Source: Haloplanus aerogenes (lineage in GTDB: Archaea; Halobacteriota; Halobacteria; Halobacteriales; Haloferacaceae). From it: a stretch of 64,000 nucleotides of DNA. Below the pieces are notes generated by a model. The model did no database searches. It was not told where the DNA came from and saw nothing but the letters and a program-made list of their open reading frames with translations. Where the stretch lies: assembly GCF_003856835.1 (NCBI RefSeq), contig NZ_CP034145.1, forward strand, positions 1,054,001 through 1,118,000, given 5' to 3'. The position numbers and the translations under genes are program-made. Numbering within the stretch: the first letter of the stretch is position 1; each line of letters starts with the position of its first letter. Positions 1 to 64,000 of the stretch are shown here, in pieces.

Positions 1-1328
1 ACTTCGGCGAGGTCACCTTCGACTTCACCGCCTGTGACAACCCCGCCCTCCTCTGGATGAACGGCCGCCTCGTCGACGAGGCAGAGAACGGCCTCACCGA
101 ACCCGAAGCCGACGACCCCGACGAGGGCGACACCGCGGGCGGGGGCGACGATACCGGTGGCGGCACCGGGAGCATCACCAGCAACGGGCCGTTCACCGTC
201 ACGCCAGACGTTTCGGCGATGGATCTCGCGAGCACGCTCGTCTCTCCCGACGGCAACGTCAATATCACGAACGCCACGTACACCGGTGCCCCGAACGCGA
301 ACGGGACGTTCACCGGCGGGACGGACCCGTTCGGTATCGGCAACGGGATCATCCTGAGTTCCGGTTCGGCGGCGAACCTCGAAGAGTCAGCGGGCGGCGC
401 CGACAACAATCTCGACGGAATCAGTGCGGAGAACGGCCAACCCGGCGACGCCGACCTCACGGAACTCGCGGGGGCCGGCGACGTGTCGAATGACGCGGCG
501 GTGCTCGAACTGACCTTCGAAGTGCCCGAAGGAGAGGATCAGATCTTCTTCAACTTCGTCTTTGGGTCGGACGAGTACAACGAGTACGCACCGGGTGGCG
601 ACTTCGACGTCTTCGGCGACGTCTTCGGCTTCTTCGTCAACCCTGGAAGCGGGACGGCCGAAGAGACGAACGTCGCCCTGATCAACGGCGAACCCGTCTC
701 CGTCGAGAGCATCAATCAGATAACGAACCAAGCGCTGTTCAACAACAACGACCCGTCGGACACGGATACGCCGTTCGCGACGGAGGCAGACGGCTTCACG
801 GACGTGCTACAGGTTCAAGCCGACGTCAACCCCGGCGAGGAGAACACGCTCAAACTGGCGATCGCCGACGAGAACGACCAGCAACTCGATTCGTGGGTGC
901 TCATCGGTGGTGAGACCCTCTCGACCGAACCCCCAACCGAGAACGAGAGCGAACTCGTCGACAAACTCCGCGCCCGCGCGTGGTACGACGAAGACATCGC
1001 TGGCGACAACGTCCACCAGGACGGCGAGGAAGTGTTCCTCGAAGGCTCGCTCCGCGACGTGTTGGATGCCCTCTCGACGGGGAACGGTGTGCCACTCGCC
1101 GGCAACGAACCGGCCGCGGACGGCGGCGGCACGGGCCGGAACTGCTACAGCGAAGCGCCGGACGTCCACTACGTCGCCTTCCAGTGGTGGCTCCCAATCG
1201 ATCACGGCAACGAAGTGCAGAGTGACTCTGCGACCTTCGACCTCGGCTTCTACACCGAGCAGTGCCGCCACAACGACGGGTCCGGGATGAACAACGAGGG
1301 CGTCGACCCGGACGAAGTCGATCCCTGA
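1..1328 (+). CDS. Choice-of-anchor L domain secreted protein, 3' part (5' end outside window)
   Basis: The frame is open from base 3, so the start lies upstream of the window; the ATG at 57 is internal. After an acidic, Gly-rich linker comes a domain of about 240 residues with NFVFGSDEYNEY, a run of DVFGF, and a C-terminal LDSWVLIGGE. This is the pattern of the choice-of-anchor L family, surface or exported proteins with diverse anchors. The last 130 residues (from about base 940) contain two Cys and an acidic tail; a similar ending is common in haloarchaeal proteins with SipW-type signal peptides, but the signal peptide is not in view. No transmembrane anchor is seen at the visible C terminus. 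Function is probably structural or adhesive at the cell surface; this is inferred from the family only. Confidence 0.75.
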   Translation, partial: FGEVTFDFTACDNPALLWMNGRLVDEAENGLTEPEADDPDEGDTAGGGDDTGGGTGSITSNGPFTVTPDVSAMDLASTLVSPDGNVNITNATYTGAPNANGTFTGGTDPFGIGNGIILSSGSAANLEESAGGADNNLDGISAENGQPGDADLTELAGAGDVSNDAAVLELTFEVPEGEDQIFFNFVFGSDEYNEYAPGGDFDVFGDVFGFFVNPGSGTAEETNVALINGEPVSVESINQITNQALFNNNDPSDTDTPFATEADGFTDVLQVQADVNPGEENTLKLAIADENDQQLDSWVLIGGETLSTEPPTENESELVDKLRARAWYDEDIAGDNVHQDGEEVFLEGSLRDVLDALSTGNGVPLAGNEPAADGGGTGRNCYSEAPDVHYVAFQWWLPIDHGNEVQSDSATFDLGFYTEQCRHNDGSGMNNEGVDPDEVDP

Positions 1329-1392
1329 TCTAGCCACTCCCCGCGCTTCGCCTTTTCCGCGAGACGTTACCGGCCACTGAGAATTGGCAGGA

Positions 1393-1402
1393 GCTATTTA
1401 GA
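1393..1402 (+). promoter_or_regulatory. TATA box of the hybrid sensor kinase gene
   Basis: The element GCTATTTAGA is centred about 27 bases before the ATG at 1424. This is the spacing expected for a leaderless haloarchaeal transcript, and it supports the chosen start. Confidence 0.5.
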
Positions 1403-1423
1403 AGGCTTGGTATATCACCGTTT

Positions 1424-4400
1424 ATGGGCGAGACGGTTGAGTCGGGACGCGTCCTCCACGTCGACGACGACGACGAGTTTGCAGCGCTGACGGCGGAGTA
1501 TCTCGAACGGACAGGCGAACACCTCGACGTGGAAACGGCGGCGAGTGCGAGCGACGCGCTCGACCGCCTCGACGACGACACGTTCGACTGTATCGTCTCC
1601 GATTACGAGATGCCCGTGATGGATGGTCTCGAGTTGCTAGAGGCCGTCCGCGAGAACGATTCTGATCTCCCGTTCATCCTCTTTACCGGCACGGGAAGCG
1701 AGCAAGTCGCGAGCGACGCCATCGCCCGCGGCGTGACCGACTACCTCCGGAAGCGCCCGGGAACGGAGGCGTTCGAACTGCTCGCCAACCGGATCGAAAA
1801 CGCCATCGAGCAGTACCGCGCGACCCGACGCGCGGAGCGGTTCGACCGCCTCTGTCGGCTGGTCAGGGAGATCAATCGGGTACTGGTCCGCGCCGAGACG
1901 CGGGCGGAGATCGAACGCCGCGTCTGCGAGGTCATCAGCAATATCGGCCCCTACCACTTCGCCTGGATCGGCGTCCACGATGCCGACACGGGAACCGTCG
2001 AACCGCGCGCGACGGCCGGCATCGAGGCGCAGTATCTGGACGATGTCGAGATCACGGCCGACGAGAGCGCGACCGGACAGGGGCCGACCGGGCAGGCGAT
2101 ACGGACCCGCGCCCCCGTCGTCGTCGAGAACATCTCGGACGACGCGGACTACGATCCGTGGCGCGACGACGCGCTCGACCGGGGGTATCGCGCCAGTGCC
2201 GCCATCCCGCTGATCGACGAGGACCGACTGTACGGCGTCCTGAACGTCTACGCGAACCGAACGGGTACCTTCGACGACCGGGAGCGGGACGTGCTGGCAG
2301 AACTCGGTACCGACATCGCCCACGCCATCGGCCGCGTCGATCGTCTCGTCCGCGAGAAGCGCTACGAACGCATCGTCGAGAACCTCCCCATGGGCGTGTA
2401 TCGGGTCGCCGCCGACGGCGACATCGTCGACGCCAACGCCGCTCTCGCCGACATCTACGGCGCCGACTCCGCCGACGCCCTGCGCGATCACACGGCCCGC
2501 GAGTTCTACCTCGACGAGGCCGATCGAACTGTGCTTCGCGAGCGACTGGAGTCCGACGGCCTCGTCCAGGACGTGGAACTTCAACAGCGGACGCTCGATG
2601 GCAATCGGATCTGGGTGTCGATCACTGCGATCCGCACGGAGACGGACGACGGCATGTACTTCGACGGCATCCTTCAGGATATCACCGCCCGGAAACGGCG
2701 CGAGCGACAGCGCCGGCAGTTCCAGAGTGCGGTCGAACACGCCGGCCACGTCGTGTTGATCACCGACACGGACGGCACGATCACCTACGTCAACGACGCC
2801 TTCGAGGAGGTCACTGGCTACGCGGCGAGCGAGGCGATCGGCCGGCGGCCGTCGATGCTCCAGTCCGGACAGCACGGTGATCCGTTCTATCGCAACCTGT
2901 GGGAGACGATTTCGTCCGGCGAGGTCTGGGAAGGAGAGATCGTCAACCAACGCAAGGACGGTGAGCAGTACATCATCGATCAGACCATCGCGCCGATCAC
3001 CGACGACGAGGGTGAGATCACGGGCTTCGTCGCGATCAATCGAAACGTCACGGAGCGCAAGGAGCGCGAACTGAACCTCGCCTTCCTCAAGCAGGCGATC
3101 GATCAGGCTGGTATCGGCATCGGCACCTACGCCGCCGACGGCTACGCCACGTACGTCAACGAACGTCTCGCGGAACTGTTCGGCACCGACCGCGACGACC
3201 TCCGAACACGGCACATGGCCGACCTCGATCCAGACCTCGACCGCGGACGCTTCTCGAGGTACTGGGCGTCGTTCGACGCCGGCGAGCGCCGGATCTACGA
3301 TACGCGCATCGAACGCGTCGACTCCGGCGAGGTGATACCCGCGGAAATCGTCACTTCGCGCGTCGAGATCGACGGCGAGCCCTATCAGGTGAACACCGTC
3401 CGCGACGCGACCAACCGCAAGCGTCAGAAACGGGAACTCGAACGGTACCGGAGCGCGGTCGAACACGCCGGCCACAGCGTCCTCATCACCGACACCGACG
3501 GCATAATCGAGTATGTCAACGACGCCTTCGAAGCGATGAGCGGCTACTCCGCTGCCGAGGCGATCGGCCGGACACCGGCGATGCTCCGCTCCGGCGAACA
3601 CGACGACGCGTTCTACCGCAACCTGTGGGAGACGATTCTCGCCGGCGACGTCTGGCAGGGCGAAGTGATCAACGAGCGCAAGGACGGCACGCGGTACGTC
3701 GTCGATCAGACCATCGCACCGATCACCGACGAGGGGTCGATCACGGGCTTCGTCGCGATCAATCGCGACGTGAGCGCGCTCAAAGAGTACGAACGGGAGC
3801 TAGAGGCCCAGAACGACCGACTCAAGCAGTACGGGCAGACGGTTGCCCACGACCTGCGGAACCCGCTTGCCCTCCTCGACGCCGAACTCAAGCAGTTCGA
3901 GGCGCGTCTCGATCCCGAAGACGAGACGGTCGGCACCGAGTCAGTCCGTCGATTCTGTACCGACATCGGCACGACCGTCGACCGGATGCAGGCGTTGATC
4001 GACGATTTGCTGGCGATGGCCGAACACGGACAGCGCGTGCTCGCGGCCGAACCGACCTCGATCGAAGCGGTCGCAACCGACGCGTGGGAACAGATCGACG
4101 CGCCGGCCGCGACGCTCAGCGTCGAGGACATCGAGATCGACGCCGATCCCGACCGCCTGCGGGAGTTGCTCGCCAACCTGTTTCGCAACAGCGTGGAGCA
4201 CGGCTCCACGGGCAGCCGGACAGAGGCCGGCGATGCAGTCGAACACGCTGGCGACGACGTCCACGTTCGGGTACAGCCGCTCGATTTCACGGCAGGCTTC
4301 GCCGTCGAGGACGACGGTCCCGGAATTCCGGAAGACGAACGCGAGGACGTGTTCGAACACGGCTTCACGACCGCCGAGGAAGGGACCGGCTTCGGCCTCG

Positions 4401-4504
4401 CCATCGTCGAACAGATCGCCGAGGCACACGGCTGGTCCGTGTCGGTGACGGACGGCCGTGACGGCGGGGCACGGTTCGAGTTCCGGGTGGACGAGAACGT
4501 GTGA
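1424..4504 (+). CDS. Hybrid sensor histidine kinase: receiver-GAF-PAS(x4)-HisKA-HATPase
   Basis: This is a soluble two-component sensor of 1026 residues with no membrane segment. Residues 6-130 are a receiver domain with VDDDDEF, phospho-acceptor Asp60 in SDYEMP and the LFTGTG switch region. Residues 140-305 resemble a GAF domain. Four PAS domains follow at about 310-430, 432-545, 550-670 and 674-790. The kinase core has the H box AHDLRNPL with His809, an N box with Asn922 (LFRNSVEHG), a G1 box DDGPGIPE and a G2 box GTGFGLAI. The second and fourth PAS domains are near duplicates. An N-terminal receiver fused to GAF/PAS and a kinase is common in haloarchaea; the signal sensed cannot be told. 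There is no partner response regulator in the next gene, so the downstream target is unknown. The gene has its own TATA box. Confidence 0.9.
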   Translation: MGETVESGRVLHVDDDDEFAALTAEYLERTGEHLDVETAASASDALDRLDDDTFDCIVSDYEMPVMDGLELLEAVRENDSDLPFILFTGTGSEQVASDAIARGVTDYLRKRPGTEAFELLANRIENAIEQYRATRRAERFDRLCRLVREINRVLVRAETRAEIERRVCEVISNIGPYHFAWIGVHDADTGTVEPRATAGIEAQYLDDVEITADESATGQGPTGQAIRTRAPVVVENISDDADYDPWRDDALDRGYRASAAIPLIDEDRLYGVLNVYANRTGTFDDRERDVLAELGTDIAHAIGRVDRLVREKRYERIVENLPMGVYRVAADGDIVDANAALADIYGADSADALRDHTAREFYLDEADRTVLRERLESDGLVQDVELQQRTLDGNRIWVSITAIRTETDDGMYFDGILQDITARKRRERQRRQFQSAVEHAGHVVLITDTDGTITYVNDAFEEVTGYAASEAIGRRPSMLQSGQHGDPFYRNLWETISSGEVWEGEIVNQRKDGEQYIIDQTIAPITDDEGEITGFVAINRNVTERKERELNLAFLKQAIDQAGIGIGTYAADGYATYVNERLAELFGTDRDDLRTRHMADLDPDLDRGRFSRYWASFDAGERRIYDTRIERVDSGEVIPAEIVTSRVEIDGEPYQVNTVRDATNRKRQKRELERYRSAVEHAGHSVLITDTDGIIEYVNDAFEAMSGYSAAEAIGRTPAMLRSGEHDDAFYRNLWETILAGDVWQGEVINERKDGTRYVVDQTIAPITDEGSITGFVAINRDVSALKEYERELEAQNDRLKQYGQTVAHDLRNPLALLDAELKQFEARLDPEDETVGTESVRRFCTDIGTTVDRMQALIDDLLAMAEHGQRVLAAEPTSIEAVATDAWEQIDAPAATLSVEDIEIDADPDRLRELLANLFRNSVEHGSTGSRTEAGDAVEHAGDDVHVRVQPLDFTAGFAVEDDGPGIPEDEREDVFEHGFTTAEEGTGFGLAIVEQIAEAHGWSVSVTDGRDGGARFEFRVDENV

Positions 4505-4715
4505 CGGGTAGTGCCGGTCAGCGGTCGTCCGGCGACACGAGGAGCCGCGTGATCGTTTCTCGCGTCGCCTCGAACGGTTGTGACACGGGAGTTCGACGCG
4601 AACGGTCGTCGTCGGGTCGGCTACCGGGCGTCGTACTCTCGGCGCGAACGTTTATTCGCGCGCCGACGCATCAGTCGGCTATGGTCGTTACGCCCGTCCG
4701 TGGTGGAGGCTGAAC

Positions 4716-5918
4716 GTGGCCGGAGTCCTGTTCTGGGCGCTCGTCGTGCTGGCGACGCTCACCAGTTTCGGCACGGCGTGGGCGCTCGGTGCCAACAGCA
4801 ACTCGCCACCCTTCGCGCCGGCGATCGGTGCCAACGCCATCTCGACGATGCGGGCCGCCTTCCTCATCGGTATCCTCGCCGCGCTCGGTGCCCTGACACA
4901 GGGTGGGTCCATCTCCGAGACGGTCGGCTCCGGCCTCGTCGGCGGCGTCCAGATCACGTCGCTGGCGGCGACGGCCGGCCTCCTGACCGCCACCGGCTTC
5001 ATGGCTCTCGGCGTCTACACCGGCTACCCCATCCCCGCCGCTTTCGCGACGACGGGCGCGATGGTCGGCGTCGGCCTCTCGCTCGGCGGCGATCCGGTGG
5101 TCGACACCTACCGCCGCATCGCCACCTTCTGGGCGCTCGTCCCGCCAGTCTCGGGCGGGCTGGCCTACCTCACCGCGACGATCCTCCGCCGCGACGACAT
5201 CCCCGAGACCGTCGGCGTCCCGATACTGGCGGCCGTCGTCGGCGGCATCGTCGCCAACGTGCAACTGGCGATCATCCCCTCGCCACCCGACGCCACGCAG
5301 AGTTCCGTCGCTGGCTTCGTCGCTCGACGGGTCGGTGCGCCGACCGTCGGCACGGTCGATCCCGTGGTCGTCCTCGTGACCATCGTCGCCGCGGCGGTGA
5401 GTTTCCAGTTCATCCGCCGGCGGACGCAGGAATCGGTCGACGACGGCATCCGAACCTTCCTCGTCGTCCTCGGGAGCGTCGTCGCCTTCTCCAGCGGCGG
5501 CAGTCAGGTTGGCCTCGCCACTGGCCCCCTCGAAAACCTCTACGGCACCGAACTCGGCCTGCCGGGCATCGTCCTCCTGGCCCTCGGCGCGACCGGCATC
5601 CTCGCTGGCGCGTGGATGGGTGCGCCGCGACTCCTGCAAGCGACCTCCCGCGAGTACGCCCAACTGGGGATCAGACGCTCCATCGCCGCGCTCGTCCCCG
5701 GCTTCATCATCGCGCAACTCGCCATCGCGCTCGGCATCCCCATCTCCTTCAACAACATCATCATCTCCGGCGTCATCGGCGGCGGCCTCGCCGGTGGCTC
5801 CGCGGGCGTCTCCCGCCGGAAAATCGGGGTGACGCTCGTCTTCTGGGTCATCACGCTCGTCAGTTCCATCGCCGTCGGCTTCGGCCTCTACCGGGTCTTC
5901 GCAGCCGTCCTCGGCTAA
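4716..5918 (+). CDS. PiT-family inorganic phosphate permease
   Basis: A 400-residue, strongly hydrophobic polytopic membrane protein. Near the N terminus it has GTAWALGANSNSPPFAPAIG and ANAISTMRAAFL, and a related second half has ISFNNIIISGVIGGGLAGG; this paired signature is typical of PiT (PF01384) carriers, which move phosphate with a cation. The start is GTG at 4716, preceded by GGTGGAGG at a suitable distance. The candidate TATA (TTTATTCG) near 4651 is about 60 bases upstream, so this mRNA probably has a short leader, unlike most genes here. No TrkA-C or PhoU-like partner gene lies directly next to it, and the closest neighbour downstream is a convergent UspA gene. Phosphate is the expected substrate by family; sulfate cannot be excluded. 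Confidence 0.85.
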   Translation: MAGVLFWALVVLATLTSFGTAWALGANSNSPPFAPAIGANAISTMRAAFLIGILAALGALTQGGSISETVGSGLVGGVQITSLAATAGLLTATGFMALGVYTGYPIPAAFATTGAMVGVGLSLGGDPVVDTYRRIATFWALVPPVSGGLAYLTATILRRDDIPETVGVPILAAVVGGIVANVQLAIIPSPPDATQSSVAGFVARRVGAPTVGTVDPVVVLVTIVAAAVSFQFIRRRTQESVDDGIRTFLVVLGSVVAFSSGGSQVGLATGPLENLYGTELGLPGIVLLALGATGILAGAWMGAPRLLQATSREYAQLGIRRSIAALVPGFIIAQLAIALGIPISFNNIIISGVIGGGLAGGSAGVSRRKIGVTLVFWVITLVSSIAVGFGLYRVFAAVLG

Positions 5919-5931
5919 GAGTGATTATCGT

Positions 5932-5972
5932 GACTGTCCAGAGATTCTCGCTGGACCGTCACGGCGAGAATC
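5932..5972. terminator. Alternative hairpins between convergent permease and UspA genes
   Basis: A perfect 9-base inverted repeat (5943-5951 with 5964-5972, 12-base loop) overlaps a second near-perfect one (5932-5940 with 5952-5960, one mismatch). The two cannot fold together. They sit exactly between two gene ends, so a role in ending or processing both transcripts is plausible. No oligo-T run is present. Confidence 0.35.
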
Positions 5973-5987
5973 GCTGATGACTTTCCC

Positions 5988-6419
5988 TCAACGGACGACC
6001 GTCACCGTCACGGGCGCCTCGCCGACCACTGTCGTCGCCACCGTCCCGAGCAACCGCCGCGCGACGGCGTTGCGCTCGCCACCGTGGCCGCCCATCACGA
6101 TCCGGTCGATCGCGTGGTCGTCGACGTATTCGAGGATCGTGTCGGCCGGATCGCCCGTTCGGACGGCGGTGTCGACCGTGCGGTCGGCGTCGGCGGCCCG
6201 CGTGCGCGCTCGATCGACGAGCCGTTCAGCCCGGTCGTGGGCACTCTCGCGGCGGTCCTCGCCGGCATCGAGGACGCCGCCCTCGCTCATCCCCGAATCG
6301 AGCGGAGTCACGACGTTCAGAACCGTAATGTGGCAGTCGAAGAGGGCGAGCGCCTCCGCGAGCGCCTCGTCCGCGAGCGGGGAGCCGTCGAGGGGGACGA
6401 GGACGTGAGATGGGGGCAT
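5988..6419 (-). CDS. Universal stress protein UspA family
   Basis: The product has 143 residues, the usual size of a single Usp domain. It begins HVLVPLDGSPLADEAL, the first strand and ATP-loop region of Usp proteins, and near the C terminus has DRIVMGGHGGERNAVAR, matching the G-x2-G-x9-G(S/T) nucleotide-binding motif, followed by VAEAPVTVTVVR-like ending. I chose the ATG at 6419 because the family begins a few residues before the first beta strand; the longer open frame upstream (to 6884) has no Usp similarity and overlaps the divergent gene at 6549. Usp proteins are cytosolic and bind ATP or AMP in stress responses. The exact role here is unknown. Confidence 0.85.
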   Translation of the reverse strand: MPPSHVLVPLDGSPLADEALAEALALFDCHITVLNVVTPLDSGMSEGGVLDAGEDRRESAHDRAERLVDRARTRAADADRTVDTAVRTGDPADTILEYVDDHAIDRIVMGGHGGERNAVARRLLGTVATTVVGEAPVTVTVVR

Positions 6420-6548
6420 GGGTTGGCTTGGAGGGTGGCGCACATAGTGGCGGCGGTCGGTGAACAGTAGTCGAACGGCGTCCACTCCCGACTCATCGAA
6501 CGACCGACTGGGGGGAGGAATTGATACGATGGCGCCACAGGTGAGCGT

Positions 6549-7178
6549 ATGGACAGCGCGACTCTCGGCAGACTCGCCGAGCAGTATCCCTGGTCCAGCT
6601 GGGTCGTGTGGGACGATTCGTTCCCCGACGACGACTGCGTCGAGGAGTGCCCGGAGCGGTTGTTCGAGTTCGTCCAGAACCACGCCGAGATGCTGACGGG
6701 AGAGACCGTATTCGTGGGCTTGAACCGCTCCGACGACCTTCCGGCCCCCTTTTCGAACTTCCACGCACCGACCCGGACGCACTACGATTACCGGCTCAAG
6801 GAGTTCGTACAGGATGGTGGGCTGCGTCGACTCCACGGCGCGTACATGACCGATCTCGTTGACGAAGTCGATGCCGACAGTCACAACGTCGACGCGACGG
6901 ACGAAGACGTCGCAGTGCTGCTGGAGCAGTTACAGTTACTCGGCGCCGACGAATATCATCTCATCTGCTTCGGGAACGACCCGTTCGATGCGCTGGTCGA
7001 GTATTTCGACGTCGACGTGTCCGCACACCCGCCCGAACTCAGGTGTGCGACGGTCGCTCTCGACGGGCTGATGCTCCACCTGTATCGGGTCTGGTTCTAC
7101 GGCCTCTACGGCGCCAATCAGGACAAGGTGGCCGTGCTGGAACGGCAACTACAGACGCTGAACGAGCAGGTCGTCTGA
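6549..7178 (+). CDS. Hypothetical protein, possible uracil-DNA-glycosylase fold, beside BREX island
   Basis: A 209-residue acidic soluble protein that I cannot assign with certainty. Several stretches recall the uracil-DNA glycosylase superfamily: VFVGLNRSDD, in the position of the GxNPS-type first motif, then GAYMTDLVDEV, and then YHLICFGNDPFDALVEYF, which recalls the strand and helix with the late conserved motif. The classic GQDPYH water-activating motif is absent, so DNA glycosylase activity is not shown. It lies 198 bases before brxA, in the same direction but apparently outside the brxA transcript, which has its own TATA box. It may be an accessory defence gene of the island or an unrelated neighbour. 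No signal peptide or membrane segment is seen. Confidence 0.6.
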   Translation: MDSATLGRLAEQYPWSSWVVWDDSFPDDDCVEECPERLFEFVQNHAEMLTGETVFVGLNRSDDLPAPFSNFHAPTRTHYDYRLKEFVQDGGLRRLHGAYMTDLVDEVDADSHNVDATDEDVAVLLEQLQLLGADEYHLICFGNDPFDALVEYFDVDVSAHPPELRCATVALDGLMLHLYRVWFYGLYGANQDKVAVLERQLQTLNEQVV

Positions 7179-7342
7179 GTGCGGCGACTGGACGCCTCGT
7201 CGAGCGTCAGGTCGACGTTCGGACGATGGCGAGCATCGGCGGGTGGTCCGCCGACTCCGCAATCGAGCCGTCTCTCGCGGAGCCGACGGAGGGGAGGCAA
7301 TGCGACCGTAGATTCAATCACTGCGGTCCCCCGCCGTAGACG

Positions 7343-7352
7343 AAATATAAAG
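7343..7352 (+). promoter_or_regulatory. TATA box of the BREX operon
   Basis: AAATATAAAG is centred 30 bases ahead of the ATG at 7377. It fits a leaderless transcript beginning at or just before brxA and argues against the longer frame that opens at 7179. The 160 bases upstream of it (7179-7342) hold no gene that I can support. Confidence 0.65.
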
Positions 7353-7376
7353 TGTACCGGTTCAGTCTACCAACGT

Positions 7377-8216
7377 ATGATCCTCGTATCTGACGGCGGT
7401 GGTTCTCCACTCCCGTCGCTGTCTCGCCAGCTCTCGCCGGGAGACGTGAATATGGATCTAACTATGTGTGGGCTGCTCGTCGAGCGAGCCGAGGAACTCG
7501 CTCGACTCTACGCCGAGCATGGAAACTGGAACGATGTCCAGGACATATGGTTCGACGAACGCCTATCGAACCGGAGTACGAGAGGAAGTTCGCAAAAGAT
7601 CTACCGTGTCCTGACGTCGCGGTTCAAAAACGCTCCCACCGCGCTCCCGAATCCGAGCATTCTGCCGGCGATATTCGACGAGTGCCAGACGACTCGCGAC
7701 AAAGCGCAGATCCTCTACCTCTACCTCGTTTCGGACGATTCGCTCGTTCGGTACGTCGTCCACGAATACGTCGCTCGTGTCGCGCAAGGGAAGCAGGAAC
7801 CGCTCGACTTCTCGAACGAGACGCTCATCCAGATCCTCGATCGGCTCGAGTACTCTAACGGGGGTGGTTTCGACTATGCGGAGTCGACCACCGAACGGTG
7901 GTGTGAGGGATTCCGATCGGTGATGCGTGAAATCGGTGTCCTCGACGGGCAGCAGACGATCGTTGGCGACCCCCCGTCGATAGGCGATGTCCCGCTACTC
8001 GTCTCGATGGGCTACTCATACGGAGTCGACGGCGACGAGTGGCTCACTGAGCCACGCGGGCTGTTCTATCTCTTCCAACCGGAGGATCGCTGGGAGGAGT
8101 TCTTCGACCGGGTCGCTAGCACTGATGCGTGGGAGTACCTCGAGCTTCATGGCGAGCTCGACCTCCGTCCCACAGACGGGCCGTACTCGTGGGTACAAGA
8201 TGGAGGTGCTGTCTGA
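7377..8216 (+). CDS. brxA: BrxA (DUF1819) BREX protein
   Basis: The product has 279 residues from the ATG at 7377, chosen because a TATA box sits 30 bases upstream and because the extra 66 residues of the longer frame are Arg/Ser-rich and unlike a protein. Its position as first gene of a BREX operon and its helical make-up with an all-alpha core (WNDVQDIWFDERLSNRSTRG, then short helices with LYLYLVSDDSLVRYVVHEYV and STTERWCEGFRSVMREIGVL) match DUF1819 proteins, which are small helical proteins of BREX systems. BrxA of other systems binds DNA; that is family knowledge only. Its stop codon overlaps the brxC start by one base, so translation is coupled. Confidence 0.8.
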   Translation: MILVSDGGGSPLPSLSRQLSPGDVNMDLTMCGLLVERAEELARLYAEHGNWNDVQDIWFDERLSNRSTRGSSQKIYRVLTSRFKNAPTALPNPSILPAIFDECQTTRDKAQILYLYLVSDDSLVRYVVHEYVARVAQGKQEPLDFSNETLIQILDRLEYSNGGGFDYAESTTERWCEGFRSVMREIGVLDGQQTIVGDPPSIGDVPLLVSMGYSYGVDGDEWLTEPRGLFYLFQPEDRWEEFFDRVASTDAWEYLELHGELDLRPTDGPYSWVQDGGAV

Positions 8217-11200
8217 TGGTCGACAGAGACTGGTTCGACGATCTCTCCGACGACTTCGAGGAGTCCGTTCGTATCGATCGAAACGAGCGCGATCACCGTG
8301 AACGGGCGATTCAGTCGTACCATATGACAGCCGACTCTCGGCGGTTCATCCAGGATTTTGTCGACCGGATGCTCGACCGAGCAGACGATATGCGGACTGG
8401 CTCTAACTACTGGCTATACGGCTACTACGGGAGTGGGAAGAGCCACCTGCTGACGGTCCTCGACGGGCTACTAGATACAGATTGGCTTGAGGGAAAGCAG
8501 GATACGGTCTGGTCCGACCTAGCTGGGGATACTCGTGACGAGACGTTGGACCAGTTGCGTGACCACTGGCGGGAGATCCACGAGGAATACTACGTCATCC
8601 CGATCTCGGTCAATCTGCTAAAGTACCAAGGGCAGAAGCAACGGAGCTTCAGCGAGATCGTCCTCAGACACGCACATCGGGATCCCGACCTGACCGGCGT
8701 CAGCGATGACATCTCGAGAGGGTTGTCTTCACAGCTCGATGTCGCCTACTTTGAGAAATGGTTCCGTACGACCGAGGCATGGCCCGAACGTCAGGACCGT
8801 GCCGAAGCAGTGCTCGAGGGGACGACAGGCTCGTCCCGTGGATACGATTGGGAGACGGATGGGCTTTGGAAGGATATCCAGCAGTACGGCGCACTGGCAG
8901 ATGTCGTTCTCCCTCGGCTCTTCGAGGACGTCAATGGGACGATCGATGGCTATGCTGACTTGAAGCCGTCGGCTATCGACGCCGAGGAGACGGTGAGTAG
9001 GCTCGAAAAGCTCCGGGCTGAGAGAGAAAAGGAGCATAACCAACCAGTGAAACTCGTATTGCTGCTCGACGAAGTGAGCCTATTCATTGGGACTGACTAC
9101 GGACGTTTGACTGAACTCCAGTCCCTCGCCGAAAAGGTCGACGAGATTGCGGACGATGATATCCAGTTGGTTGTAACCGCCCAAGCAAACATCGAAGACA
9201 CGCAACCGGGGTTTGCCGCACACGGGGCAGACTTCTCCATTCTCAAGGACCGCTTCCCACACCGATACCAGCTTCCGAGCAAACACGTCGGTGATATCGC
9301 AAAGCGCCGTCTCTTCGAGAAATCCGAATCCGGGGAGAGGGCAGTTCGTGATATACTCGAGGAGGCGTCGGTGAAACCGGCCGAATCACTAGTCTACAAC
9401 GACATCAAACAGAACACGAAACCGCCACTCGACAGCATCGACGAAGCGACACTCGTCGAGTTCTACCCGTTCTTACCCTATCACGCACCGATCTTCCTCG
9501 AGATTTTGTTCAACCTCCGGCAGGAGGCGAGTGACCCGGCGAAGTCTATCTTCTCTGGAACCGCTCGTGCGATACTCGCACTGATGCACAACCTTCTGCA
9601 GTCGTGGATCGAGGAAGACGAACCGGATCACGTCATCTCTCTCGTCGATCTCTACGAGCAGATCGAGCCGGAACTCCGAGAGATACTCACGCAGGATATG
9701 CGGGTCATCGAGGGCACTCGGAGTGGGGGGGACGACGACGAGGTTCTTGTAGAGAACGAGGCTGTCGACGAACTCGATGCGAGCCGCGGAATCGCTGATG
9801 AGGTTCGAGACGGTGAGTTGGAACCGTTCGATCTCAAGGTGGCGAAGGCCGTGTTACTGCTGCAGCACGTCCACGACATCGTTCCACTCGACGAGGGGAA
9901 CATCGCTGTCTCCGTGATGTCGGACCTCAATGGACGTTCCTGGATCAGTACGCAAAACCGAGTCGAGGAGTCGCTCGACCGACTCCAGAAGTTCATCCGG
10001 CCAAACGAAGACGAGAGCGGTGCGCGTTACCGGTTCGCCACCCAGGAAGAGCGTCTCATCTACGACGAGGCGGAAGACAACGAGCGCAACCCCGACTGGG
10101 ATGCCGTACTGGACACGCTGGACGAGCATCTCTGGGGCCGCATCACCCAGGATCTCTCGCTCCCGGATTCGGTACCATACGGTGATTCCGGCGAGGAATA
10201 CCCCGTCACGTATGGGTTCGGTATCGACGGAACCGAGTTCGAGACGACTGTCGATGCGGAGGGAGGGCTCGACGTATCTATCGAGATTCGAGGAGTTCGC
10301 CCAGATGCAACCGCGGACAATGGTGATGGAGAGACGCTGTACTGGTCGATCGATACTGATGGGCTGGACGATCTTCGAAAACACCTGGTGCGGTGGTGGG
10401 CGCTCCGGGACGCGATCTCGACCCACACGACGCCACCTGCCGTCGAACGAGACCTCTCCCGACGAGCCAGCACCGTTCGGAGCAAGCTCGTAAGCGCGAT
10501 GGGGGGTGGCTCGTACACGGTGAAGGACCGAACGGACATCGGCGGACTCTCGAAAGCGGTACAGACCGCCGTCGATCTCGGTTATCCCGACGACTTCCAC
10601 CCGATGATGCTGCAGGTGACAGACGACCGCCTGCAGGAGTTAGCAGAACTCTCGCCCGACGACCCACTCCCGGCGTGGGCGCACACGATACAGGTGCCGT
10701 CGTCGGACCCGTCTGCCAGTCAGGGCAAGAAGACGATCCAGAGCAACGTGATGGCGCTGACGGGCAGGCAGCTGAAAGATCGCGACGACGGGCTCAACCT
10801 GAACACGGTACTTGACGGAATCGTCTCGAAGAAGCCGTTCTACGACGAGACGCGACCGGCGCTCTGTGCGATCATCTGGGGGTTCTGCCGAGAAGGACGC
10901 CTGGTTCCCGTCGACGAAGACGGGAACACGCTTGAGAATGAAGCCGTCCTCGACCAGGACACCCTCTCGACGACGAGGCTCAAGCTACTCCCACGCGAGC
11001 CGATCGGGAACCTCCTCGAAGATGGTGGCTTCAAAGAAACGACGGAAACGGTAGCAGACGGACTCATCAACCTCCAGGAAGCGAACCAACGGTTACGGTC
11101 GTCACTCACCGGGTTGCGAGAGGACGTTCAGTTGGTCGTCGCTACCGACGTTCACTCAGATGCCGTCTCCGGGTTACTCGACTCGTTTATCGAAGCCCTG

Positions 11201-11992
11201 TCCGACCGTATCGACGCCACGTCCGACCGATTAACCGTGGTTCGGTCACAGGGCGATGGACTCGGAGCGGCAATCGAGCAGACAAACGAAGCGCAGGAGT
11301 GGTTCGACGAAGTTAGGGACGTCTGGAATCGGCGACTCGAGTCACTCTACCGGTTCGATGCACAGCTTACCGCGGCGGATGCTCGATTCGAATGGATCGA
11401 CGAGGATGTACAGTCGTCCGCCGCCTCTCAGCGCGAAGCTCTCGAGTCCTTCCAGGGTGACTGGTGGACGACTGACGGCTGGAAAGCACTCGTAGGAACG
11501 ACGACGACCGGACTCGACGAGGGGATTCAGGAGCTGTGGGATATCTACGTCGCTGCACAGGGCATTCCCGACCTCGTCGGACGTGTCGCAGAGCATCCGT
11601 GGGTGATTCCCGCCACAGAATTGCCCGCAGGAGTGCAGAGAGCGTTCGAGCGGACGTACATCACGCCGTACCGAGAGCTTCGACAGTGGTACGAAACGAT
11701 CGACGAGGCGATGTCGTCGCTCTCGGCAGATGACGAGGACACCCTCGTTTCAGCGGCGGACAACTTCGCTGGTGCGGAACCACTTGCTGAGGCAATAGAT
11801 CACGACGTGGAAGAACTCGACTCTCGACTCGACCGACTTACCGAAATCGTTGATGACCGGACGCCTGACGACGTCGACCAGATCGGTATGCTCCCTGACG
11901 ACCGTCAGACGATACAGAAACGACTCGAACGGCTCGTCGAAGAACGAGACTTGGACATCGAAACTACGGACTCGGGGGTGATCGTCCGATGA
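8216..11992 (+). CDS. brxC: BrxC/PglY-type P-loop ATPase, first copy
   Basis: A 1258-residue P-loop NTPase. Walker A is GYYGSGKSHLL at residues 69-79 and Walker B is LVLLLDEVSLFIG with Asp285 and Glu286; an arginine-rich region follows (TAQANIEDTQ, KDRFPHRYQLP), as in BrxC/PglY. The C-terminal half is a long acidic helical region with likely coiled coils around the final 200 residues. BrxC is an essential ATPase of BREX and is thought to act with the methylase and PglZ; it resembles Orc/Cdc6-like AAA+ ATPases in outline. The start at 8216 overlaps the brxA stop (TGATG), and the stop overlaps the brxB start by four bases. A second copy lies after brxB; the two are distant paralogues that keep Walker A at the same distance from the start. 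Confidence 0.88.
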   Translation: MVDRDWFDDLSDDFEESVRIDRNERDHRERAIQSYHMTADSRRFIQDFVDRMLDRADDMRTGSNYWLYGYYGSGKSHLLTVLDGLLDTDWLEGKQDTVWSDLAGDTRDETLDQLRDHWREIHEEYYVIPISVNLLKYQGQKQRSFSEIVLRHAHRDPDLTGVSDDISRGLSSQLDVAYFEKWFRTTEAWPERQDRAEAVLEGTTGSSRGYDWETDGLWKDIQQYGALADVVLPRLFEDVNGTIDGYADLKPSAIDAEETVSRLEKLRAEREKEHNQPVKLVLLLDEVSLFIGTDYGRLTELQSLAEKVDEIADDDIQLVVTAQANIEDTQPGFAAHGADFSILKDRFPHRYQLPSKHVGDIAKRRLFEKSESGERAVRDILEEASVKPAESLVYNDIKQNTKPPLDSIDEATLVEFYPFLPYHAPIFLEILFNLRQEASDPAKSIFSGTARAILALMHNLLQSWIEEDEPDHVISLVDLYEQIEPELREILTQDMRVIEGTRSGGDDDEVLVENEAVDELDASRGIADEVRDGELEPFDLKVAKAVLLLQHVHDIVPLDEGNIAVSVMSDLNGRSWISTQNRVEESLDRLQKFIRPNEDESGARYRFATQEERLIYDEAEDNERNPDWDAVLDTLDEHLWGRITQDLSLPDSVPYGDSGEEYPVTYGFGIDGTEFETTVDAEGGLDVSIEIRGVRPDATADNGDGETLYWSIDTDGLDDLRKHLVRWWALRDAISTHTTPPAVERDLSRRASTVRSKLVSAMGGGSYTVKDRTDIGGLSKAVQTAVDLGYPDDFHPMMLQVTDDRLQELAELSPDDPLPAWAHTIQVPSSDPSASQGKKTIQSNVMALTGRQLKDRDDGLNLNTVLDGIVSKKPFYDETRPALCAIIWGFCREGRLVPVDEDGNTLENEAVLDQDTLSTTRLKLLPREPIGNLLEDGGFKETTETVADGLINLQEANQRLRSSLTGLREDVQLVVATDVHSDAVSGLLDSFIEALSDRIDATSDRLTVVRSQGDGLGAAIEQTNEAQEWFDEVRDVWNRRLESLYRFDAQLTAADARFEWIDEDVQSSAASQREALESFQGDWWTTDGWKALVGTTTTGLDEGIQELWDIYVAAQGIPDLVGRVAEHPWVIPATELPAGVQRAFERTYITPYRELRQWYETIDEAMSSLSADDEDTLVSAADNFAGAEPLAEAIDHDVEELDSRLDRLTEIVDDRTPDDVDQIGMLPDDRQTIQKRLERLVEERDLDIETTDSGVIVR

Positions 11993-12579
11993 CGACCTCC
12001 CCGTATCGAGCGTTCAAAGAGAAACTCTGCACGTTCGCAAAAGGTCAGGCGGGTATCCGTAATCCGTTCGTTATTGCGGCTGTCGACCCCGCGATCGAAC
12101 ATCGAACTGCGAACCGACTCGATGCATGGGCGATCGGGACTGACGAGTTCCCAATCATCGATGAGGGCGTCTCCGTCCAACCGATCTGGCTCGACGAGCT
12201 GCTCCCACAGACCAAAGTGTACAATCTGTGCGTCGCGCTCGGAAGCGAGACGAGCCCGGAACGAATCGAGGGGACGATGCAGGACCGCCTCGCCGAAGAA
12301 CTCGTTCAGGAGATGAGGCAGAACGAGATCGACGGGGAACAGCTGGAGCAGCAAAGCCACGTCGTCTTGCTCCTCAATCTTGGTAGCCTCTACCCGTTTA
12401 CACGTGCTTCCGAGCTCCTCGACGAACTCGATCGTTGGAACGTCAGATCGACCATCGGTATTCCGTTCCCGGGAGACGTCGTCGGTGGGAAGCTGAGCTT
12501 CTTCGGCGGCGATTCACGACACTACTATCCAGCGCACCAGATCGACGGGCAGATTCGGGAGGTGCATCTCCAACAATGA
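11989..12579 (+). CDS. brxB: BrxB (DUF1788) BREX protein
   Basis: A 196-residue product, the usual length for DUF1788. The C-terminal half is strongly family-like: LLLNLGSLYPFTRASELLDEL, IGIPFPGDVVGGKLSFFGGD and YYPAHQIDGQIREVHLQQ. BrxB is found in nearly all BREX types; its biochemical role is not settled. It starts within the ATGA overlap with the first brxC and ends within an ATGA overlap with the second, so the three genes are translationally coupled. Confidence 0.93.
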   Translation: MTTSPYRAFKEKLCTFAKGQAGIRNPFVIAAVDPAIEHRTANRLDAWAIGTDEFPIIDEGVSVQPIWLDELLPQTKVYNLCVALGSETSPERIEGTMQDRLAEELVQEMRQNEIDGEQLEQQSHVVLLLNLGSLYPFTRASELLDELDRWNVRSTIGIPFPGDVVGGKLSFFGGDSRHYYPAHQIDGQIREVHLQQ

Positions 12580-15500
12580 GTCTCAAAGGGCTATTCCGCA
12601 GCGATCCAACCCGCCAACTCGAGGAGGTCCAGAAGGTCAACGCTCGCGAGCGAGCGGAGACCGACGTTGCAGAGTTCCACGAAACGGAGAGTGCCAAGCG
12701 TGTACTCACCGAACTCGGAGACATCATCGAAACGCATCCCGGAGAGGCTGCTCGGTTCCTCTACCTCCACGCGACGTTCGGATCGGGGAAGACTCACCTG
12801 CTGAAACTGATCGGCCTCGTCGCCGACAGTGAGTCCGAGTTCGCGCATCTGGGGGACACGTTGGCGGAGCAGTGGCCCGGATTCGACAACCTGGCGCACT
12901 CGATCGACGCGTCACACGTCGACCGGCTCAAGCCGGTGTTCCTGAACCTCCTCGATCGCGACGCCTCGAAGGAGCCGCCGCTCCCGTTCCTCATCTTCGA
13001 GGCAATCGGTCGCGAGCTCGGCTATCCGACCGACCCGAACTGGCTGTTGGAGTGGGCCTGGACCGTCGATATGGAGTACGACGGAGTCTGGGAGACCATC
13101 ACGTCGGGCGAGCGGGGCCAAGAGTTCGACGACGTGCTCGAAGAGCGTGCATCCCTGCGAAAGTGGCTCTACGAGACGCTCCCATCGATGTCGGAGACGA
13201 CGGGAACGGACCTCGACAGTCGGGACGGCGTGAAAGCGTCCATCGAACGAGCGGAGGACGAAGTGGAGCCCGAGTCGTTCGACCCAGCGGAACTGGTCGA
13301 CCGAGTCGAGACGATTACTGACTCACTGAACGAGGACGGACCACACAGCGAGCTCTTACTGGGCCTCGACGAGGTGGCGCTGTTCGTCGGCGACAGTCGG
13401 CATCGCTATCGTGAGTTCGAGGAGACGATGGAAGCGCTCCAGCACGGGCCGAATCCGGTCGTCGTCACGACTGGACAGTACTCGCTGCCTGCGACACGGG
13501 AAAGTCTCATCGGCGAACCCCTCGAAGACCACTGGACACATCAGCAGGTGCCGCTCGAAGGTGCTGATACGGAGATCATCGTCCGAAAGCGGTGGCTGCA
13601 GAAAGACGGGGCTGGCACCGAACGTGTCTCGTCGCTCATCTCATCGATGCCAGATCTCTCGCTGGAGACGTATGCACCAGTCGGGAGTGCCGATCCCGAC
13701 GCGGTCGAGTCCTATCCCTTCCGCGAGTACGACCTGACCCTGCTGCGAAAGGTGATGCAGGAGCTGATCACACAGGGCCGGGCCACGGATCGCGATTACA
13801 TTCAGGGTCGTGCACTCCTGGTGCTGGTGCGATCGCTGTTCACCAAGTTCGGCTGGGCGGATGCCGAGGAGGGCGAGCTGGTCACGTGGGACGAGCTGTT
13901 CGACCTCCTCGTCGAGGAGACGACCTACGTCCCACTGTGGGTCCAGGAGATGCTCGAGAACACGCTGATTCCGACGTTCGATGGGAACGAAGGCGCGTGG
14001 GAAGTTCGTGTGTCGAAGGCACTGTACCTCCTGAACCAGACGCCCGCTGTCCCAGCGACGCCGGAGAATCTGGGGCGACTGATGCTCGCTGACGTCGACG
14101 CGTCGGTCGATAGCGCAGTCGAGGAGACACAGTCTGCGCTGAACACGCTCGTCGACAAGCGCAAGGTGCTCACGGAGACCAACGACAAGGGCGACGAGGT
14201 GTACACGCTAGTCTCCGAGGAACAGGAGAGTGTCCTCAGCCGAGCGCAGACGAAGGCCGAGCAGATCTCGCCACACCAGCTCTCCGCCTGGCTCGAGACC
14301 CGACTTCGAGAGACCGACGACTTCTTCCGGAGTGACGGCACGCTTCACGACGCCGATATCGGGGACGAGCGCCTCGTCCCGCTTCGGTACGAGTACTCTA
14401 TCCTCGATCCGGTCGACCGAGCACCAAAGACCGAGTACGACGCGGTTCGAGTTCGTGTCCTTGCAGACGACCCAGAGACCGTTACGGAGCAGGTCGAGAC
14501 CTGGCAGGACGTGAACGACGGCCGAGACGGTGGTGAACACATCCTCATCTCGATCGACGTCCCGGAATCGACGCTGGACCGAATTCGGAACGTCATCGGG
14601 ATGAGTCAGGTGCTCGAGGAGGAAACGGAGAGTCACGAGGAACTAGAGCGCGAGCACCGGACGGACAAGCGACGGCTGGAATCGTCCGTCAGCGACCTGC
14701 TGGAGAACGCGTCAGTCTACACGGTTCACGACTACGAGGGAGAACGACCTACCGTCCTCGGCGAGGTCGTCGAAGCGCAGGTACAGGCGGTCTTCGGTTC
14801 GACCCGAAAAGTGCTCTCGCGCCCGCTCGTCGAGGTCGACGACGCGAAGGAGCTGGCGCAATTCTTCCGGGGCAGCGGTAGCTGGCCGCTCGCCGACGCC
14901 GACGCCGTGATGCTGGGTGTGGATACCTCGACCGCATCGATCGCGGATACCGGCTGGTGTCGGGCGTTCATCGACGAGTACGAGTCGAAGACCGCTGTGG
15001 ACGTCGAGACGTTGCTCCAGCAGACACGGACGGCGAACGGCGACTACCGGGGGACGCCACAGGAGTCGATTGCGGCGTTGCTCATCACACTGGCCACCTC
15101 GAACGAGACGGTCGCACTCAAGCAGGACACGGACTACGTGACCGATCCTGCGGCGATCGGTCGGCAGGTCCGGACGAAGGGTGGGCTCACCTCGCTCCAG
15201 GTGCGGTTTGGCGTCGACACGGTCGATCCCAAAGCGATTCGCAACGTGGTGTCGACGGTCCTCGGTGACGACCCCGAGGGCAACGACCCCGACGCGTGGG
15301 TGGCCGAACTCGGATCGTGGGTCGCCGACAACAGTATGCTCGTCAGGCGGACGTTCAAGGGTGTTTCACGGGAGTTCGACGTGTCTCTGGATGCCCTCGA
15401 AAGTGTGCTGTCACCAGCGTACAGTGGTGACGATATCACCACGGCAGAGCTGGTCACGGACGGCGTTCAGTCGGAGGCGGAGACGTTCGCGGATGCACGC

Positions 15501-16370
15501 GAACTCTTCGCCGCAGGAGACGGCGGGGAAACACTCTGGGACCAGTTCACCGCCGAGACCGAACTGCTGGAGGAGTGGTATCCCGGCGCGACGATCACCA
15601 GCCGAATGCAGACGACTGCGGAGAGCGGCTCTGTTCCGACGAAGACGACCGTGGCCTCGCGACTCGCGGATGCAACCGGTCATCGGGTCGACGAACTCTC
15701 GACGCAGTACCGTCGGGTGACTGGCGAGTCCGCCGACTCGACAGACCCGGACGAGATCTGTACGGAGCTGACCGAGTGGCTTCGCGAGAACGAGTCGACG
15801 GTCGACACGCTGCTCGACGATGCCACGGCTACGTTCGGTGGTGTGTCCTTCGAGGAGCTGGAGTCGGTTTTCGAAGTCGCATGGACCGATCGGCTGATCG
15901 GAGAGCCCGAACTCGTCGACCCGGTGGTCACACAGCAGGCCACGGCGTACGAGCAGGCCCGAGAGATACTTCGGGGCGACCCGAGCCCGTGGGCGCAGTT
16001 AGAAGCCAGAGCGGAGACGCTCCGTGCCGACCATCCAGAATCGCCGACGACGAAGGCCATCGACTCGACGCTGGGTGCAGCACGGCCGGTCTCACTCGAG
16101 GAAGTTCGACGACTCCTCGCCATGCCGGTTATCGGTGGGGACGACATCTGGACGGAACTCCAACGTGTCGCCGAAGAGCTCCGGCAGGAGCTTCCGAACG
16201 CCGACGTCACTGACGACGTGACGGGGGTAGTCGACGCGGACGACCGGCCGACCGACGAACGAGCGACGGAACTTCTGGACGAGTCCGAGAAACTGCTGGC
16301 CCGAATCCGCGAGGTCAGAGCGGCACTGGACGACGTCGACGACGGCGATATCGTATTGATCGAAGAGTAG
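12576..16370 (+). CDS. brxC: BrxC/PglY-type P-loop ATPase, second copy
   Basis: A 1264-residue P-loop ATPase. Walker A ATFGSGKTHLL lies at residues 66-76 (Lys72) and Walker B is LLLGLDEVALFVG with Asp265 and Glu266. It starts at the ATG at 12576, overlapping brxB; the open frame to 12435 is only an extension into brxB. The rest is long, acidic and mainly helical, with repeated charged helices after residue 600. It shares layout with the first copy but little sequence, so the duplication is old and the two may form a hetero-oligomer or have separate tasks; that is inference. Two BrxC/PglY copies are a mark of type 5 BREX. The end of the gene is followed by a 76-base gap before pglX. Confidence 0.88.
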   Translation: MSLKGLFRSDPTRQLEEVQKVNARERAETDVAEFHETESAKRVLTELGDIIETHPGEAARFLYLHATFGSGKTHLLKLIGLVADSESEFAHLGDTLAEQWPGFDNLAHSIDASHVDRLKPVFLNLLDRDASKEPPLPFLIFEAIGRELGYPTDPNWLLEWAWTVDMEYDGVWETITSGERGQEFDDVLEERASLRKWLYETLPSMSETTGTDLDSRDGVKASIERAEDEVEPESFDPAELVDRVETITDSLNEDGPHSELLLGLDEVALFVGDSRHRYREFEETMEALQHGPNPVVVTTGQYSLPATRESLIGEPLEDHWTHQQVPLEGADTEIIVRKRWLQKDGAGTERVSSLISSMPDLSLETYAPVGSADPDAVESYPFREYDLTLLRKVMQELITQGRATDRDYIQGRALLVLVRSLFTKFGWADAEEGELVTWDELFDLLVEETTYVPLWVQEMLENTLIPTFDGNEGAWEVRVSKALYLLNQTPAVPATPENLGRLMLADVDASVDSAVEETQSALNTLVDKRKVLTETNDKGDEVYTLVSEEQESVLSRAQTKAEQISPHQLSAWLETRLRETDDFFRSDGTLHDADIGDERLVPLRYEYSILDPVDRAPKTEYDAVRVRVLADDPETVTEQVETWQDVNDGRDGGEHILISIDVPESTLDRIRNVIGMSQVLEEETESHEELEREHRTDKRRLESSVSDLLENASVYTVHDYEGERPTVLGEVVEAQVQAVFGSTRKVLSRPLVEVDDAKELAQFFRGSGSWPLADADAVMLGVDTSTASIADTGWCRAFIDEYESKTAVDVETLLQQTRTANGDYRGTPQESIAALLITLATSNETVALKQDTDYVTDPAAIGRQVRTKGGLTSLQVRFGVDTVDPKAIRNVVSTVLGDDPEGNDPDAWVAELGSWVADNSMLVRRTFKGVSREFDVSLDALESVLSPAYSGDDITTAELVTDGVQSEAETFADARELFAAGDGGETLWDQFTAETELLEEWYPGATITSRMQTTAESGSVPTKTTVASRLADATGHRVDELSTQYRRVTGESADSTDPDEICTELTEWLRENESTVDTLLDDATATFGGVSFEELESVFEVAWTDRLIGEPELVDPVVTQQATAYEQAREILRGDPSPWAQLEARAETLRADHPESPTTKAIDSTLGAARPVSLEEVRRLLAMPVIGGDDIWTELQRVAEELRQELPNADVTDDVTGVVDADDRPTDERATELLDESEKLLARIREVRAALDDVDDGDIVLIEE

Positions 16371-16446
16371 CTATCAGGAGACGAAACCCGTCGGCAACAT
16401 TAAAGACGCTCCTGTCAGTCGGTGTTAGCATACTGGATTACGTTCG

Positions 16447-19400
16447 ATGGCAGGCGATTCACTCTCTCGACGGAAGGCACAACTGGACAAGGCCGAACGT
16501 GAACATCTCGAAGATGTCGTCGAAGCTCTCCGCGAGCGCGTCGAGGACAACGTCCGATATCAACTGACACAGAAGGGACTGGACGACGAGCCGGAGAATC
16601 CGGACGAGTTGGACGACGATATCCAGCACCTCGTCGAGGCGATCGACCTCGAAGCCGTCGACGGTCACACGTGGGACGAGGCGGTCGAGCAGTACGTCAC
16701 GGGTGTCGGGTACACCATCGTCAACCGTCTCGCCGCGCTGCGCTGTATGGAGGTGCGTGACTTCGTCGACGAGGAGGTCACCGTCTTCAAAGAGAACGGC
16801 CTGACGCCTGCCGCCGAGACGCTCGTCCACGAGAAGTTCTTGCTGGAGGACGAGGCGATTCTGGAAGCGTACCACAACGCCTGTGAGAGACTGGCCGACG
16901 AGATCGAGATCCTGTTCGACCCAGAGTCGGCGTACAGCCAACTCGATCCCGACGACGACACGTTCGAAGCACTCTGTCGGATGCTCGACGAGGTGCCTGA
17001 CGAAGTATGGCGTGCAGACGACGTGCTGGGGTGGGTCTACGAGTACTACAACACCAAACTACTCGACGACCTTCGACGGAAGGGTGACAGAGTTGGCCTC
17101 GATCCCGAGGACGTTCCACCGGCGAACCAGTTCTACACGCCGCACTGGGTCGTGCGGATGCTCACCGACAACTCGCTCGGGAAGCTCTACCTCGAACACA
17201 CCGGCGAGTTGCAGGACGTCGTCGAAGCGCAGGAAGCGTTCTCCCCGGACGAGCGCAAGAACCGACCACTCTCTCCCGACGAGTCACCCGATATCGCCGA
17301 TTTCTGCACCTATCTCGTTCCCTCCGAGGAGGAGGGCGAACCGACCGACTTCGACCACCCCGACGAACTGCGCGTCATCGACCCCGCCTGTGGGAGTGGC
17401 CACTTCCTGCTGTATGCCTTCGACGTGCTGGAGCGCATCTGGCGGGCCGAGACGGACCGCCCCGAGGCGGAGATTCCGCGGCAGATTCTCCAGCACAATC
17501 TCTACGGCGTCGACCTGGATATGCGGGCCTGCCAGCTCGCGGCCTTCAATCTGTATCTGAAGGGCCGGACCCGAGCCGAGGCGGAGGGTGCGGACGGGTT
17601 CGACATGCCCGAGGTCGGCATCGTCTGTGCGGACGCGAAGGTGGCCGAGATCGACGGCGTCGAGGCAGTGTTCGACGAGGTGGCTGGCGACGATCCGCAG
17701 GTCGAGAACGCGCTCCGGCGGATTCTCGACGCGTTCGAGGAGGTTCACGGTCTCGGGAGTCTGCTCGACGTGCGCGGGACGCTCGGTGATCTGTTCGAGG
17801 ACGACAGCGATGTCGGGGGCACGCAACTCACGCTGGGCGACGACCCGCGGGAGAGCCACACGCTGGGGCAGGTGCTGCACAGTCTGCGCGAGGCCGTGGA
17901 CGAACACCGGGAGTCGGATTCGTTTCTGGCGCAGGATCTGCGGAGCTTCGTGCGATTGCTGGATATTCTGGCCCAGGACTACGACGTGGCGTTGATGAAT
18001 CCGCCGTATGGCTCAAATCTCAGAATGCCTGAACAGGTTCAAGAATACACAAAATCCAAATTTGACTACCCGTCGGAATTTTATATCAATTTTTTTGAAG
18101 TCTGTGATCAGGTTGCCAAACCTAGTGGTCGAATCGGAATGCTCGTTCCTCGATCGTTCATGTTCAAGTCGAGTTTCAGGCAATTCCGAGAGGACTTCAT
18201 AGGGGAATACGGAGAATTCGACTTCCTAGCGGAGTTCGGAATTGGAATACTAGATAATGCAACGGTACGAACCGTTGGAACGGTCGTAAGATCGTCCGAG
18301 AAGGGCGCTAGTAAAGGTCGATTCATCCGACTACACGATATCGATGCCGGTAAGAAGGAAGGTATCTATTCGAAAGTCCTTAGTGAAGAGACAGACGGTG
18401 TGAAGCGGTTCTACGAAGTGCATCTGGCCGAGTTCAAGCGAATCCCCGGATCTCCACTAAGCTACTACATCCCTCATGAGATCCGTCAGTATCATCAGTC
18501 AGATGTGAAGATAGATTCATCTCATGGAGAACTTGATGCTGATTCGCTCGCTTATGCAAGGCAGGGATTGACTACTGCGAATGATGACCGATTTCTTCGC
18601 GATCACTGGGAAGTGACTGATTCTTTGTTCCACCCGATTGCGACAGGAGGATCTAACGCTTGGATTCTTCCGAGTGTGACAGAGAAGGTCGCTTGGGGCG
18701 AGAAAGGAGAGCAAATAAAACGGTCTCCCGGTTCATTCCGAACCCGAAACGAGGATCATTACGGAAAGCCGGGACTCACTTGGACATACATAAAGTCCAC
18801 TGGACGTAGATTCGGATACTTCCCTAAGAACGGAGTATATAGTAATACCGGGTTCATGCTGGTCCCGAGAGAGAATAAGTCTCTGTGGAAGATTTTGGCA
18901 GTTCTTAATTCAGACTTCTATCATGAGATTTTCCTATCTCTCAGTACTGAACGAAACTGGGACGCGGGAATCGTAGGGAGCGCACCATGGATTGACGCTA
19001 CATACTCCATCGACTTGCTTGAGGAACTGGTACAAGAACAGTATGAGTGCGTAGTATCTCTCCGAAGCAGGGACCCAAAGAGTCCTTACTACATGAGCCC
19101 CAGCCTCATTTCTGGTGAGTGTGATTCCAGTTTCTACTACGATCACGATCATATCAATCTCCTCCCTGATTGGGTAGATGTCCGCTTAGATTCGGGAATT
19201 AAAACAGCATCTATTGCAACGACTGCTCGACAAGAAGAAGTTAGAAAGAGAAAACTACAGCAGCGGTTGGAAGAAATATCTGAAAGAATAGACAGCCTTC
19301 TGTACGATGAGCTGGATATATCCGAAAATGTTCAGGAGCAAATACGTCAAGAGATCTTCCTCCGAACTGCCGAAAACCCTGACGACCGGAAGGTACCTGA

Positions 19401-20766
19401 TCCCGAATCGGTTCCCAAAGTTCCAGACAATATCGGTGAGCAAGTCAGAGACCTCGTTCATCATTTCGCGATGGAAGCTGTCCGCAAGGAGGCCGACGGC
19501 ATCATCCCTCTCCACAGCACCAACAGCCAACTCGATATGCTCAACCGCATCATTGCGCAGTTCGAGAATGTCTACGGCGAGTACGCCGAGGACCGCCTCG
19601 TCGAGGTCGACGAAATCCTCGGCGCCCAGTCCGCCGCCGAGGAGGCCTACCCCAACCTCCGGTCGTTCGTCGAGAACGACCTGTTCGACTACCACGTGAG
19701 CCGGATGGAGAACACACCGATCCTCTGGAAGCTCACCACAGAGCGCCTCGTCTCCGACTCGGCGGGCGAGGGCTTCGCCTGCTTCGTCGACTACCACAGC
19801 CTCGATTCGGGGCTCCTGGACCGACTCGCCAATCAGTACCTCGAACCGCGGAAGGCCGAACTTCGGGAACGCCGGTCGGCGGCGAACCGCCGCCGGAGCG
19901 ACGAATCCCTCTCGACGAGTGAGCAGGCCGAAGCCGCCGAGCAGTACGAGCGCTGTGCGAGCGGACTCAACCAGATCAGCGTCTTCGAGGACGTGCTTCA
20001 GGACCTGGGTCGCACCGACGCGCGCGACTTCGACGACGAGGATCGACAACTCGTCGAGGAACTCGCTCCGAAGGTCGCCACCTTCCGCGAGGAGACCCGC
20101 GAGCGCGTGGAGACGCTGGCGGAACTGCGGGAGCGCAACAGCGAGGAGTGGTTTCAGGACACCTTCTCGGACAACTTCTGGAACGCCGTCGACGAGTGGC
20201 GCGAGGAGTGGCTCGACGCCCTCGACGAACTCGAACGCGCGTGCGAGGCGTACGCCAAGCCCGCCGACGAGTCCGTCGAAGCACATCTGGCCGATCTGTT
20301 CGACTACTTCAACTGGCGGCTCAAGGGGTCCGACCACTACTCCAGCACCGGTATCCTGTTCATGACCTACTACTTCGAGCGCGAAGGGGCCGACCTCCTC
20401 GACGACGACGGGCAACCGTTCGAGACGCTGACCGACGACGAACGCCTGCTTGCCTCGCTCGCGACCGGTCTCGACGACCCCTCGATTGTCGACGCGGAGT
20501 TCCTCGAAGCGATGGCCGACGACGAGCGCGTCGAGCAAGTCGACGATCTCCCGCCACTGGAGGAGTTCAAGGCGTTGGCTGCGGAGATCGACGACCGCTG
20601 CCAGACCATCGACGAGCGCATTCCCTCGGATTGGACTGACCGCGCCCTCTCCGAGATAACGACCGAAGGGTACCAGCCGAACCACAAGCACGGTGTCGAA
20701 ATCAATATCACACCGCTCGCACGGGCAGAAATCGTCCCGAAGACGGTGGAAGACGACGTTCTCTGA
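16447..20766 (+). CDS. pglX: PglX-like BREX DNA adenine methyltransferase
   Basis: A 1439-residue N6-adenine methyltransferase of the gamma-like class. The SAM-binding motif I is DPACGSGHFLLYA starting at Asp312, and catalytic motif IV is NPPY at 518-521. The N-terminal 300 residues are helical, as in BREX PglX, and the region after NPPY (residues about 522-1010) is the target-recognition part, followed by a long helical C terminus with several coiled-coil-like segments. It methylates a short asymmetric site on one strand so that host DNA is spared; the recognition sequence cannot be read from the gene. The stretch 18006-19480 is clearly AT-richer and uses rarer codons than the rest of the gene. 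There are no frameshifts, stops or inteins. Confidence 0.92.
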   Translation: MAGDSLSRRKAQLDKAEREHLEDVVEALRERVEDNVRYQLTQKGLDDEPENPDELDDDIQHLVEAIDLEAVDGHTWDEAVEQYVTGVGYTIVNRLAALRCMEVRDFVDEEVTVFKENGLTPAAETLVHEKFLLEDEAILEAYHNACERLADEIEILFDPESAYSQLDPDDDTFEALCRMLDEVPDEVWRADDVLGWVYEYYNTKLLDDLRRKGDRVGLDPEDVPPANQFYTPHWVVRMLTDNSLGKLYLEHTGELQDVVEAQEAFSPDERKNRPLSPDESPDIADFCTYLVPSEEEGEPTDFDHPDELRVIDPACGSGHFLLYAFDVLERIWRAETDRPEAEIPRQILQHNLYGVDLDMRACQLAAFNLYLKGRTRAEAEGADGFDMPEVGIVCADAKVAEIDGVEAVFDEVAGDDPQVENALRRILDAFEEVHGLGSLLDVRGTLGDLFEDDSDVGGTQLTLGDDPRESHTLGQVLHSLREAVDEHRESDSFLAQDLRSFVRLLDILAQDYDVALMNPPYGSNLRMPEQVQEYTKSKFDYPSEFYINFFEVCDQVAKPSGRIGMLVPRSFMFKSSFRQFREDFIGEYGEFDFLAEFGIGILDNATVRTVGTVVRSSEKGASKGRFIRLHDIDAGKKEGIYSKVLSEETDGVKRFYEVHLAEFKRIPGSPLSYYIPHEIRQYHQSDVKIDSSHGELDADSLAYARQGLTTANDDRFLRDHWEVTDSLFHPIATGGSNAWILPSVTEKVAWGEKGEQIKRSPGSFRTRNEDHYGKPGLTWTYIKSTGRRFGYFPKNGVYSNTGFMLVPRENKSLWKILAVLNSDFYHEIFLSLSTERNWDAGIVGSAPWIDATYSIDLLEELVQEQYECVVSLRSRDPKSPYYMSPSLISGECDSSFYYDHDHINLLPDWVDVRLDSGIKTASIATTARQEEVRKRKLQQRLEEISERIDSLLYDELDISENVQEQIRQEIFLRTAENPDDRKVPDPESVPKVPDNIGEQVRDLVHHFAMEAVRKEADGIIPLHSTNSQLDMLNRIIAQFENVYGEYAEDRLVEVDEILGAQSAAEEAYPNLRSFVENDLFDYHVSRMENTPILWKLTTERLVSDSAGEGFACFVDYHSLDSGLLDRLANQYLEPRKAELRERRSAANRRRSDESLSTSEQAEAAEQYERCASGLNQISVFEDVLQDLGRTDARDFDDEDRQLVEELAPKVATFREETRERVETLAELRERNSEEWFQDTFSDNFWNAVDEWREEWLDALDELERACEAYAKPADESVEAHLADLFDYFNWRLKGSDHYSSTGILFMTYYFEREGADLLDDDGQPFETLTDDERLLASLATGLDDPSIVDAEFLEAMADDERVEQVDDLPPLEEFKALAAEIDDRCQTIDERIPSDWTDRALSEITTEGYQPNHKHGVEINITPLARAEIVPKTVEDDVL
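18006..19480 (+). other. Low-GC mosaic block in pglX (target-recognition region)
   Basis: Immediately after the NPPY codons the sequence shifts from GC-rich haloarchaeal codons to AT-rich ones (TTTTTT, TATATC, AAATCC, AGA/AGG arginines, ATA isoleucines), and it shifts back near 19480 (ATGGAAGCTGTCCGC onward). The block covers about 490 residues. It looks like a swapped target-recognition segment, joined at a conserved motif; the boundaries are visual estimates. Confidence 0.7.
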
Positions 20767-20768
20767 TC

Positions 20769-22919
20769 ATGCCAGCAACCAAGACTCTCCCACAGTGCGC
20801 CCACGACGCCATCGAGAGCGCAATCGACGACGCGGCCGACGAGGACCCCGTCATCCTCTGGTGGGACGACGGCGGCTTCCTCCGAGACATCGTCGAAGGC
20901 GCGAGTACCGAACTCGGCTGTGCGTTCCGTGCGGCCGAGCAGACCCCGTTAGAACTCCGTGGGGACGCCCCACGCGACCGAACCGTCTGGTACGTCTCCC
21001 AGCCCAGCAGCGACGACGTGGACTGGTTCAAGGACGTCGAACACACCGGTGGGGTGGTCGAGCAGCATATCGGCAAGCTCGCTGCACGCTGCTTCGAGAA
21101 CGACCCACTCCAGGCGGCGACGATCCGCACCGCCTACGAGGACGCCGAGGACCGTGAAAAGGTCGCCCAGACGCTCTACGAGGAACTCGACGGCGAGGGT
21201 GGACTCCCATCGCTCCAGGGCCTCCAGACGAAGATCGTCCTCGATGGTCACGACGATCCCGTGCAGTTCGTCCTCGAACACGGCACGCGGAACCTCCCGG
21301 AGGGTGACGATCTGCTACAGATCCGTGACCTGCTGGTCGACGAGGGCGTCATGGCCGTCGAGGGCGAGTCCGACGCTCGCACCATCGTCGAACACACACG
21401 CCGCTGGGCGGTCGCCGAGTGGCTCGTCGACGAAGGACTCGACACGTCCCTGCTCCCGCAGGCGTACCAGCCCGACCCGAACGCTGGATTCGGAATCTCC
21501 AGACCCGAACTCCGGTCGGTGTTGAGCAAGACCGAACGGAAAGCGGCGCTGGCGAACGTCTATCTCGACCCGAATCAGCGCTTCTGGCACGACGTCCTCC
21601 GCACCTACGAGGATCCGTGGGAACTCGTCGACTGCCCCGTCGACGCGTCGCTCGAACACCGGCTCTGGGACGAGTGGACCCAGTCGTTCGACGGCGGCGA
21701 CTACGAGACGTGCGTCACCAACGCGAAGCAGCGTCACGAACGGCTCGAATCGACGTACGGTGACGTCCCGTGGACGCACGTCTGGGAGCAGGCGATCGAC
21801 GTGGCGACGCTCGCGAACGAGCTCCAGACCTGGGAAGAGCGCGGCGACACGAACGACGTCGTCGACCTCTACGGCGACGTCGACGACGGGACCTGGCAGA
21901 TCGACAACGCGGTGTTCAACCTCGTCGTCTCGGGCGCCCCCGAGAAGCAACTCCCCGAAGAGCATCCAGCGACGGTCACGCTCGATGACCTCCGGACCTC
22001 GCTGGTGGAGTCGAAGTACCTCGAGTATCTCACCGATCTCGGCGACCTCGTCGTCGACCAGATCGACGCCGGATCGCCGTTCGTCGGCGAGAACCACGCC
22101 CACCAGTTCTTCGCCGAGGAGCAGGAACACCTCCAGAGCGGCCAGAGCGTCGCGCTGTTCATCGTCGACGCGTTGCGGTTCGACCTCGCACACGAACTCG
22201 CGGAGTCAATCCGGCGCGAGATTCCTCGGCTCGAAGTCGAGGAGAGCACCTGGGTGGGCACGCTCCCGTCCGACACCGAGTTCGGGAAGGCTGCGCTCAC
22301 GCCCGGCAGCAAGTTCAGCTTCAACATCGACTTCGAGGACGGAGAGTTGATCCCCGAACGCAATGGAAAGAAGATCACCAACTACCGTCGGCAGACGCTC
22401 CTCGAGAACGACGGCTGGAGCTACATTATGAAAGACGAAGACGACGAGGTGGGCTGGAGCAACACCCGCGTCGCCTACTACTGGAACGATATCGACGAGA
22501 CCGGCGAGAAGGAGCTGACGAATTTCGAGGAGCTGTTCAGCGACCGGATCGACGCCATCTCTCGCATCATCTGTGAGAAGCTGCGGAAGGGCGAGTGGGA
22601 CCGTGCGTACATCCTCTCCGACCACGGCTTCGTCTCGCTCCCGAGGCACGTCGACATCGACGACCTCCACCCGCCGGACGGAGCGCAGAAAGTGACCCGT
22701 CGATGGGTCGCAGGGAAGGATCTCGACGACGATGCACCAGGGGTCTTACTCGACGAGGACACCCATCTGGGTTACCTCGACGACGATGCCAGGGTCAGTA
22801 TCCTCGCCGATCCGATCCAGCGATTCCGCAATCAGGGCCTTCCTGACGCACGGTTCTACCACGGTGGCGTCCTCCCGCAGGAGTTCGTGCTGAACTTCGT
22901 CACGATCACGCAGGAGTAA
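20769..22919 (+). CDS. pglZ: PglZ alkaline-phosphatase-superfamily BREX protein
   Basis: A 716-residue product. The core motif IVDALRFDLA holds the metal-site Asp467 and Asp472, followed by STWVGTLPSDTEFG and, later, ILSDHGF with Asp618 and His619; together they form the metal-binding site of PglZ. The N-terminal domain of about 350 residues is helical, as in other PglZ proteins, and the C terminus ends RFYHGGVLPQEFVLNFVTI. PglZ is the defining BREX component and carries a phosphatase or nuclease-like fold; its reaction in type 5 is not shown. It starts two bases after pglX and ends six bases before the helicase gene, so one transcript is likely. Confidence 0.93.
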   Translation: MPATKTLPQCAHDAIESAIDDAADEDPVILWWDDGGFLRDIVEGASTELGCAFRAAEQTPLELRGDAPRDRTVWYVSQPSSDDVDWFKDVEHTGGVVEQHIGKLAARCFENDPLQAATIRTAYEDAEDREKVAQTLYEELDGEGGLPSLQGLQTKIVLDGHDDPVQFVLEHGTRNLPEGDDLLQIRDLLVDEGVMAVEGESDARTIVEHTRRWAVAEWLVDEGLDTSLLPQAYQPDPNAGFGISRPELRSVLSKTERKAALANVYLDPNQRFWHDVLRTYEDPWELVDCPVDASLEHRLWDEWTQSFDGGDYETCVTNAKQRHERLESTYGDVPWTHVWEQAIDVATLANELQTWEERGDTNDVVDLYGDVDDGTWQIDNAVFNLVVSGAPEKQLPEEHPATVTLDDLRTSLVESKYLEYLTDLGDLVVDQIDAGSPFVGENHAHQFFAEEQEHLQSGQSVALFIVDALRFDLAHELAESIRREIPRLEVEESTWVGTLPSDTEFGKAALTPGSKFSFNIDFEDGELIPERNGKKITNYRRQTLLENDGWSYIMKDEDDEVGWSNTRVAYYWNDIDETGEKELTNFEELFSDRIDAISRIICEKLRKGEWDRAYILSDHGFVSLPRHVDIDDLHPPDGAQKVTRRWVAGKDLDDDAPGVLLDEDTHLGYLDDDARVSILADPIQRFRNQGLPDARFYHGGVLPQEFVLNFVTITQE

Positions 22920-22925
22920 CCACCT

Positions 22926-25835
22926 ATGAACGACCTCGCCCCCGGAGCCACGATTCTCCTCAACGACAACCCCGCCGAGGTCATCAAGACGTACTCCGTC
23001 GGCAACCTCGAGTACCTGCGGGCCTACGTCGAGGACGTCGGCGTCAAGACCGTCTGTATCGACGACGTGGAGATAGAGCGGAAGCAGGACCAACTCGGTG
23101 CGCTCGAACCGACGACAGCAACCCAGCTGCATCCTGACCACGAGTCCGTCTCTGCAGAGTGGTTCGATCTCCGGTCACAGGCACTCCAGCTCCAGATCGC
23201 CCACGAGCAGGGACAACTGCTCTCCATCTCGAATTCACTGGTCCGCCTCGAACCGTACCAACTCGCCTGCGTCAACTGGGTGATGCAGAAGCTCCGACAG
23301 CGAGCGCTCATCGCCGACGACGTCGGGCTGGGCAAAACCATCGAGGCAGGGCTCGTTCTCAAAGAACTCACCGCACGCAACCGAGCCGATCGCGTCCTGT
23401 TCGTCGTGCCCGCACACCTCCAGAAGAAGTGGATTCGCGACATGGACCGCTTCTTCGACATCGACCTCACTCCCGCTGATCGGCAATGGGTGGAGGGCGA
23501 ACGCCGCCGTCTCGGCGAGGAAGCCAACATCTGGGATCAGGACCACCAGCAGCTGGTCACGAGCATGGCGTTCCTTCGACAGGAAGAGTTCCGCGAGGAA
23601 CTCGACGACGCGTTCTGGGACGTTGTGGTCGTCGACGAGGCACACAAGGCGGCCAAGCGTGGCGAGTCTCCGAGCAAGACGTCGAAGATGGTCGAGCGCG
23701 TCGCCGACAACTCCGACTCGCTCCTCCTGCTGAGTGCGACGCCACACGACGGCAAGGGCGAGGCGTTCCGCTCGCTCGTCGAGTACATCGACCCCTTCCT
23801 CGTCGCCGAGGATCAGGACCTCTCGAAGGAGGCGGTCGACCGGGTGATGATGCGCCGTGGGAAACAGACCATCTACGACGACGACGGCGAGCGGATCTTC
23901 CCGAATCGGGAGGTCGGGACCATCCCGGTCGAGATGACCCACGAAGAGCGCCAGTTCTACCGTGCGGTCACGGACTACGTCAAGCACGTCTACAACCGCT
24001 CTGAACAGCTCAACGAGCCTGCCGTGGGCTTCGCGATGGCGCTGATGCAGAAGCGTCTCGTCAGCAGTATCGGAGCGATCAAGGCGACGCTCAGCCGCCG
24101 ACTCGCGAATCTCGTCGATCAACAGTCTTCGTCGACGTCTCTCTCCGAGGAGGCCTCGGCCTATCTCGAGGGAGAGGACCTCGACGAGCAGGATCAGCAG
24201 AAGGCCGAGGAAGAGCTCGCAGGGCTCACGATCACCGAGAGCGACGCCCAACTCGAAGAGGAGATCGAGACGCTCAGGGACCTCGTCTCGCTCGCAGAGG
24301 GCATCCCTGTCGATTCGAAGGCCCAGAAGGTCCGACGGTACATCCAGCAATTGCTCGAAGAACAGCCCAACGAAAAGGTGCTGCTGTTCACGGAGTACCG
24401 CGATACGCTCGACTACATCCTCGAACTCGTGAAGGACGAGCCGTGGGCCGACGAGATCCTCGTCATCCACGGCGGGGTCGACAAGGAAGACCGCGCTCGC
24501 ATCGAGGACGAGTTCAACCACGGGCAGTCCCGTCTGCTCTTCGCGACCGACGCAGCCAGCGAGGGGATCGACCTCCAGCACAGCTGCCACATCATGGTCA
24601 ACTACGAACTGCCGTGGAACCCGAACCGCCTCGAACAGCGCATCGGTCGCCTCCACCGCTACGGCCAGGAGAAGGAGGTCAAAGTGTGGAACTTCTCGTT
24701 CGAGGACACCCGCGAGAGCGAGGTGTTCGAGCTGCTCCAGGAGAAGGTCGAGACCATCCGCGGCCAACTGGGGAACACTGCCGACGTGCTGGGGATGCTC
24801 GACGACATCAACGTCGATTCGCTCATCATGGAGTCCATCCGGAACGACGAGCCAGCGAGTGCAACCAAGGAGGAACTCGAAGAGCTAATCGACGAGCGAC
24901 AGCAGACGCTCGCGGAGTGGTACGAACGGAGTCTCATCGACACCAGCACGTTCGACGAGGAGAGCCGCCGGAAGATTCAGGAGGTGATGGATCAGTCCGC
25001 GGACGTCTATGGGAGTGAAGCCGACATCCGGCAGTTCTTCGAGCTGGGTATCTCCGCGCTCGGTGGGGACGTCGAAAAGGTCGGAAACAACCTCTTCCGC
25101 GCTGAGTTGCCCGAGTCGCTTCGACGCTCGCGGGACGGTGAGCTATACGGACCGTTCACCTTCAACCGCGAGTTCGCGATGGACCACGACGGTATCGAGT
25201 ATATCTCCCCCGATGCAGACCTAGTCCAAGAACTGATGCAGCGGGTACTCGATAGCGAGCAGGGTGCGGTGGGTCTCAAGCTGCTCCCGTTCGTCGACGA
25301 GCCGGGAATCACCTACAACTACCGCATCAGATTCGAGGACGGGACAGGGGAAGTCATTCGAGAGGAGATACTCCCCGTATTCGTCGATGCGGCGCATCGT
25401 GACCCTCAGCAGCGCCTCGGCCAACGAATCATCGAGGGAGACACGATCAAAGGCTCTCCGGATGGGGACCGTGTACGTACGCTCCTCGAACACCGGGGCG
25501 AGATGCGTTCGTCAGCCGACCGATACGTGAGTCAGCGTGTCGAATCACGACGCGACAAACTCCGAGAGCGTCGTAGAGAGGAGACGCAACAAGAACTCGA
25601 CGATCTCGAGACCTACGCGGAAGCCGAACGCGAACGGATCGAGACGTTCATCGCGGATTACGAGCGGAAAGCAGATGCAGGGTCCGACATGGATATCGCG
25701 ATCCGGCGACAGCGGGATCGGCTCTCGAAGCTGGAGGAGCGGATCAAGAAACGTCGACGGGAACTACAGCGAAAAGCGCAGGTCATCTCGTTGGCACCCG
25801 AAGTCGAGAACATCTGTCTCACGATCCCAATCTAA
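22926..25835 (+). CDS. brxHII: BrxHII-type SNF2-like helicase
   Basis: A 969-residue superfamily 2 helicase. Motif I is ADDVGLGKT with Lys137, the DEAH box is at 237-240, motif III is LLLSATPHDGKG, and the C-terminal helicase domain has LLFTEYRDTLDYILEL, VIHGGVDKEDR, ATDAASEGIDLQ and RIGRLHRYGQ (about 572-581). The last 130 residues are highly charged coiled coil. This is the helicase subtype that marks type 5 BREX; DISARM DrmD shares much of this core, but no other DISARM gene is present. It probably remodels or unwinds DNA using ATP. It is the last gene of the operon. An Arg-rich open frame overlaps its end in another frame (25537-26049) and is not a gene. Confidence 0.9.
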   Translation: MNDLAPGATILLNDNPAEVIKTYSVGNLEYLRAYVEDVGVKTVCIDDVEIERKQDQLGALEPTTATQLHPDHESVSAEWFDLRSQALQLQIAHEQGQLLSISNSLVRLEPYQLACVNWVMQKLRQRALIADDVGLGKTIEAGLVLKELTARNRADRVLFVVPAHLQKKWIRDMDRFFDIDLTPADRQWVEGERRRLGEEANIWDQDHQQLVTSMAFLRQEEFREELDDAFWDVVVVDEAHKAAKRGESPSKTSKMVERVADNSDSLLLLSATPHDGKGEAFRSLVEYIDPFLVAEDQDLSKEAVDRVMMRRGKQTIYDDDGERIFPNREVGTIPVEMTHEERQFYRAVTDYVKHVYNRSEQLNEPAVGFAMALMQKRLVSSIGAIKATLSRRLANLVDQQSSSTSLSEEASAYLEGEDLDEQDQQKAEEELAGLTITESDAQLEEEIETLRDLVSLAEGIPVDSKAQKVRRYIQQLLEEQPNEKVLLFTEYRDTLDYILELVKDEPWADEILVIHGGVDKEDRARIEDEFNHGQSRLLFATDAASEGIDLQHSCHIMVNYELPWNPNRLEQRIGRLHRYGQEKEVKVWNFSFEDTRESEVFELLQEKVETIRGQLGNTADVLGMLDDINVDSLIMESIRNDEPASATKEELEELIDERQQTLAEWYERSLIDTSTFDEESRRKIQEVMDQSADVYGSEADIRQFFELGISALGGDVEKVGNNLFRAELPESLRRSRDGELYGPFTFNREFAMDHDGIEYISPDADLVQELMQRVLDSEQGAVGLKLLPFVDEPGITYNYRIRFEDGTGEVIREEILPVFVDAAHRDPQQRLGQRIIEGDTIKGSPDGDRVRTLLEHRGEMRSSADRYVSQRVESRRDKLRERRREETQQELDDLETYAEAERERIETFIADYERKADAGSDMDIAIRRQRDRLSKLEERIKKRRRELQRKAQVISLAPEVENICLTIPI

Positions 25836-26078
25836 AAGATCGAGCGAGTATTTGCGTCGTTATCGACTGTTCCGCTCGCGGTATCGTCTCACCGACACCC
25901 CCTCCACTCGTGTGGCGCGGTGTCGACGTAGACCGTCACACCTCCCACCACCAGCGATGGAGGCGCGGTGCACCCGTCGGACCAGTAAACAGCGTGTCGT
26001 CGACAGGGCCCGCGCTCTCCCGAATCGCTGGCGGCCCAGATTGGGCTGATTCACGTGGGACTATACGAGATTCGTGAG

Positions 26079-26102
26079 TAGTCCCGGGCGGATTCGAACC
26101 GC
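26079..26102. repeat. Direct repeat of the tRNA-Gln 3' end (att-like)
   Basis: These 24 bases are identical to 26179-26202, which is the 3' end of the tRNA-Gln gene, exactly 100 bases away. With one mismatch at 26103, similarity goes on for four more bases. Copies of a tRNA 3' end next to a defence island are a typical scar of tyrosine-integrase insertion. Confidence 0.75.
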
Positions 26103-26129
26103 GGTCGTTCCGCGTTGCTCCACTCCCTG

Positions 26130-26150
26130 CTTCGAATCCGCGAGGACTAT
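26130..26150. repeat. Inverted, degenerate copy of the tRNA-Gln 3' end
   Basis: CTTCGAATCCGCGAGGACTA matches the tRNA strand in inverse orientation at 16-17 of about 20 positions. It can pair with the direct repeats on either side. Confidence 0.4.
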
Positions 26151-26179
26151 CCGCTCCTCACGTTCGTTCGTCGCAGGAT

Positions 26180-26251
26180 AGTCCCGGGCGGATTCGAACC
26201 GCCGTCCTGGGCTCCAAAGGCCCAGATGATTGGCCGCTACACCACGGGACT
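26180..26251 (-). tRNA. tRNA-Gln (anticodon UUG)
   Basis: A 72-base cloverleaf on the minus strand. The acceptor arms AGTCCCG and CGGGACT pair fully. The anticodon arm TGGGC/GCCCA encloses the 7-base loop CTTTGGA with anticodon TTG. The T arm carries GGTTCGAATCC. No CCA is encoded, as is usual in haloarchaea, and no intron is present. Its 3' end is duplicated 100 bases away, so the gene was probably the insertion site of an element. Confidence 0.95.
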
Positions 26252-26293
26252 TCACTCCCGTTTCGGCGGCCGTCCCGTATAAATCCAGCCGTC

Positions 26294-26728
26294 TTAATCG
26301 GCCGGCTTCTCGCACTCCACTTCGAGTTCCCGACAGGCGTCGGTTTCGGCGTCGAAGCAGTCCGGGCAGTTCGGATTCCGGTTGATGATCGTGTCGAGGC
26401 GTTCGGCCACCGTGTCGTCGATGACGGCTTCCAGTTCCCGCGCCTCGCCCCGGAAGTCCTCCACGTCGAGGACGTTCGCGAGGAAGCGCTCGATGATGCA
26501 GTACGTCTGGAGCGCATCGCGGGCACGGCGGATGCCCTCGTCGGTGAGGCGGACCCCCTTGTACTTCTCGTGGTCCGCGAGGTCGCGGGCCTCGAGTTTG
26601 CCGATCATCTCGTTGGCGCTCGCCGGGCTCACGTCGAGCATGTCCGCGAGCGCGCCAGTCGACGCCGGGCCGTCCTCCATCTCCTGAATCAGATAAATCG
26701 CTTTGAGGTACTGGTCTGCCGTGTTCAT
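26294..26728 (-). CDS. DtxR/MntR-family metal-dependent transcriptional regulator
   Basis: A 144-residue protein. Residues 1-65 are a winged-helix domain (TADQYLKAIYLIQEMEDGPASTGALADMLDVSPASANEMIGKL), exactly as in the DtxR/TroR/SirR family, and residues 66-125 match the dimerisation and metal-binding helices (CIIERFLANVLDV). The C terminus holds CPDCFDAETDAC, a Cys-rich tail. It would bind DNA in the presence of Fe2+ or Mn2+ and act as a repressor. It overlaps the upstream ferritin-like gene by four bases (ATGA), so the two are co-transcribed. An iron-related target set is suggested by the neighbouring suf genes. Confidence 0.92.
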   Translation of the reverse strand: MNTADQYLKAIYLIQEMEDGPASTGALADMLDVSPASANEMIGKLEARDLADHEKYKGVRLTDEGIRRARDALQTYCIIERFLANVLDVEDFRGEARELEAVIDDTVAERLDTIINRNPNCPDCFDAETDACRELEVECEKPAD

Positions 26729-27216
26729 TCCCGTGTCTCCATAACCTTCGTCACTTCTTCGACGCCCTCGGCTTCCTCCTCGCGGATCGACCGCAACTCG
26801 TCGAGCAGTCGCTCACGGTCGATCGAGAACCGCGCGTCGCTGGCCTCGATGGCCGACACGAGGTCGTCGTAGAACTTGTACGCCGTCTCCTCGTTGCAGA
26901 GCTGATCGTAGAGCACGCCGTCGAAGTCCTCGGGTTTCGTCTTCGCGTACTGCGCTTCGACGAGCGTCTCGATGTCCTCGAACGGGATCGACTCCGCGTC
27001 GAGGTCGGCGATCAGCGCCTCCAGTCGCTCCCGGTGGGTGGCCGACTCCTCCGCGGCGTCGGCCAACAGTGCTTCGATCTCCGGATCGAGGTCACTGGCA
27101 TCGAGCGACTGGTAGTGATGGTGGGCCCGCGCCTCGACGACCTCCTCCAGCACGATACCGATCTGGAGGAGTCGCGCGAGCTGGTGGTCGGAGCCGACCC
27201 GATGGCTGACGCTCAT
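26725..27216 (-). CDS. Ferritin-like domain protein
   Basis: A 163-residue helical protein. The start at 27216 leaves a compact protein beginning MSVSHRVGSDHQLARLLQIG. EEVVEARAHHHYQ, then ATHRERLEALI and YKFYDDLVSAIE have the spacing of Glu and His residues of a rubrerythrin-like four-helix bundle, though not every metal ligand is obvious. It would serve iron storage or redox protection. A 13-base hairpin-like repeat (27279-27297) lies between it and sufD, 62 bases upstream of the start. It overlaps the DtxR-family gene and follows the suf genes, so an iron-response operon is likely; the longer frame upstream (to 27600) is not supported. Confidence 0.75.
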   Translation of the reverse strand: MSVSHRVGSDHQLARLLQIGIVLEEVVEARAHHHYQSLDASDLDPEIEALLADAAEESATHRERLEALIADLDAESIPFEDIETLVEAQYAKTKPEDFDGVLYDQLCNEETAYKFYDDLVSAIEASDARFSIDRERLLDELRSIREEEAEGVEEVTKVMETRE

Positions 27217-27278
27217 GGTGACGGGCACCTCCGGTCGATGCGTGTGGCCGGGACGAGCATACGCGTAATCGGGGTGAG

Positions 27279-27297
27279 GGGAACTTAAGGCGTTCCC
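27279..27297. repeat. Inverted repeat GGGAAC-N7-GTTCCC between sufD and ferritin-like gene
   Basis: A perfect 6-base stem (27279-27284 with 27292-27297), 7-base loop TTAAGGC, just past the sufD stop. It could end or stabilise the suf message or be an operator; no oligo-T follows. Confidence 0.35.
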
Positions 27298-27305
27298 TCG
27301 GCGGG

Positions 27306-28520
27306 TTACTCCCGCAACCGGGCCGAAATCCGCGCTTCGAGATCCTCGCGCAGTTCGTCGACCTCGATCTCTTCGAGGACGGGCACGAAGAAGCCCTCCA
27401 CGAGCATGTTCCGGGCGTCCTGCTCGGGGATCGTCCGCGAGGTGAGGTAGAACAGATCCTCGCGGTCGACCTGGCCGACCGTCGCGGAGTGGGAGGCCTC
27501 GGTGTCGTGGTTGTTGATGATGAGCTTCGGCGAGGCGTCGGCCTCGCTGTCGTCGCTCAGCATGAGCGTGTTCTCGCGCTGGTAGGAACTGGTGTCCCAC
27601 GCCTCGCGACCCACGTCCTGCACGCCCTCGTAGACGGAGCGTGCCGTGTCGTCGAGGACGCCACGAGTGACGAGGTCGGCCGTCGTGTGCTCGGCTTGGT
27701 GCCAGACCCGCGCGTTCACGTCGAAGTGCTGGTCGTTGTGGCCGAAGAAGGCGCCGACGATCTGCGTCTCGGAGCTGTCGCCGTTGAGCTCCGTCTCGAT
27801 GTCAGAGCGGGTGAGCCGCGAACCGATGTTGCCCTCGATCCAGTTGACCGTCGAGTAAACACTGGCGTCACCGCGCTTCATCGTCACGTTGTACGTGTCC
27901 TCGTCCAGCGTCTGGAGCGCGCCGTACTGGACGTAGCTGTCCTCGCCGGCGTCGACTTCGACGAGGTTGCTGTAGTAGCGCTCGCCCTCGACCTCGGTCT
28001 CACCCGAGTCGATCCGTTCGAGGATCGTCACCGACGACGAGTCCTCGGTGACGACGAGCGTGTGACTGAACAGGGAGCGGGAGTTCATCTCGGTCCGGAT
28101 CTTCACGTCCTCGGCGTCGACGCCCTCGGGGACGTAGATGAACGTGCCCGTCGTGAACAGCGCCACCGACAGGGCGGTGAGGTAGTTCATCTCGGGATCG
28201 ATGACGGAGCCGAATTTGGCCTCCATCAGTTTGGGGTGCTCGTCCACCGCTTCGGTGAACGAGAGCATCTCGACGCCCTCGTCCGTGACGCGCTCGGTCA
28301 CGTCTTCCTGATTCAGCGGATCGGCCAGCTCGTCGAAATCGAGCTGGTCGAGGTTCGTCCACCGGCGCCCCGGCGTCTGGATGACGTCGGGCATCGCCAG
28401 ATCGTCCATCGCCTTGAGTGCCTTGAGCCGCGTCTCGCGGAGCCAGTCCGGCTCGTCGCGGCGGTTGGCGATCTCGTGGACGGTCGCTTCCGAAATGTCG
28501 GCTGGTACCTGCGTGCTCAT
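27306..28520 (-). CDS. sufD: SufD-type Fe-S cluster assembly protein
   Basis: A 404-residue SufBD-fold protein (PF01458). It begins with a helical N terminus, then ALFTTGTFIYVPEGVDAEDV, VSTVNWIEGNIGSRLTRSDIE, VGAFFGHNDQHFDVNARVWH, VLDDTARSVYEGV and NNHDTEASHSATVGQVDREDLFYL, the beta-helix and the conserved histidine-rich C-terminal segment of the family. With SufB and SufC it forms the scaffold complex that builds Fe-S clusters. It starts two bases after sufB. It is distinct from SufB in lacking the SufB cysteine region and by its length. Confidence 0.93.
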   Translation of the reverse strand: MSTQVPADISEATVHEIANRRDEPDWLRETRLKALKAMDDLAMPDVIQTPGRRWTNLDQLDFDELADPLNQEDVTERVTDEGVEMLSFTEAVDEHPKLMEAKFGSVIDPEMNYLTALSVALFTTGTFIYVPEGVDAEDVKIRTEMNSRSLFSHTLVVTEDSSSVTILERIDSGETEVEGERYYSNLVEVDAGEDSYVQYGALQTLDEDTYNVTMKRGDASVYSTVNWIEGNIGSRLTRSDIETELNGDSSETQIVGAFFGHNDQHFDVNARVWHQAEHTTADLVTRGVLDDTARSVYEGVQDVGREAWDTSSYQRENTLMLSDDSEADASPKLIINNHDTEASHSATVGQVDREDLFYLTSRTIPEQDARNMLVEGFFVPVLEEIEVDELREDLEARISARLRE

Positions 28521-28522
28521 GA

Positions 28523-29953
28523 TTATCCGAGACTCCCCTCCATCTCGAGTTCGACGAGACGGTTGAGTTCGACCGCGTACTCGATGGGCAGTTCCTCCGT
28601 GATCGGCTCGATGAAGCCGGAGACGATCATCTGCTTGGCGTCGTCGTCGTCGAGGCCACGGCTCTGGAGGTAGAACACGTCCTCGTCGCCGATTTTACCC
28701 ACCGTTGCCTCGTGAGCCACGTCGACCGTCGACTCGTTGATCTCCATGTACGGCATCGTGTCCGACGTGGACTCGTTGTCGAACATCAGCGCGTCACACT
28801 CGACAGAGGTCGAGGAGTTGGCCGCGCCGTCAGCGATGTGGACGAGGCCGCGGTAGTTGGTGCGGCCGCCGTCTTTCGAGATACTCTTGGACTCGATGGT
28901 CGACTTCGTGTTCGGGGCGTTGTGGTAGACCTTCGCCCCGGTGTCGATGTTCTGCCCCTCGCCCGCGAAGGCGATGGTGATGTGGTTGTCGGAGGCGCCG
29001 CGACCCTTGAGGATCGAGGCCGGGTAGAGCATCGTCGCCTTCGATCCCATGGAGCCGGAAATCCACTCCATGCGCCCGTCGGCCTCGACGAGCGCCCGCT
29101 TCGTGTTCAGGTTGTAGGTGTTTTTCGACCAGTTCTGCACGGTGGAGTACTGGACGTGGGCACCTTCGCCGACGAACACCTCGACGCCGCCGGAGTGGAG
29201 GTTGAACGCGGAGTATTTGGGCGCACTGCAGCCCTCGATGTAGTGGACTTCGGAGTTCTCCTCGGCGATGATGAGCGTGTGCTCGAACTGGCCCATCCCC
29301 TCGGAGTTCATGCGGAAGTACGCCTGCACGGGCATCTCGACGACGGTGTCCTCGGGGACGTAGACGAAGGACCCGCCGGACCAGATGGCGCCGTGGAGCG
29401 CCGCGAACTTGTTGTCGCTCGGCGGCACGCACTTCGTCATGAAGTGCTCGCGGACCAGGTCCTCGTGTTCCCGGACCGCCTCGTCCATGTTACAGAAGAT
29501 GACGCCTTTCTCCTCCCACTGCTCCTGCATGTTCTGGTAGACGACTTCGGACTCGTACTGGGCGCCGACGCCCGAGAGGGCGTTCTTCTCGGCTTCCGGA
29601 ATCCCCAGTTTGTCGAAGGTGTCCTTGATGTCGTCGGGCAGGTCCGTCCAGTCGTCGACGCTCTCCCGTGTCTCCACGTCGGGTCGGATGTACGGGATGA
29701 TTTCGTTGACGTCGACCTCGGAGAGGTCGGGCTGGCCGGGCCAGTCCGTCGGCATCGGCATCTTCTGGAACTGTTCGAGCGCGCGGAGGCGTCGCTTCAG
29801 CATCCACTCGGGTTCGCCCTTGTCTTCCGAGATGACGCGAATCGTCTCCTCGGTGAGGCCCTTCTCGGCCTGGAAGGAGGACCGTTCCTCCTTCTTGAAC
29901 TCGAAGCGGGCTTCGGTGTCGGTCTCTTTGAGGTGATCTTGATCTGAGCTCAT
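28523..29953 (-). CDS. sufB: SufB Fe-S cluster assembly scaffold protein
   Basis: A 476-residue SufB. The C-terminal beta-helix shows IIAEENSEVHYIEGCSAPKY (with a Cys), SKNTYNLNTKRALVE, ISGSMGSKATMLYP, VYHNAPNTKSTIESKSISKDGG and ESTVDVAHEATVGKIGDEDVFYL. These are the SufB hallmarks. SufB is the cluster-receiving scaffold of the SUF system. It lies 26 bases after sufC and two before sufD, all on the minus strand, giving the operon sufC-sufB-sufD. Confidence 0.95.
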   Translation of the reverse strand: MSSDQDHLKETDTEARFEFKKEERSSFQAEKGLTEETIRVISEDKGEPEWMLKRRLRALEQFQKMPMPTDWPGQPDLSEVDVNEIIPYIRPDVETRESVDDWTDLPDDIKDTFDKLGIPEAEKNALSGVGAQYESEVVYQNMQEQWEEKGVIFCNMDEAVREHEDLVREHFMTKCVPPSDNKFAALHGAIWSGGSFVYVPEDTVVEMPVQAYFRMNSEGMGQFEHTLIIAEENSEVHYIEGCSAPKYSAFNLHSGGVEVFVGEGAHVQYSTVQNWSKNTYNLNTKRALVEADGRMEWISGSMGSKATMLYPASILKGRGASDNHITIAFAGEGQNIDTGAKVYHNAPNTKSTIESKSISKDGGRTNYRGLVHIADGAANSSTSVECDALMFDNESTSDTMPYMEINESTVDVAHEATVGKIGDEDVFYLQSRGLDDDDAKQMIVSGFIEPITEELPIEYAVELNRLVELEMEGSLG

Positions 29954-29979
29954 GAGTTGGTGTTGTGGCTGCAGCCGTA

Positions 29980-30897
29980 TTACGCTGTCTCGTAGACCTG
30001 CTCGCGGACCCAGTCGTAGCCCTCGTCCTCGAGCTTCTTCGCCAGGTCGGCACCGCCGCTCTGTGCGATTTCGCCGTCGATCATGACGTGAACGTGGTCC
30101 GGCTCGACGTAGTCGAGGATGCGCTGGTAGTGTGTGATCTGGAGGACGCCCGTACCCTGCTCGTCGCGGAGGGCGTTGATCCCCTCGGAGACGTCTTGCA
30201 GGCGGTCGATGTCCAGCCCGGAGTCGATCTCGTCGAGCACCGCGATGGCGGGCTCGAGGATGGCGGCCTGAAGGACTTCGTTCTGCTTTTTCTCGCCGCC
30301 GGAGAAGCCGGCGTTGAGGTAGCGCTGGGCGAACTTCTCGTCCATGTCCAGCAGTTCCATCTTCTCTTTCAGCAGCTGCTGGAACTCGGCGACGCCGATC
30401 TCGCCGTCGTCGACGTTACCTTCCATCGGGGAAGTGTCGTAGCCGGAGTCCTCCTCCTCTTCGGCTTCGGCTTCGTCCTCGTCCTCGAACAGTTCCTCTC
30501 GTTCCTCCGCCTTGGCGTTGAGCGCCTGCCGGAGGAAGTTCGTCATGGTGACACCCTCGATCTCCGCCGGATACTGGAACCCGAGGAAGATACCGAGCGC
30601 CGCGCGCTCGTTGGGTTCGAGATCGAGCAGATCCCACTCGCGTTTCTCCGGGGGTACGTCCTCGTCGATGTCCGCCACGTCCTCGTCGTCGAGGACGAGC
30701 GTGATCTCCCCGTCGGTGACCTCGTAGGCCGGATGGCCGGCGATCACCTTCGCGGTCGTGGACTTACCGGAGCCGTTCGGTCCCATCAGGGCGTGAATCT
30801 CGCCCGACTTGACCTCCAGGTCGACGCCGCGAAGGATGGTTTCGCCGCCCTCTTCTGCGACTTTCGCGTGAAGATTATTAATCTGTAGTGTTGCCAT
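29980..30897 (-). CDS. sufC: SufC ABC-type ATPase
   Basis: A 305-residue ABC ATPase. Walker A is GPNGSGKST (39-47), the signature is FSGGEKKQNEV and Walker B is AVLDEIDSGLD. The D-loop and switch His (ITHYQRILDY) are present. Residues 133-166 are a highly acidic insert (EDEDEAEAEEEEDSGY) missing from bacterial SufC; it explains why the protein is about 50 residues longer than usual. It powers the SufBCD complex in cluster assembly. I chose the ATG at 30897, since the frame to 30930 adds only an untypical leader. Just upstream of the start, 30920-30939 holds an inverted repeat at promoter distance. Confidence 0.94.
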   Translation of the reverse strand: MATLQINNLHAKVAEEGGETILRGVDLEVKSGEIHALMGPNGSGKSTTAKVIAGHPAYEVTDGEITLVLDDEDVADIDEDVPPEKREWDLLDLEPNERAALGIFLGFQYPAEIEGVTMTNFLRQALNAKAEEREELFEDEDEAEAEEEEDSGYDTSPMEGNVDDGEIGVAEFQQLLKEKMELLDMDEKFAQRYLNAGFSGGEKKQNEVLQAAILEPAIAVLDEIDSGLDIDRLQDVSEGINALRDEQGTGVLQITHYQRILDYVEPDHVHVMIDGEIAQSGGADLAKKLEDEGYDWVREQVYETA

Positions 30898-30919
30898 AAC
30901 CCTACCGTGAAGCTGGGGT

Positions 30920-30939
30920 GTAAGACGCATAATGCTTAC
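30920..30939. promoter_or_regulatory. Operator-like dyad GTAAG-N10-CTTAC in the sufC promoter
   Basis: GTAAG (30920-30924) and CTTAC (30935-30939) flank an AT-rich centre (GCATAATG, the probable TATA region), 23-42 bases ahead of the sufC start. This is where a repressor such as the downstream DtxR-type protein could act; the link is inference. Confidence 0.35.
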
Positions 30940-31001
30940 GCATTCTCCCCCTTCGAGTTCTCTGTTCGGGAACTATTATTTCTGGAAGGAGAAATCGAGT
31001 T

Positions 31002-34000
31002 TCAGAACTGACCGAGTCCGGTCTGGCGCTGGCCGCTTTTCACTTCGTCCCACGAGAGGCCAAGCGCCTCGATGATCCGCTCGATGGGGCCTTTGAGTGT
31101 CTTCTCCAGCATCTTGTCCCAGTCGATCTCGAACGCGTCCGGCACCTGATCCGCGTACTCGAAACAGATCACGTCCGGGTCGCGCTTGAACGCGGCGTAG
31201 AGGGAATCGGCCTGTGGATCGAACCCTTCCTCGTCTTCCAGCCGCCGGAAGAACTCGGGATGGACCTTCTTCAGATACAGTCGCTTGGGCTTGCTCCCGC
31301 GCTGGAAGTTGGTACCGAGGAGATGGTTGGCGTACTTCGCCCCCCGGACCTGCGCCGTGTCCGTGTCGTACGCGCCGAGGCGCTTACCGATGCCGCCCGG
31401 AATCCCGACGTCGTCGAGGTCGACGTTCCCCGCCTCGAAGTCCTCGATCACGTCGTGGACGTACTCCTCGATGTCGTCCACGTCGTCGCCGGTGACGATC
31501 ATCTCGATCACCTGACGCTGGACTTCCTTCGTGATCGGCGCGATGTCCGAACGCTTGTACTCGAAGCCTGTGATGTCGATGTCGTCGACGTGTTTGCCCT
31601 CCTTCCAGACGATGTGGCCCGCGTAGCGCTTCTTCTTGCCCGCCTGGAAGAACCGACGGTAGAGCTTCTCGAACTCGATCTGGAAGCGGTGGTGGTGGGC
31701 GTTGAGTTCTTCGAGGGCGAACTCGTCGTAGGAGTCGTTGATGTGTTCCTCGATGTCCAAGGACTGTTCGATGGCGTCCTCGGTGTCGATGTCTGGTCCG
31801 AGTTCGAGCATCACCGAGTCGGTGTTGTGAAGGACGATACCACCGACTGCGTCGACAAAGTTCTGGTTCTTCGCGACGCTGAGGTCGTACACGTAGCCGT
31901 CGTGTGACGTTTCATTGACCACCGGGTCGCGTCCGGATCGATAGAAGTCACACGTCCGGATAGTGTAGCTTCCTTTGCTGTCTCGATATTTGAGCGAGTG
32001 TTTCCGGTCTCGCTGCGTGAGCAGCATGGACAACCCGGCGGAGAGTTCTCGACTCGTCGTCTCGTAGTCGAAGTTCCGTTCAGCGTACTCTTCGGAATAT
32101 CGCGGGAACTCGCGAGAGCCGTCACCCTCGACGAGAATCTCGACGAAGCTCGCCTGTAGCTCGTCGGGCAAGTGGAAGACGAACCACGGAATGCGTTTTC
32201 CACGTGAGATCTGCCCAGCGAACTCTCGGAAGAACACTGCCGAGAGTTCGTTCATCATCTGGAGTTTCAGCGTCCGATCGTCGTAATTAATCTCGGTGTC
32301 ACCGTCTCTGATCGTACGCTCGTCGTTACTGTCGGAGGCAGTGATGCTGACCGTCGCGTCCTCGAAGAGTCGTTCGTAGTCCGATTTGAGTCCGGCGAGC
32401 CAGTCACGGCGTGATTCGGCAATGCTCGCGCCGAACTTTCCGGAAGCCGTTTCGGCAGTGGACGCACTCCCTTCGGTCACGTATGCTGCGAGCAGCCGAA
32501 CGAGTGCTGCTCCGTCCTCGGAATCGAAGTCGATGTGGCGCTGTACTTTGATCGTCGAATCCAGCGCGCCGTGGTGTTCGTGTCCGAACCAGACGTACTC
32601 ATCGTTTGCGTGGACTCGCTTCACTTTCCGTTCGGCGTTCTCACTGCCGACGCTTCGTCCATCCTCGTATTCACGAGTGTAACCCTGCAACACCTCGTAC
32701 ACGTCGATAGAGTCGATGGTGTCGAGCGACGGAACACCGGGGATACGGAGCGGTTCGTCCAACGCCTCCGGCGAAGCTTCGACGAACTCCCCGTCGTCCT
32801 CAACGATGAAGGAATGGTCGCGTGTCGTCGTCGATTCCCCGAACTTGTGCTGGACGTTGACGACAGGCTTGTCCGTCTTGTGACGAATTACCTGAGTGAT
32901 GGGTTGCCACTCTGGCTCGCCATCGGCGTTCAACGAGAGAGCGTCCCAACCGTCGAGTTGGCGTCTGTCTTTCCCCGCGGACGTAGATGCGGCGGAGCCG
33001 CCGTCAGTGGTGATCAACACCACCGATCCCGCGCTCGACTTCGCGTATTCGAAGAGCGCTTCGATGGAAGCGATCCGCATCCGCCCATCGGGGTCACGAG
33101 CGACGACAGGCCGGTCGCCAGTGACGCTATCGCCGTAGACGACTTCGTGGCCAATCTCGTCAGCCGCCGACTCCGTATACTCGATCACATCACGCCCCGT
33201 CGCCGTGACGGCCGCCCCCATCTCCCGGTCGTAGAGGCGGAAGCGGTCCCATCCCAGTACACCATAAAGCGATTGCCCGACGAACTGGAATTTTCCGTTG
33301 CGGCCCGCGAGGAGCGTGTTGTTGTCGTCGACGGTGACGCAGTACGCGCCGTCGTTGGCGGTGCTTCGGCCGCCGGAGCGGTGCATCCGGAAACTGTTCT
33401 TGGCGTCTTCGGTGCAGTAGATGCGCCACGAGCCACTATCCTGATTGTAGCTGGCCGTCAGGCCGAGGTGGGCACAGAGCCGGAGTACGTCGTCACGCAA
33501 TCGGTCGCTCGACGTGGAGTAGCGCCAACTGTTCACCTGCCGGTCGCCGTTGCCCGCGATCAGCGTGTCGAGGAAGCGCTCCTTCTGGGCGCGGCTGGCC
33601 TCGAAGACGAGTTCGGGAATCCGTTTCTCGAAGCTGTTCTCGCCACAGATATCTTCGAGCCAGCGTCCGAGCAGTTGCGAGGTGAACTGATAGCATCGGT
33701 CGTCGACGTAGTAGTCGACGCCCAGTCGATCCAGCAAGTCACCGATGGCGGCGTGGTCGTCGCCCTCGCCGCCGTCGGCAATCGCTTCCTGTGCGAGTTG
33801 GATCGTCGTGGCCGAGCCACGGAACTTCTCGCCGTACTGCTCGTCTTCGGACGTGTACACCGACCCTTCGGTGATGTACCACGCCAGTAGATCGAGGAAG
33901 TCGTCGCCATCGTAGAAGCGCGGAATCCACTTCCGGCCCCGTTCGGCGTGGACGTAGAACTCGGAGCAGTGGTCGTCGAGGTACTCGCGATGCTCCTCGA

Positions 34001-37000
34001 ACTCGGCGGCCGAGAAGACGTAGCCCGTCTCGCCGATATCGTTTTTCACCACCTTATCCGGGTAGTAGCCGACTTCGGCGGCCAGCGTGTGCCCGTGGAC
34101 GTCGTTGTTTGCCCACACCTCGTACTCGCCGTCGAGGAGGTCCGTCAGATCGACCGCCTCCAGTCGCTCACCGTCAGGCCCGTCCCAGCCGTGCGGCAGT
34201 TCGTAGTGTGACGACTCGTTCAGGTCTCCGGCCTCGACGAACTCGAACTCGTCCCACGACTCGCCGTTCGTGTCGTCCTTCCGGACGAGCATCCGGTGGT
34301 TCGGCGTGACGCTGAAGTCGACCTTGCTCGTCTCGATGTCGACGAGTTCGCCCCGGTAGTCCGGATACGCGTGCGTCTCGGTCACCGGCTTGACCTCCAT
34401 CCGCAGCGTCTCGGGGTCGAGCGAGTACACCTCGTCGCCGACAGCGAGGTCACGGATGTTCCGGACGCCGTCCGGCGTGAGCACGTCGGTATCCGGCGTG
34501 AAGCAGTTCATGATGACCTTCACCGCCTGCTGTTCCCGGTCGTACTGCTCGTAACCCTCACTCCCCGGGTCGTGGTCGTTTCGCTCCGCCTTCTTCTCCT
34601 CCCGTTCCTCCAGCAACTCGTCGACCATCTCCCGGATGACGCCGTCCGGTTCCTTCCGGAAGTGGGTGCCGTTGGGGGCGTGATACGTGTCGCCGTCGTA
34701 GTCGGTGGGGTCGACTTTCGTCTCCGGCGACGCGTTGATCGTCACCATGCACATGGGGTAGAGGGACTGGCCGACCCACTGATAGTTGCCGTTGCGGCCG
34801 GCCAAGATGACGTGGTTGTCCGCAGCCGTCACACAGTACACGTCGCCATCGTGCTCCTCGACCGTCGCGTTCGTCGACTTCTTGAACGAGCCACGCTTCC
34901 CTGCCGACACGTACCACGTGCCGTCGGACTGCTTCGACACGGTCGGCTTGTGACCACAGCGGATGGCGATGTCCACGAAGCCGTCCTTGAGGTCGTCACT
35001 TTTCGTCCAGAACTTGCCCAGCCCGGACTCGGTACGGCTCCCGTCGCCGCGGATCATCGTGTCGAGGAGAATTTCCAGGAGCTCGCCATCGAGGCCGAAC
35101 ACCCAGTCGGGGAGGCGCTTGTCGGCGTAGCCGTCGCCACAGTTGTCGACGAGCCACGTCCGGAGATATCGGTTCGAGATATTGACGCCGCGGTCGTCCG
35201 CGTTGTAGTTGATACCCATTCGGTCGAGCAGGCTCCGGATGGCCTCCCGCTCTTTCTCTCCGTCCTGATGGATCGTGATCCGGTTCCCGGCGCGGTCGAC
35301 ACTTCCCTCGGTGACGAACCAGCCGAGGAAGGCCAGCCAGTCGGTCATCTCGAAAGATAGCGGCGTCTCACGGTGCTGGGTTCCGTACTTGAGGAACACC
35401 TCGTCCGCGTACTCGTCGATAACGGCGCGGTGGGTTCGATACACCTCGACCGGGATCAGATACTTGCCTACGGCTCGCTGGAGACCCATCGCGGCCGACG
35501 ATCCGTGGACGAGGTCTAACGCATCCGTGACCGCGTCTGGCATCGACGCTTGGAACGACCGGAGATCGTCGTCGAAGTAGACGACGACGTTCCCGTCATC
35601 CACCTCGTCGATCAGGTCGAACGTCTCTGGCGACCGACCGGACATCGGCTGGTGTTGCGGAAACGCGAACCGCTCGTACTCCGGGATGGACCGGTACTCG
35701 TCGAACTGGAAATCCGCGGGCGTCTGATCGTCCCATCCCCGCTCTTTCGAGTAGAGGAGCCGGTGATTCTCCGTGATCTTCAGGTCGTGCGTGTTGCCCG
35801 AGAGGTGGTGAAGTTCACCGAACCGGTTCTCGTACTGATGAGTCTCCTCGACTGGCTTGATCTCGCACTCGAACGTGTCCGGATTCAGCGTATAGACCGG
35901 ATCGCCCACCTCCAACTCGGTTATATTCTTCTCGCCTTCCGGCGTCACCACGTCCGTATCTCCGCTGAAACACTTCAGGTCGAGGACGCTCACGTTCTCT
36001 TTGATTCCCGTGATCGGATCGAACACCGCCCCACCCTCGTAGTCCTCGGCGTCGGCACGGCCCTTCGAAGGGAGCGCGAACTCCCCGTGGACCTTGTGGA
36101 GGACGTACACGTCGACGGCGTCGCCGGGCGTCGGGGCGTCCTCTAACTTACAGCCGACGAACGTCCGCACCTCGTCCCAGAAGGAGATGATGTCGCGCTT
36201 GCGGTCGAGTTCGACACAGAGTTCCACGTCGCGGAGATTGTACTCCAGCAGGCGTTCGGGGTCCTGCTCCCACAGGTCGCCGATGTCGCCGGTGTAGCGT
36301 TCCTTCCCCGCGCCGAGTTCCTGTTCGCCGACCGCGTCGAGGCGGTAGGACTCCAGTTCCGTGAACTGCGTGCGCTTGTACGCGTAGAGCAGATCGAAGA
36401 CGACCCGGCCCTTGATCGTCGGGCCGCCCCAGTCGCTCCGCCACACCTCGCCGACGCGCGAGAGACGGTCGGGGTTCAGGTTCCGGTCCACGTCCGGACG
36501 CTTCCCGAGGACTTCGAGACGGTCGATGAAGTACGGCGCGTCGAAGTCCTCGAAGTTCCACCCCGTGAGTACGTCGGGGTCGGTCCGCTCGATGTACGTC
36601 AGGAAGGCGTCGAGCATCGCGGCCTCGGAGTCGAACGCACGCACGTCCGCGTCCACCTCGTCGAGACCCTCGTAGTCGTCGAGGCCGTCGGGCGTCGTCC
36701 CGTCACCCTCGGGCGCCTCGTACAGCCACACGACGTACTCGTCGCGGCGGGAGTCGTGACTGGTGAGACAGATGATGGGCTCCTCGCCCTCCTCGGGGAA
36801 GCCCGAGCGGTCGTCGACCTCGATGTCGAAGGTGTTGACGCGGAGGTCGGTCGGCACCTCGACGGCTTCAATCTCGCTGTGAGGGATCTGAATCGACCCG
36901 CTCTCCAGTCGCCGCACGGGGACGCGCACGCCGCTGCCGATGTCCTTGTCGATCAGCAGGCGGTTGGGAAAGAGGATGTCCGCCTCGAAGTGGTCGAACT

Positions 37001-37433
37001 CGTCGCGAATCTGTCCCACGTCGCGGGGCGTCTGCGTGCAAATCTTCGTTAGCTCTTCACCACGGATGCTCTCGTAGCCCGGTTCCGTTCGCGTGATCAC
37101 GTCGCGGTCGAGGTCGTCGTCGTCGAGACTCGCCGTCGGCGCGTAGAAGTACGGCTCGAAACCCAGTACGCGGACGTGTTCGGCCGTGCCGTCGGGCGTC
37201 CGGCCGAAGAGGTGAACGACGGGGTACTCGTCGCTTCCCTGCCCTTCGACGGTGTAGTCGACCTGCGTGACCGCGAGGTCGACGGTGCCGTCGGGGTCGG
37301 GGAACTTCAGTTCCGCCGCGTCGATCACCTCGCTGACGGACTGTGCGGCGTCGCCCGCGACGGCGACCGCCTCAGCGTCGGGTCTCTCGGAGTCTTCCGT
37401 ATCCCAAGACCCGGTGAGTTCGGTCTGAGTCAT
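31002..37433 (-). CDS. polB: Family B replicative DNA polymerase with three inteins
   Basis: The translated precursor is 2143 residues; without the inteins the mature polymerase is 895, normal for haloarchaeal PolB. It has an exonuclease domain (DIEVDD exo I), and the polymerase motifs are split: motif A SLYPMCM, motif B QAVKVIMN-SLYG, motif C GD-TDSVM. The three inteins sit at residues 488-889, 977-1387 and 1436-1870, each directly at one of these catalytic motifs. PolB is a main replication polymerase of haloarchaea and removing inteins by protein splicing is required for activity. Start MTQTELTG at 37433 was chosen over a 24-residue upstream extension without support. The divergent neighbour at 37574 probably shares the promoter region. 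On the other side the suf operon follows 104 bases after the stop. Confidence 0.93.
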   Translation of the reverse strand: MTQTELTGSWDTEDSERPDAEAVAVAGDAAQSVSEVIDAAELKFPDPDGTVDLAVTQVDYTVEGQGSDEYPVVHLFGRTPDGTAEHVRVLGFEPYFYAPTASLDDDDLDRDVITRTEPGYESIRGEELTKICTQTPRDVGQIRDEFDHFEADILFPNRLLIDKDIGSGVRVPVRRLESGSIQIPHSEIEAVEVPTDLRVNTFDIEVDDRSGFPEEGEEPIICLTSHDSRRDEYVVWLYEAPEGDGTTPDGLDDYEGLDEVDADVRAFDSEAAMLDAFLTYIERTDPDVLTGWNFEDFDAPYFIDRLEVLGKRPDVDRNLNPDRLSRVGEVWRSDWGGPTIKGRVVFDLLYAYKRTQFTELESYRLDAVGEQELGAGKERYTGDIGDLWEQDPERLLEYNLRDVELCVELDRKRDIISFWDEVRTFVGCKLEDAPTPGDAVDVYVLHKVHGEFALPSKGRADAEDYEGGAVFDPITGIKENVSVLDLKCFSGDTDVVTPEGEKNITELEVGDPVYTLNPDTFECEIKPVEETHQYENRFGELHHLSGNTHDLKITENHRLLYSKERGWDDQTPADFQFDEYRSIPEYERFAFPQHQPMSGRSPETFDLIDEVDDGNVVVYFDDDLRSFQASMPDAVTDALDLVHGSSAAMGLQRAVGKYLIPVEVYRTHRAVIDEYADEVFLKYGTQHRETPLSFEMTDWLAFLGWFVTEGSVDRAGNRITIHQDGEKEREAIRSLLDRMGINYNADDRGVNISNRYLRTWLVDNCGDGYADKRLPDWVFGLDGELLEILLDTMIRGDGSRTESGLGKFWTKSDDLKDGFVDIAIRCGHKPTVSKQSDGTWYVSAGKRGSFKKSTNATVEEHDGDVYCVTAADNHVILAGRNGNYQWVGQSLYPMCMVTINASPETKVDPTDYDGDTYHAPNGTHFRKEPDGVIREMVDELLEEREEKKAERNDHDPGSEGYEQYDREQQAVKVIMNCFTPDTDVLTPDGVRNIRDLAVGDEVYSLDPETLRMEVKPVTETHAYPDYRGELVDIETSKVDFSVTPNHRMLVRKDDTNGESWDEFEFVEAGDLNESSHYELPHGWDGPDGERLEAVDLTDLLDGEYEVWANNDVHGHTLAAEVGYYPDKVVKNDIGETGYVFSAAEFEEHREYLDDHCSEFYVHAERGRKWIPRFYDGDDFLDLLAWYITEGSVYTSEDEQYGEKFRGSATTIQLAQEAIADGGEGDDHAAIGDLLDRLGVDYYVDDRCYQFTSQLLGRWLEDICGENSFEKRIPELVFEASRAQKERFLDTLIAGNGDRQVNSWRYSTSSDRLRDDVLRLCAHLGLTASYNQDSGSWRIYCTEDAKNSFRMHRSGGRSTANDGAYCVTVDDNNTLLAGRNGKFQFVGQSLYGVLGWDRFRLYDREMGAAVTATGRDVIEYTESAADEIGHEVVYGDSVTGDRPVVARDPDGRMRIASIEALFEYAKSSAGSVVLITTDGGSAASTSAGKDRRQLDGWDALSLNADGEPEWQPITQVIRHKTDKPVVNVQHKFGESTTTRDHSFIVEDDGEFVEASPEALDEPLRIPGVPSLDTIDSIDVYEVLQGYTREYEDGRSVGSENAERKVKRVHANDEYVWFGHEHHGALDSTIKVQRHIDFDSEDGAALVRLLAAYVTEGSASTAETASGKFGASIAESRRDWLAGLKSDYERLFEDATVSITASDSNDERTIRDGDTEINYDDRTLKLQMMNELSAVFFREFAGQISRGKRIPWFVFHLPDELQASFVEILVEGDGSREFPRYSEEYAERNFDYETTSRELSAGLSMLLTQRDRKHSLKYRDSKGSYTIRTCDFYRSGRDPVVNETSHDGYVYDLSVAKNQNFVDAVGGIVLHNTDSVMLELGPDIDTEDAIEQSLDIEEHINDSYDEFALEELNAHHHRFQIEFEKLYRRFFQAGKKKRYAGHIVWKEGKHVDDIDITGFEYKRSDIAPITKEVQRQVIEMIVTGDDVDDIEEYVHDVIEDFEAGNVDLDDVGIPGGIGKRLGAYDTDTAQVRGAKYANHLLGTNFQRGSKPKRLYLKKVHPEFFRRLEDEEGFDPQADSLYAAFKRDPDVICFEYADQVPDAFEIDWDKMLEKTLKGPIERIIEALGLSWDEVKSGQRQTGLGQF
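31824..33128 (-). mobile_element. PolB intein 3 (at motif C, VVYGD | TDSV)
   Basis: A 435-residue intein, residues 1436-1870. It begins with Ser (SVTGDRPVVARDPDGRM), has block B STTTRDHSF, two LAGLIDADG motifs (RLLAAYVTEGSAS and SFVEILVEGDGS) and ends VYDLSVAKNQNFVDAVGGIVLHN, a standard HN ending, with Thr at +1. The Ser1 start is less common than Cys but well known at this site. The endonuclease motifs look complete. Confidence 0.9.
33273..34505 (-). mobile_element. PolB intein 2 (at motif B, KVIMN | SLYG), endonuclease probably impaired
   Basis: A 411-residue intein, residues 977-1387. Block A is CFTPDTDVLTPDGVRNI, block B is FSVTPNHRML, the C-terminal block ends GRNGKFQFVGQ then Ser+1, again Gln rather than Asn. 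The first LAGLIDADG motif is LLAWYITEGSVY; the second reads LDTLIAGNGDR, with Asn where the catalytic Asp is expected. Splicing blocks look intact, so the protein should still splice even if homing is lost. Confidence 0.88.
34767..35972 (-). mobile_element. PolB intein 1 (at motif A, LDLK | SLYP)
   Basis: A 402-residue intein, precursor residues 488-889. Block A starts CFSGDTDVVTPEGEKNI (Cys1), block B is LKITENHRLL, and two LAGLIDADG-type motifs follow (LGWFVTEGS and LLDTMIRGDGS), giving a homing endonuclease. It ends DNHVILAGRNGNYQWVGQ with Ser at +1, so the last intein residue is Gln where most inteins have Asn and the usual penultimate His is absent. Splicing with Gln occurs in some archaeal inteins (for example PolII of Pyrococcus). 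Boundaries are read from flanking conserved polymerase residues. Confidence 0.9.
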
Positions 37434-37573
37434 GCCGCTCCCTTCGGCACTCCCCGGTAAAAACCCAGCCACTCGACCCGCCGACCGACTCGGCGTGACT
37501 CGCACCGTGTCTCCGAAACACTGTCACGACAACAAGACATATACCATGTCATTTCATACCACAGGGCGTGACG

Positions 37574-37753
37574 ATGTCCGACCACGTCGATGCAGGCCGG
37601 TGGGACAGTGCGGACGCTCGGCGTCCGGATCACGACGGTATCGACACCGTCGAAGCGTACGAAGTCGAAGACGGGACCGTACTCTATGACGCGGAGAACC
37701 CGCTCGCGTGGGTGGAATCCTCGGCTGCGGTGCCGATTCGCGAACTCGCGTAA
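37574..37753 (+). CDS. Small conserved haloarchaeal protein beside polB
   Basis: A 59-residue acidic protein (VEAYEVEDGTVLYDAENPLAWVE is its core). Similar small proteins sit beside polB in other haloarchaea, as far as I recall. Start ATG at 37574 was preferred over the GTG at 37568. No membrane segment or known motif is seen, so no function can be given. It is transcribed away from polB. Confidence 0.7.
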   Translation: MSDHVDAGRWDSADARRPDHDGIDTVEAYEVEDGTVLYDAENPLAWVESSAAVPIRELA

Positions 37754-37798
37754 GCTGCCAACCGAACCCTTTTCTCGCTTCGTTCGCTCTCCCCGAGC

Positions 37799-38152
37799 GT
37801 GTTCGACCCGTGGCCGGACGAACCCGAGGAGCCGAACCCGGAGTCGCGCTGGGACGATCCCGAGCGTGACCTGCCACGTGATCTGACGCCCGATATCGAC
37901 GAGGAAGACGTCGATCCCGAGATTCTGGAGACGTTCTGGCGGAGCGTCGTCCTCGCCAACATCGCCCTCTTCGGTCTCTCACTCGGTCCGATGCTCGTTT
38001 ACTTCCGCGGCCAGTGGCTGTGGGGCGGCGCCGCCATCGCCCTCGGCGCCGTCGCTGGCCTCCGGGTGTACCACCACTACCGCGCGTTTCAGGACCGGCA
38101 CGTGGACGGCGAAGACGACGACGCGACCGACACCGCCGAACGGAACGCCTGA
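37799..38152 (+). CDS. Small membrane protein, two transmembrane segments
   Basis: 117 residues starting with GTG at 37799. The first 45 residues are acidic and Pro-rich, then two hydrophobic segments (VVLANIALFGLSLGPMLVYF and GGAAIALGAVAGLRVY) form a short hairpin, and the tail is acidic. It resembles conserved haloarchaeal membrane proteins of unknown function. It follows the previous small gene by 45 bases in the same direction, so both may be in one transcript. Confidence 0.7.
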   Translation: MFDPWPDEPEEPNPESRWDDPERDLPRDLTPDIDEEDVDPEILETFWRSVVLANIALFGLSLGPMLVYFRGQWLWGGAAIALGAVAGLRVYHHYRAFQDRHVDGEDDDATDTAERNA

Positions 38153-38220
38153 TACTGTCAGCCGTACGCCGACACAGCCACAGCCGACAGTTTAACCCCT
38201 CCGCACACCTCCCCTCGACC

Positions 38221-38646
38221 ATGCGAACCGTTCGGGACGACGAGGGCGAACGCTACCTGCTCGTGAAGCGGTCGGCGGAGTCGAGTCTCGTCCGCGACCC
38301 CGACACTGGGAGCGAACAGTACCTGGCGAACGCCGACCTCACCGTCGACGACGAGGCGGCGGCGCTGTCGACGGCCGCCGGCGCCGTGCCCGCGTCGGTC
38401 CGGCGGGTCCTCACCGCGACGCCCAACGACCGAGCCCTCGGCCTCCTCGTGGAACTCGTGGATCGTGGCCCCGTCGGCGTGCGGACGCTCCTCGACGCCT
38501 ACGACCTCTGCGAGAGCGACCTCCACGGCCTGCTGGCGGAGTTCCGGGCGGCCGGCCTGATCGACGAGACGCGCGTGGCCGGCGAGCGTGGGTACGAGGC
38601 GACCGAGACGACGCAGGACGCCATCGCACGCCTGCGGTCGGCGTAA
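38221..38646 (+). CDS. Winged-helix-like protein convergent with rad50
   Basis: 141 residues. The N-terminal half (MRTVRDDEGERYLLVKRSAESSLVRDP) is a short beta-rich part typical of a family of haloarchaeal proteins next to rad50; the C-terminal half (ALGLLVELVDRGPVGVRTLLDAYDLCESDLHGLLAEFRAAGLI) looks like a winged helix. The start at 38221 excludes 69 residues of an upstream open frame. It ends directly next to the rad50 stop, on the opposite strand. A DNA-binding or regulatory role is inferred. Confidence 0.75.
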   Translation: MRTVRDDEGERYLLVKRSAESSLVRDPDTGSEQYLANADLTVDDEAAALSTAAGAVPASVRRVLTATPNDRALGLLVELVDRGPVGVRTLLDAYDLCESDLHGLLAEFRAAGLIDETRVAGERGYEATETTQDAIARLRSA

Positions 38647-41352
38647 CTAGTCGGATTCGCCGGCGCCGGCCCCCGCGTCGGCCGCCGCCTCGATCCCCGT
38701 GACGGCCGACGGCTCCGACCGCGACACCGTCGAGCGATTCGTCCGCGGGTTCTTCTCGACGCGCACGAGGTCGTCCGCTGCGCCGACGAGTTCCTCGTCG
38801 TGGCTGACGATGACGATCTGTGCCACGCCCAGATCACGCATCTCTGCGACCAGATCGACCAGCCGGGAGACGTGGCCCGAATCGAGGAAGACGGTGGGCT
38901 CGTCGAGGATGAGCGGCGGCATCGGTGCCGATCCGTCGATCCCCTCGGCCAGCAGGCGGTAGATCGCACACCGCAGGCTGAGGTTGAACAGGGCGCGCTC
39001 GCCGCCCGAGAGTTGCGTCGGATCGAGTTCGCTCCCGTCTTTCTGGACGACCGAGAGTTCGTAGTCGCCGTCGAGACGGAGGTGGGCGTAGGCGTCGTTG
39101 CCGTAGACGAGGTCGAACGTCTCGTTCAGGAGGCGTTCGAGCGTCTCGACGTTGCGCTGGCGGAGTTCCGCGCGCAGGTCGCCGTACATCGCCTCGAGGC
39201 GTTCGGCCTCCTCGTGGAGGGAGTCGAGCGCGTCGACCCGCTCCGCGAGGTCGTCACGCTCTGCCCGCAGTGACTCCAGCGATTCGATTTCGCTCCGAAC
39301 GCCGCCGATCTTCGTCTGCACCTCGTCGCGCTTCTCGGCGAGCGCGTCGAGTTCCGCGTCGACGTTCTCCAGATACTCCTCGGCGTCTGTCTTCCGCTCG
39401 CGGGCCGTCTCGATGGCGTCCTCGTCGACGGCGTCGCGGAGGTCGTCCCGGCGCTCGCGCTTCTCCGCCAGCCGTTCCCGGCGCTCGTCGTTCGTCTCCG
39501 CGATGCTCGCGGCCTGTTCGCGGCGGCGCTCGATCTCGTCTTCGAGGTCGGCGATCCGGTCGAGGCGCTCCGCGACCGCGTCGACGCGCTCCCGCGTCTC
39601 GGCGAGCGCCTCTAGGTCGGCGGTCAGCTCCTCGACCCGTGCCTCGGCTTCCTCGGCTTCCTCCCGTTTTGCAGCCGCCACCTCGCGCGTCTCGCTCGCC
39701 TGCTCGCGCAGGTCGTCGGCCTCCGACGCCCGCTCATCGGCTTCATCGCGTTTCTCCGCGGCCGTCTCGCGTTTCGCCGTCACGCGCTCTTCTAGCCGAT
39801 TCCGCTCGCTCTCGATGTCGGCCAGCCGGTCCTCCACCTCGACCAGCGCGTCGAGCGTTTCGATCCGGTCGTCGAGATCCGCGACCGTCTCGCGGGCGTC
39901 GGTCAGGTCGGCCTCCAGTTCCGACACTCGCTCGCGGTGGTCCTCGGGGTCGGCGTGGGGTGCGTCGTCGACCGGCTGACCGCACTCGGGACATTTGCCG
40001 GCCGCCAGCAACTCCTCCGCCTCGGCGACGCGCTCCCGTGCTGACTCCAGTTTGGCCTCCAGTTCCGCGGCGCGCTCGCCGGCCTCGCCCCGGCGGTCAC
40101 GCAGGTCAGCCAGCCGATCCGCGGCCTCGCCGCGGTCGACGGGGGCGTCGTCGAAGCGAGCGGCCAGATCGGCGGCTTCCTCGGCCAACTCGGCGAGGGC
40201 TTCCTCGTGTTCCTCGGCCACCGCTTCGGCCTCGTCGGCCTCGGCCCGGAGTTCCTCGGCCCGCGAGTCCCTTCGGTCGGCGCGGTTGGCGAGGTCGTCG
40301 GCCTTCTCGGCGAGGTTGGTCGCTTGGTTGCGGAGGCCCGTCGCGGACGCGTTCGACTCGGTTCGCTCCTCGCGGAGCCGTTCCTCGCGCTCGTCCAGTT
40401 CGGCACGGCGGGCCTCGACGGCCGCCTCGGTCGCCGCGTCCAGTCCCGCCGCGTCGAGGCGGTCCTCGACCTCCGTCTCTAACTCCGCGATCCGGTCGCG
40501 CGCCTCGCCGATCCGCTCCTGTAACGCCTCGCGCTCGGATTCGGCCTCCCGGATCGCCGCCTCCAGCTCCTCGATGTCCGCTTCGATCGAGTCGAGGTCG
40601 GCGCGTTTCTCCTCGTACTCCTCCAGCACCGACTCGGCCTCGTCTTTCGTCCGTTCGGCCTTCTCGCGCTGGTCCTCGTAGTGGTCGATCTTCGCGTCGA
40701 TGTCGGCGAGCGTCGATTCGAGGTCGTCGAGCGCGCCGTAGAGATTTCGCTCCTCTTTCGCCTCGATCTGTGACTCTACCTTCCGGAGTTCGCCCCGCTT
40801 CTCGGTGCGCACGTCCTCGACGCCGAGTCGCGCCTCGCCTGCCCGGTCGCGGTACTCCTCCAGTCGACCCAACTGGAGGAGGTCGTCGATCACGTCCTGT
40901 CGCTGGGACGGCGAGGCGTTGATCAACTGGTTCACCTCGCCCTGCCGGACGTACGCACAGTTGACGAACGCCTCCGCGTCCATCCGGAGCAGGTCGACGA
41001 CGAACGCCCGCACGTCGCGTGCGCCCTCGACCGTCGCGTCCGGCCCCTCCAGCGTGCAGTCGGCGGTCGTCGTCCGCTCGCCCGACGCGCGGAGACGGCG
41101 GTGGACGTGGTACGACGCGTCCGCGTGGGTGAAGTGGAGGTCGATCTCGGCTTCCTCGGTGCCGTTCGTGATCACGTCGTCGAGGGTGCCCTCCAGCGCC
41201 TTCGAACCGTAGAGCGCGAAGAAACACGCCTCCAGCAGCGACGACTTCCCGCTCCCGTTGAGGCCGTGGATGACGGTCACGCCGTCACGCAGATCGAGGT
41301 CGGCGTCCGCGTACGGGCGAAAGTTCCGCAGGCGGATGCGGTCGAACTTCAC
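38647..41352 (-). CDS. rad50: Rad50 DNA repair ATPase
   Basis: A 901-residue SMC-like ATPase. Walker A is GLNGSGKSS (30-38), long coiled coils extend from about 180 to 720, the zinc hook CPEC sits at 454-457 in the middle, the signature is LSGGERALF and Walker B is [11 protein letters not shown]. The coiled coils are extremely rich in Glu, Arg and Ala. Rad50 with Mre11 binds and processes DNA double-strand breaks. Its start overlaps the mre11 stop by four bases, so the two are an operon mre11-rad50. The DNA is unusually GC-rich and repetitive in this region, which makes many false open frames on the other strand. Confidence 0.95.
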
Positions 41353-42668
41353 AGGTAGTCCTCCATGGAGACCTGTTCGTCGGCGTCCGTGTCCGCCTCC
41401 ACGTCCGTCTCGGGCTCCGTGTCCGTGGCCCGCCCGTCGTCGACGGACTGCTTGTCGGCGTCGTCGCTATCCTCGGCGTCGCCGCCGTCCACCGTCGACA
41501 GACCGTCGAGCGCGTCGTCGGCCACCGCGTCGCCGACGGCCGACGCGACCCGCTCGCGGACGTTCGAATCGGCCACCGCGTCGTCGCGGACCGTCTCGTC
41601 CAGCCGGCGGCCGAGCGAGGAGAGATCCATCTCGCGGACGCGCTCGCGGACGGCCGCGTCGGGATCGGCGAAATCGACAGCAGGAACGTCGTCGACCGTG
41701 TCGCCGCCGACCGCGCGGTGGTCGGTGACGCGGGCGAGGAGGGCGCCCGCCTCGACGGCCGCGTCCTCGATCGCCGCAGGCGTGACGGGGTCGCCGTCGC
41801 CGGTGATCGTCACCACCGCGACGGCGTCCGAGAGGTCGTGTTCGCGCACGCGCTCGCGGACCCGTTCGACACCCTCGCCCTCGGCCAGCTCCACGTCGAC
41901 GAAGGCGAAGGGGCGGGTGTCGAGCGACCGGCGTCGGATGTCGACCGTGGCGTCGCCGCTCGCATCGGGGCCGAACTCGACGAGGTTGTAGCCGCGCGCG
42001 TCGCGTTCGTCCGCGCTCGCGCGTTCGGTCGATCCGCAGTAGGTTACCCACGTGCCCTCGACCTGCGCCGTGTCGGGGACGTGGTTGTCGCCGAGCAACA
42101 CCGCATCGAAGTCGACGCTAGCGGCGTCGAGCAGTTCTTCGGTGTCCCAGTCGGCGTGGGCGAAGGGAGTGAAGAGCCCGTGAGCGACGAGCGCGGTCGC
42201 ACCTACGTCGTCGGGCGGCGAGGCGAAGTCGTAGTCGAGGTCGTCGCGCCGGGAACGGGGCACGTGATCCAGCCCGTAGAAGGCCGTGTCGCCGACGACC
42301 GTCGGTTCGGCGCCGAGTCGGGTCGCCAGCCCGAGGTTCTCGAAGAGGTCGAGCCACTGGCTCCCCCGCGTCGCCTCGTGGTTGCCGACGATGGCGAGGA
42401 AGGGCACGTCGGCGGCGTCGAGACGGCGGAGGGCGGAGAGAACGCCCAGCAGGTCGGGGAGGTCGGGGCGACGGTCGTGAAAGAGGTCGCCGGCGTGGAC
42501 GAGTGCGTCGACAGCGTCGTCGGACTCCGTCCGACTGCCCGTCGAGCGTTGCTCGACGGCGTCGTCGACGACGGCCTCGAACGCGTCGAGGAAGTCCTGC
42601 CGGCGTTCCGGCGAGTGGTACTGCCGATACCCGACGTGGGTGTCGCCGGTGTGTATCACCCGTGTCAT
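41349..42668 (-). CDS. mre11: Mre11 DNA repair exonuclease
   Basis: 439 residues. Metallophosphoesterase motifs in order: [19 protein letters not shown] and later [13 protein letters not shown], all in the first 200 residues. The C-terminal 150 residues are acidic and linker-like, ending in a low-complexity run ([17 protein letters not shown]). With Rad50 it resects double-strand breaks. A 12-base perfect inverted repeat lies 77-108 bases upstream of its start. Confidence 0.95.
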
Positions 42669-42744
42669 CGTGCCGAGCCTTGATTGTCACCACTCAAAAC
42701 CGTTCCGCGACCGGAGTGAAATAGGGAGTATCGGAAGTCATCAC

Positions 42745-42776
42745 AGATGCTCGCCGGGACGGTTCGGCGAGCATCT
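42745..42776. repeat. Perfect 12-base inverted repeat upstream of mre11
   Basis: Stem AGATGCTCGCCG / CGGCGAGCATCT with the 8-base loop GGACGGTT. It lies 20 bases past the stop of the gene at 42796-43071 and before mre11. It may be a terminator of the upstream pair or an operator; no oligo-T run is seen on either strand. Confidence 0.6.
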
Positions 42777-42795
42777 ATGGACAGTTACGATACCC

Positions 42796-43071
42796 CTAAA
42801 AGTGGTCAACCGCGGCCCGTCGGCACCGCTCGATGGTCGCGAGGGCGTCACGCCCCCGACGAGCGGCCGCCCGGTCGCCGCGGCGGTCGGCGCGTTCGAT
42901 TGCCCGGCGGAGACGCGAAAGCCCACCGCCGTCGACGAAGGTGGCGGCGTCGCGCACGTCGTCGAGGGCCCTCGTCGCCTCGTCGATGGCGTCGTAGTCG
43001 GCCGGGGAAGCGGCGGGCTGTTCGTCGGTGGCGAGGGCGCGGAGCGCCGCGCGAACGTCGGCGTCGGTCAC
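42796..43071 (-). CDS. Small hypothetical protein between PAN regulator and mre11
   Basis: 91 residues, acidic N terminus and an Arg/Ala-rich C-terminal half with a probable helical hairpin. No known domain. It follows the winged-helix gene by 26 bases on the minus strand, so they are probably one operon. I recall similarly placed small genes in other haloarchaea. Confidence 0.65.
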   Translation of the reverse strand: MTDADVRAALRALATDEQPAASPADYDAIDEATRALDDVRDAATFVDGGGLSRLRRAIERADRRGDRAAARRGRDALATIERCRRAAVDHF

Positions 43072-43097
43072 GGGACGGGGTGGCCGCCCGCCCGGCC

Positions 43098-43358
43098 TTA
43101 AATCTTCAGCGAGTAGAGGCGCTTGCGCGCGTCGGAGAAGGAGAAGCGGGATTCGACCACGTCTTCGTCTTCAAGCCGCGTCAGCGCGTACCGGACCGTC
43201 CGCGGCGGCAGGAGCGTCTCCTCGGCCAACTGGCTCTGGCTCAGCGTCTCGTTGTAGTCGAGAACCTTCGCGACGAGTTTCGCACTCGGCGGAAGGTCGC
43301 GCACGTCGGCCCACCGATCCGATCCCGCGTCACGGGGAACTGCCTCGGTCGTACTCAT
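43098..43358 (-). CDS. MarR-like winged-helix transcriptional regulator
   Basis: 86 residues. The body (LPPSAKLVAKVLDYNETLSQSQLAEETLLPPRTVRYALTRLEDEDVVESRFSF-like order) is a plain winged-helix fold: the recognition helix is around LLPPRTVRYALTRLE and the wing ends RKRLYSLKI. It is divergent from panA, with a 141-base shared promoter region, so it could regulate panA; that is inference. The start ATG at 43358 has a good TATA-like sequence (AATAATATT) 27 bases upstream. Confidence 0.8.
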   Translation of the reverse strand: MSTTEAVPRDAGSDRWADVRDLPPSAKLVAKVLDYNETLSQSQLAEETLLPPRTVRYALTRLEDEDVVESRFSFSDARKRLYSLKI

Positions 43359-43499
43359 CCTACCTCACCGTCGGGCATACAGGATAATAATATTTGTTAT
43401 CGAGCTTGATGCACACTGGTTATCGTCGTGTGGCACGTGGTCACGGCGAACACCGTGTCTACCCGAAGTCTCTTATGAATCAGCGCCTTAAACCGGGTA

Positions 43500-44714
43500 A
43501 TGACCGACACTGTGGACGATGTCGACCTCCCGTACGACGAGGAGGCGGCGTCGCAGCAGGAAAAAATCGAGGCCCTCCGCGAGCGGCTCGATGTCTTGGA
43601 GGGACAGAACGAGGAGATGCGCGACAAGCTGCTGGACGCGAACGCTGAAAACAACAAGTACCAGCAGAAGCTCGAACGACTGACTCACGAGAACAAGAAG
43701 CTCAAGCAGTCGCCCCTGTTCGTCGCGACGGTGCAGGAAGTGAACGACGAGGGCGTCATCATCAAACAGCACGGCAACAACCAGGAGGCGCTGACCGAAG
43801 TCACCGACGAGATGCGGTCGGAACTCGAACCCGACTCCCGCGTCGCGGTGAACAACTCCCTCTCTATCGTCAAGCGCCTCGACAAGGAGACGGACGTGCG
43901 GGCCCGCGTGATGCAGGTCGACCACAGTCCCGACGTGAGCTACGAGGACATCGGCGGCCTCGAACAACAGATGCAGGAGGTGCGCGAGACGGTCGAGATG
44001 CCGCTCGACCGCCCCGAGATGTTCGAACAGGTCGGTATCGAACCGCCGTCGGGCGTCCTCCTCCACGGCCCGCCGGGGACCGGGAAGACGATGCTCGCGA
44101 AGGCCGTCGCCAACCAGACCGACGCCACCTTCATCAAGATGGCCGGCTCCGAACTCGTCCACAAGTTCATCGGGGAGGGCGCGAAACTCGTCCGCGACCT
44201 CTTCGAGGTGGCCCGCGAGAACGAGCCCGCCGTCCTCTTCATCGACGAAATCGACGCCATCGCGTCGAAGCGGACGGATTCGAAGACCTCCGGCGACGCC
44301 GAGGTCCAGCGGACGATGATGCAACTCCTCTCCGAGATGGACGGCTTCGAGGAGCGCGGCGACATCCGCATCATCGCGGCGACCAACCGCTTCGACATGC
44401 TCGATCCCGCGATCCTCCGCCCGGGCCGGTTCGACCGCCTCATCGAGGTGCCCAAGCCCGACGAGGCAGGGCGTGAGATCATCTTCAAGATCCACACCCG
44501 CGACATGAACGTCAACGACGACGTGGACTTCGAGGAACTGGCCGACATGGCCGACGACGCCTCCGGCGCCGACATCAAGGCCATCTGCACCGAGGCCGGG
44601 ATGTTCGCCATCCGCGACGACCGCACCGAGATCTACATGGACGACTTCGTCTCGGCGTGGGAGAAGATCCGCGCCGAATCGACCGACGACACTGCATCCC
44701 GCGCGTTCGCGTAG
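43500..44714 (+). CDS. panA: Proteasome-activating nucleotidase (PAN) AAA+ ATPase
   Basis: A 404-residue AAA+ ATPase. It has an N-terminal coiled coil (about 15-70), an OB-fold domain (70-130) and an AAA domain with Walker A GPPGTGKT (190-197), Walker B FIDEID (Asp249, Glu250), sensor 1 ATNRFDMLDPAILRPGRFDR and an arginine finger region. PAN unfolds substrates for the 20S proteasome. The C terminus is SRAFA, without a clear hydrophobic-Tyr-X motif. It has TATA-like TCTTATGA about 27 bases before the start, so a leaderless message is likely. Confidence 0.95.
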   Translation: MTDTVDDVDLPYDEEAASQQEKIEALRERLDVLEGQNEEMRDKLLDANAENNKYQQKLERLTHENKKLKQSPLFVATVQEVNDEGVIIKQHGNNQEALTEVTDEMRSELEPDSRVAVNNSLSIVKRLDKETDVRARVMQVDHSPDVSYEDIGGLEQQMQEVRETVEMPLDRPEMFEQVGIEPPSGVLLHGPPGTGKTMLAKAVANQTDATFIKMAGSELVHKFIGEGAKLVRDLFEVARENEPAVLFIDEIDAIASKRTDSKTSGDAEVQRTMMQLLSEMDGFEERGDIRIIAATNRFDMLDPAILRPGRFDRLIEVPKPDEAGREIIFKIHTRDMNVNDDVDFEELADMADDASGADIKAICTEAGMFAIRDDRTEIYMDDFVSAWEKIRAESTDDTASRAFA

Positions 44715-44726
44715 GCGAGCGCTTTT

Positions 44727-44846
44727 TTAGACGCCGAAGAGGACGTACGGTCCGATAAAGAGCAGGACGAACAGCGCGAGCAGCGCCACGAGATACGCGA
44801 TACCGGTGGCGGCGGCGGTGCGCCAGGCGGGATGTGAGACGGACAC
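44727..44846 (-). CDS. 39-residue single-span membrane protein
   Basis: A GTG-started product VSVSHPAWRTAAATGIAYLV... of 39 residues, mostly one hydrophobic helix (AYLVALLALFVLLFIGPY), ending VLFGV. Support: a TATA box CATATAATG at 44868-44879 ends about 26 bases before the GTG. It is convergent with panA and divergent from the DUF5796 gene. No function is known. Confidence 0.55.
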   Translation of the reverse strand: MSVSHPAWRTAAATGIAYLVALLALFVLLFIGPYVLFGV

Positions 44847-44867
44847 GCTGGATGGAAAGCACGACGC

Positions 44868-44879
44868 CCATATAATGGT
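44868..44879 (-). promoter_or_regulatory. TATA box of the 39-residue membrane protein
   Basis: Read on the minus strand as CCATTATATGGG, about 26 bases from the GTG at 44846; this spacing fits a leaderless transcript and is the main support for that small gene. Confidence 0.5.
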
Positions 44880-44943
44880 ATCCAAACGCGCCGCGACCGA
44901 CGCGTGACGCGACGTTTTTGCCGCGGCGGCCGATACTATCGGT

Positions 44944-45372
44944 ATGAGCATTCGCAGCGACGTGGCGCCGAGTACGCTCCCGGTCGAGTTGCTGGAGGAG
45001 GGCGTGCAGGTCGAGTATCTGGACGGGCGGACGACGCTGTATCGGGGCGTCCCCCAGAAAGCCGAGGAGACGCTCACCACCGCGCCGGGCAAGGAGGTCC
45101 ACGTCCTCGTGACCAACCCCGAGGGGACCGAAGGCGTGATGATGTACGTCAACGACCGCAAGACCCACGACGACATTCTGGAGTCGACCGGCGTGGGGCG
45201 AATCGTTCTCGACGGTGGCGAGGCCGAGGAGATTTTCCCGGGCGTCACCGTCGCCACGCCGGACGGGATGCGGTGTCGGATTCAGGCCGACCTCGATGTC
45301 GCACGCGGCCGCGTGTTCGTCTTCGTCGAAGACGACTGGGGCGAACAGTCCTACGAACTGGTCGAGAAGTAG
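44944..45372 (+). CDS. DUF5796 family haloarchaeal protein
   Basis: 142 residues, conserved in haloarchaea: VELLEEGVQVEYLDGRTTLYRGVPQK, EVHVLVTNPEGTEGVMMYVNDRKTHDDIL and RCRIQADLDVARGRVFVFVEDDWGEQSYELV. It is likely all-beta and soluble. No known activity. The stop TAG lies directly next to the stop of the small zinc-finger gene on the other strand. Confidence 0.85.
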   Translation: MSIRSDVAPSTLPVELLEEGVQVEYLDGRTTLYRGVPQKAEETLTTAPGKEVHVLVTNPEGTEGVMMYVNDRKTHDDILESTGVGRIVLDGGEAEEIFPGVTVATPDGMRCRIQADLDVARGRVFVFVEDDWGEQSYELVEK

Positions 45373-45513
45373 CTACTGCAGATACGACGGATCGGCGCTG
45401 TCGTCGTCGCAGTTGTCCTCGTGTTGTTTGGCGTCCTCTTTGGAATCGAAGAGCATTCCACAGATCTCACACTCGTACCACGTCATGCCGTCCCGCTCGG
45501 TCGTGGTCACCAT
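45373..45513 (-). CDS. 46-residue zinc-finger protein
   Basis: A protein too short for usual gene calling: 46 residues, core WYECEICGMLFDSKEDAKQH followed by EDNC, a Cys2-His-Cys zinc-finger layout, and an acidic tail. Small zinc-finger proteins of this size are common and conserved in haloarchaea. Its stop meets the DUF5796 stop. Function could be nucleic-acid or protein binding; only the fold is supported. Confidence 0.75.
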   Translation of the reverse strand: MVTTTERDGMTWYECEICGMLFDSKEDAKQHEDNCDDDSADPSYLQ

Positions 45514-45561
45514 GCGTGTACGTGGACGAGCGGGGGCTAAAACCGTTGCCCCGATGACGAG

Positions 45562-46893
45562 TTATCCGTTCTGCTCGAACGGATCGACGAGTTCGATCGT
45601 CTCGGCGCGGTCGGGACCGACGCCGACGGCGTAGATGGGGGCGCCAACCTCGTCGCTCAGGTAGTCGAGATACGTGCGCGCGGCGTCGGGCAGGGCGTCG
45701 TACCCCTCGTCGGCGACGCCCGCCCAGTCGACTTCCGGCCACGGTTCGAACTCCTTCAGGATCGGCTCGCAGTCCGCCCAGCGCTCGGTCGTCGCGGGCA
45801 TCGTCTCCAGACGCTCGCCGTCGAGGTCGTAGGCGTCGCCGACCTTCACCTCGTCCAGTCCCGCGAGCACGTCGAGGTGGTTGACGGCGATGCCGGTGAA
45901 GCCGCTCGCCCGGGCCGCGTGGCGGAGCATCGGTACGTCGAGCCATCCGATCCGCCGGGGGCGGCCGGTGACGGTCCCGAACTCGCCGCCCTTCTCGCGG
46001 ATGTAGTCGGCCAGATCCTCGTCCTCGCCGTCGAGTTCGGTCGGAAGCGGGCCGGTGCCGACACGGGAGAGGTAGGCCTTCACGATGCCGACCACCTCAC
46101 CCTGTCCGATCACCGTCGGGCCGACGCCCGTCCCCGTCGACGCGCCGCCGGCGGTGGGGTTGGAGGAGGTGACGTAGGGGTAGATGCCGTGGTCGATGTC
46201 GATGGAGGTACCCTGCGCCCCCTCGAACAGCAGGTTCGCGCCGTCGTCGAGTTCGTTTCCGAGGAAGTCGCCCGCGTTGACGGTCATGCCTTCCTCGTCG
46301 AGCCGGCGACCGACGGCCGCGAACTCCTCGTGGAGGGCGTCGATGTCGAACTCCTCACCGGTCTCCATGCCGAACACGTCTTCGACCACCGCGCGCTTCT
46401 GCGGGACGACGTACTCCAGTCGGTCCCGGAGCACGTCGGGGTCGAGCAGGTCGCCGACACGAATCCCGCGGCGGCCGACCTTGTCCTCGTAGGTCGGGCC
46501 GATACCGCGGCCCGTCGTGCCGGCTTCCAGATCGTCGTCGCTCTTGGCTTCCTCCTCGATGCCGTCGAGGACGCGGTGGTACGGCATGATCACGTGCGCG
46601 CGTCGTGCGACGCGCACGTCGGGGTCGAGTCCCCGCTCGCGGAGCGTGTCGAGTTCGTCGAACAGCGTTCGCGGGTTGACCACACAGCCGTTGCCGAGTA
46701 TGCCCACCTTGTCGCGGATGGCGCCACTCGGCACCAAGGAGAGCTTGTACTCCTCGCCGCCCTCGACGACGGTGTGGCCGGCGTTGTCCCCGCCCTGGTA
46801 CCGGACCACGATGTCGGCGTTCCCACCCCACAGGTCGACGAGGGCCCCTTTGCCCTCGTCGCCGAGCTGGGATCCGACGATGGTGACAGTCAT
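45562..46893 (-). CDS. purA: Adenylosuccinate synthase
   Basis: A 443-residue PurA. The N terminus SQLGDEGKGALVDL and GGDNAGHTVV are the GTP-binding and IMP-binding signatures; the catalytic Asp is in GDEGKG, and LFEGAQGTSIDIDHGIYPYV is typical of the family. It joins IMP and aspartate with GTP, the first step from IMP to AMP. It is transcribed singly on the minus strand. The 238-base region to the next gene carries only the promoter of the divergent gene. Confidence 0.97.
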   Translation of the reverse strand: MTVTIVGSQLGDEGKGALVDLWGGNADIVVRYQGGDNAGHTVVEGGEEYKLSLVPSGAIRDKVGILGNGCVVNPRTLFDELDTLRERGLDPDVRVARRAHVIMPYHRVLDGIEEEAKSDDDLEAGTTGRGIGPTYEDKVGRRGIRVGDLLDPDVLRDRLEYVVPQKRAVVEDVFGMETGEEFDIDALHEEFAAVGRRLDEEGMTVNAGDFLGNELDDGANLLFEGAQGTSIDIDHGIYPYVTSSNPTAGGASTGTGVGPTVIGQGEVVGIVKAYLSRVGTGPLPTELDGEDEDLADYIREKGGEFGTVTGRPRRIGWLDVPMLRHAARASGFTGIAVNHLDVLAGLDEVKVGDAYDLDGERLETMPATTERWADCEPILKEFEPWPEVDWAGVADEGYDALPDAARTYLDYLSDEVGAPIYAVGVGPDRAETIELVDPFEQNG

Positions 46894-47095
46894 ATCCGAC
46901 CGGGGATTTCATCCCACTCGCTAAACCGATTACGATACGTTCACGACGATCGCGACTGCACACGACCGGCAAGAGCATCGATAGACTGCGGCGTCGACGG
47001 GAGCACACACTGCCGATTCCGCCGCGACCCGAAGCGTTAACTACTCTCACTCCGGACCAGTAAGTGATCGTTTTCGGCCGCCGGGCCTCACAGCA

Positions 47096-47106
47096 ACTTT
47101 TAAAAC
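47096..47106 (+). promoter_or_regulatory. TATA box of the gene at 47132
   Basis: CTTTTAAAACC, centred 30 bases before the ATG at 47132. The rest of the 46894-47131 gap shows nothing that I recognise. Confidence 0.55.
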
Positions 47107-47131
47107 CTGCAACGACAAGTTAACAAGTGTC

Positions 47132-47437
47132 ATGATAGACAGGCTCGAGAAAGAAGTCGATATGCTCGAACGTCATCTTCAGGTGCTGAAGATGGTCATC
47201 GGGAACGAACCCATCGGCATCGTGAAGATGTCCAACGAGACGGGATACCCGCATCACAAGGTCCGCTACTCGCTTCGCGTCCTCGAGGAGGAGAACCTCA
47301 TCGAACCGTCGAGTCAAGGGGCCATCACCACCGAAGACACGGCCGACTTCGTCGACGAACTCGACGACAAAATCGACGCCATCGTCGAGAAACTCGACTC
47401 GATGAAGATCGAAGAGACGGCCGAAATCCAGAGCTAG
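47132..47437 (+). CDS. Small conserved winged-helix transcriptional regulator
   Basis: 101 residues. A short coiled coil (IDRLEKEVDMLERHLQVLKM) is followed by a winged-helix body (IGIVKMSNETGYPHHKVRYSLRVLEEENLIEPS), then an acidic C-terminal helix. Conserved in haloarchaea as far as I recall. Its promoter TATA is at 47097. Its last 4 bases overlap the convergent gene at 47434. Confidence 0.8.
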   Translation: MIDRLEKEVDMLERHLQVLKMVIGNEPIGIVKMSNETGYPHHKVRYSLRVLEEENLIEPSSQGAITTEDTADFVDELDDKIDAIVEKLDSMKIEETAEIQS

Positions 47438-49311
47438 AGATCCGGGACGGTCAAGGAGAAGTCCCCGTCTCGTGCCTCGACCAGACAGAGATGGAACCCG
47501 GACTTACGTGAGAGTTTCACGTAGCTCTTCCGCGAACTCCGACTGAACAGGCCGCCCCGGGTGGCGTCGACTGCGACTTCCATCGCGTCGGCGTCGAAGA
47601 AACTCGTCGTCACGACGAACGCGGCGGCAAAGGAGGGCACCGCCTCACTCACCGACTGCGCCCCGTCGAGCAGCGATCGGATCGTCTCCGCGTGGGTCGG
47701 ATCGCGCGAGTTATCGAACGACGCTGCGAACAGCGGATTCCCCATCTTGTCTCGAAACACCACATCGAACGTCACCGTGGTCGCCTCCGTCTCGCCCTGA
47801 CCGTCTTCGACGGTCACGTCGATCTCGCCATCGAGGTCGATCCGGTCGACCTCCTCGATGGCGTCGTACAGTTTCGACAGGTCCGCGCGGGTGTCGGTCC
47901 GCCGGATATCGTATGTCACCGAGGTCAACAGCCACAGCGCGAACTGGTGTTCCGTCGTGTCCCGGAGGAACGACTCGAACGGCCGGCCGTCGACCTGTAC
48001 CCCCTCGCTCTCGAATCCGGTGTGGTAGTCGAGACGGAGGTTCTTGCGGAGGTCCTCCTCCGAGATGCGTCCCTCGGCGGCGCGTTCGAGCGTGCCGTCC
48101 GCCTTGTTCTCGTAGCGGACGAACAGGTTCGTCCCCGCGAGTGCCTCGTCGGTATCGAGCGTCGATGTGGGCGTGGCGTCCGCGTCGGCTTCGAGCCGTT
48201 CGATCTCGTCTTCCAGCGTCTCGACCCGCTCGCGGAGGCGGTCGACCTCCTCGCGGTAGTCGTCGCGTTCGGCCGCGATCCGGTCGCGCTCTGCCTCTAG
48301 CTCCGCTTTCGCGGTCCGAACGTCGTCGAGTTCCTGCCGGAGGCGGTCGAGTTCGTCGCTGTCGATGTCGGTCGCCGTCTCCGTCTCCGTCTCCGAGTCG
48401 CCAGCGGTCTCGGCGGCCGGCGACGTGTCGTCGGTGTCGGCATCCTCGGTAGCGACATCGTCGCTGTCGGCTTCCGGTTCGGTCGACGCGCCATCGGACG
48501 ACTCGTCCTCGTCGGTCGCGTCGACCGTCACGTCCGTATCGCTCGACGACGACGGCTGCTCGGTGGCTCCCGTCATGTCCAGTTCGCTGAACTCGGCGTC
48601 CGGCGTCGCCGTGTCCGACCCGTCGCCGGCCGCCTCGACGCCGTCGTTCGCGGCGTCCGATTTCGGGGTCGATGTCTCCTCCGAAGTCGACGTGTCGTCG
48701 GTCTCGGTTCCGGCGTCGGATGCGACAGCGACGGCGGTGTCGCTGTCGTCCGGTTCGGGCGCCGAGTCCGGCCGTTCCGGCAACTCCACCACCTCGATAT
48801 CGGCGTCGACGACGGAGTAGATGCCCACCTCGTCGGCGGCGCGTTCGAACGCCTCGTCGCCGGAGAGCAGGCGGCGGTTGTTCCCCACGAACGCCACGGG
48901 GAGCGACCGGCCACCGTAGTAGACGACGTAGTAGTCGCCCGAGAGCACGTTCTCGGAGAGTTCGACGTAGCCGACGAAGTTGCCCGACGAGAGGGTGTCG
49001 TCGATCTCGGCGAGCGGGGTGTCGTTCGAGTAGTACTGCCCCCGCACCTCGCCCCCGCGGGCCTGCATGGCGTAGAGGAGCGGCAGCGACAGGTCGGGTG
49101 CCGTGTGAGCGGTCAGCGAGGCGTCCTCGAAGTCGTCGATGTCGCCGTCGAAGATCCCGACGAAGCGACCGTTGAGGACGAACGCCCACGCCGTCCCGTC
49201 GGTGACGGCGCCCGAAAACGACTCGTCGGCCAGCTCGTACAGCCCACTGACGCCATCCGAGACGGGGCGGGTTCCCCACTCGGTCACCGCGTCGAGAATC
49301 TCGCCGTCCAT
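47434..49311 (-). CDS. Large acidic haloarchaeal protein with coiled coil (uncharacterised)
   Basis: 625 residues from the ATG at 49311. The N-terminal 190 residues form a domain (WAFVLNGRFVGIFDGDI, LLYAMQARGGEVRGQYYSN, DYYVVYYGGRSLPVAFVG), the middle (190-330) is a low-complexity acidic Ser/Thr linker, about 330-390 is a coiled coil (LRQELDDVRTAKAELEAERD), and the C-terminal part (VTYDIRRTDTRADLSKLYDAI to the end) is a second folded domain. I do not recognise a family with function. The longer frame to 49455 is not supported. It is convergent with the small regulator. Confidence 0.8.
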   Translation of the reverse strand: MDGEILDAVTEWGTRPVSDGVSGLYELADESFSGAVTDGTAWAFVLNGRFVGIFDGDIDDFEDASLTAHTAPDLSLPLLYAMQARGGEVRGQYYSNDTPLAEIDDTLSSGNFVGYVELSENVLSGDYYVVYYGGRSLPVAFVGNNRRLLSGDEAFERAADEVGIYSVVDADIEVVELPERPDSAPEPDDSDTAVAVASDAGTETDDTSTSEETSTPKSDAANDGVEAAGDGSDTATPDAEFSELDMTGATEQPSSSSDTDVTVDATDEDESSDGASTEPEADSDDVATEDADTDDTSPAAETAGDSETETETATDIDSDELDRLRQELDDVRTAKAELEAERDRIAAERDDYREEVDRLRERVETLEDEIERLEADADATPTSTLDTDEALAGTNLFVRYENKADGTLERAAEGRISEEDLRKNLRLDYHTGFESEGVQVDGRPFESFLRDTTEHQFALWLLTSVTYDIRRTDTRADLSKLYDAIEEVDRIDLDGEIDVTVEDGQGETEATTVTFDVVFRDKMGNPLFAASFDNSRDPTHAETIRSLLDGAQSVSEAVPSFAAAFVVTTSFFDADAMEVAVDATRGGLFSRSSRKSYVKLSRKSGFHLCLVEARDGDFSLTVPDL

Positions 49312-49354
49312 TTGTGTAGGATTGGACGAAAGCGAGCCAAATACTTTCCGGCGG

Positions 49355-49576
49355 CTACTCCTCGAATTGGATCGAGATCCGCCGACGCTCCCCGTCGACG
49401 TACTTGTACCGTTCGTCGGGAGCCTCGTCCTCGGCCTGCTGGTGGGAGCCGTCACAGAACGGGTAGGACTCGCTCAGCCCGCACAGACAGATCGCCACGT
49501 CGCCTTTCTCGTCGTCGATGTCCTCGGGGGTGATGATCTTCGGCCCGGTCGCAGTGTGTGTGACCTCGCGTGCCAT
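49355..49576 (-). CDS. CDGSH iron-sulfur domain protein
   Basis: 73 residues. CLCGLSESYPFCDGSH carries the Cys-Cys-Cys-His ligands of the CDGSH 2Fe-2S cluster. There is no membrane segment, so it is a soluble single-domain form. The adjacent start regions do not suggest an operon. Redox or cluster-transfer roles are known for the family. Confidence 0.93.
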   Translation of the reverse strand: MAREVTHTATGPKIITPEDIDDEKGDVAICLCGLSESYPFCDGSHQQAEDEAPDERYKYVDGERRRISIQFEE

Positions 49577-49626
49577 ACCGTCCGGTCGACGGCCGATCCC
49601 TTACGTGCTGGGAAACGGAGGGTTGC

Positions 49627-49854
49627 CTAGTGCTTGTGCGTGAAGAGCAGCGGGCTCCCTTCGTGGACGGTGACGCAGATGTCGAGCGGTTCGATCTGTT
49701 CGAGGCTGGTCTCCTGATTTTTACACGCCACGAGGTCGTCGAACGGCTTCTCACACACTGGGCACGCGACCGAGACGGTGTTCTGGTAGAGTTTGATCTC
49801 GTCGTTTTCCTCACGGGGCGTAAGCGACGACACGAGTTGCTCGAAGTCCTCCAT
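49627..49854 (-). CDS. Small CxxC protein, flagella-cluster-like
   Basis: 75 residues. CPVCEKPFDDLVAC and an ending LFTHKH resemble small haloarchaeal proteins sometimes annotated as flagella cluster proteins. The start at 49854 (MEDFEQLVSSL) was chosen because the longer frame lacks similarity. A zinc or iron site is likely from the Cys pairs; the function is unknown. Confidence 0.75.
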   Translation of the reverse strand: MEDFEQLVSSLTPREENDEIKLYQNTVSVACPVCEKPFDDLVACKNQETSLEQIEPLDICVTVHEGSPLLFTHKH

Positions 49855-49999
49855 ACGCACGACTGTCGCGTGAGACCACATAAATTTACGGCGGCAGGGG
49901 CTGCCGGATCGACCGTCTGCTCGTACGGTCGGCTGTACGTCGATAGGGAGGTTCGCCACCCGAGGTGGCGAAATCGTGAAACAGGAACAGCCGACGGCG

Positions 50000-50851
50000 T
50001 CAGGCGCCGAGTTGCGCCCCGGCGTACAGCACCACGACGAGGAAGATCCAGACGGCGTCGACGAAGTGCCAGTACATCGAGACGGTGCTCACGGAGACGT
50101 GCCGCTCGGCGGAGTACTGTCCCGCGAGCGCACGGATCGTGACGATGGCGAGGAGCGCACCGCCGAGCGAGACGTGGAGGCCGTGGAGACCGGTCAGACC
50201 GTAGAAGGCCGAGCCGAACAGCCCCGAGGTGACCGTGAATTCGGAGTGAACGATGAACTCGTAGTACTCGTACACCTGCCCGCCGATGAACACCACGCCG
50301 AGGACGAGCGTGGCCAGCAGACCGAGGACGAACTTCCGGCGGTCGTTGTTCCGGATGGCGACGTGTGCCCAGTGGAGCGTCACACTCGACGCCACCAGGA
50401 TCGCGGTGTTGATGAGGACGAGCGAGCCCAGCAGGTGCGGGAGTTCACCCGGCGGCCACGTGCCCGCGCGGATGAAGAAGTAGTACGTGAAGCCCGCACC
50501 GAAGGTGGCGAGTTCGGAGCCGAGGAAGGCGATCATCCCCCAGCGGAGCGCCTTCGCGCTCGTCTCGTTGCTGCCGCGCGACCAGAACTCGGAGACGAAC
50601 GCGTGGTACAGCCAGCCGTACAGGCCGAGGAGGAACGTGCCGACGCTCGCCGCTCCGAGCATGGGGGCGAACATCGGGCTGATCGTCGAATCCGGCCCGC
50701 CTGCGACGATGTACAGGGCGGCCGCGAGATAGAGGCCACCTGCGCCCAGTGCCGTGATGAACGGCCACCAACTCGCCTCGCCGAACCCTCGCGGCCAGTC
50801 TTCGACGGCCGGAAGGTGATGTCCGTGATCGTCACCGTGATCCGTACTCAT
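50000..50851 (-). CDS. coxC: Cytochrome c oxidase subunit III (heme-copper oxidase)
   Basis: 283 residues with about seven membrane segments. The family patterns WWPFITALGAGGLYLA, YHAFVSEFWSRG, WGMIAFLGSELATFGAGF (with the conserved Glu), GLTGLHGLHVSLGGALLA and YWHFVDAVWIFLVVVLY identify subunit III. It has an unusual extended His-rich acidic N terminus (HGDDHGHH). The start at 50851 was preferred to a longer frame to 50953. No other oxidase subunit lies next to it, so the rest is elsewhere. The next gene is divergent. Confidence 0.93.
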   Translation of the reverse strand: MSTDHGDDHGHHLPAVEDWPRGFGEASWWPFITALGAGGLYLAAALYIVAGGPDSTISPMFAPMLGAASVGTFLLGLYGWLYHAFVSEFWSRGSNETSAKALRWGMIAFLGSELATFGAGFTYYFFIRAGTWPPGELPHLLGSLVLINTAILVASSVTLHWAHVAIRNNDRRKFVLGLLATLVLGVVFIGGQVYEYYEFIVHSEFTVTSGLFGSAFYGLTGLHGLHVSLGGALLAIVTIRALAGQYSAERHVSVSTVSMYWHFVDAVWIFLVVVLYAGAQLGA

Positions 50852-50954
50852 ACCCCCCCGTTGCGATTCAACTACCAAAAATCCTCCCAACTGTCGCGGC
50901 GAGTCGGTTCCGGAAGCTACTCTACGGGGACTCCCCAACGGCGGCACGAACACG

Positions 50955-52349
50955 ATGGTCTCGGTATCGCCGCGCCCTCGTCACGTGGGCCGGACCGTTC
51001 TCACGCTCTCCCTCGCGCTCGCGACGTGGGTCGGCATCGCCGCCGCGCACACCGGCGGGCTCAGCGGTGCGACGCGGGACCCCCTCGCGATTCCGACGTG
51101 GCTGTTCTTGCTCACCGGCGGCGGCGTCGTCGGCGTCTCCTTCCTCCTCGCCAGTTTCGTCACCGACCGCCGCCTCGTCGCCGCCGTTCACGACTGGGGG
51201 CGTCACCTCCCAGCCCCCGGTCGCACCCTCCGCATCCTCGCCCGCGTCGGCGCGGTGACCCTCCTCGCCGTCACCGTCGCTGTCGGCTACCTCGGCCCCG
51301 CGACGGGCGTCCGAAACGTCGCCGTCCTCGTCGTCTGGGTGGCCTGGTGGGGCGGCTACGTCGCCTCGACGTACCTGTTCGGGAACACGTGGCCGACGCT
51401 CAGCCCCTTCCGCGCCGTCGCCGAACCCCTCCCGTCGCTCGACTACCCCTATCCCGACCGCCTCGGCGCGTGGCCGAGCGTCGCCGGCCTCCTCCTGCTC
51501 GTCTGGATCGAAGTCGTCACGCCACTCGCGGACGACCCGCGACTGCTCGCCACCGTGCTCGTGGCCTACACCGTCGTCACGCTCGCCGGCGCCGTCGCCG
51601 TCGGCGTCGACGACTGGTTCGACAACGTCGATCCCCTCGCCCGCGCGTTCCAACTGTACGGCCGCCTCGCCCCTGTCGGCGTCGACGACGGTCGTCTCCG
51701 CCTGCGCCTGCCGGGCGGCGCCCTCCCGGACACCGCCCTTCGCGGGCGTGACGACGTGGCCTTCGTCGTCACGCTGCTCTTCGTCACCACGTACGACGGC
51801 TTCGTCGCCACCGGGCCGTCGGCGAGCGGCGTCCGCGCCGTCGCCGACATCGGCGTCCCGCCGCTCGTCGTCTACCTCGGTGCCTACCTCGGCGGCGCCG
51901 CGCTGTTCTATCTTGCCTACCGCGCCGCGTCGCGCGTCGGCCGCCGCCGAGCGGAGACGTACCTCACGACCGACTACCTCGCCCGCCGGTTCGCCCCCGC
52001 GCTCCTCCCCATCGCTGCCGGCTACCACCTCGCGCACAACCTCGGCTCGGTGCTCGTCCTCTCACCCACGCTGGCGGCCGTCGGTGCCGCGCCGCTGTCG
52101 CCGCCGGCGTCGCCGCCCCAACTCGCCGGGCTGCCGTCGTGGTTCGGCGGCCTCGAACTCGCCTTCGTCCTCCTCGGCCACCTGCTCGCCGTCTGGGTGG
52201 CCCACGCCACCGCCTACGACTGCTTTCCCTCCCGCTTGCAGGCCGTGCGGAGCCAGTACGGCGTCACCGCCGTCATGGTCGGCTACACCATGCTCAGCCT
52301 CTGGATCGTCGCGGAACCGTACGTCGCACCACCCTTTATCGCGTCATGA
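50955..52349 (+). CDS. Polytopic membrane protein of unknown function
   Basis: 464 residues with about ten hydrophobic segments and a likely N-terminal signal-like segment (LTLSLALATWVGIAAAHTGG). Internal conserved-looking pieces are WAWWGGYVASTYLFGNTWPTLSPF and PIAAGYHLAHNLG, with a His pair. It is divergent from coxC, so an oxidase-assembly role is possible but only inferred. It overlaps the next gene by four bases (ATGA). Confidence 0.75.
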   Translation: MVSVSPRPRHVGRTVLTLSLALATWVGIAAAHTGGLSGATRDPLAIPTWLFLLTGGGVVGVSFLLASFVTDRRLVAAVHDWGRHLPAPGRTLRILARVGAVTLLAVTVAVGYLGPATGVRNVAVLVVWVAWWGGYVASTYLFGNTWPTLSPFRAVAEPLPSLDYPYPDRLGAWPSVAGLLLLVWIEVVTPLADDPRLLATVLVAYTVVTLAGAVAVGVDDWFDNVDPLARAFQLYGRLAPVGVDDGRLRLRLPGGALPDTALRGRDDVAFVVTLLFVTTYDGFVATGPSASGVRAVADIGVPPLVVYLGAYLGGAALFYLAYRAASRVGRRRAETYLTTDYLARRFAPALLPIAAGYHLAHNLGSVLVLSPTLAAVGAAPLSPPASPPQLAGLPSWFGGLELAFVLLGHLLAVWVAHATAYDCFPSRLQAVRSQYGVTAVMVGYTMLSLWIVAEPYVAPPFIAS

Positions 52350-52633
52350 CAGACTCCAGCCCCACACCCGACCCGACCGCCGACGCGCACGTGCCGCCGG
52401 ACGCGACTGCGCACGTCTGTGATCGGTGTGGCCGGCCGTTCGTCCACGAGACGCAACTGGCGCTCCACCGCGGACTCGATCACGCGGCCGACCTCACTGC
52501 CGAGGAACGCGAGGCCTACGAAGACGCCCACGACAAGGAAGTGGCCGACCTCCGGCGCTTCAGACTGCTGGCGCTCGCGGCGCTCGTGATCCTCTACTTC
52601 GGCTTTCTGATGACGTACGCGGTAGTGACCTAG
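52346..52633 (+). CDS. Zinc-finger protein with one membrane segment
   Basis: 95 residues. CDRCGRPFVHETQLALHRGLDH is a C2H2-type finger at residues 25-46, followed by a charged stretch and a hydrophobic helix (LLALAALVILYFGFLMTYAV). It starts within the stop of the upstream gene, so it is translationally coupled with the membrane protein. Confidence 0.8.
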   Translation: MTDSSPTPDPTADAHVPPDATAHVCDRCGRPFVHETQLALHRGLDHAADLTAEEREAYEDAHDKEVADLRRFRLLALAALVILYFGFLMTYAVVT

Positions 52634-52661
52634 AAGGGTGACCGCCGGGACATGGTCCGTC

Positions 52662-53735
52662 TCAGTCCGCGGAGCCGCTCGCTCGATGGAAGGGCTGGCC
52701 GGCGATATCCTCCCGGAGGTCGGCCAGCGAGTCGGACGAGGTGCCCGTCATCTCGGTGACGACGGCGAACACCTCCTGTCTCGAGATTTTGACGCCGGTG
52801 TCGGAGAGGGCGTCCTCGGGGCGCGCGAGCAGTTCGCGGAGCGTCCCGACCGCGAGCAGGAAGGGGATGGCCCACGCCGCGACGGTGTTGCCGTCGGTCG
52901 TCGGCACCGTCTCCAGATACGTCTGGGCGTCGTCGAGAAAGGACCGGGCGTGGCGGGCGGTGCGCCGGACGACGTTCGCCGCCCCCGACTCGTGTTCGGG
53001 GTCGACCACCGCGTCCTGCGGGACGCCCTCGGCGGCCAGCCACTCCGCCGGCAGGTAGACGTTGTCCTCCTCGGTGTAGTCGTCGTAGACGTCCTTGGCG
53101 ACGTTGACGAGCTGGAGCAAGAGGCCGAACTCCTCGGCGGTGTCGTAGAGGCGGGCGCGGCGGCCCTCGCTGAGGTCGCCACGCGCCAGCAGGTTGGTGA
53201 CCAGGTTGCCGACGGTGCCGGCGGCGTAGTAACAGTACTCCTCCAGTTCCTCGCGGGACTGGATGCGGAGCCCCCCCTCGTCGGCGTAGCGCTCGACGAA
53301 CATCGCCATCCCCTGCACGAGTTCGCGGGCGGGCGGTGTGACCGCCTCGCGCACGTCCTCGGGGAGCGCCCGGAAGGTTCGGACGATCCGTGGGGTGCTG
53401 GCGACGACCTCCCAGTCCTCGGTCCGGTCCTCGGGGGCGGGAAGCCACTCGTCGACCGCCGCCCGGAAGTCCTCGGTGTCGGTGTCGTCGTCGGGATCGA
53501 GCATTCGGTCGTACTTGCGGAGGAGGCGGGCCTGTTCCGTCGGCGGGATGTGGTCCGCGTCCTCGACGGTATCGGGCACGCGACAGAGGAGGTAGCCGAT
53601 ACAGATGTACGACGCCATCGGTTCGTCGAGCACGTCGACGGTCAACGCAAACGTTCGGGAGACACCCTGCACCGCCTCGTGACACCATTCGAGGTCGGCC
53701 CGGTCACCGGGAGGTCTAGCTGCGTGTCGAGACAT
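52662..53735 (-). CDS. Squalene/phytoene synthase family enzyme
   Basis: A 357-residue prenyltransferase. The two Asp-rich motifs are present: DTVED at 55-59 and DVYDD at 215-219, along with SRTFALTV and YCYYAAGTVGNLVTNLL. The enzyme condenses two farnesyl or geranylgeranyl diphosphates; in haloarchaea a member with DTVED followed by this Tyr-rich region is more often squalene synthase than phytoene synthase. No carotenoid genes are adjacent. The large open frame on the opposite strand (52638-53822) is a shadow. Confidence 0.85.
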   Translation of the reverse strand: MSRHAARPPGDRADLEWCHEAVQGVSRTFALTVDVLDEPMASYICIGYLLCRVPDTVEDADHIPPTEQARLLRKYDRMLDPDDDTDTEDFRAAVDEWLPAPEDRTEDWEVVASTPRIVRTFRALPEDVREAVTPPARELVQGMAMFVERYADEGGLRIQSREELEEYCYYAAGTVGNLVTNLLARGDLSEGRRARLYDTAEEFGLLLQLVNVAKDVYDDYTEEDNVYLPAEWLAAEGVPQDAVVDPEHESGAANVVRRTARHARSFLDDAQTYLETVPTTDGNTVAAWAIPFLLAVGTLRELLARPEDALSDTGVKISRQEVFAVVTEMTGTSSDSLADLREDIAGQPFHRASGSAD

Positions 53736-53822
53736 TCGGAGCGGTTGCGGGTTACGACCGAGGGGTTAAAAAGTCTCGTGGGCGATTCTGGCGGGAATCG
53801 GCGTCGGAAAGCCACAAATCGT

Positions 53823-55142
53823 ATGACCCCCGCCGACAGTCGGATTCGTATGCTGTCTCGGCTTCGTAGGCTCCTGTCGACGACTCAACGGCTCGTTACG
53901 CTGGCCGTCGTCGCCGTGATCGTCACGGCGGCTATCGCCTTTTTCTTCCTCAGTCAACCCACCGTCGCCGGTATCGACAACCGGTTCGGCGACGTGAACG
54001 AGACGACGACCGAAATCGAGAGCGATCTGCAGGTGCGGAATCCGAACCCCATCGGCGCCAACCTCGGCGGTCTCACCGTCGACTACGCTATCGACATGAA
54101 CGGCATCCGGATGGCAACGGGCACCAAGGAGGGCGTCTCCATCGAACAGGGACGGTCGACCGTCCCGATGACGACTACGCTCGCGAACGAGCGCATTCCG
54201 ACGTGGTGGGTGAGTCACATCCGCAACGGCGAGCGGACGACGCTGGCAGTCAACGCCGACGTCCACTCCTCGACGCTCGGCGCCTCCTTCGGCGCGCCGA
54301 AAGTGAGTCGAGACATCGAGACGGACATCATCTCCGCGTTCAACTCCACCGAGGACCGCCCCGTCGGGTCGTCCCCGACCGGCGGCCCGGTTCTCGTCAT
54401 CCGCGAGACGAGCGCTCAGTGGGGGAACGTGAGCGCCTCGGAGACGAACATCGACATGCGGTTCGTCGTCCACAATCCCAACTCCTACGCGGTGCCGGTC
54501 TCGGAACTCAGTTACCGGGCGACGATGAACGGCATCGAGATGGGGAACGGCACCACGGAGGACAAGGGCGTGATCCCACCGGGCGGCACCCGGACCATCG
54601 AAGCCACCACGACCCTGAACAACCAGCACATCGACGAGTGGTGGGTGAGTCACCTGCAGAACGACCAGGTGACCGACCTCCGGATCGACTTCGCGGCGCG
54701 GGTCGAACTCCCGACGGGAACGATGGAGATTCCGCTCGACGCACTGACCTACTCCCGGACTATCGAGACGGATATCTTCGACAACAAGGCGGACGACGGA
54801 TCGAGCGGTGCGGGAAGCGAGAGCGGAACCACGACCCCGACGGGGACGCCCACCCCGACGCCGAGCGACGACGGCCTCCTCGACGGCGAATCGACACTGA
54901 CGGAAACGCCCAGTGACGACGGTGGGACGGCGACGCCCACCCCGACGCCGAGCGACGACGGCCTCCTCGACGGCAACGGGACCGCGACGGCGACGCCGAG
55001 CGACGAGGACACTGCGACACCGACGACCACACCCACCGACGACGATGGGACGGCGACGCCGACACCGACGACCACTGACGACGGCGGCCTCCTCGCTATC
55101 GGGATGCGGGGCGGGATGGTGCCGGTCGAACCGATACGATAG
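53823..55142 (+). CDS. LEA type 2 domain protein, membrane anchored, Thr-rich tail
   Basis: Two likely starts exist, ATG at 53823 and ATG at 53850; the longer gives 439 residues. An N-terminal anchor helix (TLAVVAVIVTAAIAFFF) is followed by two LEA type 2 (WHy-like) domains, each with the order DNPNSYAVPV/NPNPIGANLG, GxxxxxIPPGGT and WWVSHL. The C-terminal 110 residues are Thr/Pro/Asp/Gly low complexity, with a 43-base direct repeat (54845-54887, 54932-54974). It would be displayed outside the membrane. Function, perhaps desiccation or osmotic protection, is a family inference. Confidence 0.85.
   Translation: MTPADSRIRMLSRLRRLLSTTQRLVTLAVVAVIVTAAIAFFFLSQPTVAGIDNRFGDVNETTTEIESDLQVRNPNPIGANLGGLTVDYAIDMNGIRMATGTKEGVSIEQGRSTVPMTTTLANERIPTWWVSHIRNGERTTLAVNADVHSSTLGASFGAPKVSRDIETDIISAFNSTEDRPVGSSPTGGPVLVIRETSAQWGNVSASETNIDMRFVVHNPNSYAVPVSELSYRATMNGIEMGNGTTEDKGVIPPGGTRTIEATTTLNNQHIDEWWVSHLQNDQVTDLRIDFAARVELPTGTMEIPLDALTYSRTIETDIFDNKADDGSSGAGSESGTTTPTGTPTPTPSDDGLLDGESTLTETPSDDGGTATPTPTPSDDGLLDGNGTATATPSDEDTATPTTTPTDDDGTATPTPTTTDDGGLLAIGMRGGMVPVEPIR
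54845..54974 (+). repeat. 43-base direct repeats in the Thr-rich tail
   Basis: Perfect copies at 54845-54887 and 54932-54974, offset 87 bases (29 codons). They encode TPTPTPSDDGLLDG-like units. They can expand or contract by recombination or slippage. Confidence 0.8.
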
Positions 55143-55165
55143 CTGGAAAAACGAGATCGAGGCCG

Positions 55166-56197
55166 TTACTCGATCGTGACGTGTTCCGACTCCTCGTTGA
55201 GCGCGAGGTTCGCCGCGATTTCGGCGTTGCGCATGGCGTACTGCGCGGTCTGCTGGAGGCTGACCAGCACTTCACGCGTGCGGAGGAGTTCGACTTTCGG
55301 CATGTCCGGGAGGCTCCGAATCAGTTCCATCTCGCGGTCGGTGATCTCCTCGTACATCCGCCCGACGGCGATGGCCTTGTCGTAGTCGCGTTCGACGACG
55401 GCCTCGACGGCGGTGGCCGTAATCTCGTCGACCTGATCGGTGAACTCGCGGATGCGCCGCATCGTCGACCCGTCGACGTCGAGGGTGTTGTCCTTCGCGT
55501 CGAGGGCGATGTTCCCGATGTCCTCGGCGTTGTCGGCGGTCAGTTCGAGATTCTTCGCGACCGAGCGGTAGCCGATGAGCGGGAACCCGGATTCGAGGCC
55601 GACGGCCCGCGCGAGGTTCGGGTTCTGGTAGGCCATGAAGATGAGGCGAAGCAGGAGGACGAAGATCTTGTTCGCCTGTCGCTCGCGGTTCAGCGCGCGT
55701 TCGGCCAGATCGGGGTTGCCGTGGGCGATGGCCTTGATCGACTCGCCACGCATCGTACTCCCCGTGTTTTCGAGGCGTTCGAGGAGGTTGTCGAGCGTGA
55801 AGTCCTCGGGGTCGACCGAACACCGAATGGCGATGCGCTCTGGCGTCTCCTCGATCACGCCCAGCCCCATCAACTGCGTCTCCGCCCGGTAGACGGCGTT
55901 GATGTGTTCGCTGTCGAGCGCTCCCTCCGACTTCTGGATGTGAATCACGCGCCGCCCGAGGACGTACTGGGCGACGATGGCGCGTTCGAGCGCCCGGGAA
56001 TCGAGATTGTCGGCGTGGATGGTCGCCGTCGACCCCTCCGTACTCGCGGACTCCGGGAGGACGGTCAGCGTCCCCTTGCCGCCCATCCGAAGCGACACCT
56101 CGTCCCCCTTCTCGACGTTGTGCTCCTTGGTCCACTCGGCTGGAAGCGTCATCGCCAGCGTCGAAGGACCCAGCCGTTGCACTTTACGTGTTTCCAT
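55166..56197 (-). CDS. AbrB-PhoU family regulator
   Basis: 343 residues. Residues 1-45 (METRKVQRLGPSTLAMTLPAEWTKEHNVEKGDEVSLR) are an AbrB/SpoVT DNA-binding domain and residues 100-340 are a PhoU helical bundle (ALERAIVAQYVLG, TADNAEDIGNIALDAKD, ITDREMELIRS). Such fusions are common in haloarchaea and regulate phosphate or metabolism. I placed the start at 56197, the longest frame to 56233 gives a stretch unlike AbrB. No phosphate transporter is adjacent, though a PiT permease is elsewhere in the window. Confidence 0.9.
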   Translation of the reverse strand: METRKVQRLGPSTLAMTLPAEWTKEHNVEKGDEVSLRMGGKGTLTVLPESASTEGSTATIHADNLDSRALERAIVAQYVLGRRVIHIQKSEGALDSEHINAVYRAETQLMGLGVIEETPERIAIRCSVDPEDFTLDNLLERLENTGSTMRGESIKAIAHGNPDLAERALNRERQANKIFVLLLRLIFMAYQNPNLARAVGLESGFPLIGYRSVAKNLELTADNAEDIGNIALDAKDNTLDVDGSTMRRIREFTDQVDEITATAVEAVVERDYDKAIAVGRMYEEITDREMELIRSLPDMPKVELLRTREVLVSLQQTAQYAMRNAEIAANLALNEESEHVTIE

Positions 56198-56277
56198 ACC
56201 ACAGGTATCTATCCCAGAGACCTTAATCTTCACTACTCACCATTATACCTCATGAAAGATATTGATGTGAGGCGGTT

Positions 56278-57336
56278 TTACTCGATTTCCATCAGTCGCG
56301 ACTCGAAGCGGCCGACGCGCACGCGCGTCCAGCCCCGCAGGTCGGCGTCGAGATTCGGATCGTCGGTGTCGACCCGGAGCGTGCCGATGTCGTCGAGTTT
56401 CGCCCGCGACGCCACCACCTCGATATCACACTGCCGGATCACGGCCGGCGAGAGCTGGGGGTTCCCTCGGCCGAAGATGAACCCCTGCCCGCCGATGGGC
56501 GAGACGACGATCACGTTGCGGTCGCCGAGGGCGTCGAGAATCTCGGCTTCGCTCGCGTCACGGGCGAGCACCTCGCCGTCGCGCCACACGTCGACGCCGA
56601 GCGGCGAGCCCTCGAACCCCAGCGCTTCCTTGATCGCCCCGACCGTACTCCCCGGGCCGAGGACGTAGGTCACGCCGGGGTCGACCTCCTCGGCGAACCC
56701 CTCGGCCACCGCCTCGACGTTCCCGCTTCCCGTCTGCTTCGACGACTGCAAGTCCTCGCCGACGGGGACCCGCGCGACCGCCCGGAGTTCGGGATTCACC
56801 GATCCCTCGCGGTACTCGTCCTCGTCGATATCCATCACCTCCCGCAGTTCGGTCCGTTCGAACGAGGCGAGTACGTCCGCGACGTCCTCCGGCGAGACGG
56901 CGAAGACCGAGGAGTACACTTTCACGCCGCCGGGAATCCCCAGCATCGGGGTGTCGGTGCCTTCCAGCACTTCGGCCACGTCCGCGGCCGTGCCGTCGCC
57001 GCCGACGAACGAGACCACGTCGACGCCGGCGTCGAGGAAGGCGTCGACGGCCGCGCGGGTGTCCTCGGCCGTCGTCTCCTCCCCTGCCGGTTCGCCGAGC
57101 ACTTCGGGATCGAACCCCGCCTCTCGGGCGAGGTCCGCGCCCATCGGCGCCCCCCACGTCACCAGCGTCACGTCCGGCACCCGCTCGGCGATGGCGTCGA
57201 GGGCGCGGCGGGCGCGGTCGGGTGATCGCGGCGTAGCGCCGCGGGCGCGTGCCTCCTCGACCTTGCCGTCGGTGCCTTTCAGGCCGACGCGTCCGCCCAT
57301 GCCCGCGATGGGGTTGACCACGAACCCGAGTCGCAT
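56278..57336 (-). CDS. ATP-NAD kinase family protein
   Basis: 352 residues. GGDGT at 112-116 is the diphosphate-binding motif of NAD kinase/diacylglycerol kinase folds. The C-terminal part (IVVSPIGGQGFIFGRGNPQLS, IRQCDIEVVASRAKL) fits the archaeal COG3199 subgroup; these are longer than usual NAD kinases (about 250). The substrate could be NAD or another nucleotide, and no direct evidence is visible. Confidence 0.88.
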   Translation of the reverse strand: MRLGFVVNPIAGMGGRVGLKGTDGKVEEARARGATPRSPDRARRALDAIAERVPDVTLVTWGAPMGADLAREAGFDPEVLGEPAGEETTAEDTRAAVDAFLDAGVDVVSFVGGDGTAADVAEVLEGTDTPMLGIPGGVKVYSSVFAVSPEDVADVLASFERTELREVMDIDEDEYREGSVNPELRAVARVPVGEDLQSSKQTGSGNVEAVAEGFAEEVDPGVTYVLGPGSTVGAIKEALGFEGSPLGVDVWRDGEVLARDASEAEILDALGDRNVIVVSPIGGQGFIFGRGNPQLSPAVIRQCDIEVVASRAKLDDIGTLRVDTDDPNLDADLRGWTRVRVGRFESRLMEIE

Positions 57337-57423
57337 GGTCGACCCTACGGGGGCGGGGTGAAAAGCACCGCGGCTGCGGTCACGACGGGCAGAATTAAGC
57401 GAGTGCCGCGATTACTCCCGGCT

Positions 57424-57534
57424 ATGCTCCCGCTTCAGACCGGGGAACCGCTCCCCATCGCGGCGACCGGTGCGGTCGTGTTGCTCGTCAGCCTCCTCGT
57501 CACCGTCCTCTGGCTCCTGTATCTCGGCCGTTAA
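57424..57534 (+). CDS. 36-residue single-span membrane protein
   Basis: MLPLQTGEPLPIAATGAVVL then a hydrophobic helix ending WLLYLGR. An AATTAAG element lies 30 bases before the ATG. It is convergent with the MoaB-like gene, overlapping its stop by 4 bases. It matches small haloarchaeal one-span proteins, and function is unknown. Confidence 0.6.
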   Translation: MLPLQTGEPLPIAATGAVVLLVSLLVTVLWLLYLGR

Positions 57535-58211
57535 TCGACCCGCTCCCGAAGCCACGCGGCCGCCGCGGCTGCCGTCTCCGCGTCCGCCGCGATCACTTTC
57601 AACCGCACGTCCTCGCCCGGATAGCTCCCGATAGTCACCTCGAACTCCTCGCGGACGGCCGCGATCCGGTCGATCAGCGCGCTCTCGGGTTCGCTCGTCC
57701 GCACCTCCTCGACGTGGGTCGGGTCGCCCTCGAACTCCTCGATCACCGTCTCGAACATCGCCTTCATCTCGTCGGGAACGCCGGGGAGGACGTAGACGCC
57801 GTCGACGACCGCGCCCGGCGCGACGCCCTCCGGGTTGGAGAGCATCCGCGCCCCCGCCGGAAGGTGGGTCGTCCCCTCCGTGAGGTCGGAAGCCGAGTAG
57901 TCGCCGTGGTCCGCGATCCACGCTTCCGCGTCCTCGTTGGGGACGACCTCGCGTCCGAACGCGGCCGCGACGCCGTCCATCGTCACGTCGTCGTGGGTCG
58001 GTCCCACGCCCCCGGTGACGATCACCGCGTCGTACTCCGCGCGGTACTCGTTGACCACGCGGGCGATGTCGGCGATCCGGTCGGGGACGGTCGTGACCCG
58101 TTCGACCGACACGCCGCGCTCGTCGAGGCGGTCACACAACCACGTCGCGTTCGTGTTGACCGTATCCCCGGACAGCAGTTCGTCGCCGACGGTGACGACC
58201 GCGATTCGCAT
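57531..58211 (-). CDS. CinA/MoaB-like molybdopterin-binding domain protein
   Basis: 226 residues. MRIAVVTVGDELLSGDTVN and VIVTGGVGPTHDDVTMDG are the GDELL and TGGxGP(T)xxD signatures of the MoCF-binding domain (PF00994). It lacks the C-terminal amidase half of bacterial CinA, as in many archaea. A molybdenum cofactor or nucleotide-clearing role is possible. Confidence 0.92.
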   Translation of the reverse strand: MRIAVVTVGDELLSGDTVNTNATWLCDRLDERGVSVERVTTVPDRIADIARVVNEYRAEYDAVIVTGGVGPTHDDVTMDGVAAAFGREVVPNEDAEAWIADHGDYSASDLTEGTTHLPAGARMLSNPEGVAPGAVVDGVYVLPGVPDEMKAMFETVIEEFEGDPTHVEEVRTSEPESALIDRIAAVREEFEVTIGSYPGEDVRLKVIAADAETAAAAAAWLRERVD

Positions 58212-58265
58212 GGGTCGGGGTAGGCGGGCGGAACTGAAAAGGGTCGTGACCGACGGCGACGACGG

Positions 58266-59054
58266 CTACCCCATCCCCGGCGGCGGGTCGTCGCTGAACT
58301 CGTCGTCCTCCGTGTCCACGTCGAGGCCGAGTTCCTCGCGTTGCTCGCGGAGTTCGTCGATCCGGCGCTTGTAGTAGAAGACGCCGCCGACGCCCACCAC
58401 CGCCAGCACCGCCGCCGCCCCGCCGAAGATCAGCAGGTCACGCTGGAGGTAGAACTGCACCGAGACGGCGTCCGTCTCGACGCTGTCCCAGCGGATGATC
58501 CGCTGGTCACCGTCCTCGACTACGTCGTAGCCGCCGGGGTGGACCTTCCCGAACGGGAACACCGAGACCCGACGGTTCGGTGGCAACACGACCGCGTACG
58601 AGCCGTTGACGAACGTCGGGAGGCTGAACCGCTTGGGCGTACTGGAGGAGGTAAAGGCGAGTTTGCCGCCCTCGGCACCGGACGGGAGCGTGACCGACAC
58701 GCGCGAACGCGAGCGGTCGATGGCGCCGCCGCGTGCCCGGAGTTCCGTCCCCGTGATGACCGTCCCGTTGGGGTAGCGGTAGCGGACGGACGAGACGGGA
58801 ATGGAGTTGCGTCCGCCGAAGCCGTCACGACGGAACAGCTCGATGGAGGACCGGTTGAGCCGGTAGACTGCTTGGAAGCGGGCGTTCTCCGTGATCGTGA
58901 TGTGGGCGTTCACGTCGCTGTCCCAGACGTACGGCGACGGGGGCGCCTCGTCGAGCCGGTCGTCCGAGATGGGCTGGGAGCCGAAAAATCCCATACAGCC
59001 GGACGTGACGACGAGGACGAGGAGCGCGAGGGGAAGTGCGTACCGGCGATTCAT
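58266..59054 (-). CDS. DUF5803 lipoprotein
   Basis: 262 residues. The N terminus MNRRYALPLALLVLVVTSGC is a lipobox with Cys20, then a beta-rich extracellular body (SVRYRYPNGTVITGTELR, FVNGSYAVVLPPNRRVSVFPFG), and a C-terminal membrane helix (DLLIFGGAAAVLAVVGVGG) with an acidic tail. It lies 3 bases after the DUF2110 gene and is likely co-transcribed with TFE. Confidence 0.88.
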   Translation of the reverse strand: MNRRYALPLALLVLVVTSGCMGFFGSQPISDDRLDEAPPSPYVWDSDVNAHITITENARFQAVYRLNRSSIELFRRDGFGGRNSIPVSSVRYRYPNGTVITGTELRARGGAIDRSRSRVSVTLPSGAEGGKLAFTSSSTPKRFSLPTFVNGSYAVVLPPNRRVSVFPFGKVHPGGYDVVEDGDQRIIRWDSVETDAVSVQFYLQRDLLIFGGAAAVLAVVGVGGVFYYKRRIDELREQREELGLDVDTEDDEFSDDPPPGMG

Positions 59055-59057
59055 CGC

Positions 59058-59726
59058 TCAGGGAATGACACATTTGAGCTCCGCGGGCAAGTACTCCCCG
59101 ACGCTGGCGAGCAAGCCCGGCGGATCGGTTCCCTCCGTACAGACGACGCTCTGTTCGAGCAAGCCGAGGCGTTCGACGGTGACGATGTCGCGGGCGTGGC
59201 CCGCCCGGTTGATGGTCGCCCGCACTTCACCCCGCGTCGCGCTGTTGACGTTCAGCCGACCGTTGTCGCTGCGCGTCCACTCGAAGAGCCGGTCGCGTTC
59301 CGCGTCGGCCAGTCGTGGCGGGTCGCCGGCGACGAACCGAAGCGGGATGTGCTGGACGAGGCCGAACCGGTCGCGGATCTGCGACGGTGACCCCGGACCG
59401 AGGCCGAGCTGGTCGGCCGGAATCCGCACTCGCTCGCCGGCATCGAGGACGAACCCGTCCTCGTCCCACGATTCGAGCGTGCCGACGTAGACATCGCCGT
59501 CCTCGAAGCCCGTGCCGATCTCTCCCCACTCCTCGCGGAGGACGTTGCGGGCGGCCACCTCGTCCTCGCCGGTGATCGTCACCGAAACGAAGTCGTCGTG
59601 GCGGACGCCGACCTCCCAGTCCACGTCGAGGTCACCGATGGCGTTGTCGACGAGTGCGTCCATTCCGTCGAGTGCGCGTTCCCGGGCCGACCCCTCCACG
59701 TAACACTTGGTTGCGAGAACGACCAT
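59058..59726 (-). CDS. DUF2110 family protein
   Basis: 222 residues. MVVLATKCYVEGSARERALDG begins a conserved archaeal family; the middle is RNA-binding-like (GFVLDAGERVRIPADQLGLG resembles a KOW or S1-like barrel), and the C-terminal part has the NSATRGEVRATINRAGHARDI block. The start codon overlaps the TFE stop by one base, so tfe and this gene are translationally coupled; this neighbourhood is common in Euryarchaeota. The function is unknown. Confidence 0.9.
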   Translation of the reverse strand: MVVLATKCYVEGSARERALDGMDALVDNAIGDLDVDWEVGVRHDDFVSVTITGEDEVAARNVLREEWGEIGTGFEDGDVYVGTLESWDEDGFVLDAGERVRIPADQLGLGPGSPSQIRDRFGLVQHIPLRFVAGDPPRLADAERDRLFEWTRSDNGRLNVNSATRGEVRATINRAGHARDIVTVERLGLLEQSVVCTEGTDPPGLLASVGEYLPAELKCVIP

Positions 59727-60250
59727 CAGCGGGTGATGTCCACGTTGAGTTCGTTCCGGAGTTCCTCGATACGGCGCTCGGTCGCCCGAACGAGGTCGTC
59801 GTTCTCCATCGGTTCGAGCGGCGCGCCCGTCTCCGGGCACTGGAAGTCGAACTCCATCGCTTCGCTGAACTCGAAGCGGATGCCCGCGGGTTCCGAGAGG
59901 TAGAACTCGTGGGTCCGCTCGTACTCCAGTCGCTCCTCGAGCGCGTCGAGCAGGCGGTACATCTCCTCTTCCAGATTCTCCGGAATGTTCTCGTACTCGA
60001 ACGTCCAGAGATACGTGAGCCACCCGGAGTCCTCGTCGCGGACGCGGCGGTAGCTAGCGAGGTCGTTCTCGTAGAGGATGAAGAGGGCTCGGCGCACGTC
60101 GTTGAGTTCGAGCTCCAGTTCCTCGGCGAGTTCCTCGTCCGTCACCTCCCCGTCCGGCGGCGCGGCCGCGACCGGCATCCCCGTCGGTCCGACGAGTTCG
60201 TGGAGGTACTTCTGGATCACCGGATCGCTCAGCAGCTCCTCAAAAGCCAT
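59726..60250 (-). CDS. tfe: Transcription factor E (TFE alpha)
   Basis: 174 residues. The N-terminal winged helix is about residues 1-95 (PVIQKYLHELVG, ALFILYENDLASYRRVRDEDSGWLTYLWTF). The following zinc ribbon region (TFE usually has four Cys) keeps only one: FYLSEPAGIRFEF then FQCPETGAPLEPM, so the CxxC pairs read SEPAG and CPET. TFE helps TBP/TFB open the promoter for RNA polymerase. Upstream is a 60-base gap to NfeD. Confidence 0.93.
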   Translation of the reverse strand: MAFEELLSDPVIQKYLHELVGPTGMPVAAAPPDGEVTDEELAEELELELNDVRRALFILYENDLASYRRVRDEDSGWLTYLWTFEYENIPENLEEEMYRLLDALEERLEYERTHEFYLSEPAGIRFEFSEAMEFDFQCPETGAPLEPMENDDLVRATERRIEELRNELNVDITR

Positions 60251-60310
60251 TGTGGTCCGTTCGGAGCGGTGGCGATTTAAACGCCACGGTGACGCGGCAC
60301 GCTCGCCCCG

Positions 60311-60919
60311 TCAGGCCCGCTCCGGTTCGTCTTCGGTGGCCGCGTCGGCGTCGGCCGACTCCTCGGCCTCCGCTTCCATCCGCGCCCGTCCTCGCGCCAG
60401 TTCGGCGTCGATGTCGTCTTCCAACTCCTCCATCGGCGTGACCGTGAGGACGTTACCGCCGCCGGGGTCGACCACCAGCACCTCGGCCCCGACCGGAATC
60501 TCGCCGTCGATGGAGCGGGCCGCGTAGTTGGGGTTGAAGCCGCCGCGATCGAGTTTGACCGCCCCCGACTGGGGCGTGACGCGTTCGGTCACGCGCCCGG
60601 TCCGTCCCCGGAGCGAGTCCGAGTCGGTCGTCTGCCCGGCGCCCGCGTCGCCGTAGAGGTCGAACCGGCGGTAGCCGACGAGCGCGAGGCCACCGAAGAC
60701 GAGGACGAGCACCGCGAGGACGAGCGGCCCGGCCAGCGGGCCGAGGAGGAGCCCCACGATGCCGGCCGCCAGCAACGCGACACCGAGAACCGCGAAGTGG
60801 GCACCCGGCGCCATCGCCTCGGCGATGGAGAGCCCGAGGCCAGCGACGATCAGCAGGAGTGGAAGCGTCTCCGGCCCGAGTTCGAACCCTAACTGGAGGA
60901 CGCCCGTCGATACGACCAT
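60311..60919 (-). CDS. nfeD: NfeD family membrane protein
   Basis: 202 residues. Four or so hydrophobic segments at the N terminus (LPLLLIVAGLGLSIAEAMAPG, VALLAAGIVGLLLGPLAG, LVLAVLVLVFGGLALVGY) and a C-terminal OB-fold (LRGRTGRVTERVTPQSGAVKLDRGGF, IPVGAEVLVVDPGGG). NfeD proteins work with stomatin-like proteins and proteases; none is adjacent. TATA GCGTTTATAC lies 27 bases upstream. Confidence 0.9.
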   Translation of the reverse strand: MVVSTGVLQLGFELGPETLPLLLIVAGLGLSIAEAMAPGAHFAVLGVALLAAGIVGLLLGPLAGPLVLAVLVLVFGGLALVGYRRFDLYGDAGAGQTTDSDSLRGRTGRVTERVTPQSGAVKLDRGGFNPNYAARSIDGEIPVGAEVLVVDPGGGNVLTVTPMEELEDDIDAELARGRARMEAEAEESADADAATEDEPERA

Positions 60920-60940
60920 ATCCCGACGTTTGGGCCGCGG

Positions 60941-60950
60941 GCGTTTATAC
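60941..60950 (-). promoter_or_regulatory. TATA box of the nfeD gene
   Basis: GCGTTTATAC on the plus strand, i.e. GTATAAACGC on the minus, about 27 bases from the ATG at 60919. Confidence 0.5.
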
Positions 60951-61097
60951 TGTCGGCCCGGAGCGACGAGTAGTGTTCGGATAAGTCAGCAAAACTGTGA
61001 GCACCTCGAAAGCCCCGCTTCGTGTTCTGTGCGACGGACGACCGATCGGTGATCACCGGGCCACGAGGGTTATCCGTCTCGACCCCCACACACGCCC

Positions 61098-61532
61098 ATG
61101 AGCGACGATCTGGCGTCCGCGTTCGACGTAGCGATCGACGACCTGCCCGACTCCGTCGACCGAGCGGCCGTCAAGCGCATGCAGTTCGTGGCGCACGTCC
61201 TCGACGAGAGTGTCCGGATTCCGGGGACGGACTTCCGGATCGGTCTCGACCCGCTGCTCGGTCTCTTGCCCGGGTCGGGTGACGTGATGAGCGGTGCCCT
61301 CTCGCTGTACATCGTCGTCGAATCGGCGCGCCTCGGCGTCTCCTACGCGACGCTGCTCGAAATGCTCGCCTACGTCGGCGTCGACGTGGCCGCCGGATCG
61401 ATCCCCGTCGTGGGCGACCTCTTCGACGCTGCGTGGAAGGCCAACATGCGCAACGTCTCCCTCGCGCTCGACGAGTTGAGCGGCGAGGACGCCGACCCGT
61501 CGGCGGAAGCCGTCGAAATCGAGATCGAATAA
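61098..61532 (+). CDS. DUF4112 domain membrane protein
   Basis: 144 residues. The family core is IPGTDFRIGLDPLLGLLPGSGD and LGVSYATLLEMLAYVGVDVAAGSIPVVGDLFDAAWKAN, with two moderately hydrophobic helices. DUF4112 proteins have no known function. A TATA-like sequence is near 61070. Confidence 0.9.
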   Translation: MSDDLASAFDVAIDDLPDSVDRAAVKRMQFVAHVLDESVRIPGTDFRIGLDPLLGLLPGSGDVMSGALSLYIVVESARLGVSYATLLEMLAYVGVDVAAGSIPVVGDLFDAAWKANMRNVSLALDELSGEDADPSAEAVEIEIE

Positions 61533-61658
61533 GTCGACTGCTCGGTGCGCCGCACCGCCGACGAAGACGCCGCCCAGTACGACGAGACGCCTGCCCACAT
61601 CGTGCTCCGATCGACCGCCGAGACGGATCTGGCCGTCTGCCCCACGTTACGTCGGTCG

Positions 61659-61787
61659 TCAGCGTTTCTCGACCGCTCGCTTCTCCCAGTCCGTCTCGAA
61701 GAGGTTGATCGTGTAACCGTCTGTTCAGTAGGCGTGTGCCTCGATAACGTCGTGGTTGAGTTCGATGCCGACGCCCGCCGGGGGGCG
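61659..61787 (-). pseudogene. Decayed C-terminal remnant of an enolase-superfamily dehydratase
   Basis: On the minus strand a frame reads GVGIELNHDVIEAHAY, a stop, TDGYTINLFETDWEKRAVEKR, a stop. GVGIEL-DVIEAH matches the C-terminal end of mandelate racemase/enolase-type dehydratases (compare GVEYDWDYIEAN in the intact neighbour), and LFETDWEKR is a common end for related haloarchaeal sugar-acid dehydratases. A stop also interrupts the frame upstream of the remnant. It lies between DUF4112 and the intact gene on the other strand; the other parts of the 343-base gap (61533-61875) hold a promoter and no other gene. Confidence 0.55.
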
Positions 61788-61840
61788 TCACGGACGCCGA
61801 CCCGATACGGGTGTGGCTCGTGGTCGCGTCCGTCCCGGCA

Positions 61841-61850
61841 GCATACTTAT
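61841..61850 (+). promoter_or_regulatory. TATA box of the enolase-superfamily gene
   Basis: GCATACTTAT, centred about 29 bases before the ATG at 61876. Confidence 0.5.
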
Positions 61851-61875
61851 CATCTGCTGTCCGGACTCTGCGCGT

Positions 61876-63051
61876 ATGGCGTTGACTATCACGAGCATCG
61901 AAAGTCGCGAGTTCGAGTACCCTCTCGAGGACGTGGGTACTGACGAGCACGGATTCAATCTCGTCTACGAGCCGGGCGAGACGACCCACCGAAAGCTGTT
62001 CGGCCTGCGGATCCACACGGACGAGGGCATCACCGGCGAGTACGTCGGCGGGAACTCCCCGGGCGCCGCCCAGATCAACATCATCGCGCCGTATCTCGTC
62101 GGGAAGAATCCGCTCGAACGCGAGAAACACTGGTCGGAGATCAAACGCTCCCTCCGGAAATACGACCGGATGGGGATGGGCCCCATCGACATCGCGCTCT
62201 GGGATCTGGCTGGAAAACACTACGGCGCACCGATCCACGAACTGCTCGGCACCTACCGGGACCGCATTCCGGCCTACGCGTCGACGTACCACGGCGACGA
62301 GGCGGGCGGGCTGGACTCACCAGAGGCGTTCGCGGACTTCGCCGAGGAGTGTCGCGACGCCGGCTTCGGCGGCTTCAAGATCCACGGGTGGGGTGGCGGC
62401 GACGACACCCGTGACCTGCGCCGCGAAATCGAGGCCGTCCACGCCGTCGGTGACCGCGTCGGGTCGGAGATGGATCTCATGCACGATCCGGCGTGCGAAC
62501 TGGAGACGTTCGCGGACGCGCTGAAACTCGGGCGCGCCCTCGACGAGGAGGGCTTTTTCTGGTACGAGGACCCCTTCCGTGACGGCGGCATCTCACAGCA
62601 CGCCCACCGAAAACTCCGGGAGAAACTCGACACACCGATCCTCCAGACCGAACACGTCCGGGGATTGGAGATAAAGTCCGACTTCGCCGCCGGTGACGCG
62701 ACCGATTTCCTGCGGGCGGACCCCGAGTACGACGCGGGCATCACGGGCGCGATGAAAGTGGCCCGGATGGCGGAGGCGTTCGGGCTCGACGTCGAGTTCC
62801 ACGCCCCCGGGCCGGCACAGCGCCACTGCATCGCGGCCACCCGGAACACCAACTACTACGAACTCGCGCTGGTCCACCCCGTGTGTCAGAACACGCAACC
62901 CCCCATCTACGAGGGAAGCTACTCCGACATGATGGATGCCGTCGACGCGGACGGAACGGTCTCCGTCCCCGACGGGCCGGGGCTGGGCGTCGAGTACGAC
63001 TGGGACTACATCGAGGCGAACGCGACGGGGTCGCGTCACGTCTACGACTAA
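61876..63051 (+). CDS. Mandelate racemase/enolase-superfamily dehydratase
   Basis: 391 residues with the two-domain layout of the superfamily. The capping domain (1-130) is followed by a barrel with Lys168 and His170 in FKIHGW (a KxH motif), metal ligands Asp200 (SEMDLMHD), Glu231 (WYEDPF), Glu259 (LQTEHVRG), and His309 (EFHAPGP). A KxH motif with these ligands is seen in sugar-acid dehydratases of the mandelate racemase subgroup; the substrate cannot be fixed. I chose the ATG at 61876, because it gives a normal N terminus and a TATA box lies 29 bases upstream. Confidence 0.88.
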   Translation: MALTITSIESREFEYPLEDVGTDEHGFNLVYEPGETTHRKLFGLRIHTDEGITGEYVGGNSPGAAQINIIAPYLVGKNPLEREKHWSEIKRSLRKYDRMGMGPIDIALWDLAGKHYGAPIHELLGTYRDRIPAYASTYHGDEAGGLDSPEAFADFAEECRDAGFGGFKIHGWGGGDDTRDLRREIEAVHAVGDRVGSEMDLMHDPACELETFADALKLGRALDEEGFFWYEDPFRDGGISQHAHRKLREKLDTPILQTEHVRGLEIKSDFAAGDATDFLRADPEYDAGITGAMKVARMAEAFGLDVEFHAPGPAQRHCIAATRNTNYYELALVHPVCQNTQPPIYEGSYSDMMDAVDADGTVSVPDGPGLGVEYDWDYIEANATGSRHVYD

Positions 63052-63217
63052 GCGGGGATGGCGAGGCGTAGCGATACCCGACAGGCGACGAATGAGACGT
63101 TCGGGTCGTGCGGGAGCCGACACCAAGACGCCGACCGTCGCGGTCACCTGCGCCGAGTGGGTGGGCCGGACTCGTGTCGCCGGAACCAATCCCACAGTCG
63201 TGGACGCGGGCGTCCGC

Positions 63218-64000
63218 TCAGACCGTCGCCGGTTCGTCTGCCATCTCGAAGGCCACCCGATCCAGCGGCGGTTCGTACACGCCCGTCTCGGTGACGAGGT
63301 AGTCGACGAGTTCCATCGGCGTCGCGTCGAAGGCGGGGTTGTACACGTCGGTGTCCTCGGGCGCGTTCTGGACGCCGTAGATCTCCCGGAGTTCGTCGGG
63401 ATCGCGCTGCTCGATCTCCACCTCGTCGGCGCTTCGCTCGGTATCGATCGTCGCGTGCGGCGCGGCGACGACGAACGGCACGTCGTGGCGGTCGGCGATG
63501 ACCGCGTGGTTGTACGTGCCGATCTTGTTGAAGACGACGCCCTGATCGCCGAACGCCTCGCCGCCGTCGAGGACGATCCGATCGGCGCCGACGACGACGG
63601 CGTCGACGCGGCCTTCCTGCATACACAGTCCGCTCGCGCTGTCGGGGATGAGCGTCGTCTCGACGCCGTGTTCCAGAAGTTCGGTGGTCGTGATGCGCGC
63701 CCCCTGATTCAGCGGCCGTGTCTCGTTGGCGATGACTCGTACGTCCTTCCCCGCCTCCTGTGCGGAGTAGATCACGCCGAGTGCCGTCCCCCAGTCGACG
63801 GTCGCGAGAGCGCCCGCGTTGCAGTGGGTCATCACCGTGTCGCCGTCCGCGAGGAGGTCGGCGCCGTGTTCGCCGAGCCGTTTGTTTCGTGCCACGTCCG
63901 CGTCGGCGATCTCCTCGGCGCGAGCGAGCGTTCGCTCCCGCGCCTCGGGGATCGACGAACAGGCGTCGAGTTCGGCCAGCACCGTCTCGACCTCGCTGGA
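63218..64000 (-). CDS. S-methyl-5-thioribose-1-phosphate isomerase (MtnA-like), 3' part
   Basis: The frame stays open to the window's end, so the start lies beyond 64000. THCNAGALATVDWGTALGVI, VIANETRPLNQGARITTTEL, VVVGADRIVLDGGEAFG, NKIGTYNHAVIADRH and YNPAFDATPMELVDYLVTETGV are the standard blocks of MtnA/eIF2B-like isomerases. It converts methylthioribose-1-phosphate to the ribulose form in methionine salvage; ribose-1,5-bisphosphate isomerase of the same superfamily remains an alternative, though the NPAFDATP block favours MtnA. Confidence 0.9.
   Translation of the reverse strand, partial: SSEVETVLAELDACSSIPEARERTLARAEEIADADVARNKRLGEHGADLLADGDTVMTHCNAGALATVDWGTALGVIYSAQEAGKDVRVIANETRPLNQGARITTTELLEHGVETTLIPDSASGLCMQEGRVDAVVVGADRIVLDGGEAFGDQGVVFNKIGTYNHAVIADRHDVPFVVAAPHATIDTERSADEVEIEQRDPDELREIYGVQNAPEDTDVYNPAFDATPMELVDYLVTETGVYEPPLDRVAFEMADEPATV

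What the first reader, a model, noticed from the sequence alone, without database searches (positions are those of the whole stretch)
7377..25835. Complete BREX type 5 phage-defence operon with two distant BrxC ATPases
The gene order (BrxA, BrxC, BrxB, BrxC, PglX, PglZ, BrxHII) is rarely studied outside a few bacterial BREX types. The two BrxC copies share Walker A at the same offset but little else, so they may be partners in one machine. All seven frames are intact and tightly packed.
Basis: partly seen in the sequence, partly recalled or inferred. Interest (0 to 1): 0.7.

Follow-up and report, generated by a model that had tools for sequence, protein, structure and literature searches.

The report
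Haloarchaeal BREX type 5 defence operon
This is a complete copy of a known archaeal antivirus system (BREX type 5); the new point is that, of its two related ATPase proteins, one has lost in every relative examined the arginine needed to switch on a neighbouring subunit, which suggests that the pair works as one lopsided machine.

Summary
All seven genes at 7377-25835 are intact, tightly packed and full-length matches to BREX profiles. PglX and PglZ exceed NCBI's BREX-5-specific cut-offs more than two-fold. The locus is an ordinary member of BREX type 5, a type defined in 2015 and reported as haloarchaeal; about 16% of sampled Halobacteria carry it.

'Little else in common' between the two BrxC copies is wrong. 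They are homologous over about 800 aligned positions and both resemble type I BrxC.

The useful new result concerns their active sites. BrxC1 keeps Walker A, Walker B, sensor 2 and the trans-acting arginine finger (R330 of solved Acinetobacter BrxC) in 59/59 sequences. BrxC2 keeps the ATP site in 63/63, but the finger column is tryptophan in 63/63. Type-5 BrxB also lacks the arginine that is invariant at its C-terminus in six type I BrxB sequences. BrxC1 is therefore the only visible finger donor, which predicts an obligate, one-way BrxC1-BrxC2 hetero-oligomer. Supporting this, the two co-occur in 61/61 genomes and co-diverge (r = 0.986), whereas PglX is freely exchanged (r about 0.17).

The operon sits beside tRNA-Gln, at a site that is empty in two congeners. 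No complex, methylation or phage protection was tested. The hetero-oligomer is inferred.

The parts
7343..7351 (+). candidate archaeal TATA element (AAATATAAA), 26-34 nt upstream of the brxA ATG, compatible with a leaderless transcript of the operon
   Evidence: read directly from the sequence; inference, not tested
7377..8216 (+). brxA (279 aa), predicted DNA-binding BREX protein
   Evidence: PADLOC BrxA 489 bits over residues 1-277; Pfam PF08849
8216..11992 (+). brxC1 (1258 aa), complete AAA+ ATPase: K75, D285/E286, finger R346, acceptor E306, sensor-2 R451
   Evidence: PADLOC PDLC02474 2085 bits; matches solved Acinetobacter BrxC 9zll/9zdx/9zn5; residue mapping
11989..12579 (+). brxB (196 aa); the type I C-terminal YYR arginine is proline 181
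   Evidence: PADLOC BrxB 342 bits; PF08747; column counts
12576..16370 (+). brxC2 (1264 aa), AAA+ ATPase with intact ATP site (K72, D265/E266, R412) but no arginine finger (W320)
   Evidence: PADLOC PDLC02473 2154 bits; residue mapping; AF2 model of residues 1-600 matches 9zll/9zdx
16447..20766 (+). pglX (1439 aa), N6-adenine methyltransferase and specificity subunit, BREX-5 type; lowest G+C of the operon lies inside it
   Evidence: NCBIfam NF033454 2328 bits, cut-off 900; PF07669/PF02384; composition
20769..22919 (+). pglZ (716 aa), BREX-5 type alkaline-phosphatase-fold protein, predicted nuclease/phosphoesterase
   Evidence: NCBIfam NF033444 1199 bits, cut-off 250; PF08665
22926..25835 (+). 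brxHII (969 aa), Swi2/Snf2 helicase
   Evidence: PADLOC PDLC02504 2026 bits; PF00176/PF00271
26179..26251 (-). tRNA-Gln (TTG), right border of the acquired island
   Evidence: ARAGORN, Rfam; empty site in congeners
26079..26106 (+). 28-bp near-copy (27/28) of the tRNA-Gln 3' end, 100 bp inside the island: attachment-site-like remnant
6549..7178 (+). 209-aa ORF of unknown family between the left flank genes and brxA; no match at the congeners' site, so probably part of the island
   Evidence: no family match (only a sub-cut-off Pfam match); no match in sites L182-L189

Best explanation
A chromosomal BREX type 5 antivirus cassette. By analogy with type I BREX, PglX marks non-palindromic host sites with N6-methyladenine, and unmarked viral DNA is attacked by a BrxB-BrxC-PglZ core with BrxA and the helicase BrxHII. 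What sets type 5 apart is that the BrxC function is split. BrxC1 is a complete AAA+ subunit that can bind ATP and reach into a neighbour's ATP site with its arginine finger. BrxC2 binds ATP and can receive a finger but has none to give. The best-supported model is an obligate, polar hetero-oligomer: BrxC1 donates fingers to BrxC2 (and possibly to BrxC1), and BrxC2 is a terminal or capping subunit that stops homo-polymerisation, much as clamp-loader and origin-recognition complexes mix finger-bearing and finger-less AAA+ subunits. Type-5 BrxB has lost the arginine that is invariant at its C-terminus in type I, so BrxC2 may have taken over part of the capping and switching role that BrxB plays in type I. 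Shown here: gene identity, conserved active-site asymmetry, strict co-occurrence and co-divergence, PglX exchange. Inferred: the hetero-oligomer, its polarity, the phage protection and the methylation.
For: Family identity. Active sites mapped by profile alignment to Acinetobacter BrxC, whose K78, E269, R330 and R430 were seen to contact ATP at the dimer interface (PMC13326643): BrxC1 K/DE/R-finger/R-sensor2 59/59 and E289 equivalent 59/59; BrxC2 K/DE/R-sensor2 63/63, E289 equivalent E/D 59/63, finger column W 63/63 under three alignment settings. The AF2 model of BrxC2 puts W320 four residues before strand 5 (324-327), the spacing R330 has from the segment aligned to strand 5, and its best solved matches are Acinetobacter BrxC (E 9e-18). 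R330E in Acinetobacter abolishes AAA+ self-association, restriction and methylation, so a finger-less BrxC should not self-assemble through that face. BrxB YYR: R in 6/6 type I, P in 63/63 type 5. Co-occurrence 61/61; order A-C1-B-C2 kept wherever the contig allows; distance correlation C1-C2 0.986 on 24 complete loci.
Against: No complex was modelled or measured. The BrxC2 model has mean pLDDT 68 and the finger loop is not in a high-confidence stretch; the BrxC1 model failed (mean pLDDT 58). BrxC2 has invariant arginines elsewhere (R128, R277, R337, R339), one of which could serve as a finger. K326, the second finger residue in Acinetobacter, is I in BrxC1 too. BrxB keeps a nearby arginine (R177, 62/63). 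The paper names 'R182' as the BrxB finger, but residue 182 is asparagine in the near-identical sequence examined, so which BrxB arginine is meant is uncertain. Co-divergence also follows from simple co-inheritance of an operon.
Confidence: 0.55

Rival explanations
1. Division of labour without contact: BrxC1 serves one complex (for example methylation) and BrxC2 another (restriction), each with its own BrxB-PglZ, so they are paralogues in one pathway but not in one ring.
For: Type I data show separable methylation and restriction states (PMC13326643). BrxC2 keeps D/E at the Acinetobacter D204 position that contacts BrxB (45/63), whereas BrxC1 mostly has Q, so BrxB may prefer BrxC2.
Against: BrxC2 has no finger and BrxB lost the YYR arginine, so a BrxC2-only complex would lack any known trans-activator of its conserved ATP site.
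Confidence: 0.25
2. BrxC2 is a nucleotide-binding scaffold that never hydrolyses ATP: it binds ATP stably, like some ORC subunits, and caps BrxC1 arcs from the face without a finger.
For: Walker A and sensor 2 kept, finger absent; weak structural matches to ORC subunits after BrxC itself.
Against: The Walker B catalytic glutamate is kept in 63/63, which is not needed for binding alone.
Confidence: 0.15
3. BrxC2 keeps its finger in another residue (R277, R337 or R128) and the two BrxC are ordinary, interchangeable ring subunits.
For: These arginines are invariant in BrxC2; the finger loop is poorly resolved in the model.
Against: R277 aligns with R297 of BrxC1 in the helix after Walker B, and R337/R339 lie in the helix after strand 5, next to the KR of type I BrxC; neither is where R330 sits.
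Confidence: 0.05

Closest known systems
BREX type 5 (Goldfarb et al. 2015; NCBIfam NF033454/NF033444; for example Halococcus dombrowskii plasmid NZ_CP095006)
   Same: Same seven genes in the same order (brxA, brxC, brxB, brxC, pglX, pglZ, helicase) and BREX-5-specific PglX and PglZ models far above cut-off.
   Different: Nothing in gene content. Here the operon is chromosomal at tRNA-Gln, and the genome has a second, stand-alone PglX.
BREX type I (Acinetobacter, E. fergusonii, E. coli)
   Same: BrxA, BrxB, BrxC, PglX and PglZ homologues; BrxC1 keeps most of the active-site residues.
   Different: Two BrxC instead of one, the second without the finger; BrxB without YYR; BrxHII helicase instead of BrxL; BrxB lies between the two BrxC.
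BREX type I/6-like haloarchaeal system of Natronosalvus caseinilyticus (NZ_CP100395)
   Same: Haloarchaeal host, BrxA, BrxB, BrxC, PglX, PglZ.
   Different: One BrxC, with BrxE and BrxL; its BrxC has both finger residues.
RFC/clamp-loader and ORC AAA+ assemblies (from general knowledge)
   Same: Proposed to work alike: mixed AAA+ subunits, some of which bind ATP but give no arginine finger.
   Different: No family membership is claimed. Structural matches to ORC are weak (TM 0.2-0.3).

Membership tests
BREX type 5 | BREX-5 class PglX methyltransferase | tested here: met
   NF033454 2328 bits against cut-off 900; BREX-1, -6 and -2 models far lower
BREX type 5 | BREX-5 class PglZ | tested here: met
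   NF033444 1199 bits against cut-off 250
BREX type 5 | two brxC genes | tested here: met
   PDLC02474 2085 bits and PDLC02473 2154 bits
BREX type 5 | brxA and brxB in the same operon | tested here: met
   PADLOC 489 and 342 bits
BREX type 5 | BrxHII helicase in place of BrxL | tested here: met
   PDLC02504 2026 bits; the seven genes fill the operon, leaving no room for brxL
BREX type 5 | found in Halobacteria | tested here: met
   61 of 391 genomes drawn from the window's own class carry BrxC2; named relatives are almost all haloarchaea
BREX type 5 | site-specific N6-adenine methylation of host DNA | not testable with these tools
   needs PacBio or nanopore methylome
BREX type 5 | protection against viruses | not testable with these tools
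   needs infection assay
BREX type I | BrxL present, one BrxC | tested here: not met
   no BrxL; two BrxC
DISARM (because the helicase resembles DrmD) | DrmD equivalog above curated cut-off | tested here: not met
   NF038317 487 bits, cut-off 610; BrxHII model 2026 bits

The most novel reading that the evidence does not exclude
BREX type 5 runs on an obligate asymmetric AAA+ assembly in which BrxC1 is the only arginine-finger donor and BrxC2 a finger-less acceptor and cap. This moves the assembly switch that BrxB and BrxC share in type I onto a dedicated second BrxC.
Probability: 0.45. Interest if true: 0.65.

Novelty: new member of a known kind. Interest (0 to 1): 0.42.

Why it matters
Why type 5 BREX carries two BrxC has had no explanation in the literature that could be read here. 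A universally conserved, one-sided loss of the arginine finger turns that into a question that a few point mutations in a haloarchaeal host can settle. It also offers a natural counterpart to the laboratory R330E mutant, which kills type I BREX, and so could help separate BrxC assembly from BrxC ATPase in a system whose mechanism is still unclear.

Tried and rejected
1) 'PglX loss forces loss of BrxHII because restriction without methylation is toxic.' Four loci (L062, L074, L083, L133) have intact A-C1-B-C2-Z but lack both PglX and BrxHII; in L062, L083 and L133 remnants of both genes flank an intact PglZ. Rejected as a rule: several genomes have a split or IS-interrupted PglX with an intact BrxHII (for example G065, G079, G358). 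2) 'Orphan PglX compensates for a missing operon PglX.' Intact PglX does lie elsewhere in G239, G334 and G108, but this genome has both, so it remains a possibility only. 3) Invertible PglX cassettes in the window: no second PglX near the operon; the only other copy is 1.6 Mb away. 4) Full attachment-site pair around the island: only one extra tRNA-3' copy was found, 100 bp from the tRNA. 5) BrxC1 structure: poor model (58), not searched. 6) Reading the 2015 founding paper: not held.

Full report
WHAT IS THERE. Seven consecutive + strand genes fill 7377-25835. The frames are open from ATG to stop and the junctions are overlapping or 2-76 nt apart. PADLOC's best models span nearly the whole of every protein: BrxA 489 bits, BrxC (PDLC02474) 2085, BrxB 342, BrxC (PDLC02473) 2154, PglX 2338, PglZ 1230, BrxHII 2026. 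NCBI's type-specific models place PglX (2328 bits, cut-off 900) and PglZ (1199 bits, cut-off 250) in BREX-5. Both BrxC proteins match NCBI's general BrxC model below its cut-off (236 and 143 against 400), and in named BREX-5 plasmid records the BrxC genes are annotated 'hypothetical protein'. The observation and its main interpretation are therefore right. Type 5 was defined in 2015 and is described as confined to Halobacteria (quoted in PMC9240713). A 2026 survey counted 160 taxa and regards it as a subtype of type 1 (PMC12839542).

HOW COMMON. In 391 Halobacteria genomes, BrxC2 was found in 61 and BrxC1 in 63. All 61 have both. The two extra BrxC1 hits are one at a contig end and one truncated copy. 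A scan of GTDB genomes found 49 loci. Almost all were haloarchaea, plus one bacterium, Salinivenus lutea, and one short contig labelled Mollicutes. Wherever the contig is long enough and the genes are intact, the order is brxA-brxC1-brxB-brxC2. One clade has pglX and brxHII divergently transcribed on the other strand.

THE TWO BrxC. They are not near-strangers. Profile-profile comparison gives BrxC1 against type I BrxC E = 1e-43, BrxC2 against type I E = 3e-34, and BrxC1 against BrxC2 E = 1e-24 over 799 columns. BrxC1 finds solved Acinetobacter BrxC by sequence; BrxC2 does not. An AF2 model of BrxC2 residues 1-600 (mean pLDDT 68) nevertheless has those structures as its best matches.

The solved dimer shows ATP held by K78, E269 and R430 of one subunit and by K326 and R330 of its neighbour (PMC13326643). 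I mapped these residues with six type I BrxC as reference, in which all five are invariant. BrxC1 keeps K, DE, R330 and R430 equivalents in 59/59 sequences, and E289, the partner-side contact of R330, in 59/59; K326 is isoleucine in 58/59. BrxC2 keeps K, DE and the R430 equivalent in 63/63 and an acidic residue at E289 in 59/63. Its R330 column is tryptophan in 63/63, and the K326 stretch is missing from the alignment. Three alignment settings agree. In the model W320 lies four residues before strand 5, the same spacing as R330 from its aligned segment. The bacterial copy has the same pattern, 'DDRF' in BrxC1 and 'DAWY' in BrxC2.

BrxB. In type I, BrxB docks on the same BrxC face and offers an arginine, which the paper calls R182. 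Residue 182 is asparagine in the near-identical A. haemolyticus BrxB, so the number is probably a slip for R82 or R185. Type-5 BrxB has threonine at the R82 position and proline at the R185 position in 63/63, though R177 nearby is kept in 62/63. I therefore treat the BrxB part as suggestive only.

MECHANISM. The laboratory mutant R330E stops AAA+ self-association and abolishes restriction and methylation in Acinetobacter. A protein that lacks this arginine by nature but keeps the whole ATP site should not assemble with itself through that face, yet should be able to receive a finger. BrxC1 is the only visible donor. The simplest reading is a polar BrxC1-to-BrxC2 assembly with BrxC2 as acceptor and cap. 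This is inference. Separate complexes, or a purely ATP-holding BrxC2, remain possible.

MODULARITY. Pairwise protein distances on 24 complete loci correlate at 0.93-0.99 among BrxA, BrxB, BrxC1, BrxC2 and PglZ (C1-C2 0.986), but only 0.15-0.18 with PglX. PglX is a mosaic against the window copy (for example near 90% in one block and near 20% in the next). It is often interrupted by transposons, doubled within the locus, or present as a stand-alone gene elsewhere in the genome. So the core travels as a unit while the specificity subunit is exchanged.

WHERE IT SITS. In congener G232 the left-flank genes run straight into tRNA-Gln and the suf genes with about 160 bp between, and G135 shows the same empty site. 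Here about 19.7 kb intervene. G239 carries a decayed copy of the same operon at the same site. A 28-bp near-copy of the tRNA 3' end lies 100 bp inside the island. The cassette is thus an acquired island at a tRNA gene, with no integrase recognised in it.

VERDICT. An ordinary, intact member of a known system, with one specific and testable new observation about why it has two BrxC.

Noticed in passing
G000:C1:2705426-2709607 (L098:8424-12752): A second intact BREX-5 PglX stands alone among metabolic genes, 1.6 Mb from the operon and 55% identical to the operon copy; similar stand-alone PglX genes occur in other genomes of the genus.
   Followed up: partly
window 31002-37505 (-): DNA polymerase B gene of 2167 aa with intein splicing, Hint and LAGLIDADG domains: apparently at least two inteins.
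   Followed up: no
window 26079-26251: tRNA-Gln with a nearby 28-bp copy of its 3' end; congeners show the site empty (L182, L187) or occupied by a decayed BREX-5 (L188): an integration hot spot.
   Followed up: partly
L062, L074, L083, L133: Operons with intact brxA-C1-B-C2 and pglZ but without pglX and brxHII; in L083 the two ends of both genes remain, in L133 both ends of pglX and the start of brxHII.
   Followed up: partly
L147 (Salinivenus lutea NCRC01000015.1): A complete type-5 gene set in a halophilic bacterium, against the statement that type 5 is confined to Halobacteria; contamination of the assembly was not excluded.
   Followed up: partly
PMC13326643, section on BrxB:PglZ: The BrxB arginine named R182 does not fit the sequence (residue 182 is N); R82 or R185 is probably meant.
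   Followed up: yes
window 38647-42668 (-): A SMC/Rad50-like ATPase gene overlapping a calcineurin-like phosphoesterase gene: probably Rad50-Mre11 repair genes, not part of the defence island.
   Followed up: no

What the first reader, a model, noticed from the sequence alone, without database searches (positions are those of the whole stretch)
18006..19480. AT-rich mosaic block in pglX looks like a swapped target-recognition segment
Base composition and codon choice change sharply right after the NPPY motif and revert about 490 codons later. This is a sign that specificity was exchanged by recombination at a conserved motif, as in type I restriction HsdS.
Basis: seen in the sequence. Interest (0 to 1): 0.65.

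Follow-up and report, generated by a model that had tools for sequence, protein, structure and literature searches.

The report
Swapped DNA-recognition block in BREX methyltransferase
In salt-loving archaea the part of a virus-defence enzyme that reads the DNA target sequence is exchanged between strains as one unit, while the rest of the gene stays nearly the same, and this window holds one such exchanged unit.

Summary
Nothing comparable exists in the other six genes of this BREX-5 operon. Swapping is supported by tests that do not use composition. Across 82 haloarchaeal PglX-5 genes, 63 of 70 pairs with near-identical flanks (N>=85%, C>=75% nt) have blocks below 70%. Synonymous sites in the block are near chance identity while the flanks are not. 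Trees of block and flank contradict each other, whereas the two halves of the block agree. The left edge sits at the catalytic NPPY (median codon 522). The block is larger than a TRD: it spans the NPPY-to-spacer DNA-contact surface of BrxX. The block is AT-rich in most relatives (58 of 82), so low GC marks the allele pool, not one recent import here. HsdS genes show the same low GC3 in 26 of 26 operons. No donor closer than 58% aa was found, and the methylation motif is untested. Verdict: HsdS-like specificity exchange in a single-chain BREX methyltransferase, a new variant of a known kind.

The parts
7377..8216 (+). brxA (ORF opens at 7179; homology starts near 7377)
   Evidence: PADLOC BrxA, E 2e-147
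8216..11992 (+). brxC/pglY copy 1
   Evidence: PADLOC BrxC PDLC02474
11989..12579 (+). brxB
   Evidence: PADLOC and Pfam BrxB
12576..16370 (+). brxC/pglY copy 2
   Evidence: PADLOC BrxC PDLC02473
16447..20766 (+). pglX, BREX-5 adenine methyltransferase and specificity factor, 1439 aa
   Evidence: NCBIfam NF033454, 2328 bits against a cut-off of 900
16447..18006 (+). conserved N-terminal part of pglX (helical bundle and SAM-binding half of the methyltransferase)
   Evidence: 80-90% nt identity among close homologues; GC3 0.81
17998..18009 (+). NPPY catalytic motif codons; left junction of the block
   Evidence: invariant in 21 aligned sequences; identity drops at median codon 522 in 63 swapped pairs
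18007..19479 (+). exchangeable AT-rich specificity block (codons 521-1011)
18430..18999 (+). approximate place of the target-recognition domain proper (BrxX 651-837)
   Evidence: alignments to BrxX and domain limits in PMC11842806 (passages)
19450..19479 (+). conserved stretch, codons 1002-1011, at the right junction
   Evidence: synonymous identity recovers at about codon 1001-1007
19480..20766 (+). conserved C-terminal part of pglX
   Evidence: GC3 0.86; 81-91% aa identity to the closest homologues
20769..22919 (+). pglZ (BREX-5 type)
   Evidence: NCBIfam NF033444, 1199 bits against a cut-off of 250
22926..25835 (+). brxHII helicase
   Evidence: PADLOC BrxHII PDLC02504, E 0

Best explanation
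The block is one allele of an exchangeable specificity unit in the BREX-5 methyltransferase PglX. It runs from just after the catalytic NPPY to the end of the helical spacer and carries the DNA-facing surface of the enzyme. Strains exchange it by ordinary homologous recombination: the crossovers lie in the conserved N- and C-terminal parts of pglX, which stay alike across the pool, so the alleles differ only between these anchors. The inferred effect is that a new block gives the whole BREX complex a new methylation and exclusion motif without disturbing catalysis or assembly. The low GC is the composition of the allele pool, probably kept low by turnover from low-GC sources faster than the host can ameliorate it. 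Shown: the block, its edges, its separate history, and its inheritance as a unit. Inferred: the change of DNA motif, the selective advantage, and the source of the low GC.
For: Third-position identity among 11 close homologues (55 pairs) drops right after NPPY. Four-fold sites in the 20-codon windows of the block lie mostly at 0.22-0.38, close to the 0.26 expected under independence; flank windows lie mostly at 0.45-0.7 (expected 0.34-0.36). Protein-level constraint cannot make synonymous sites older. Trees of 35 close homologues: block and N part share 0 well-supported splits, 12 of 13 block splits contradict the N tree, the AU test rejects each tree on the other's data, and the two halves of the block share 5 splits with 0 conflicts. 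Over 3321 pairs of 82 genes, identity of N and C parts correlates at 0.89, N and block at 0.36. 63 of 70 pairs with near-identical flanks have blocks below 70%; left edge median codon 522, 45 of 63 within 515-535; right edge median 969. Haloarcula operons L034 and L113 (pglX-A, pglZ, pglX-B, brxHII): 98.3% identical over 7.6 kb from just before pglZ, block of pglX-B 98.6%, yet block of pglX-A 53% although its codons 1-400 are almost identical. Halobacterium plasmids L131 and L133: operon about 90-92%, pglX N part 90.5%, block 58%. The block maps to BrxX about 512-992. It thus holds the TRD 651-837, the loop 587-601 that reads base 6, and the backbone contacts K515, K522, K533 and R944 (PMC11842806, passages).
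Against: No donor of this particular block was found: the closest is 58% aa in 392 genomes, so when this copy was exchanged is unknown. The flanks also recombine: N halves share 0 supported splits and 2-3 conflict, and N against C shares 1 with 2-3 in conflict. Tract ends sometimes lie outside the block, e.g. near codon 402 in L034/L088. The link between low GC and turnover is not settled: solitary pglX copies have little dip (mean 0.06 against 0.24 in GC-rich operon copies), but with only 4 tree-independent contrasts this is not significant. Only one low-GC pglX (L118) clearly shares a block with GC-rich genes. No methylome was available.
Confidence: 0.86

Rival explanations
1. The block diverged in place: the TRD evolves fast under positive or relaxed selection, without recombination.
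For: [quoted passage not shown] amino-acid conservation is lowest between codons 616 and 968.
Against: Synonymous sites of conserved codons are also near chance identity right after NPPY. The block tree contradicts the flank trees. Near-identical operons differ only in this part.
Confidence: 0.05
2. A programmed switch: inversion or conversion from silent block cassettes or a site-specific recombinase at the locus, like phase-variable hsdS.
For: pglX phase variation is stated to be common in other BREX systems (PMC11341690, passages). Tandem pglX genes in one operon could serve as partners.
Against: The own genome holds no block copy except in a second full pglX of 44% block identity. No direct repeat and only one 77% inverted pair was found around the block. 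No recombinase was among the seven further neighbouring proteins tested; not every ORF of the window was tested.
Confidence: 0.05
3. A local compositional constraint (mutation bias, codon or structure selection) keeps this part of pglX AT-rich, unrelated to exchange. This competes only with the turnover account of the low GC, not with the exchange itself.
For: Low block GC3 is shared by 58 of 82 genes (dip over 0.1) and HsdS shows the same trend (26 of 26).
Against: Block GC3 ranges from 0.30 to 0.92, and several homologues show no dip (L046, L055, L006, L098). It would explain composition only, not contradictory trees.
Confidence: 0.2

Closest known systems
BREX type 5 PglX (NCBIfam NF033454; operon brxA-brxC-brxB-brxC-pglX-pglZ-brxHII)
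   Same: Gene content and order; family model over its cut-off.
   Different: Not different: this is a member. I found no report of block exchange in it in the papers searched.
Type I RM HsdS allelic TRD exchange and domain movement (e.g. Furuta et al., PMC3983042; search listing only)
   Same: Variable recognition part between conserved parts that act as recombination anchors; specificity changes as a unit; low GC3 in haloarchaeal HsdS as well.
   Different: Here the recognition part lies inside the methyltransferase chain, and the exchanged unit includes about half of the catalytic domain; one 490-codon unit rather than two TRDs.
E. coli BrxX and Salmonella PglX (BREX-1), MmeI (type IIL)
   Same: NPPY, hinge, TRD and spacer in the same order; sequence match over the region. 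Engineering of the TRD changes the motif (PMC11341690, PMC11842806; passages).
   Different: Those papers changed single residues by design; natural exchange of the whole block was not described in the passages read.

Membership tests
BREX type 5 | two brxC/pglY genes, brxA, brxB, pglX, pglZ and brxHII in one operon (definition recalled) | tested here: met
   window 7377-25835
BREX type 5 | PglX and PglZ over the curated BREX-5 cut-offs | tested here: met
   NF033454 2328 bits against 900, NF033444 1199 against 250
BREX type 5 | methylation-dependent virus exclusion | not testable with these tools
   no methylome or infection data
HsdS-like allelic exchange of specificity (works like) | variable recognition block between conserved anchors | tested here: met
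HsdS-like allelic exchange of specificity (works like) | history of the block independent of the flanks | tested here: met
   (trees and AU tests)
HsdS-like allelic exchange of specificity (works like) | block alleles recognise different DNA motifs | not testable with these tools
   inferred from BrxX structure only
Type I HsdS (membership) | separate S subunit with two TRDs and Methylase_S (PF01420) domains | tested here: not met
   Pfam finds Eco57I, N6_Mtase, MmeI_Mtase and a sub-threshold UPF0020 match only
Phase-variable invertible specificity locus | silent cassettes or inverted repeats and a recombinase at the locus | tested here: not met
   (window ORFs not all tested for a recombinase)

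The most novel reading that the evidence does not exclude
Haloarchaeal defence systems draw their DNA-specificity parts (PglX blocks, HsdS) from a shared circulating pool of low-GC cassettes. The GC3 step between cassette and host gene then works as a clock of specificity turnover: genes that still exchange show a sharp step, and solitary pglX copies that stopped exchanging have lost it. The solitary pglX of this genome gives the same BREX core a second, fixed specificity from 1.6 Mb away.
Probability: 0.3. Interest if true: 0.7.

Novelty: new variant of a known kind. Interest (0 to 1): 0.52.

Why it matters
It shows how a single-chain BREX methyltransferase can change target while keeping catalysis and complex assembly: the whole DNA-contact surface moves as one unit with a junction at the catalytic motif. 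It gives natural chimaeras with a clear prediction of motif changes, a design rule for retargeting BREX, and a composition signal by which exchanged specificity parts can be found in raw sequence.

Tried and rejected
AlphaFold2 of codons 290-1050 with 21 sequences gave mean pLDDT 50 and was not used; the mapping to BrxX rests on sequence profiles. A free-standing copy or viral donor of the block was sought and not found: own genome and 392 order genomes, viral contigs (none), phage records (only 23-24% matches). A silent-cassette or inversion switch was rejected. In-place divergence was rejected by synonymous sites and trees. The tempting claim that solitary pglX copies lack the GC dip because they do not exchange passes a rank test (p 4e-5 among GC-rich genes) but not a tree-corrected one (4 contrasts); it is kept as a hint only. 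The solitary copies are also not in one shared place: genes beside the one in this genome have no match beside the others. The two Halanaeroarchaeum plasmids turned out 99.9% identical and gave no swap.

Full report
WHAT IS THERE. The window lies in a haloarchaeal chromosome (G000, 3.5 Mb). Positions 7377-25835 hold a complete BREX type 5 operon: brxA, brxC, brxB, brxC, pglX, pglZ, brxHII. A universal stress protein gene lies upstream; tRNA-Gln and suf genes lie downstream.

THE OBSERVATION. A likelihood scan of third codon positions finds one segment, codons 521-1011 (18007-19479), with GC3 0.46 against 0.83 outside and a log-likelihood gain of 102.9. The same scan of the six other operon genes gives gains of 5.0-14.8.

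IS IT SWAPPED? Composition alone cannot say, so relatives were collected: 22 loci from named genomes, matches in 12 genus, 170 family and 391 class genomes, and plasmid records. After dropping incomplete or broken genes, 78 full-length genes plus 4 from plasmids gave 82. Four lines of evidence agree.

(1) Synonymous sites. Among 11 close homologues (55 pairs) third-position identity is 0.72 over codons 501-520 and falls at codons 522-523. In the block, four-fold sites mostly show 0.22-0.38 identity, close to the 0.26 expected by chance, and recover from about codon 1001. Protein constraint does not act on these sites, so the block alleles are older than the flanks.

(2) Trees. For 35 close homologues the block tree has 13 well-supported splits, of which 12 conflict with the N-part tree and none is shared. 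AU tests reject each tree on the other data. The two halves of the block share 5 splits without conflict, so the block moves as a unit. The flanks are not free of recombination: N halves share no supported split and 2-3 conflict, and N against C shares one and conflicts in 2-3.

(3) Close pairs. Of 70 pairs with N part at least 85% and C part at least 75% identical, 63 have blocks below 70%. The left edge has median codon 522 (45 of 63 within 515-535), the right edge median 969 (39 of 63 within 960-1010). These pairs share genes (32 in all) and are not independent.

(4) Natural experiments. Three Haloarcula operons carry pglX-A, pglZ, pglX-B, brxHII (L034 is named Haloarcula amylolytica, the other two share its genus code). 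Between L034 and L113 the stretch from just before pglZ through pglX-B is 98.3% identical and the block of pglX-B 98.6%. In pglX-A of the same operons codons 1-400 are nearly identical, while the block is 53%. Against the third operon (L114/L087) the right edge is sharp at codon 981. In Halobacterium plasmids the operon is about 90-92% identical, the pglX N part 90.5%, the block 58% and the C part 80%.

WHAT THE BLOCK IS. Profile alignment places it on BrxX about 512-992. In E. coli BrxX (PMC11842806, passages) this holds the second half of the methyltransferase domain, the TRD (651-837), the loop 587-601 that reads the sixth base, the backbone contacts K515, K522 and K533 just behind NPPY, and R944. 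So most of the listed DNA contacts lie in the exchanged unit; K226 in the N part and R1145 and K1152 in the C part lie outside it. PglX sets BREX specificity (PMC11341690, passages). A change of motif by block exchange is therefore likely, but was not measured.

WHY AT-RICH. The block is poorer in GC3 by more than 0.1 in 58 of 82 genes. Its low GC is thus not a trace of one import here. Some homologues have none. HsdS genes of related haloarchaea have lower GC3 than their operon neighbours in 26 of 26 pairs (0.47 against 0.69, Wilcoxon p 3e-8; of 30 loci, 4 had no usable neighbour; what the neighbours encode rests on position). So low GC looks like a property of specificity DNA in this group. 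The best guess is turnover from low-GC sources. Support is partial: the low-GC pglX L118 shares its block, more than its flanks, with L116 and L099, whose blocks are intermediate in GC3. Solitary pglX copies show little dip, but this fails tree correction. A local constraint remains possible.

FOR THIS COPY. Its closest flank relatives (82-84% nt in the N part) have blocks of 50-59% nt. In the flank tree it groups with L037 (support 88); in the block tree it lies by L030, L032 and L034. No donor was found (best 58% aa), so donor and date are unknown.

NOVELTY. Exchange of recognition domains is well known for HsdS and other RM systems. In the held papers I found no report of natural exchange of the PglX block (searches; the original BREX paper is not held). 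I file it as a new variant of a known kind.

Noticed in passing
L004:5423-9751 (-) = G000:C1 about 2705423-2709751: A second, solitary full-length BREX-5 pglX (NF033454 2376 bits) 1.6 Mb away among metabolic genes, with no other BREX gene in the 20 kb read; the genome has a single pglZ. It may give the same BREX core a second specificity.
   Followed up: partly
L179 (G003), L180 (G001), L184 (G137): Reduced BREX-5 operons that keep brxA, brxC, brxB, brxC and pglZ (brxA lies beyond the stretch read in L184) but have lost pglX and brxHII (short ends remain in G003 and G137), while an intact pglX lies elsewhere in the same genome. Possibly methylation-only systems with pglX in trans.
   Followed up: partly
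genus of the window, 12 genomes: The 5 genomes with full BREX-5 pglX are the same 5 that have an open pglZ frame (one only 36% identical); a sixth has only a broken pglZ fragment.
   Followed up: yes
L030, L033, L034, L099, L102, L112, L113, L114: Tandem architecture pglX-pglZ-pglX-brxHII, with two different pglX genes in one operon.
   Followed up: partly
L129-L135 (plasmids): Extra genes sit in BREX-5 operons before and after pglX: KwaB-like, NucS-domain, TATA-binding protein, AAA ATPase.
   Followed up: no
L120:11469-13133 (-) (G239): pglX remnant that stops about 20 codons after NPPY with a transposase-like ORF directly behind (transposase type judged by eye).
   Followed up: no
L136-L165: HsdS genes of haloarchaea are lower in GC3 than their operon neighbours in 26 of 26 pairs.
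   Followed up: yes
window 26179-26251 (-): tRNA-Gln just downstream of the BREX operon, a possible integration site of the island.
   Followed up: no
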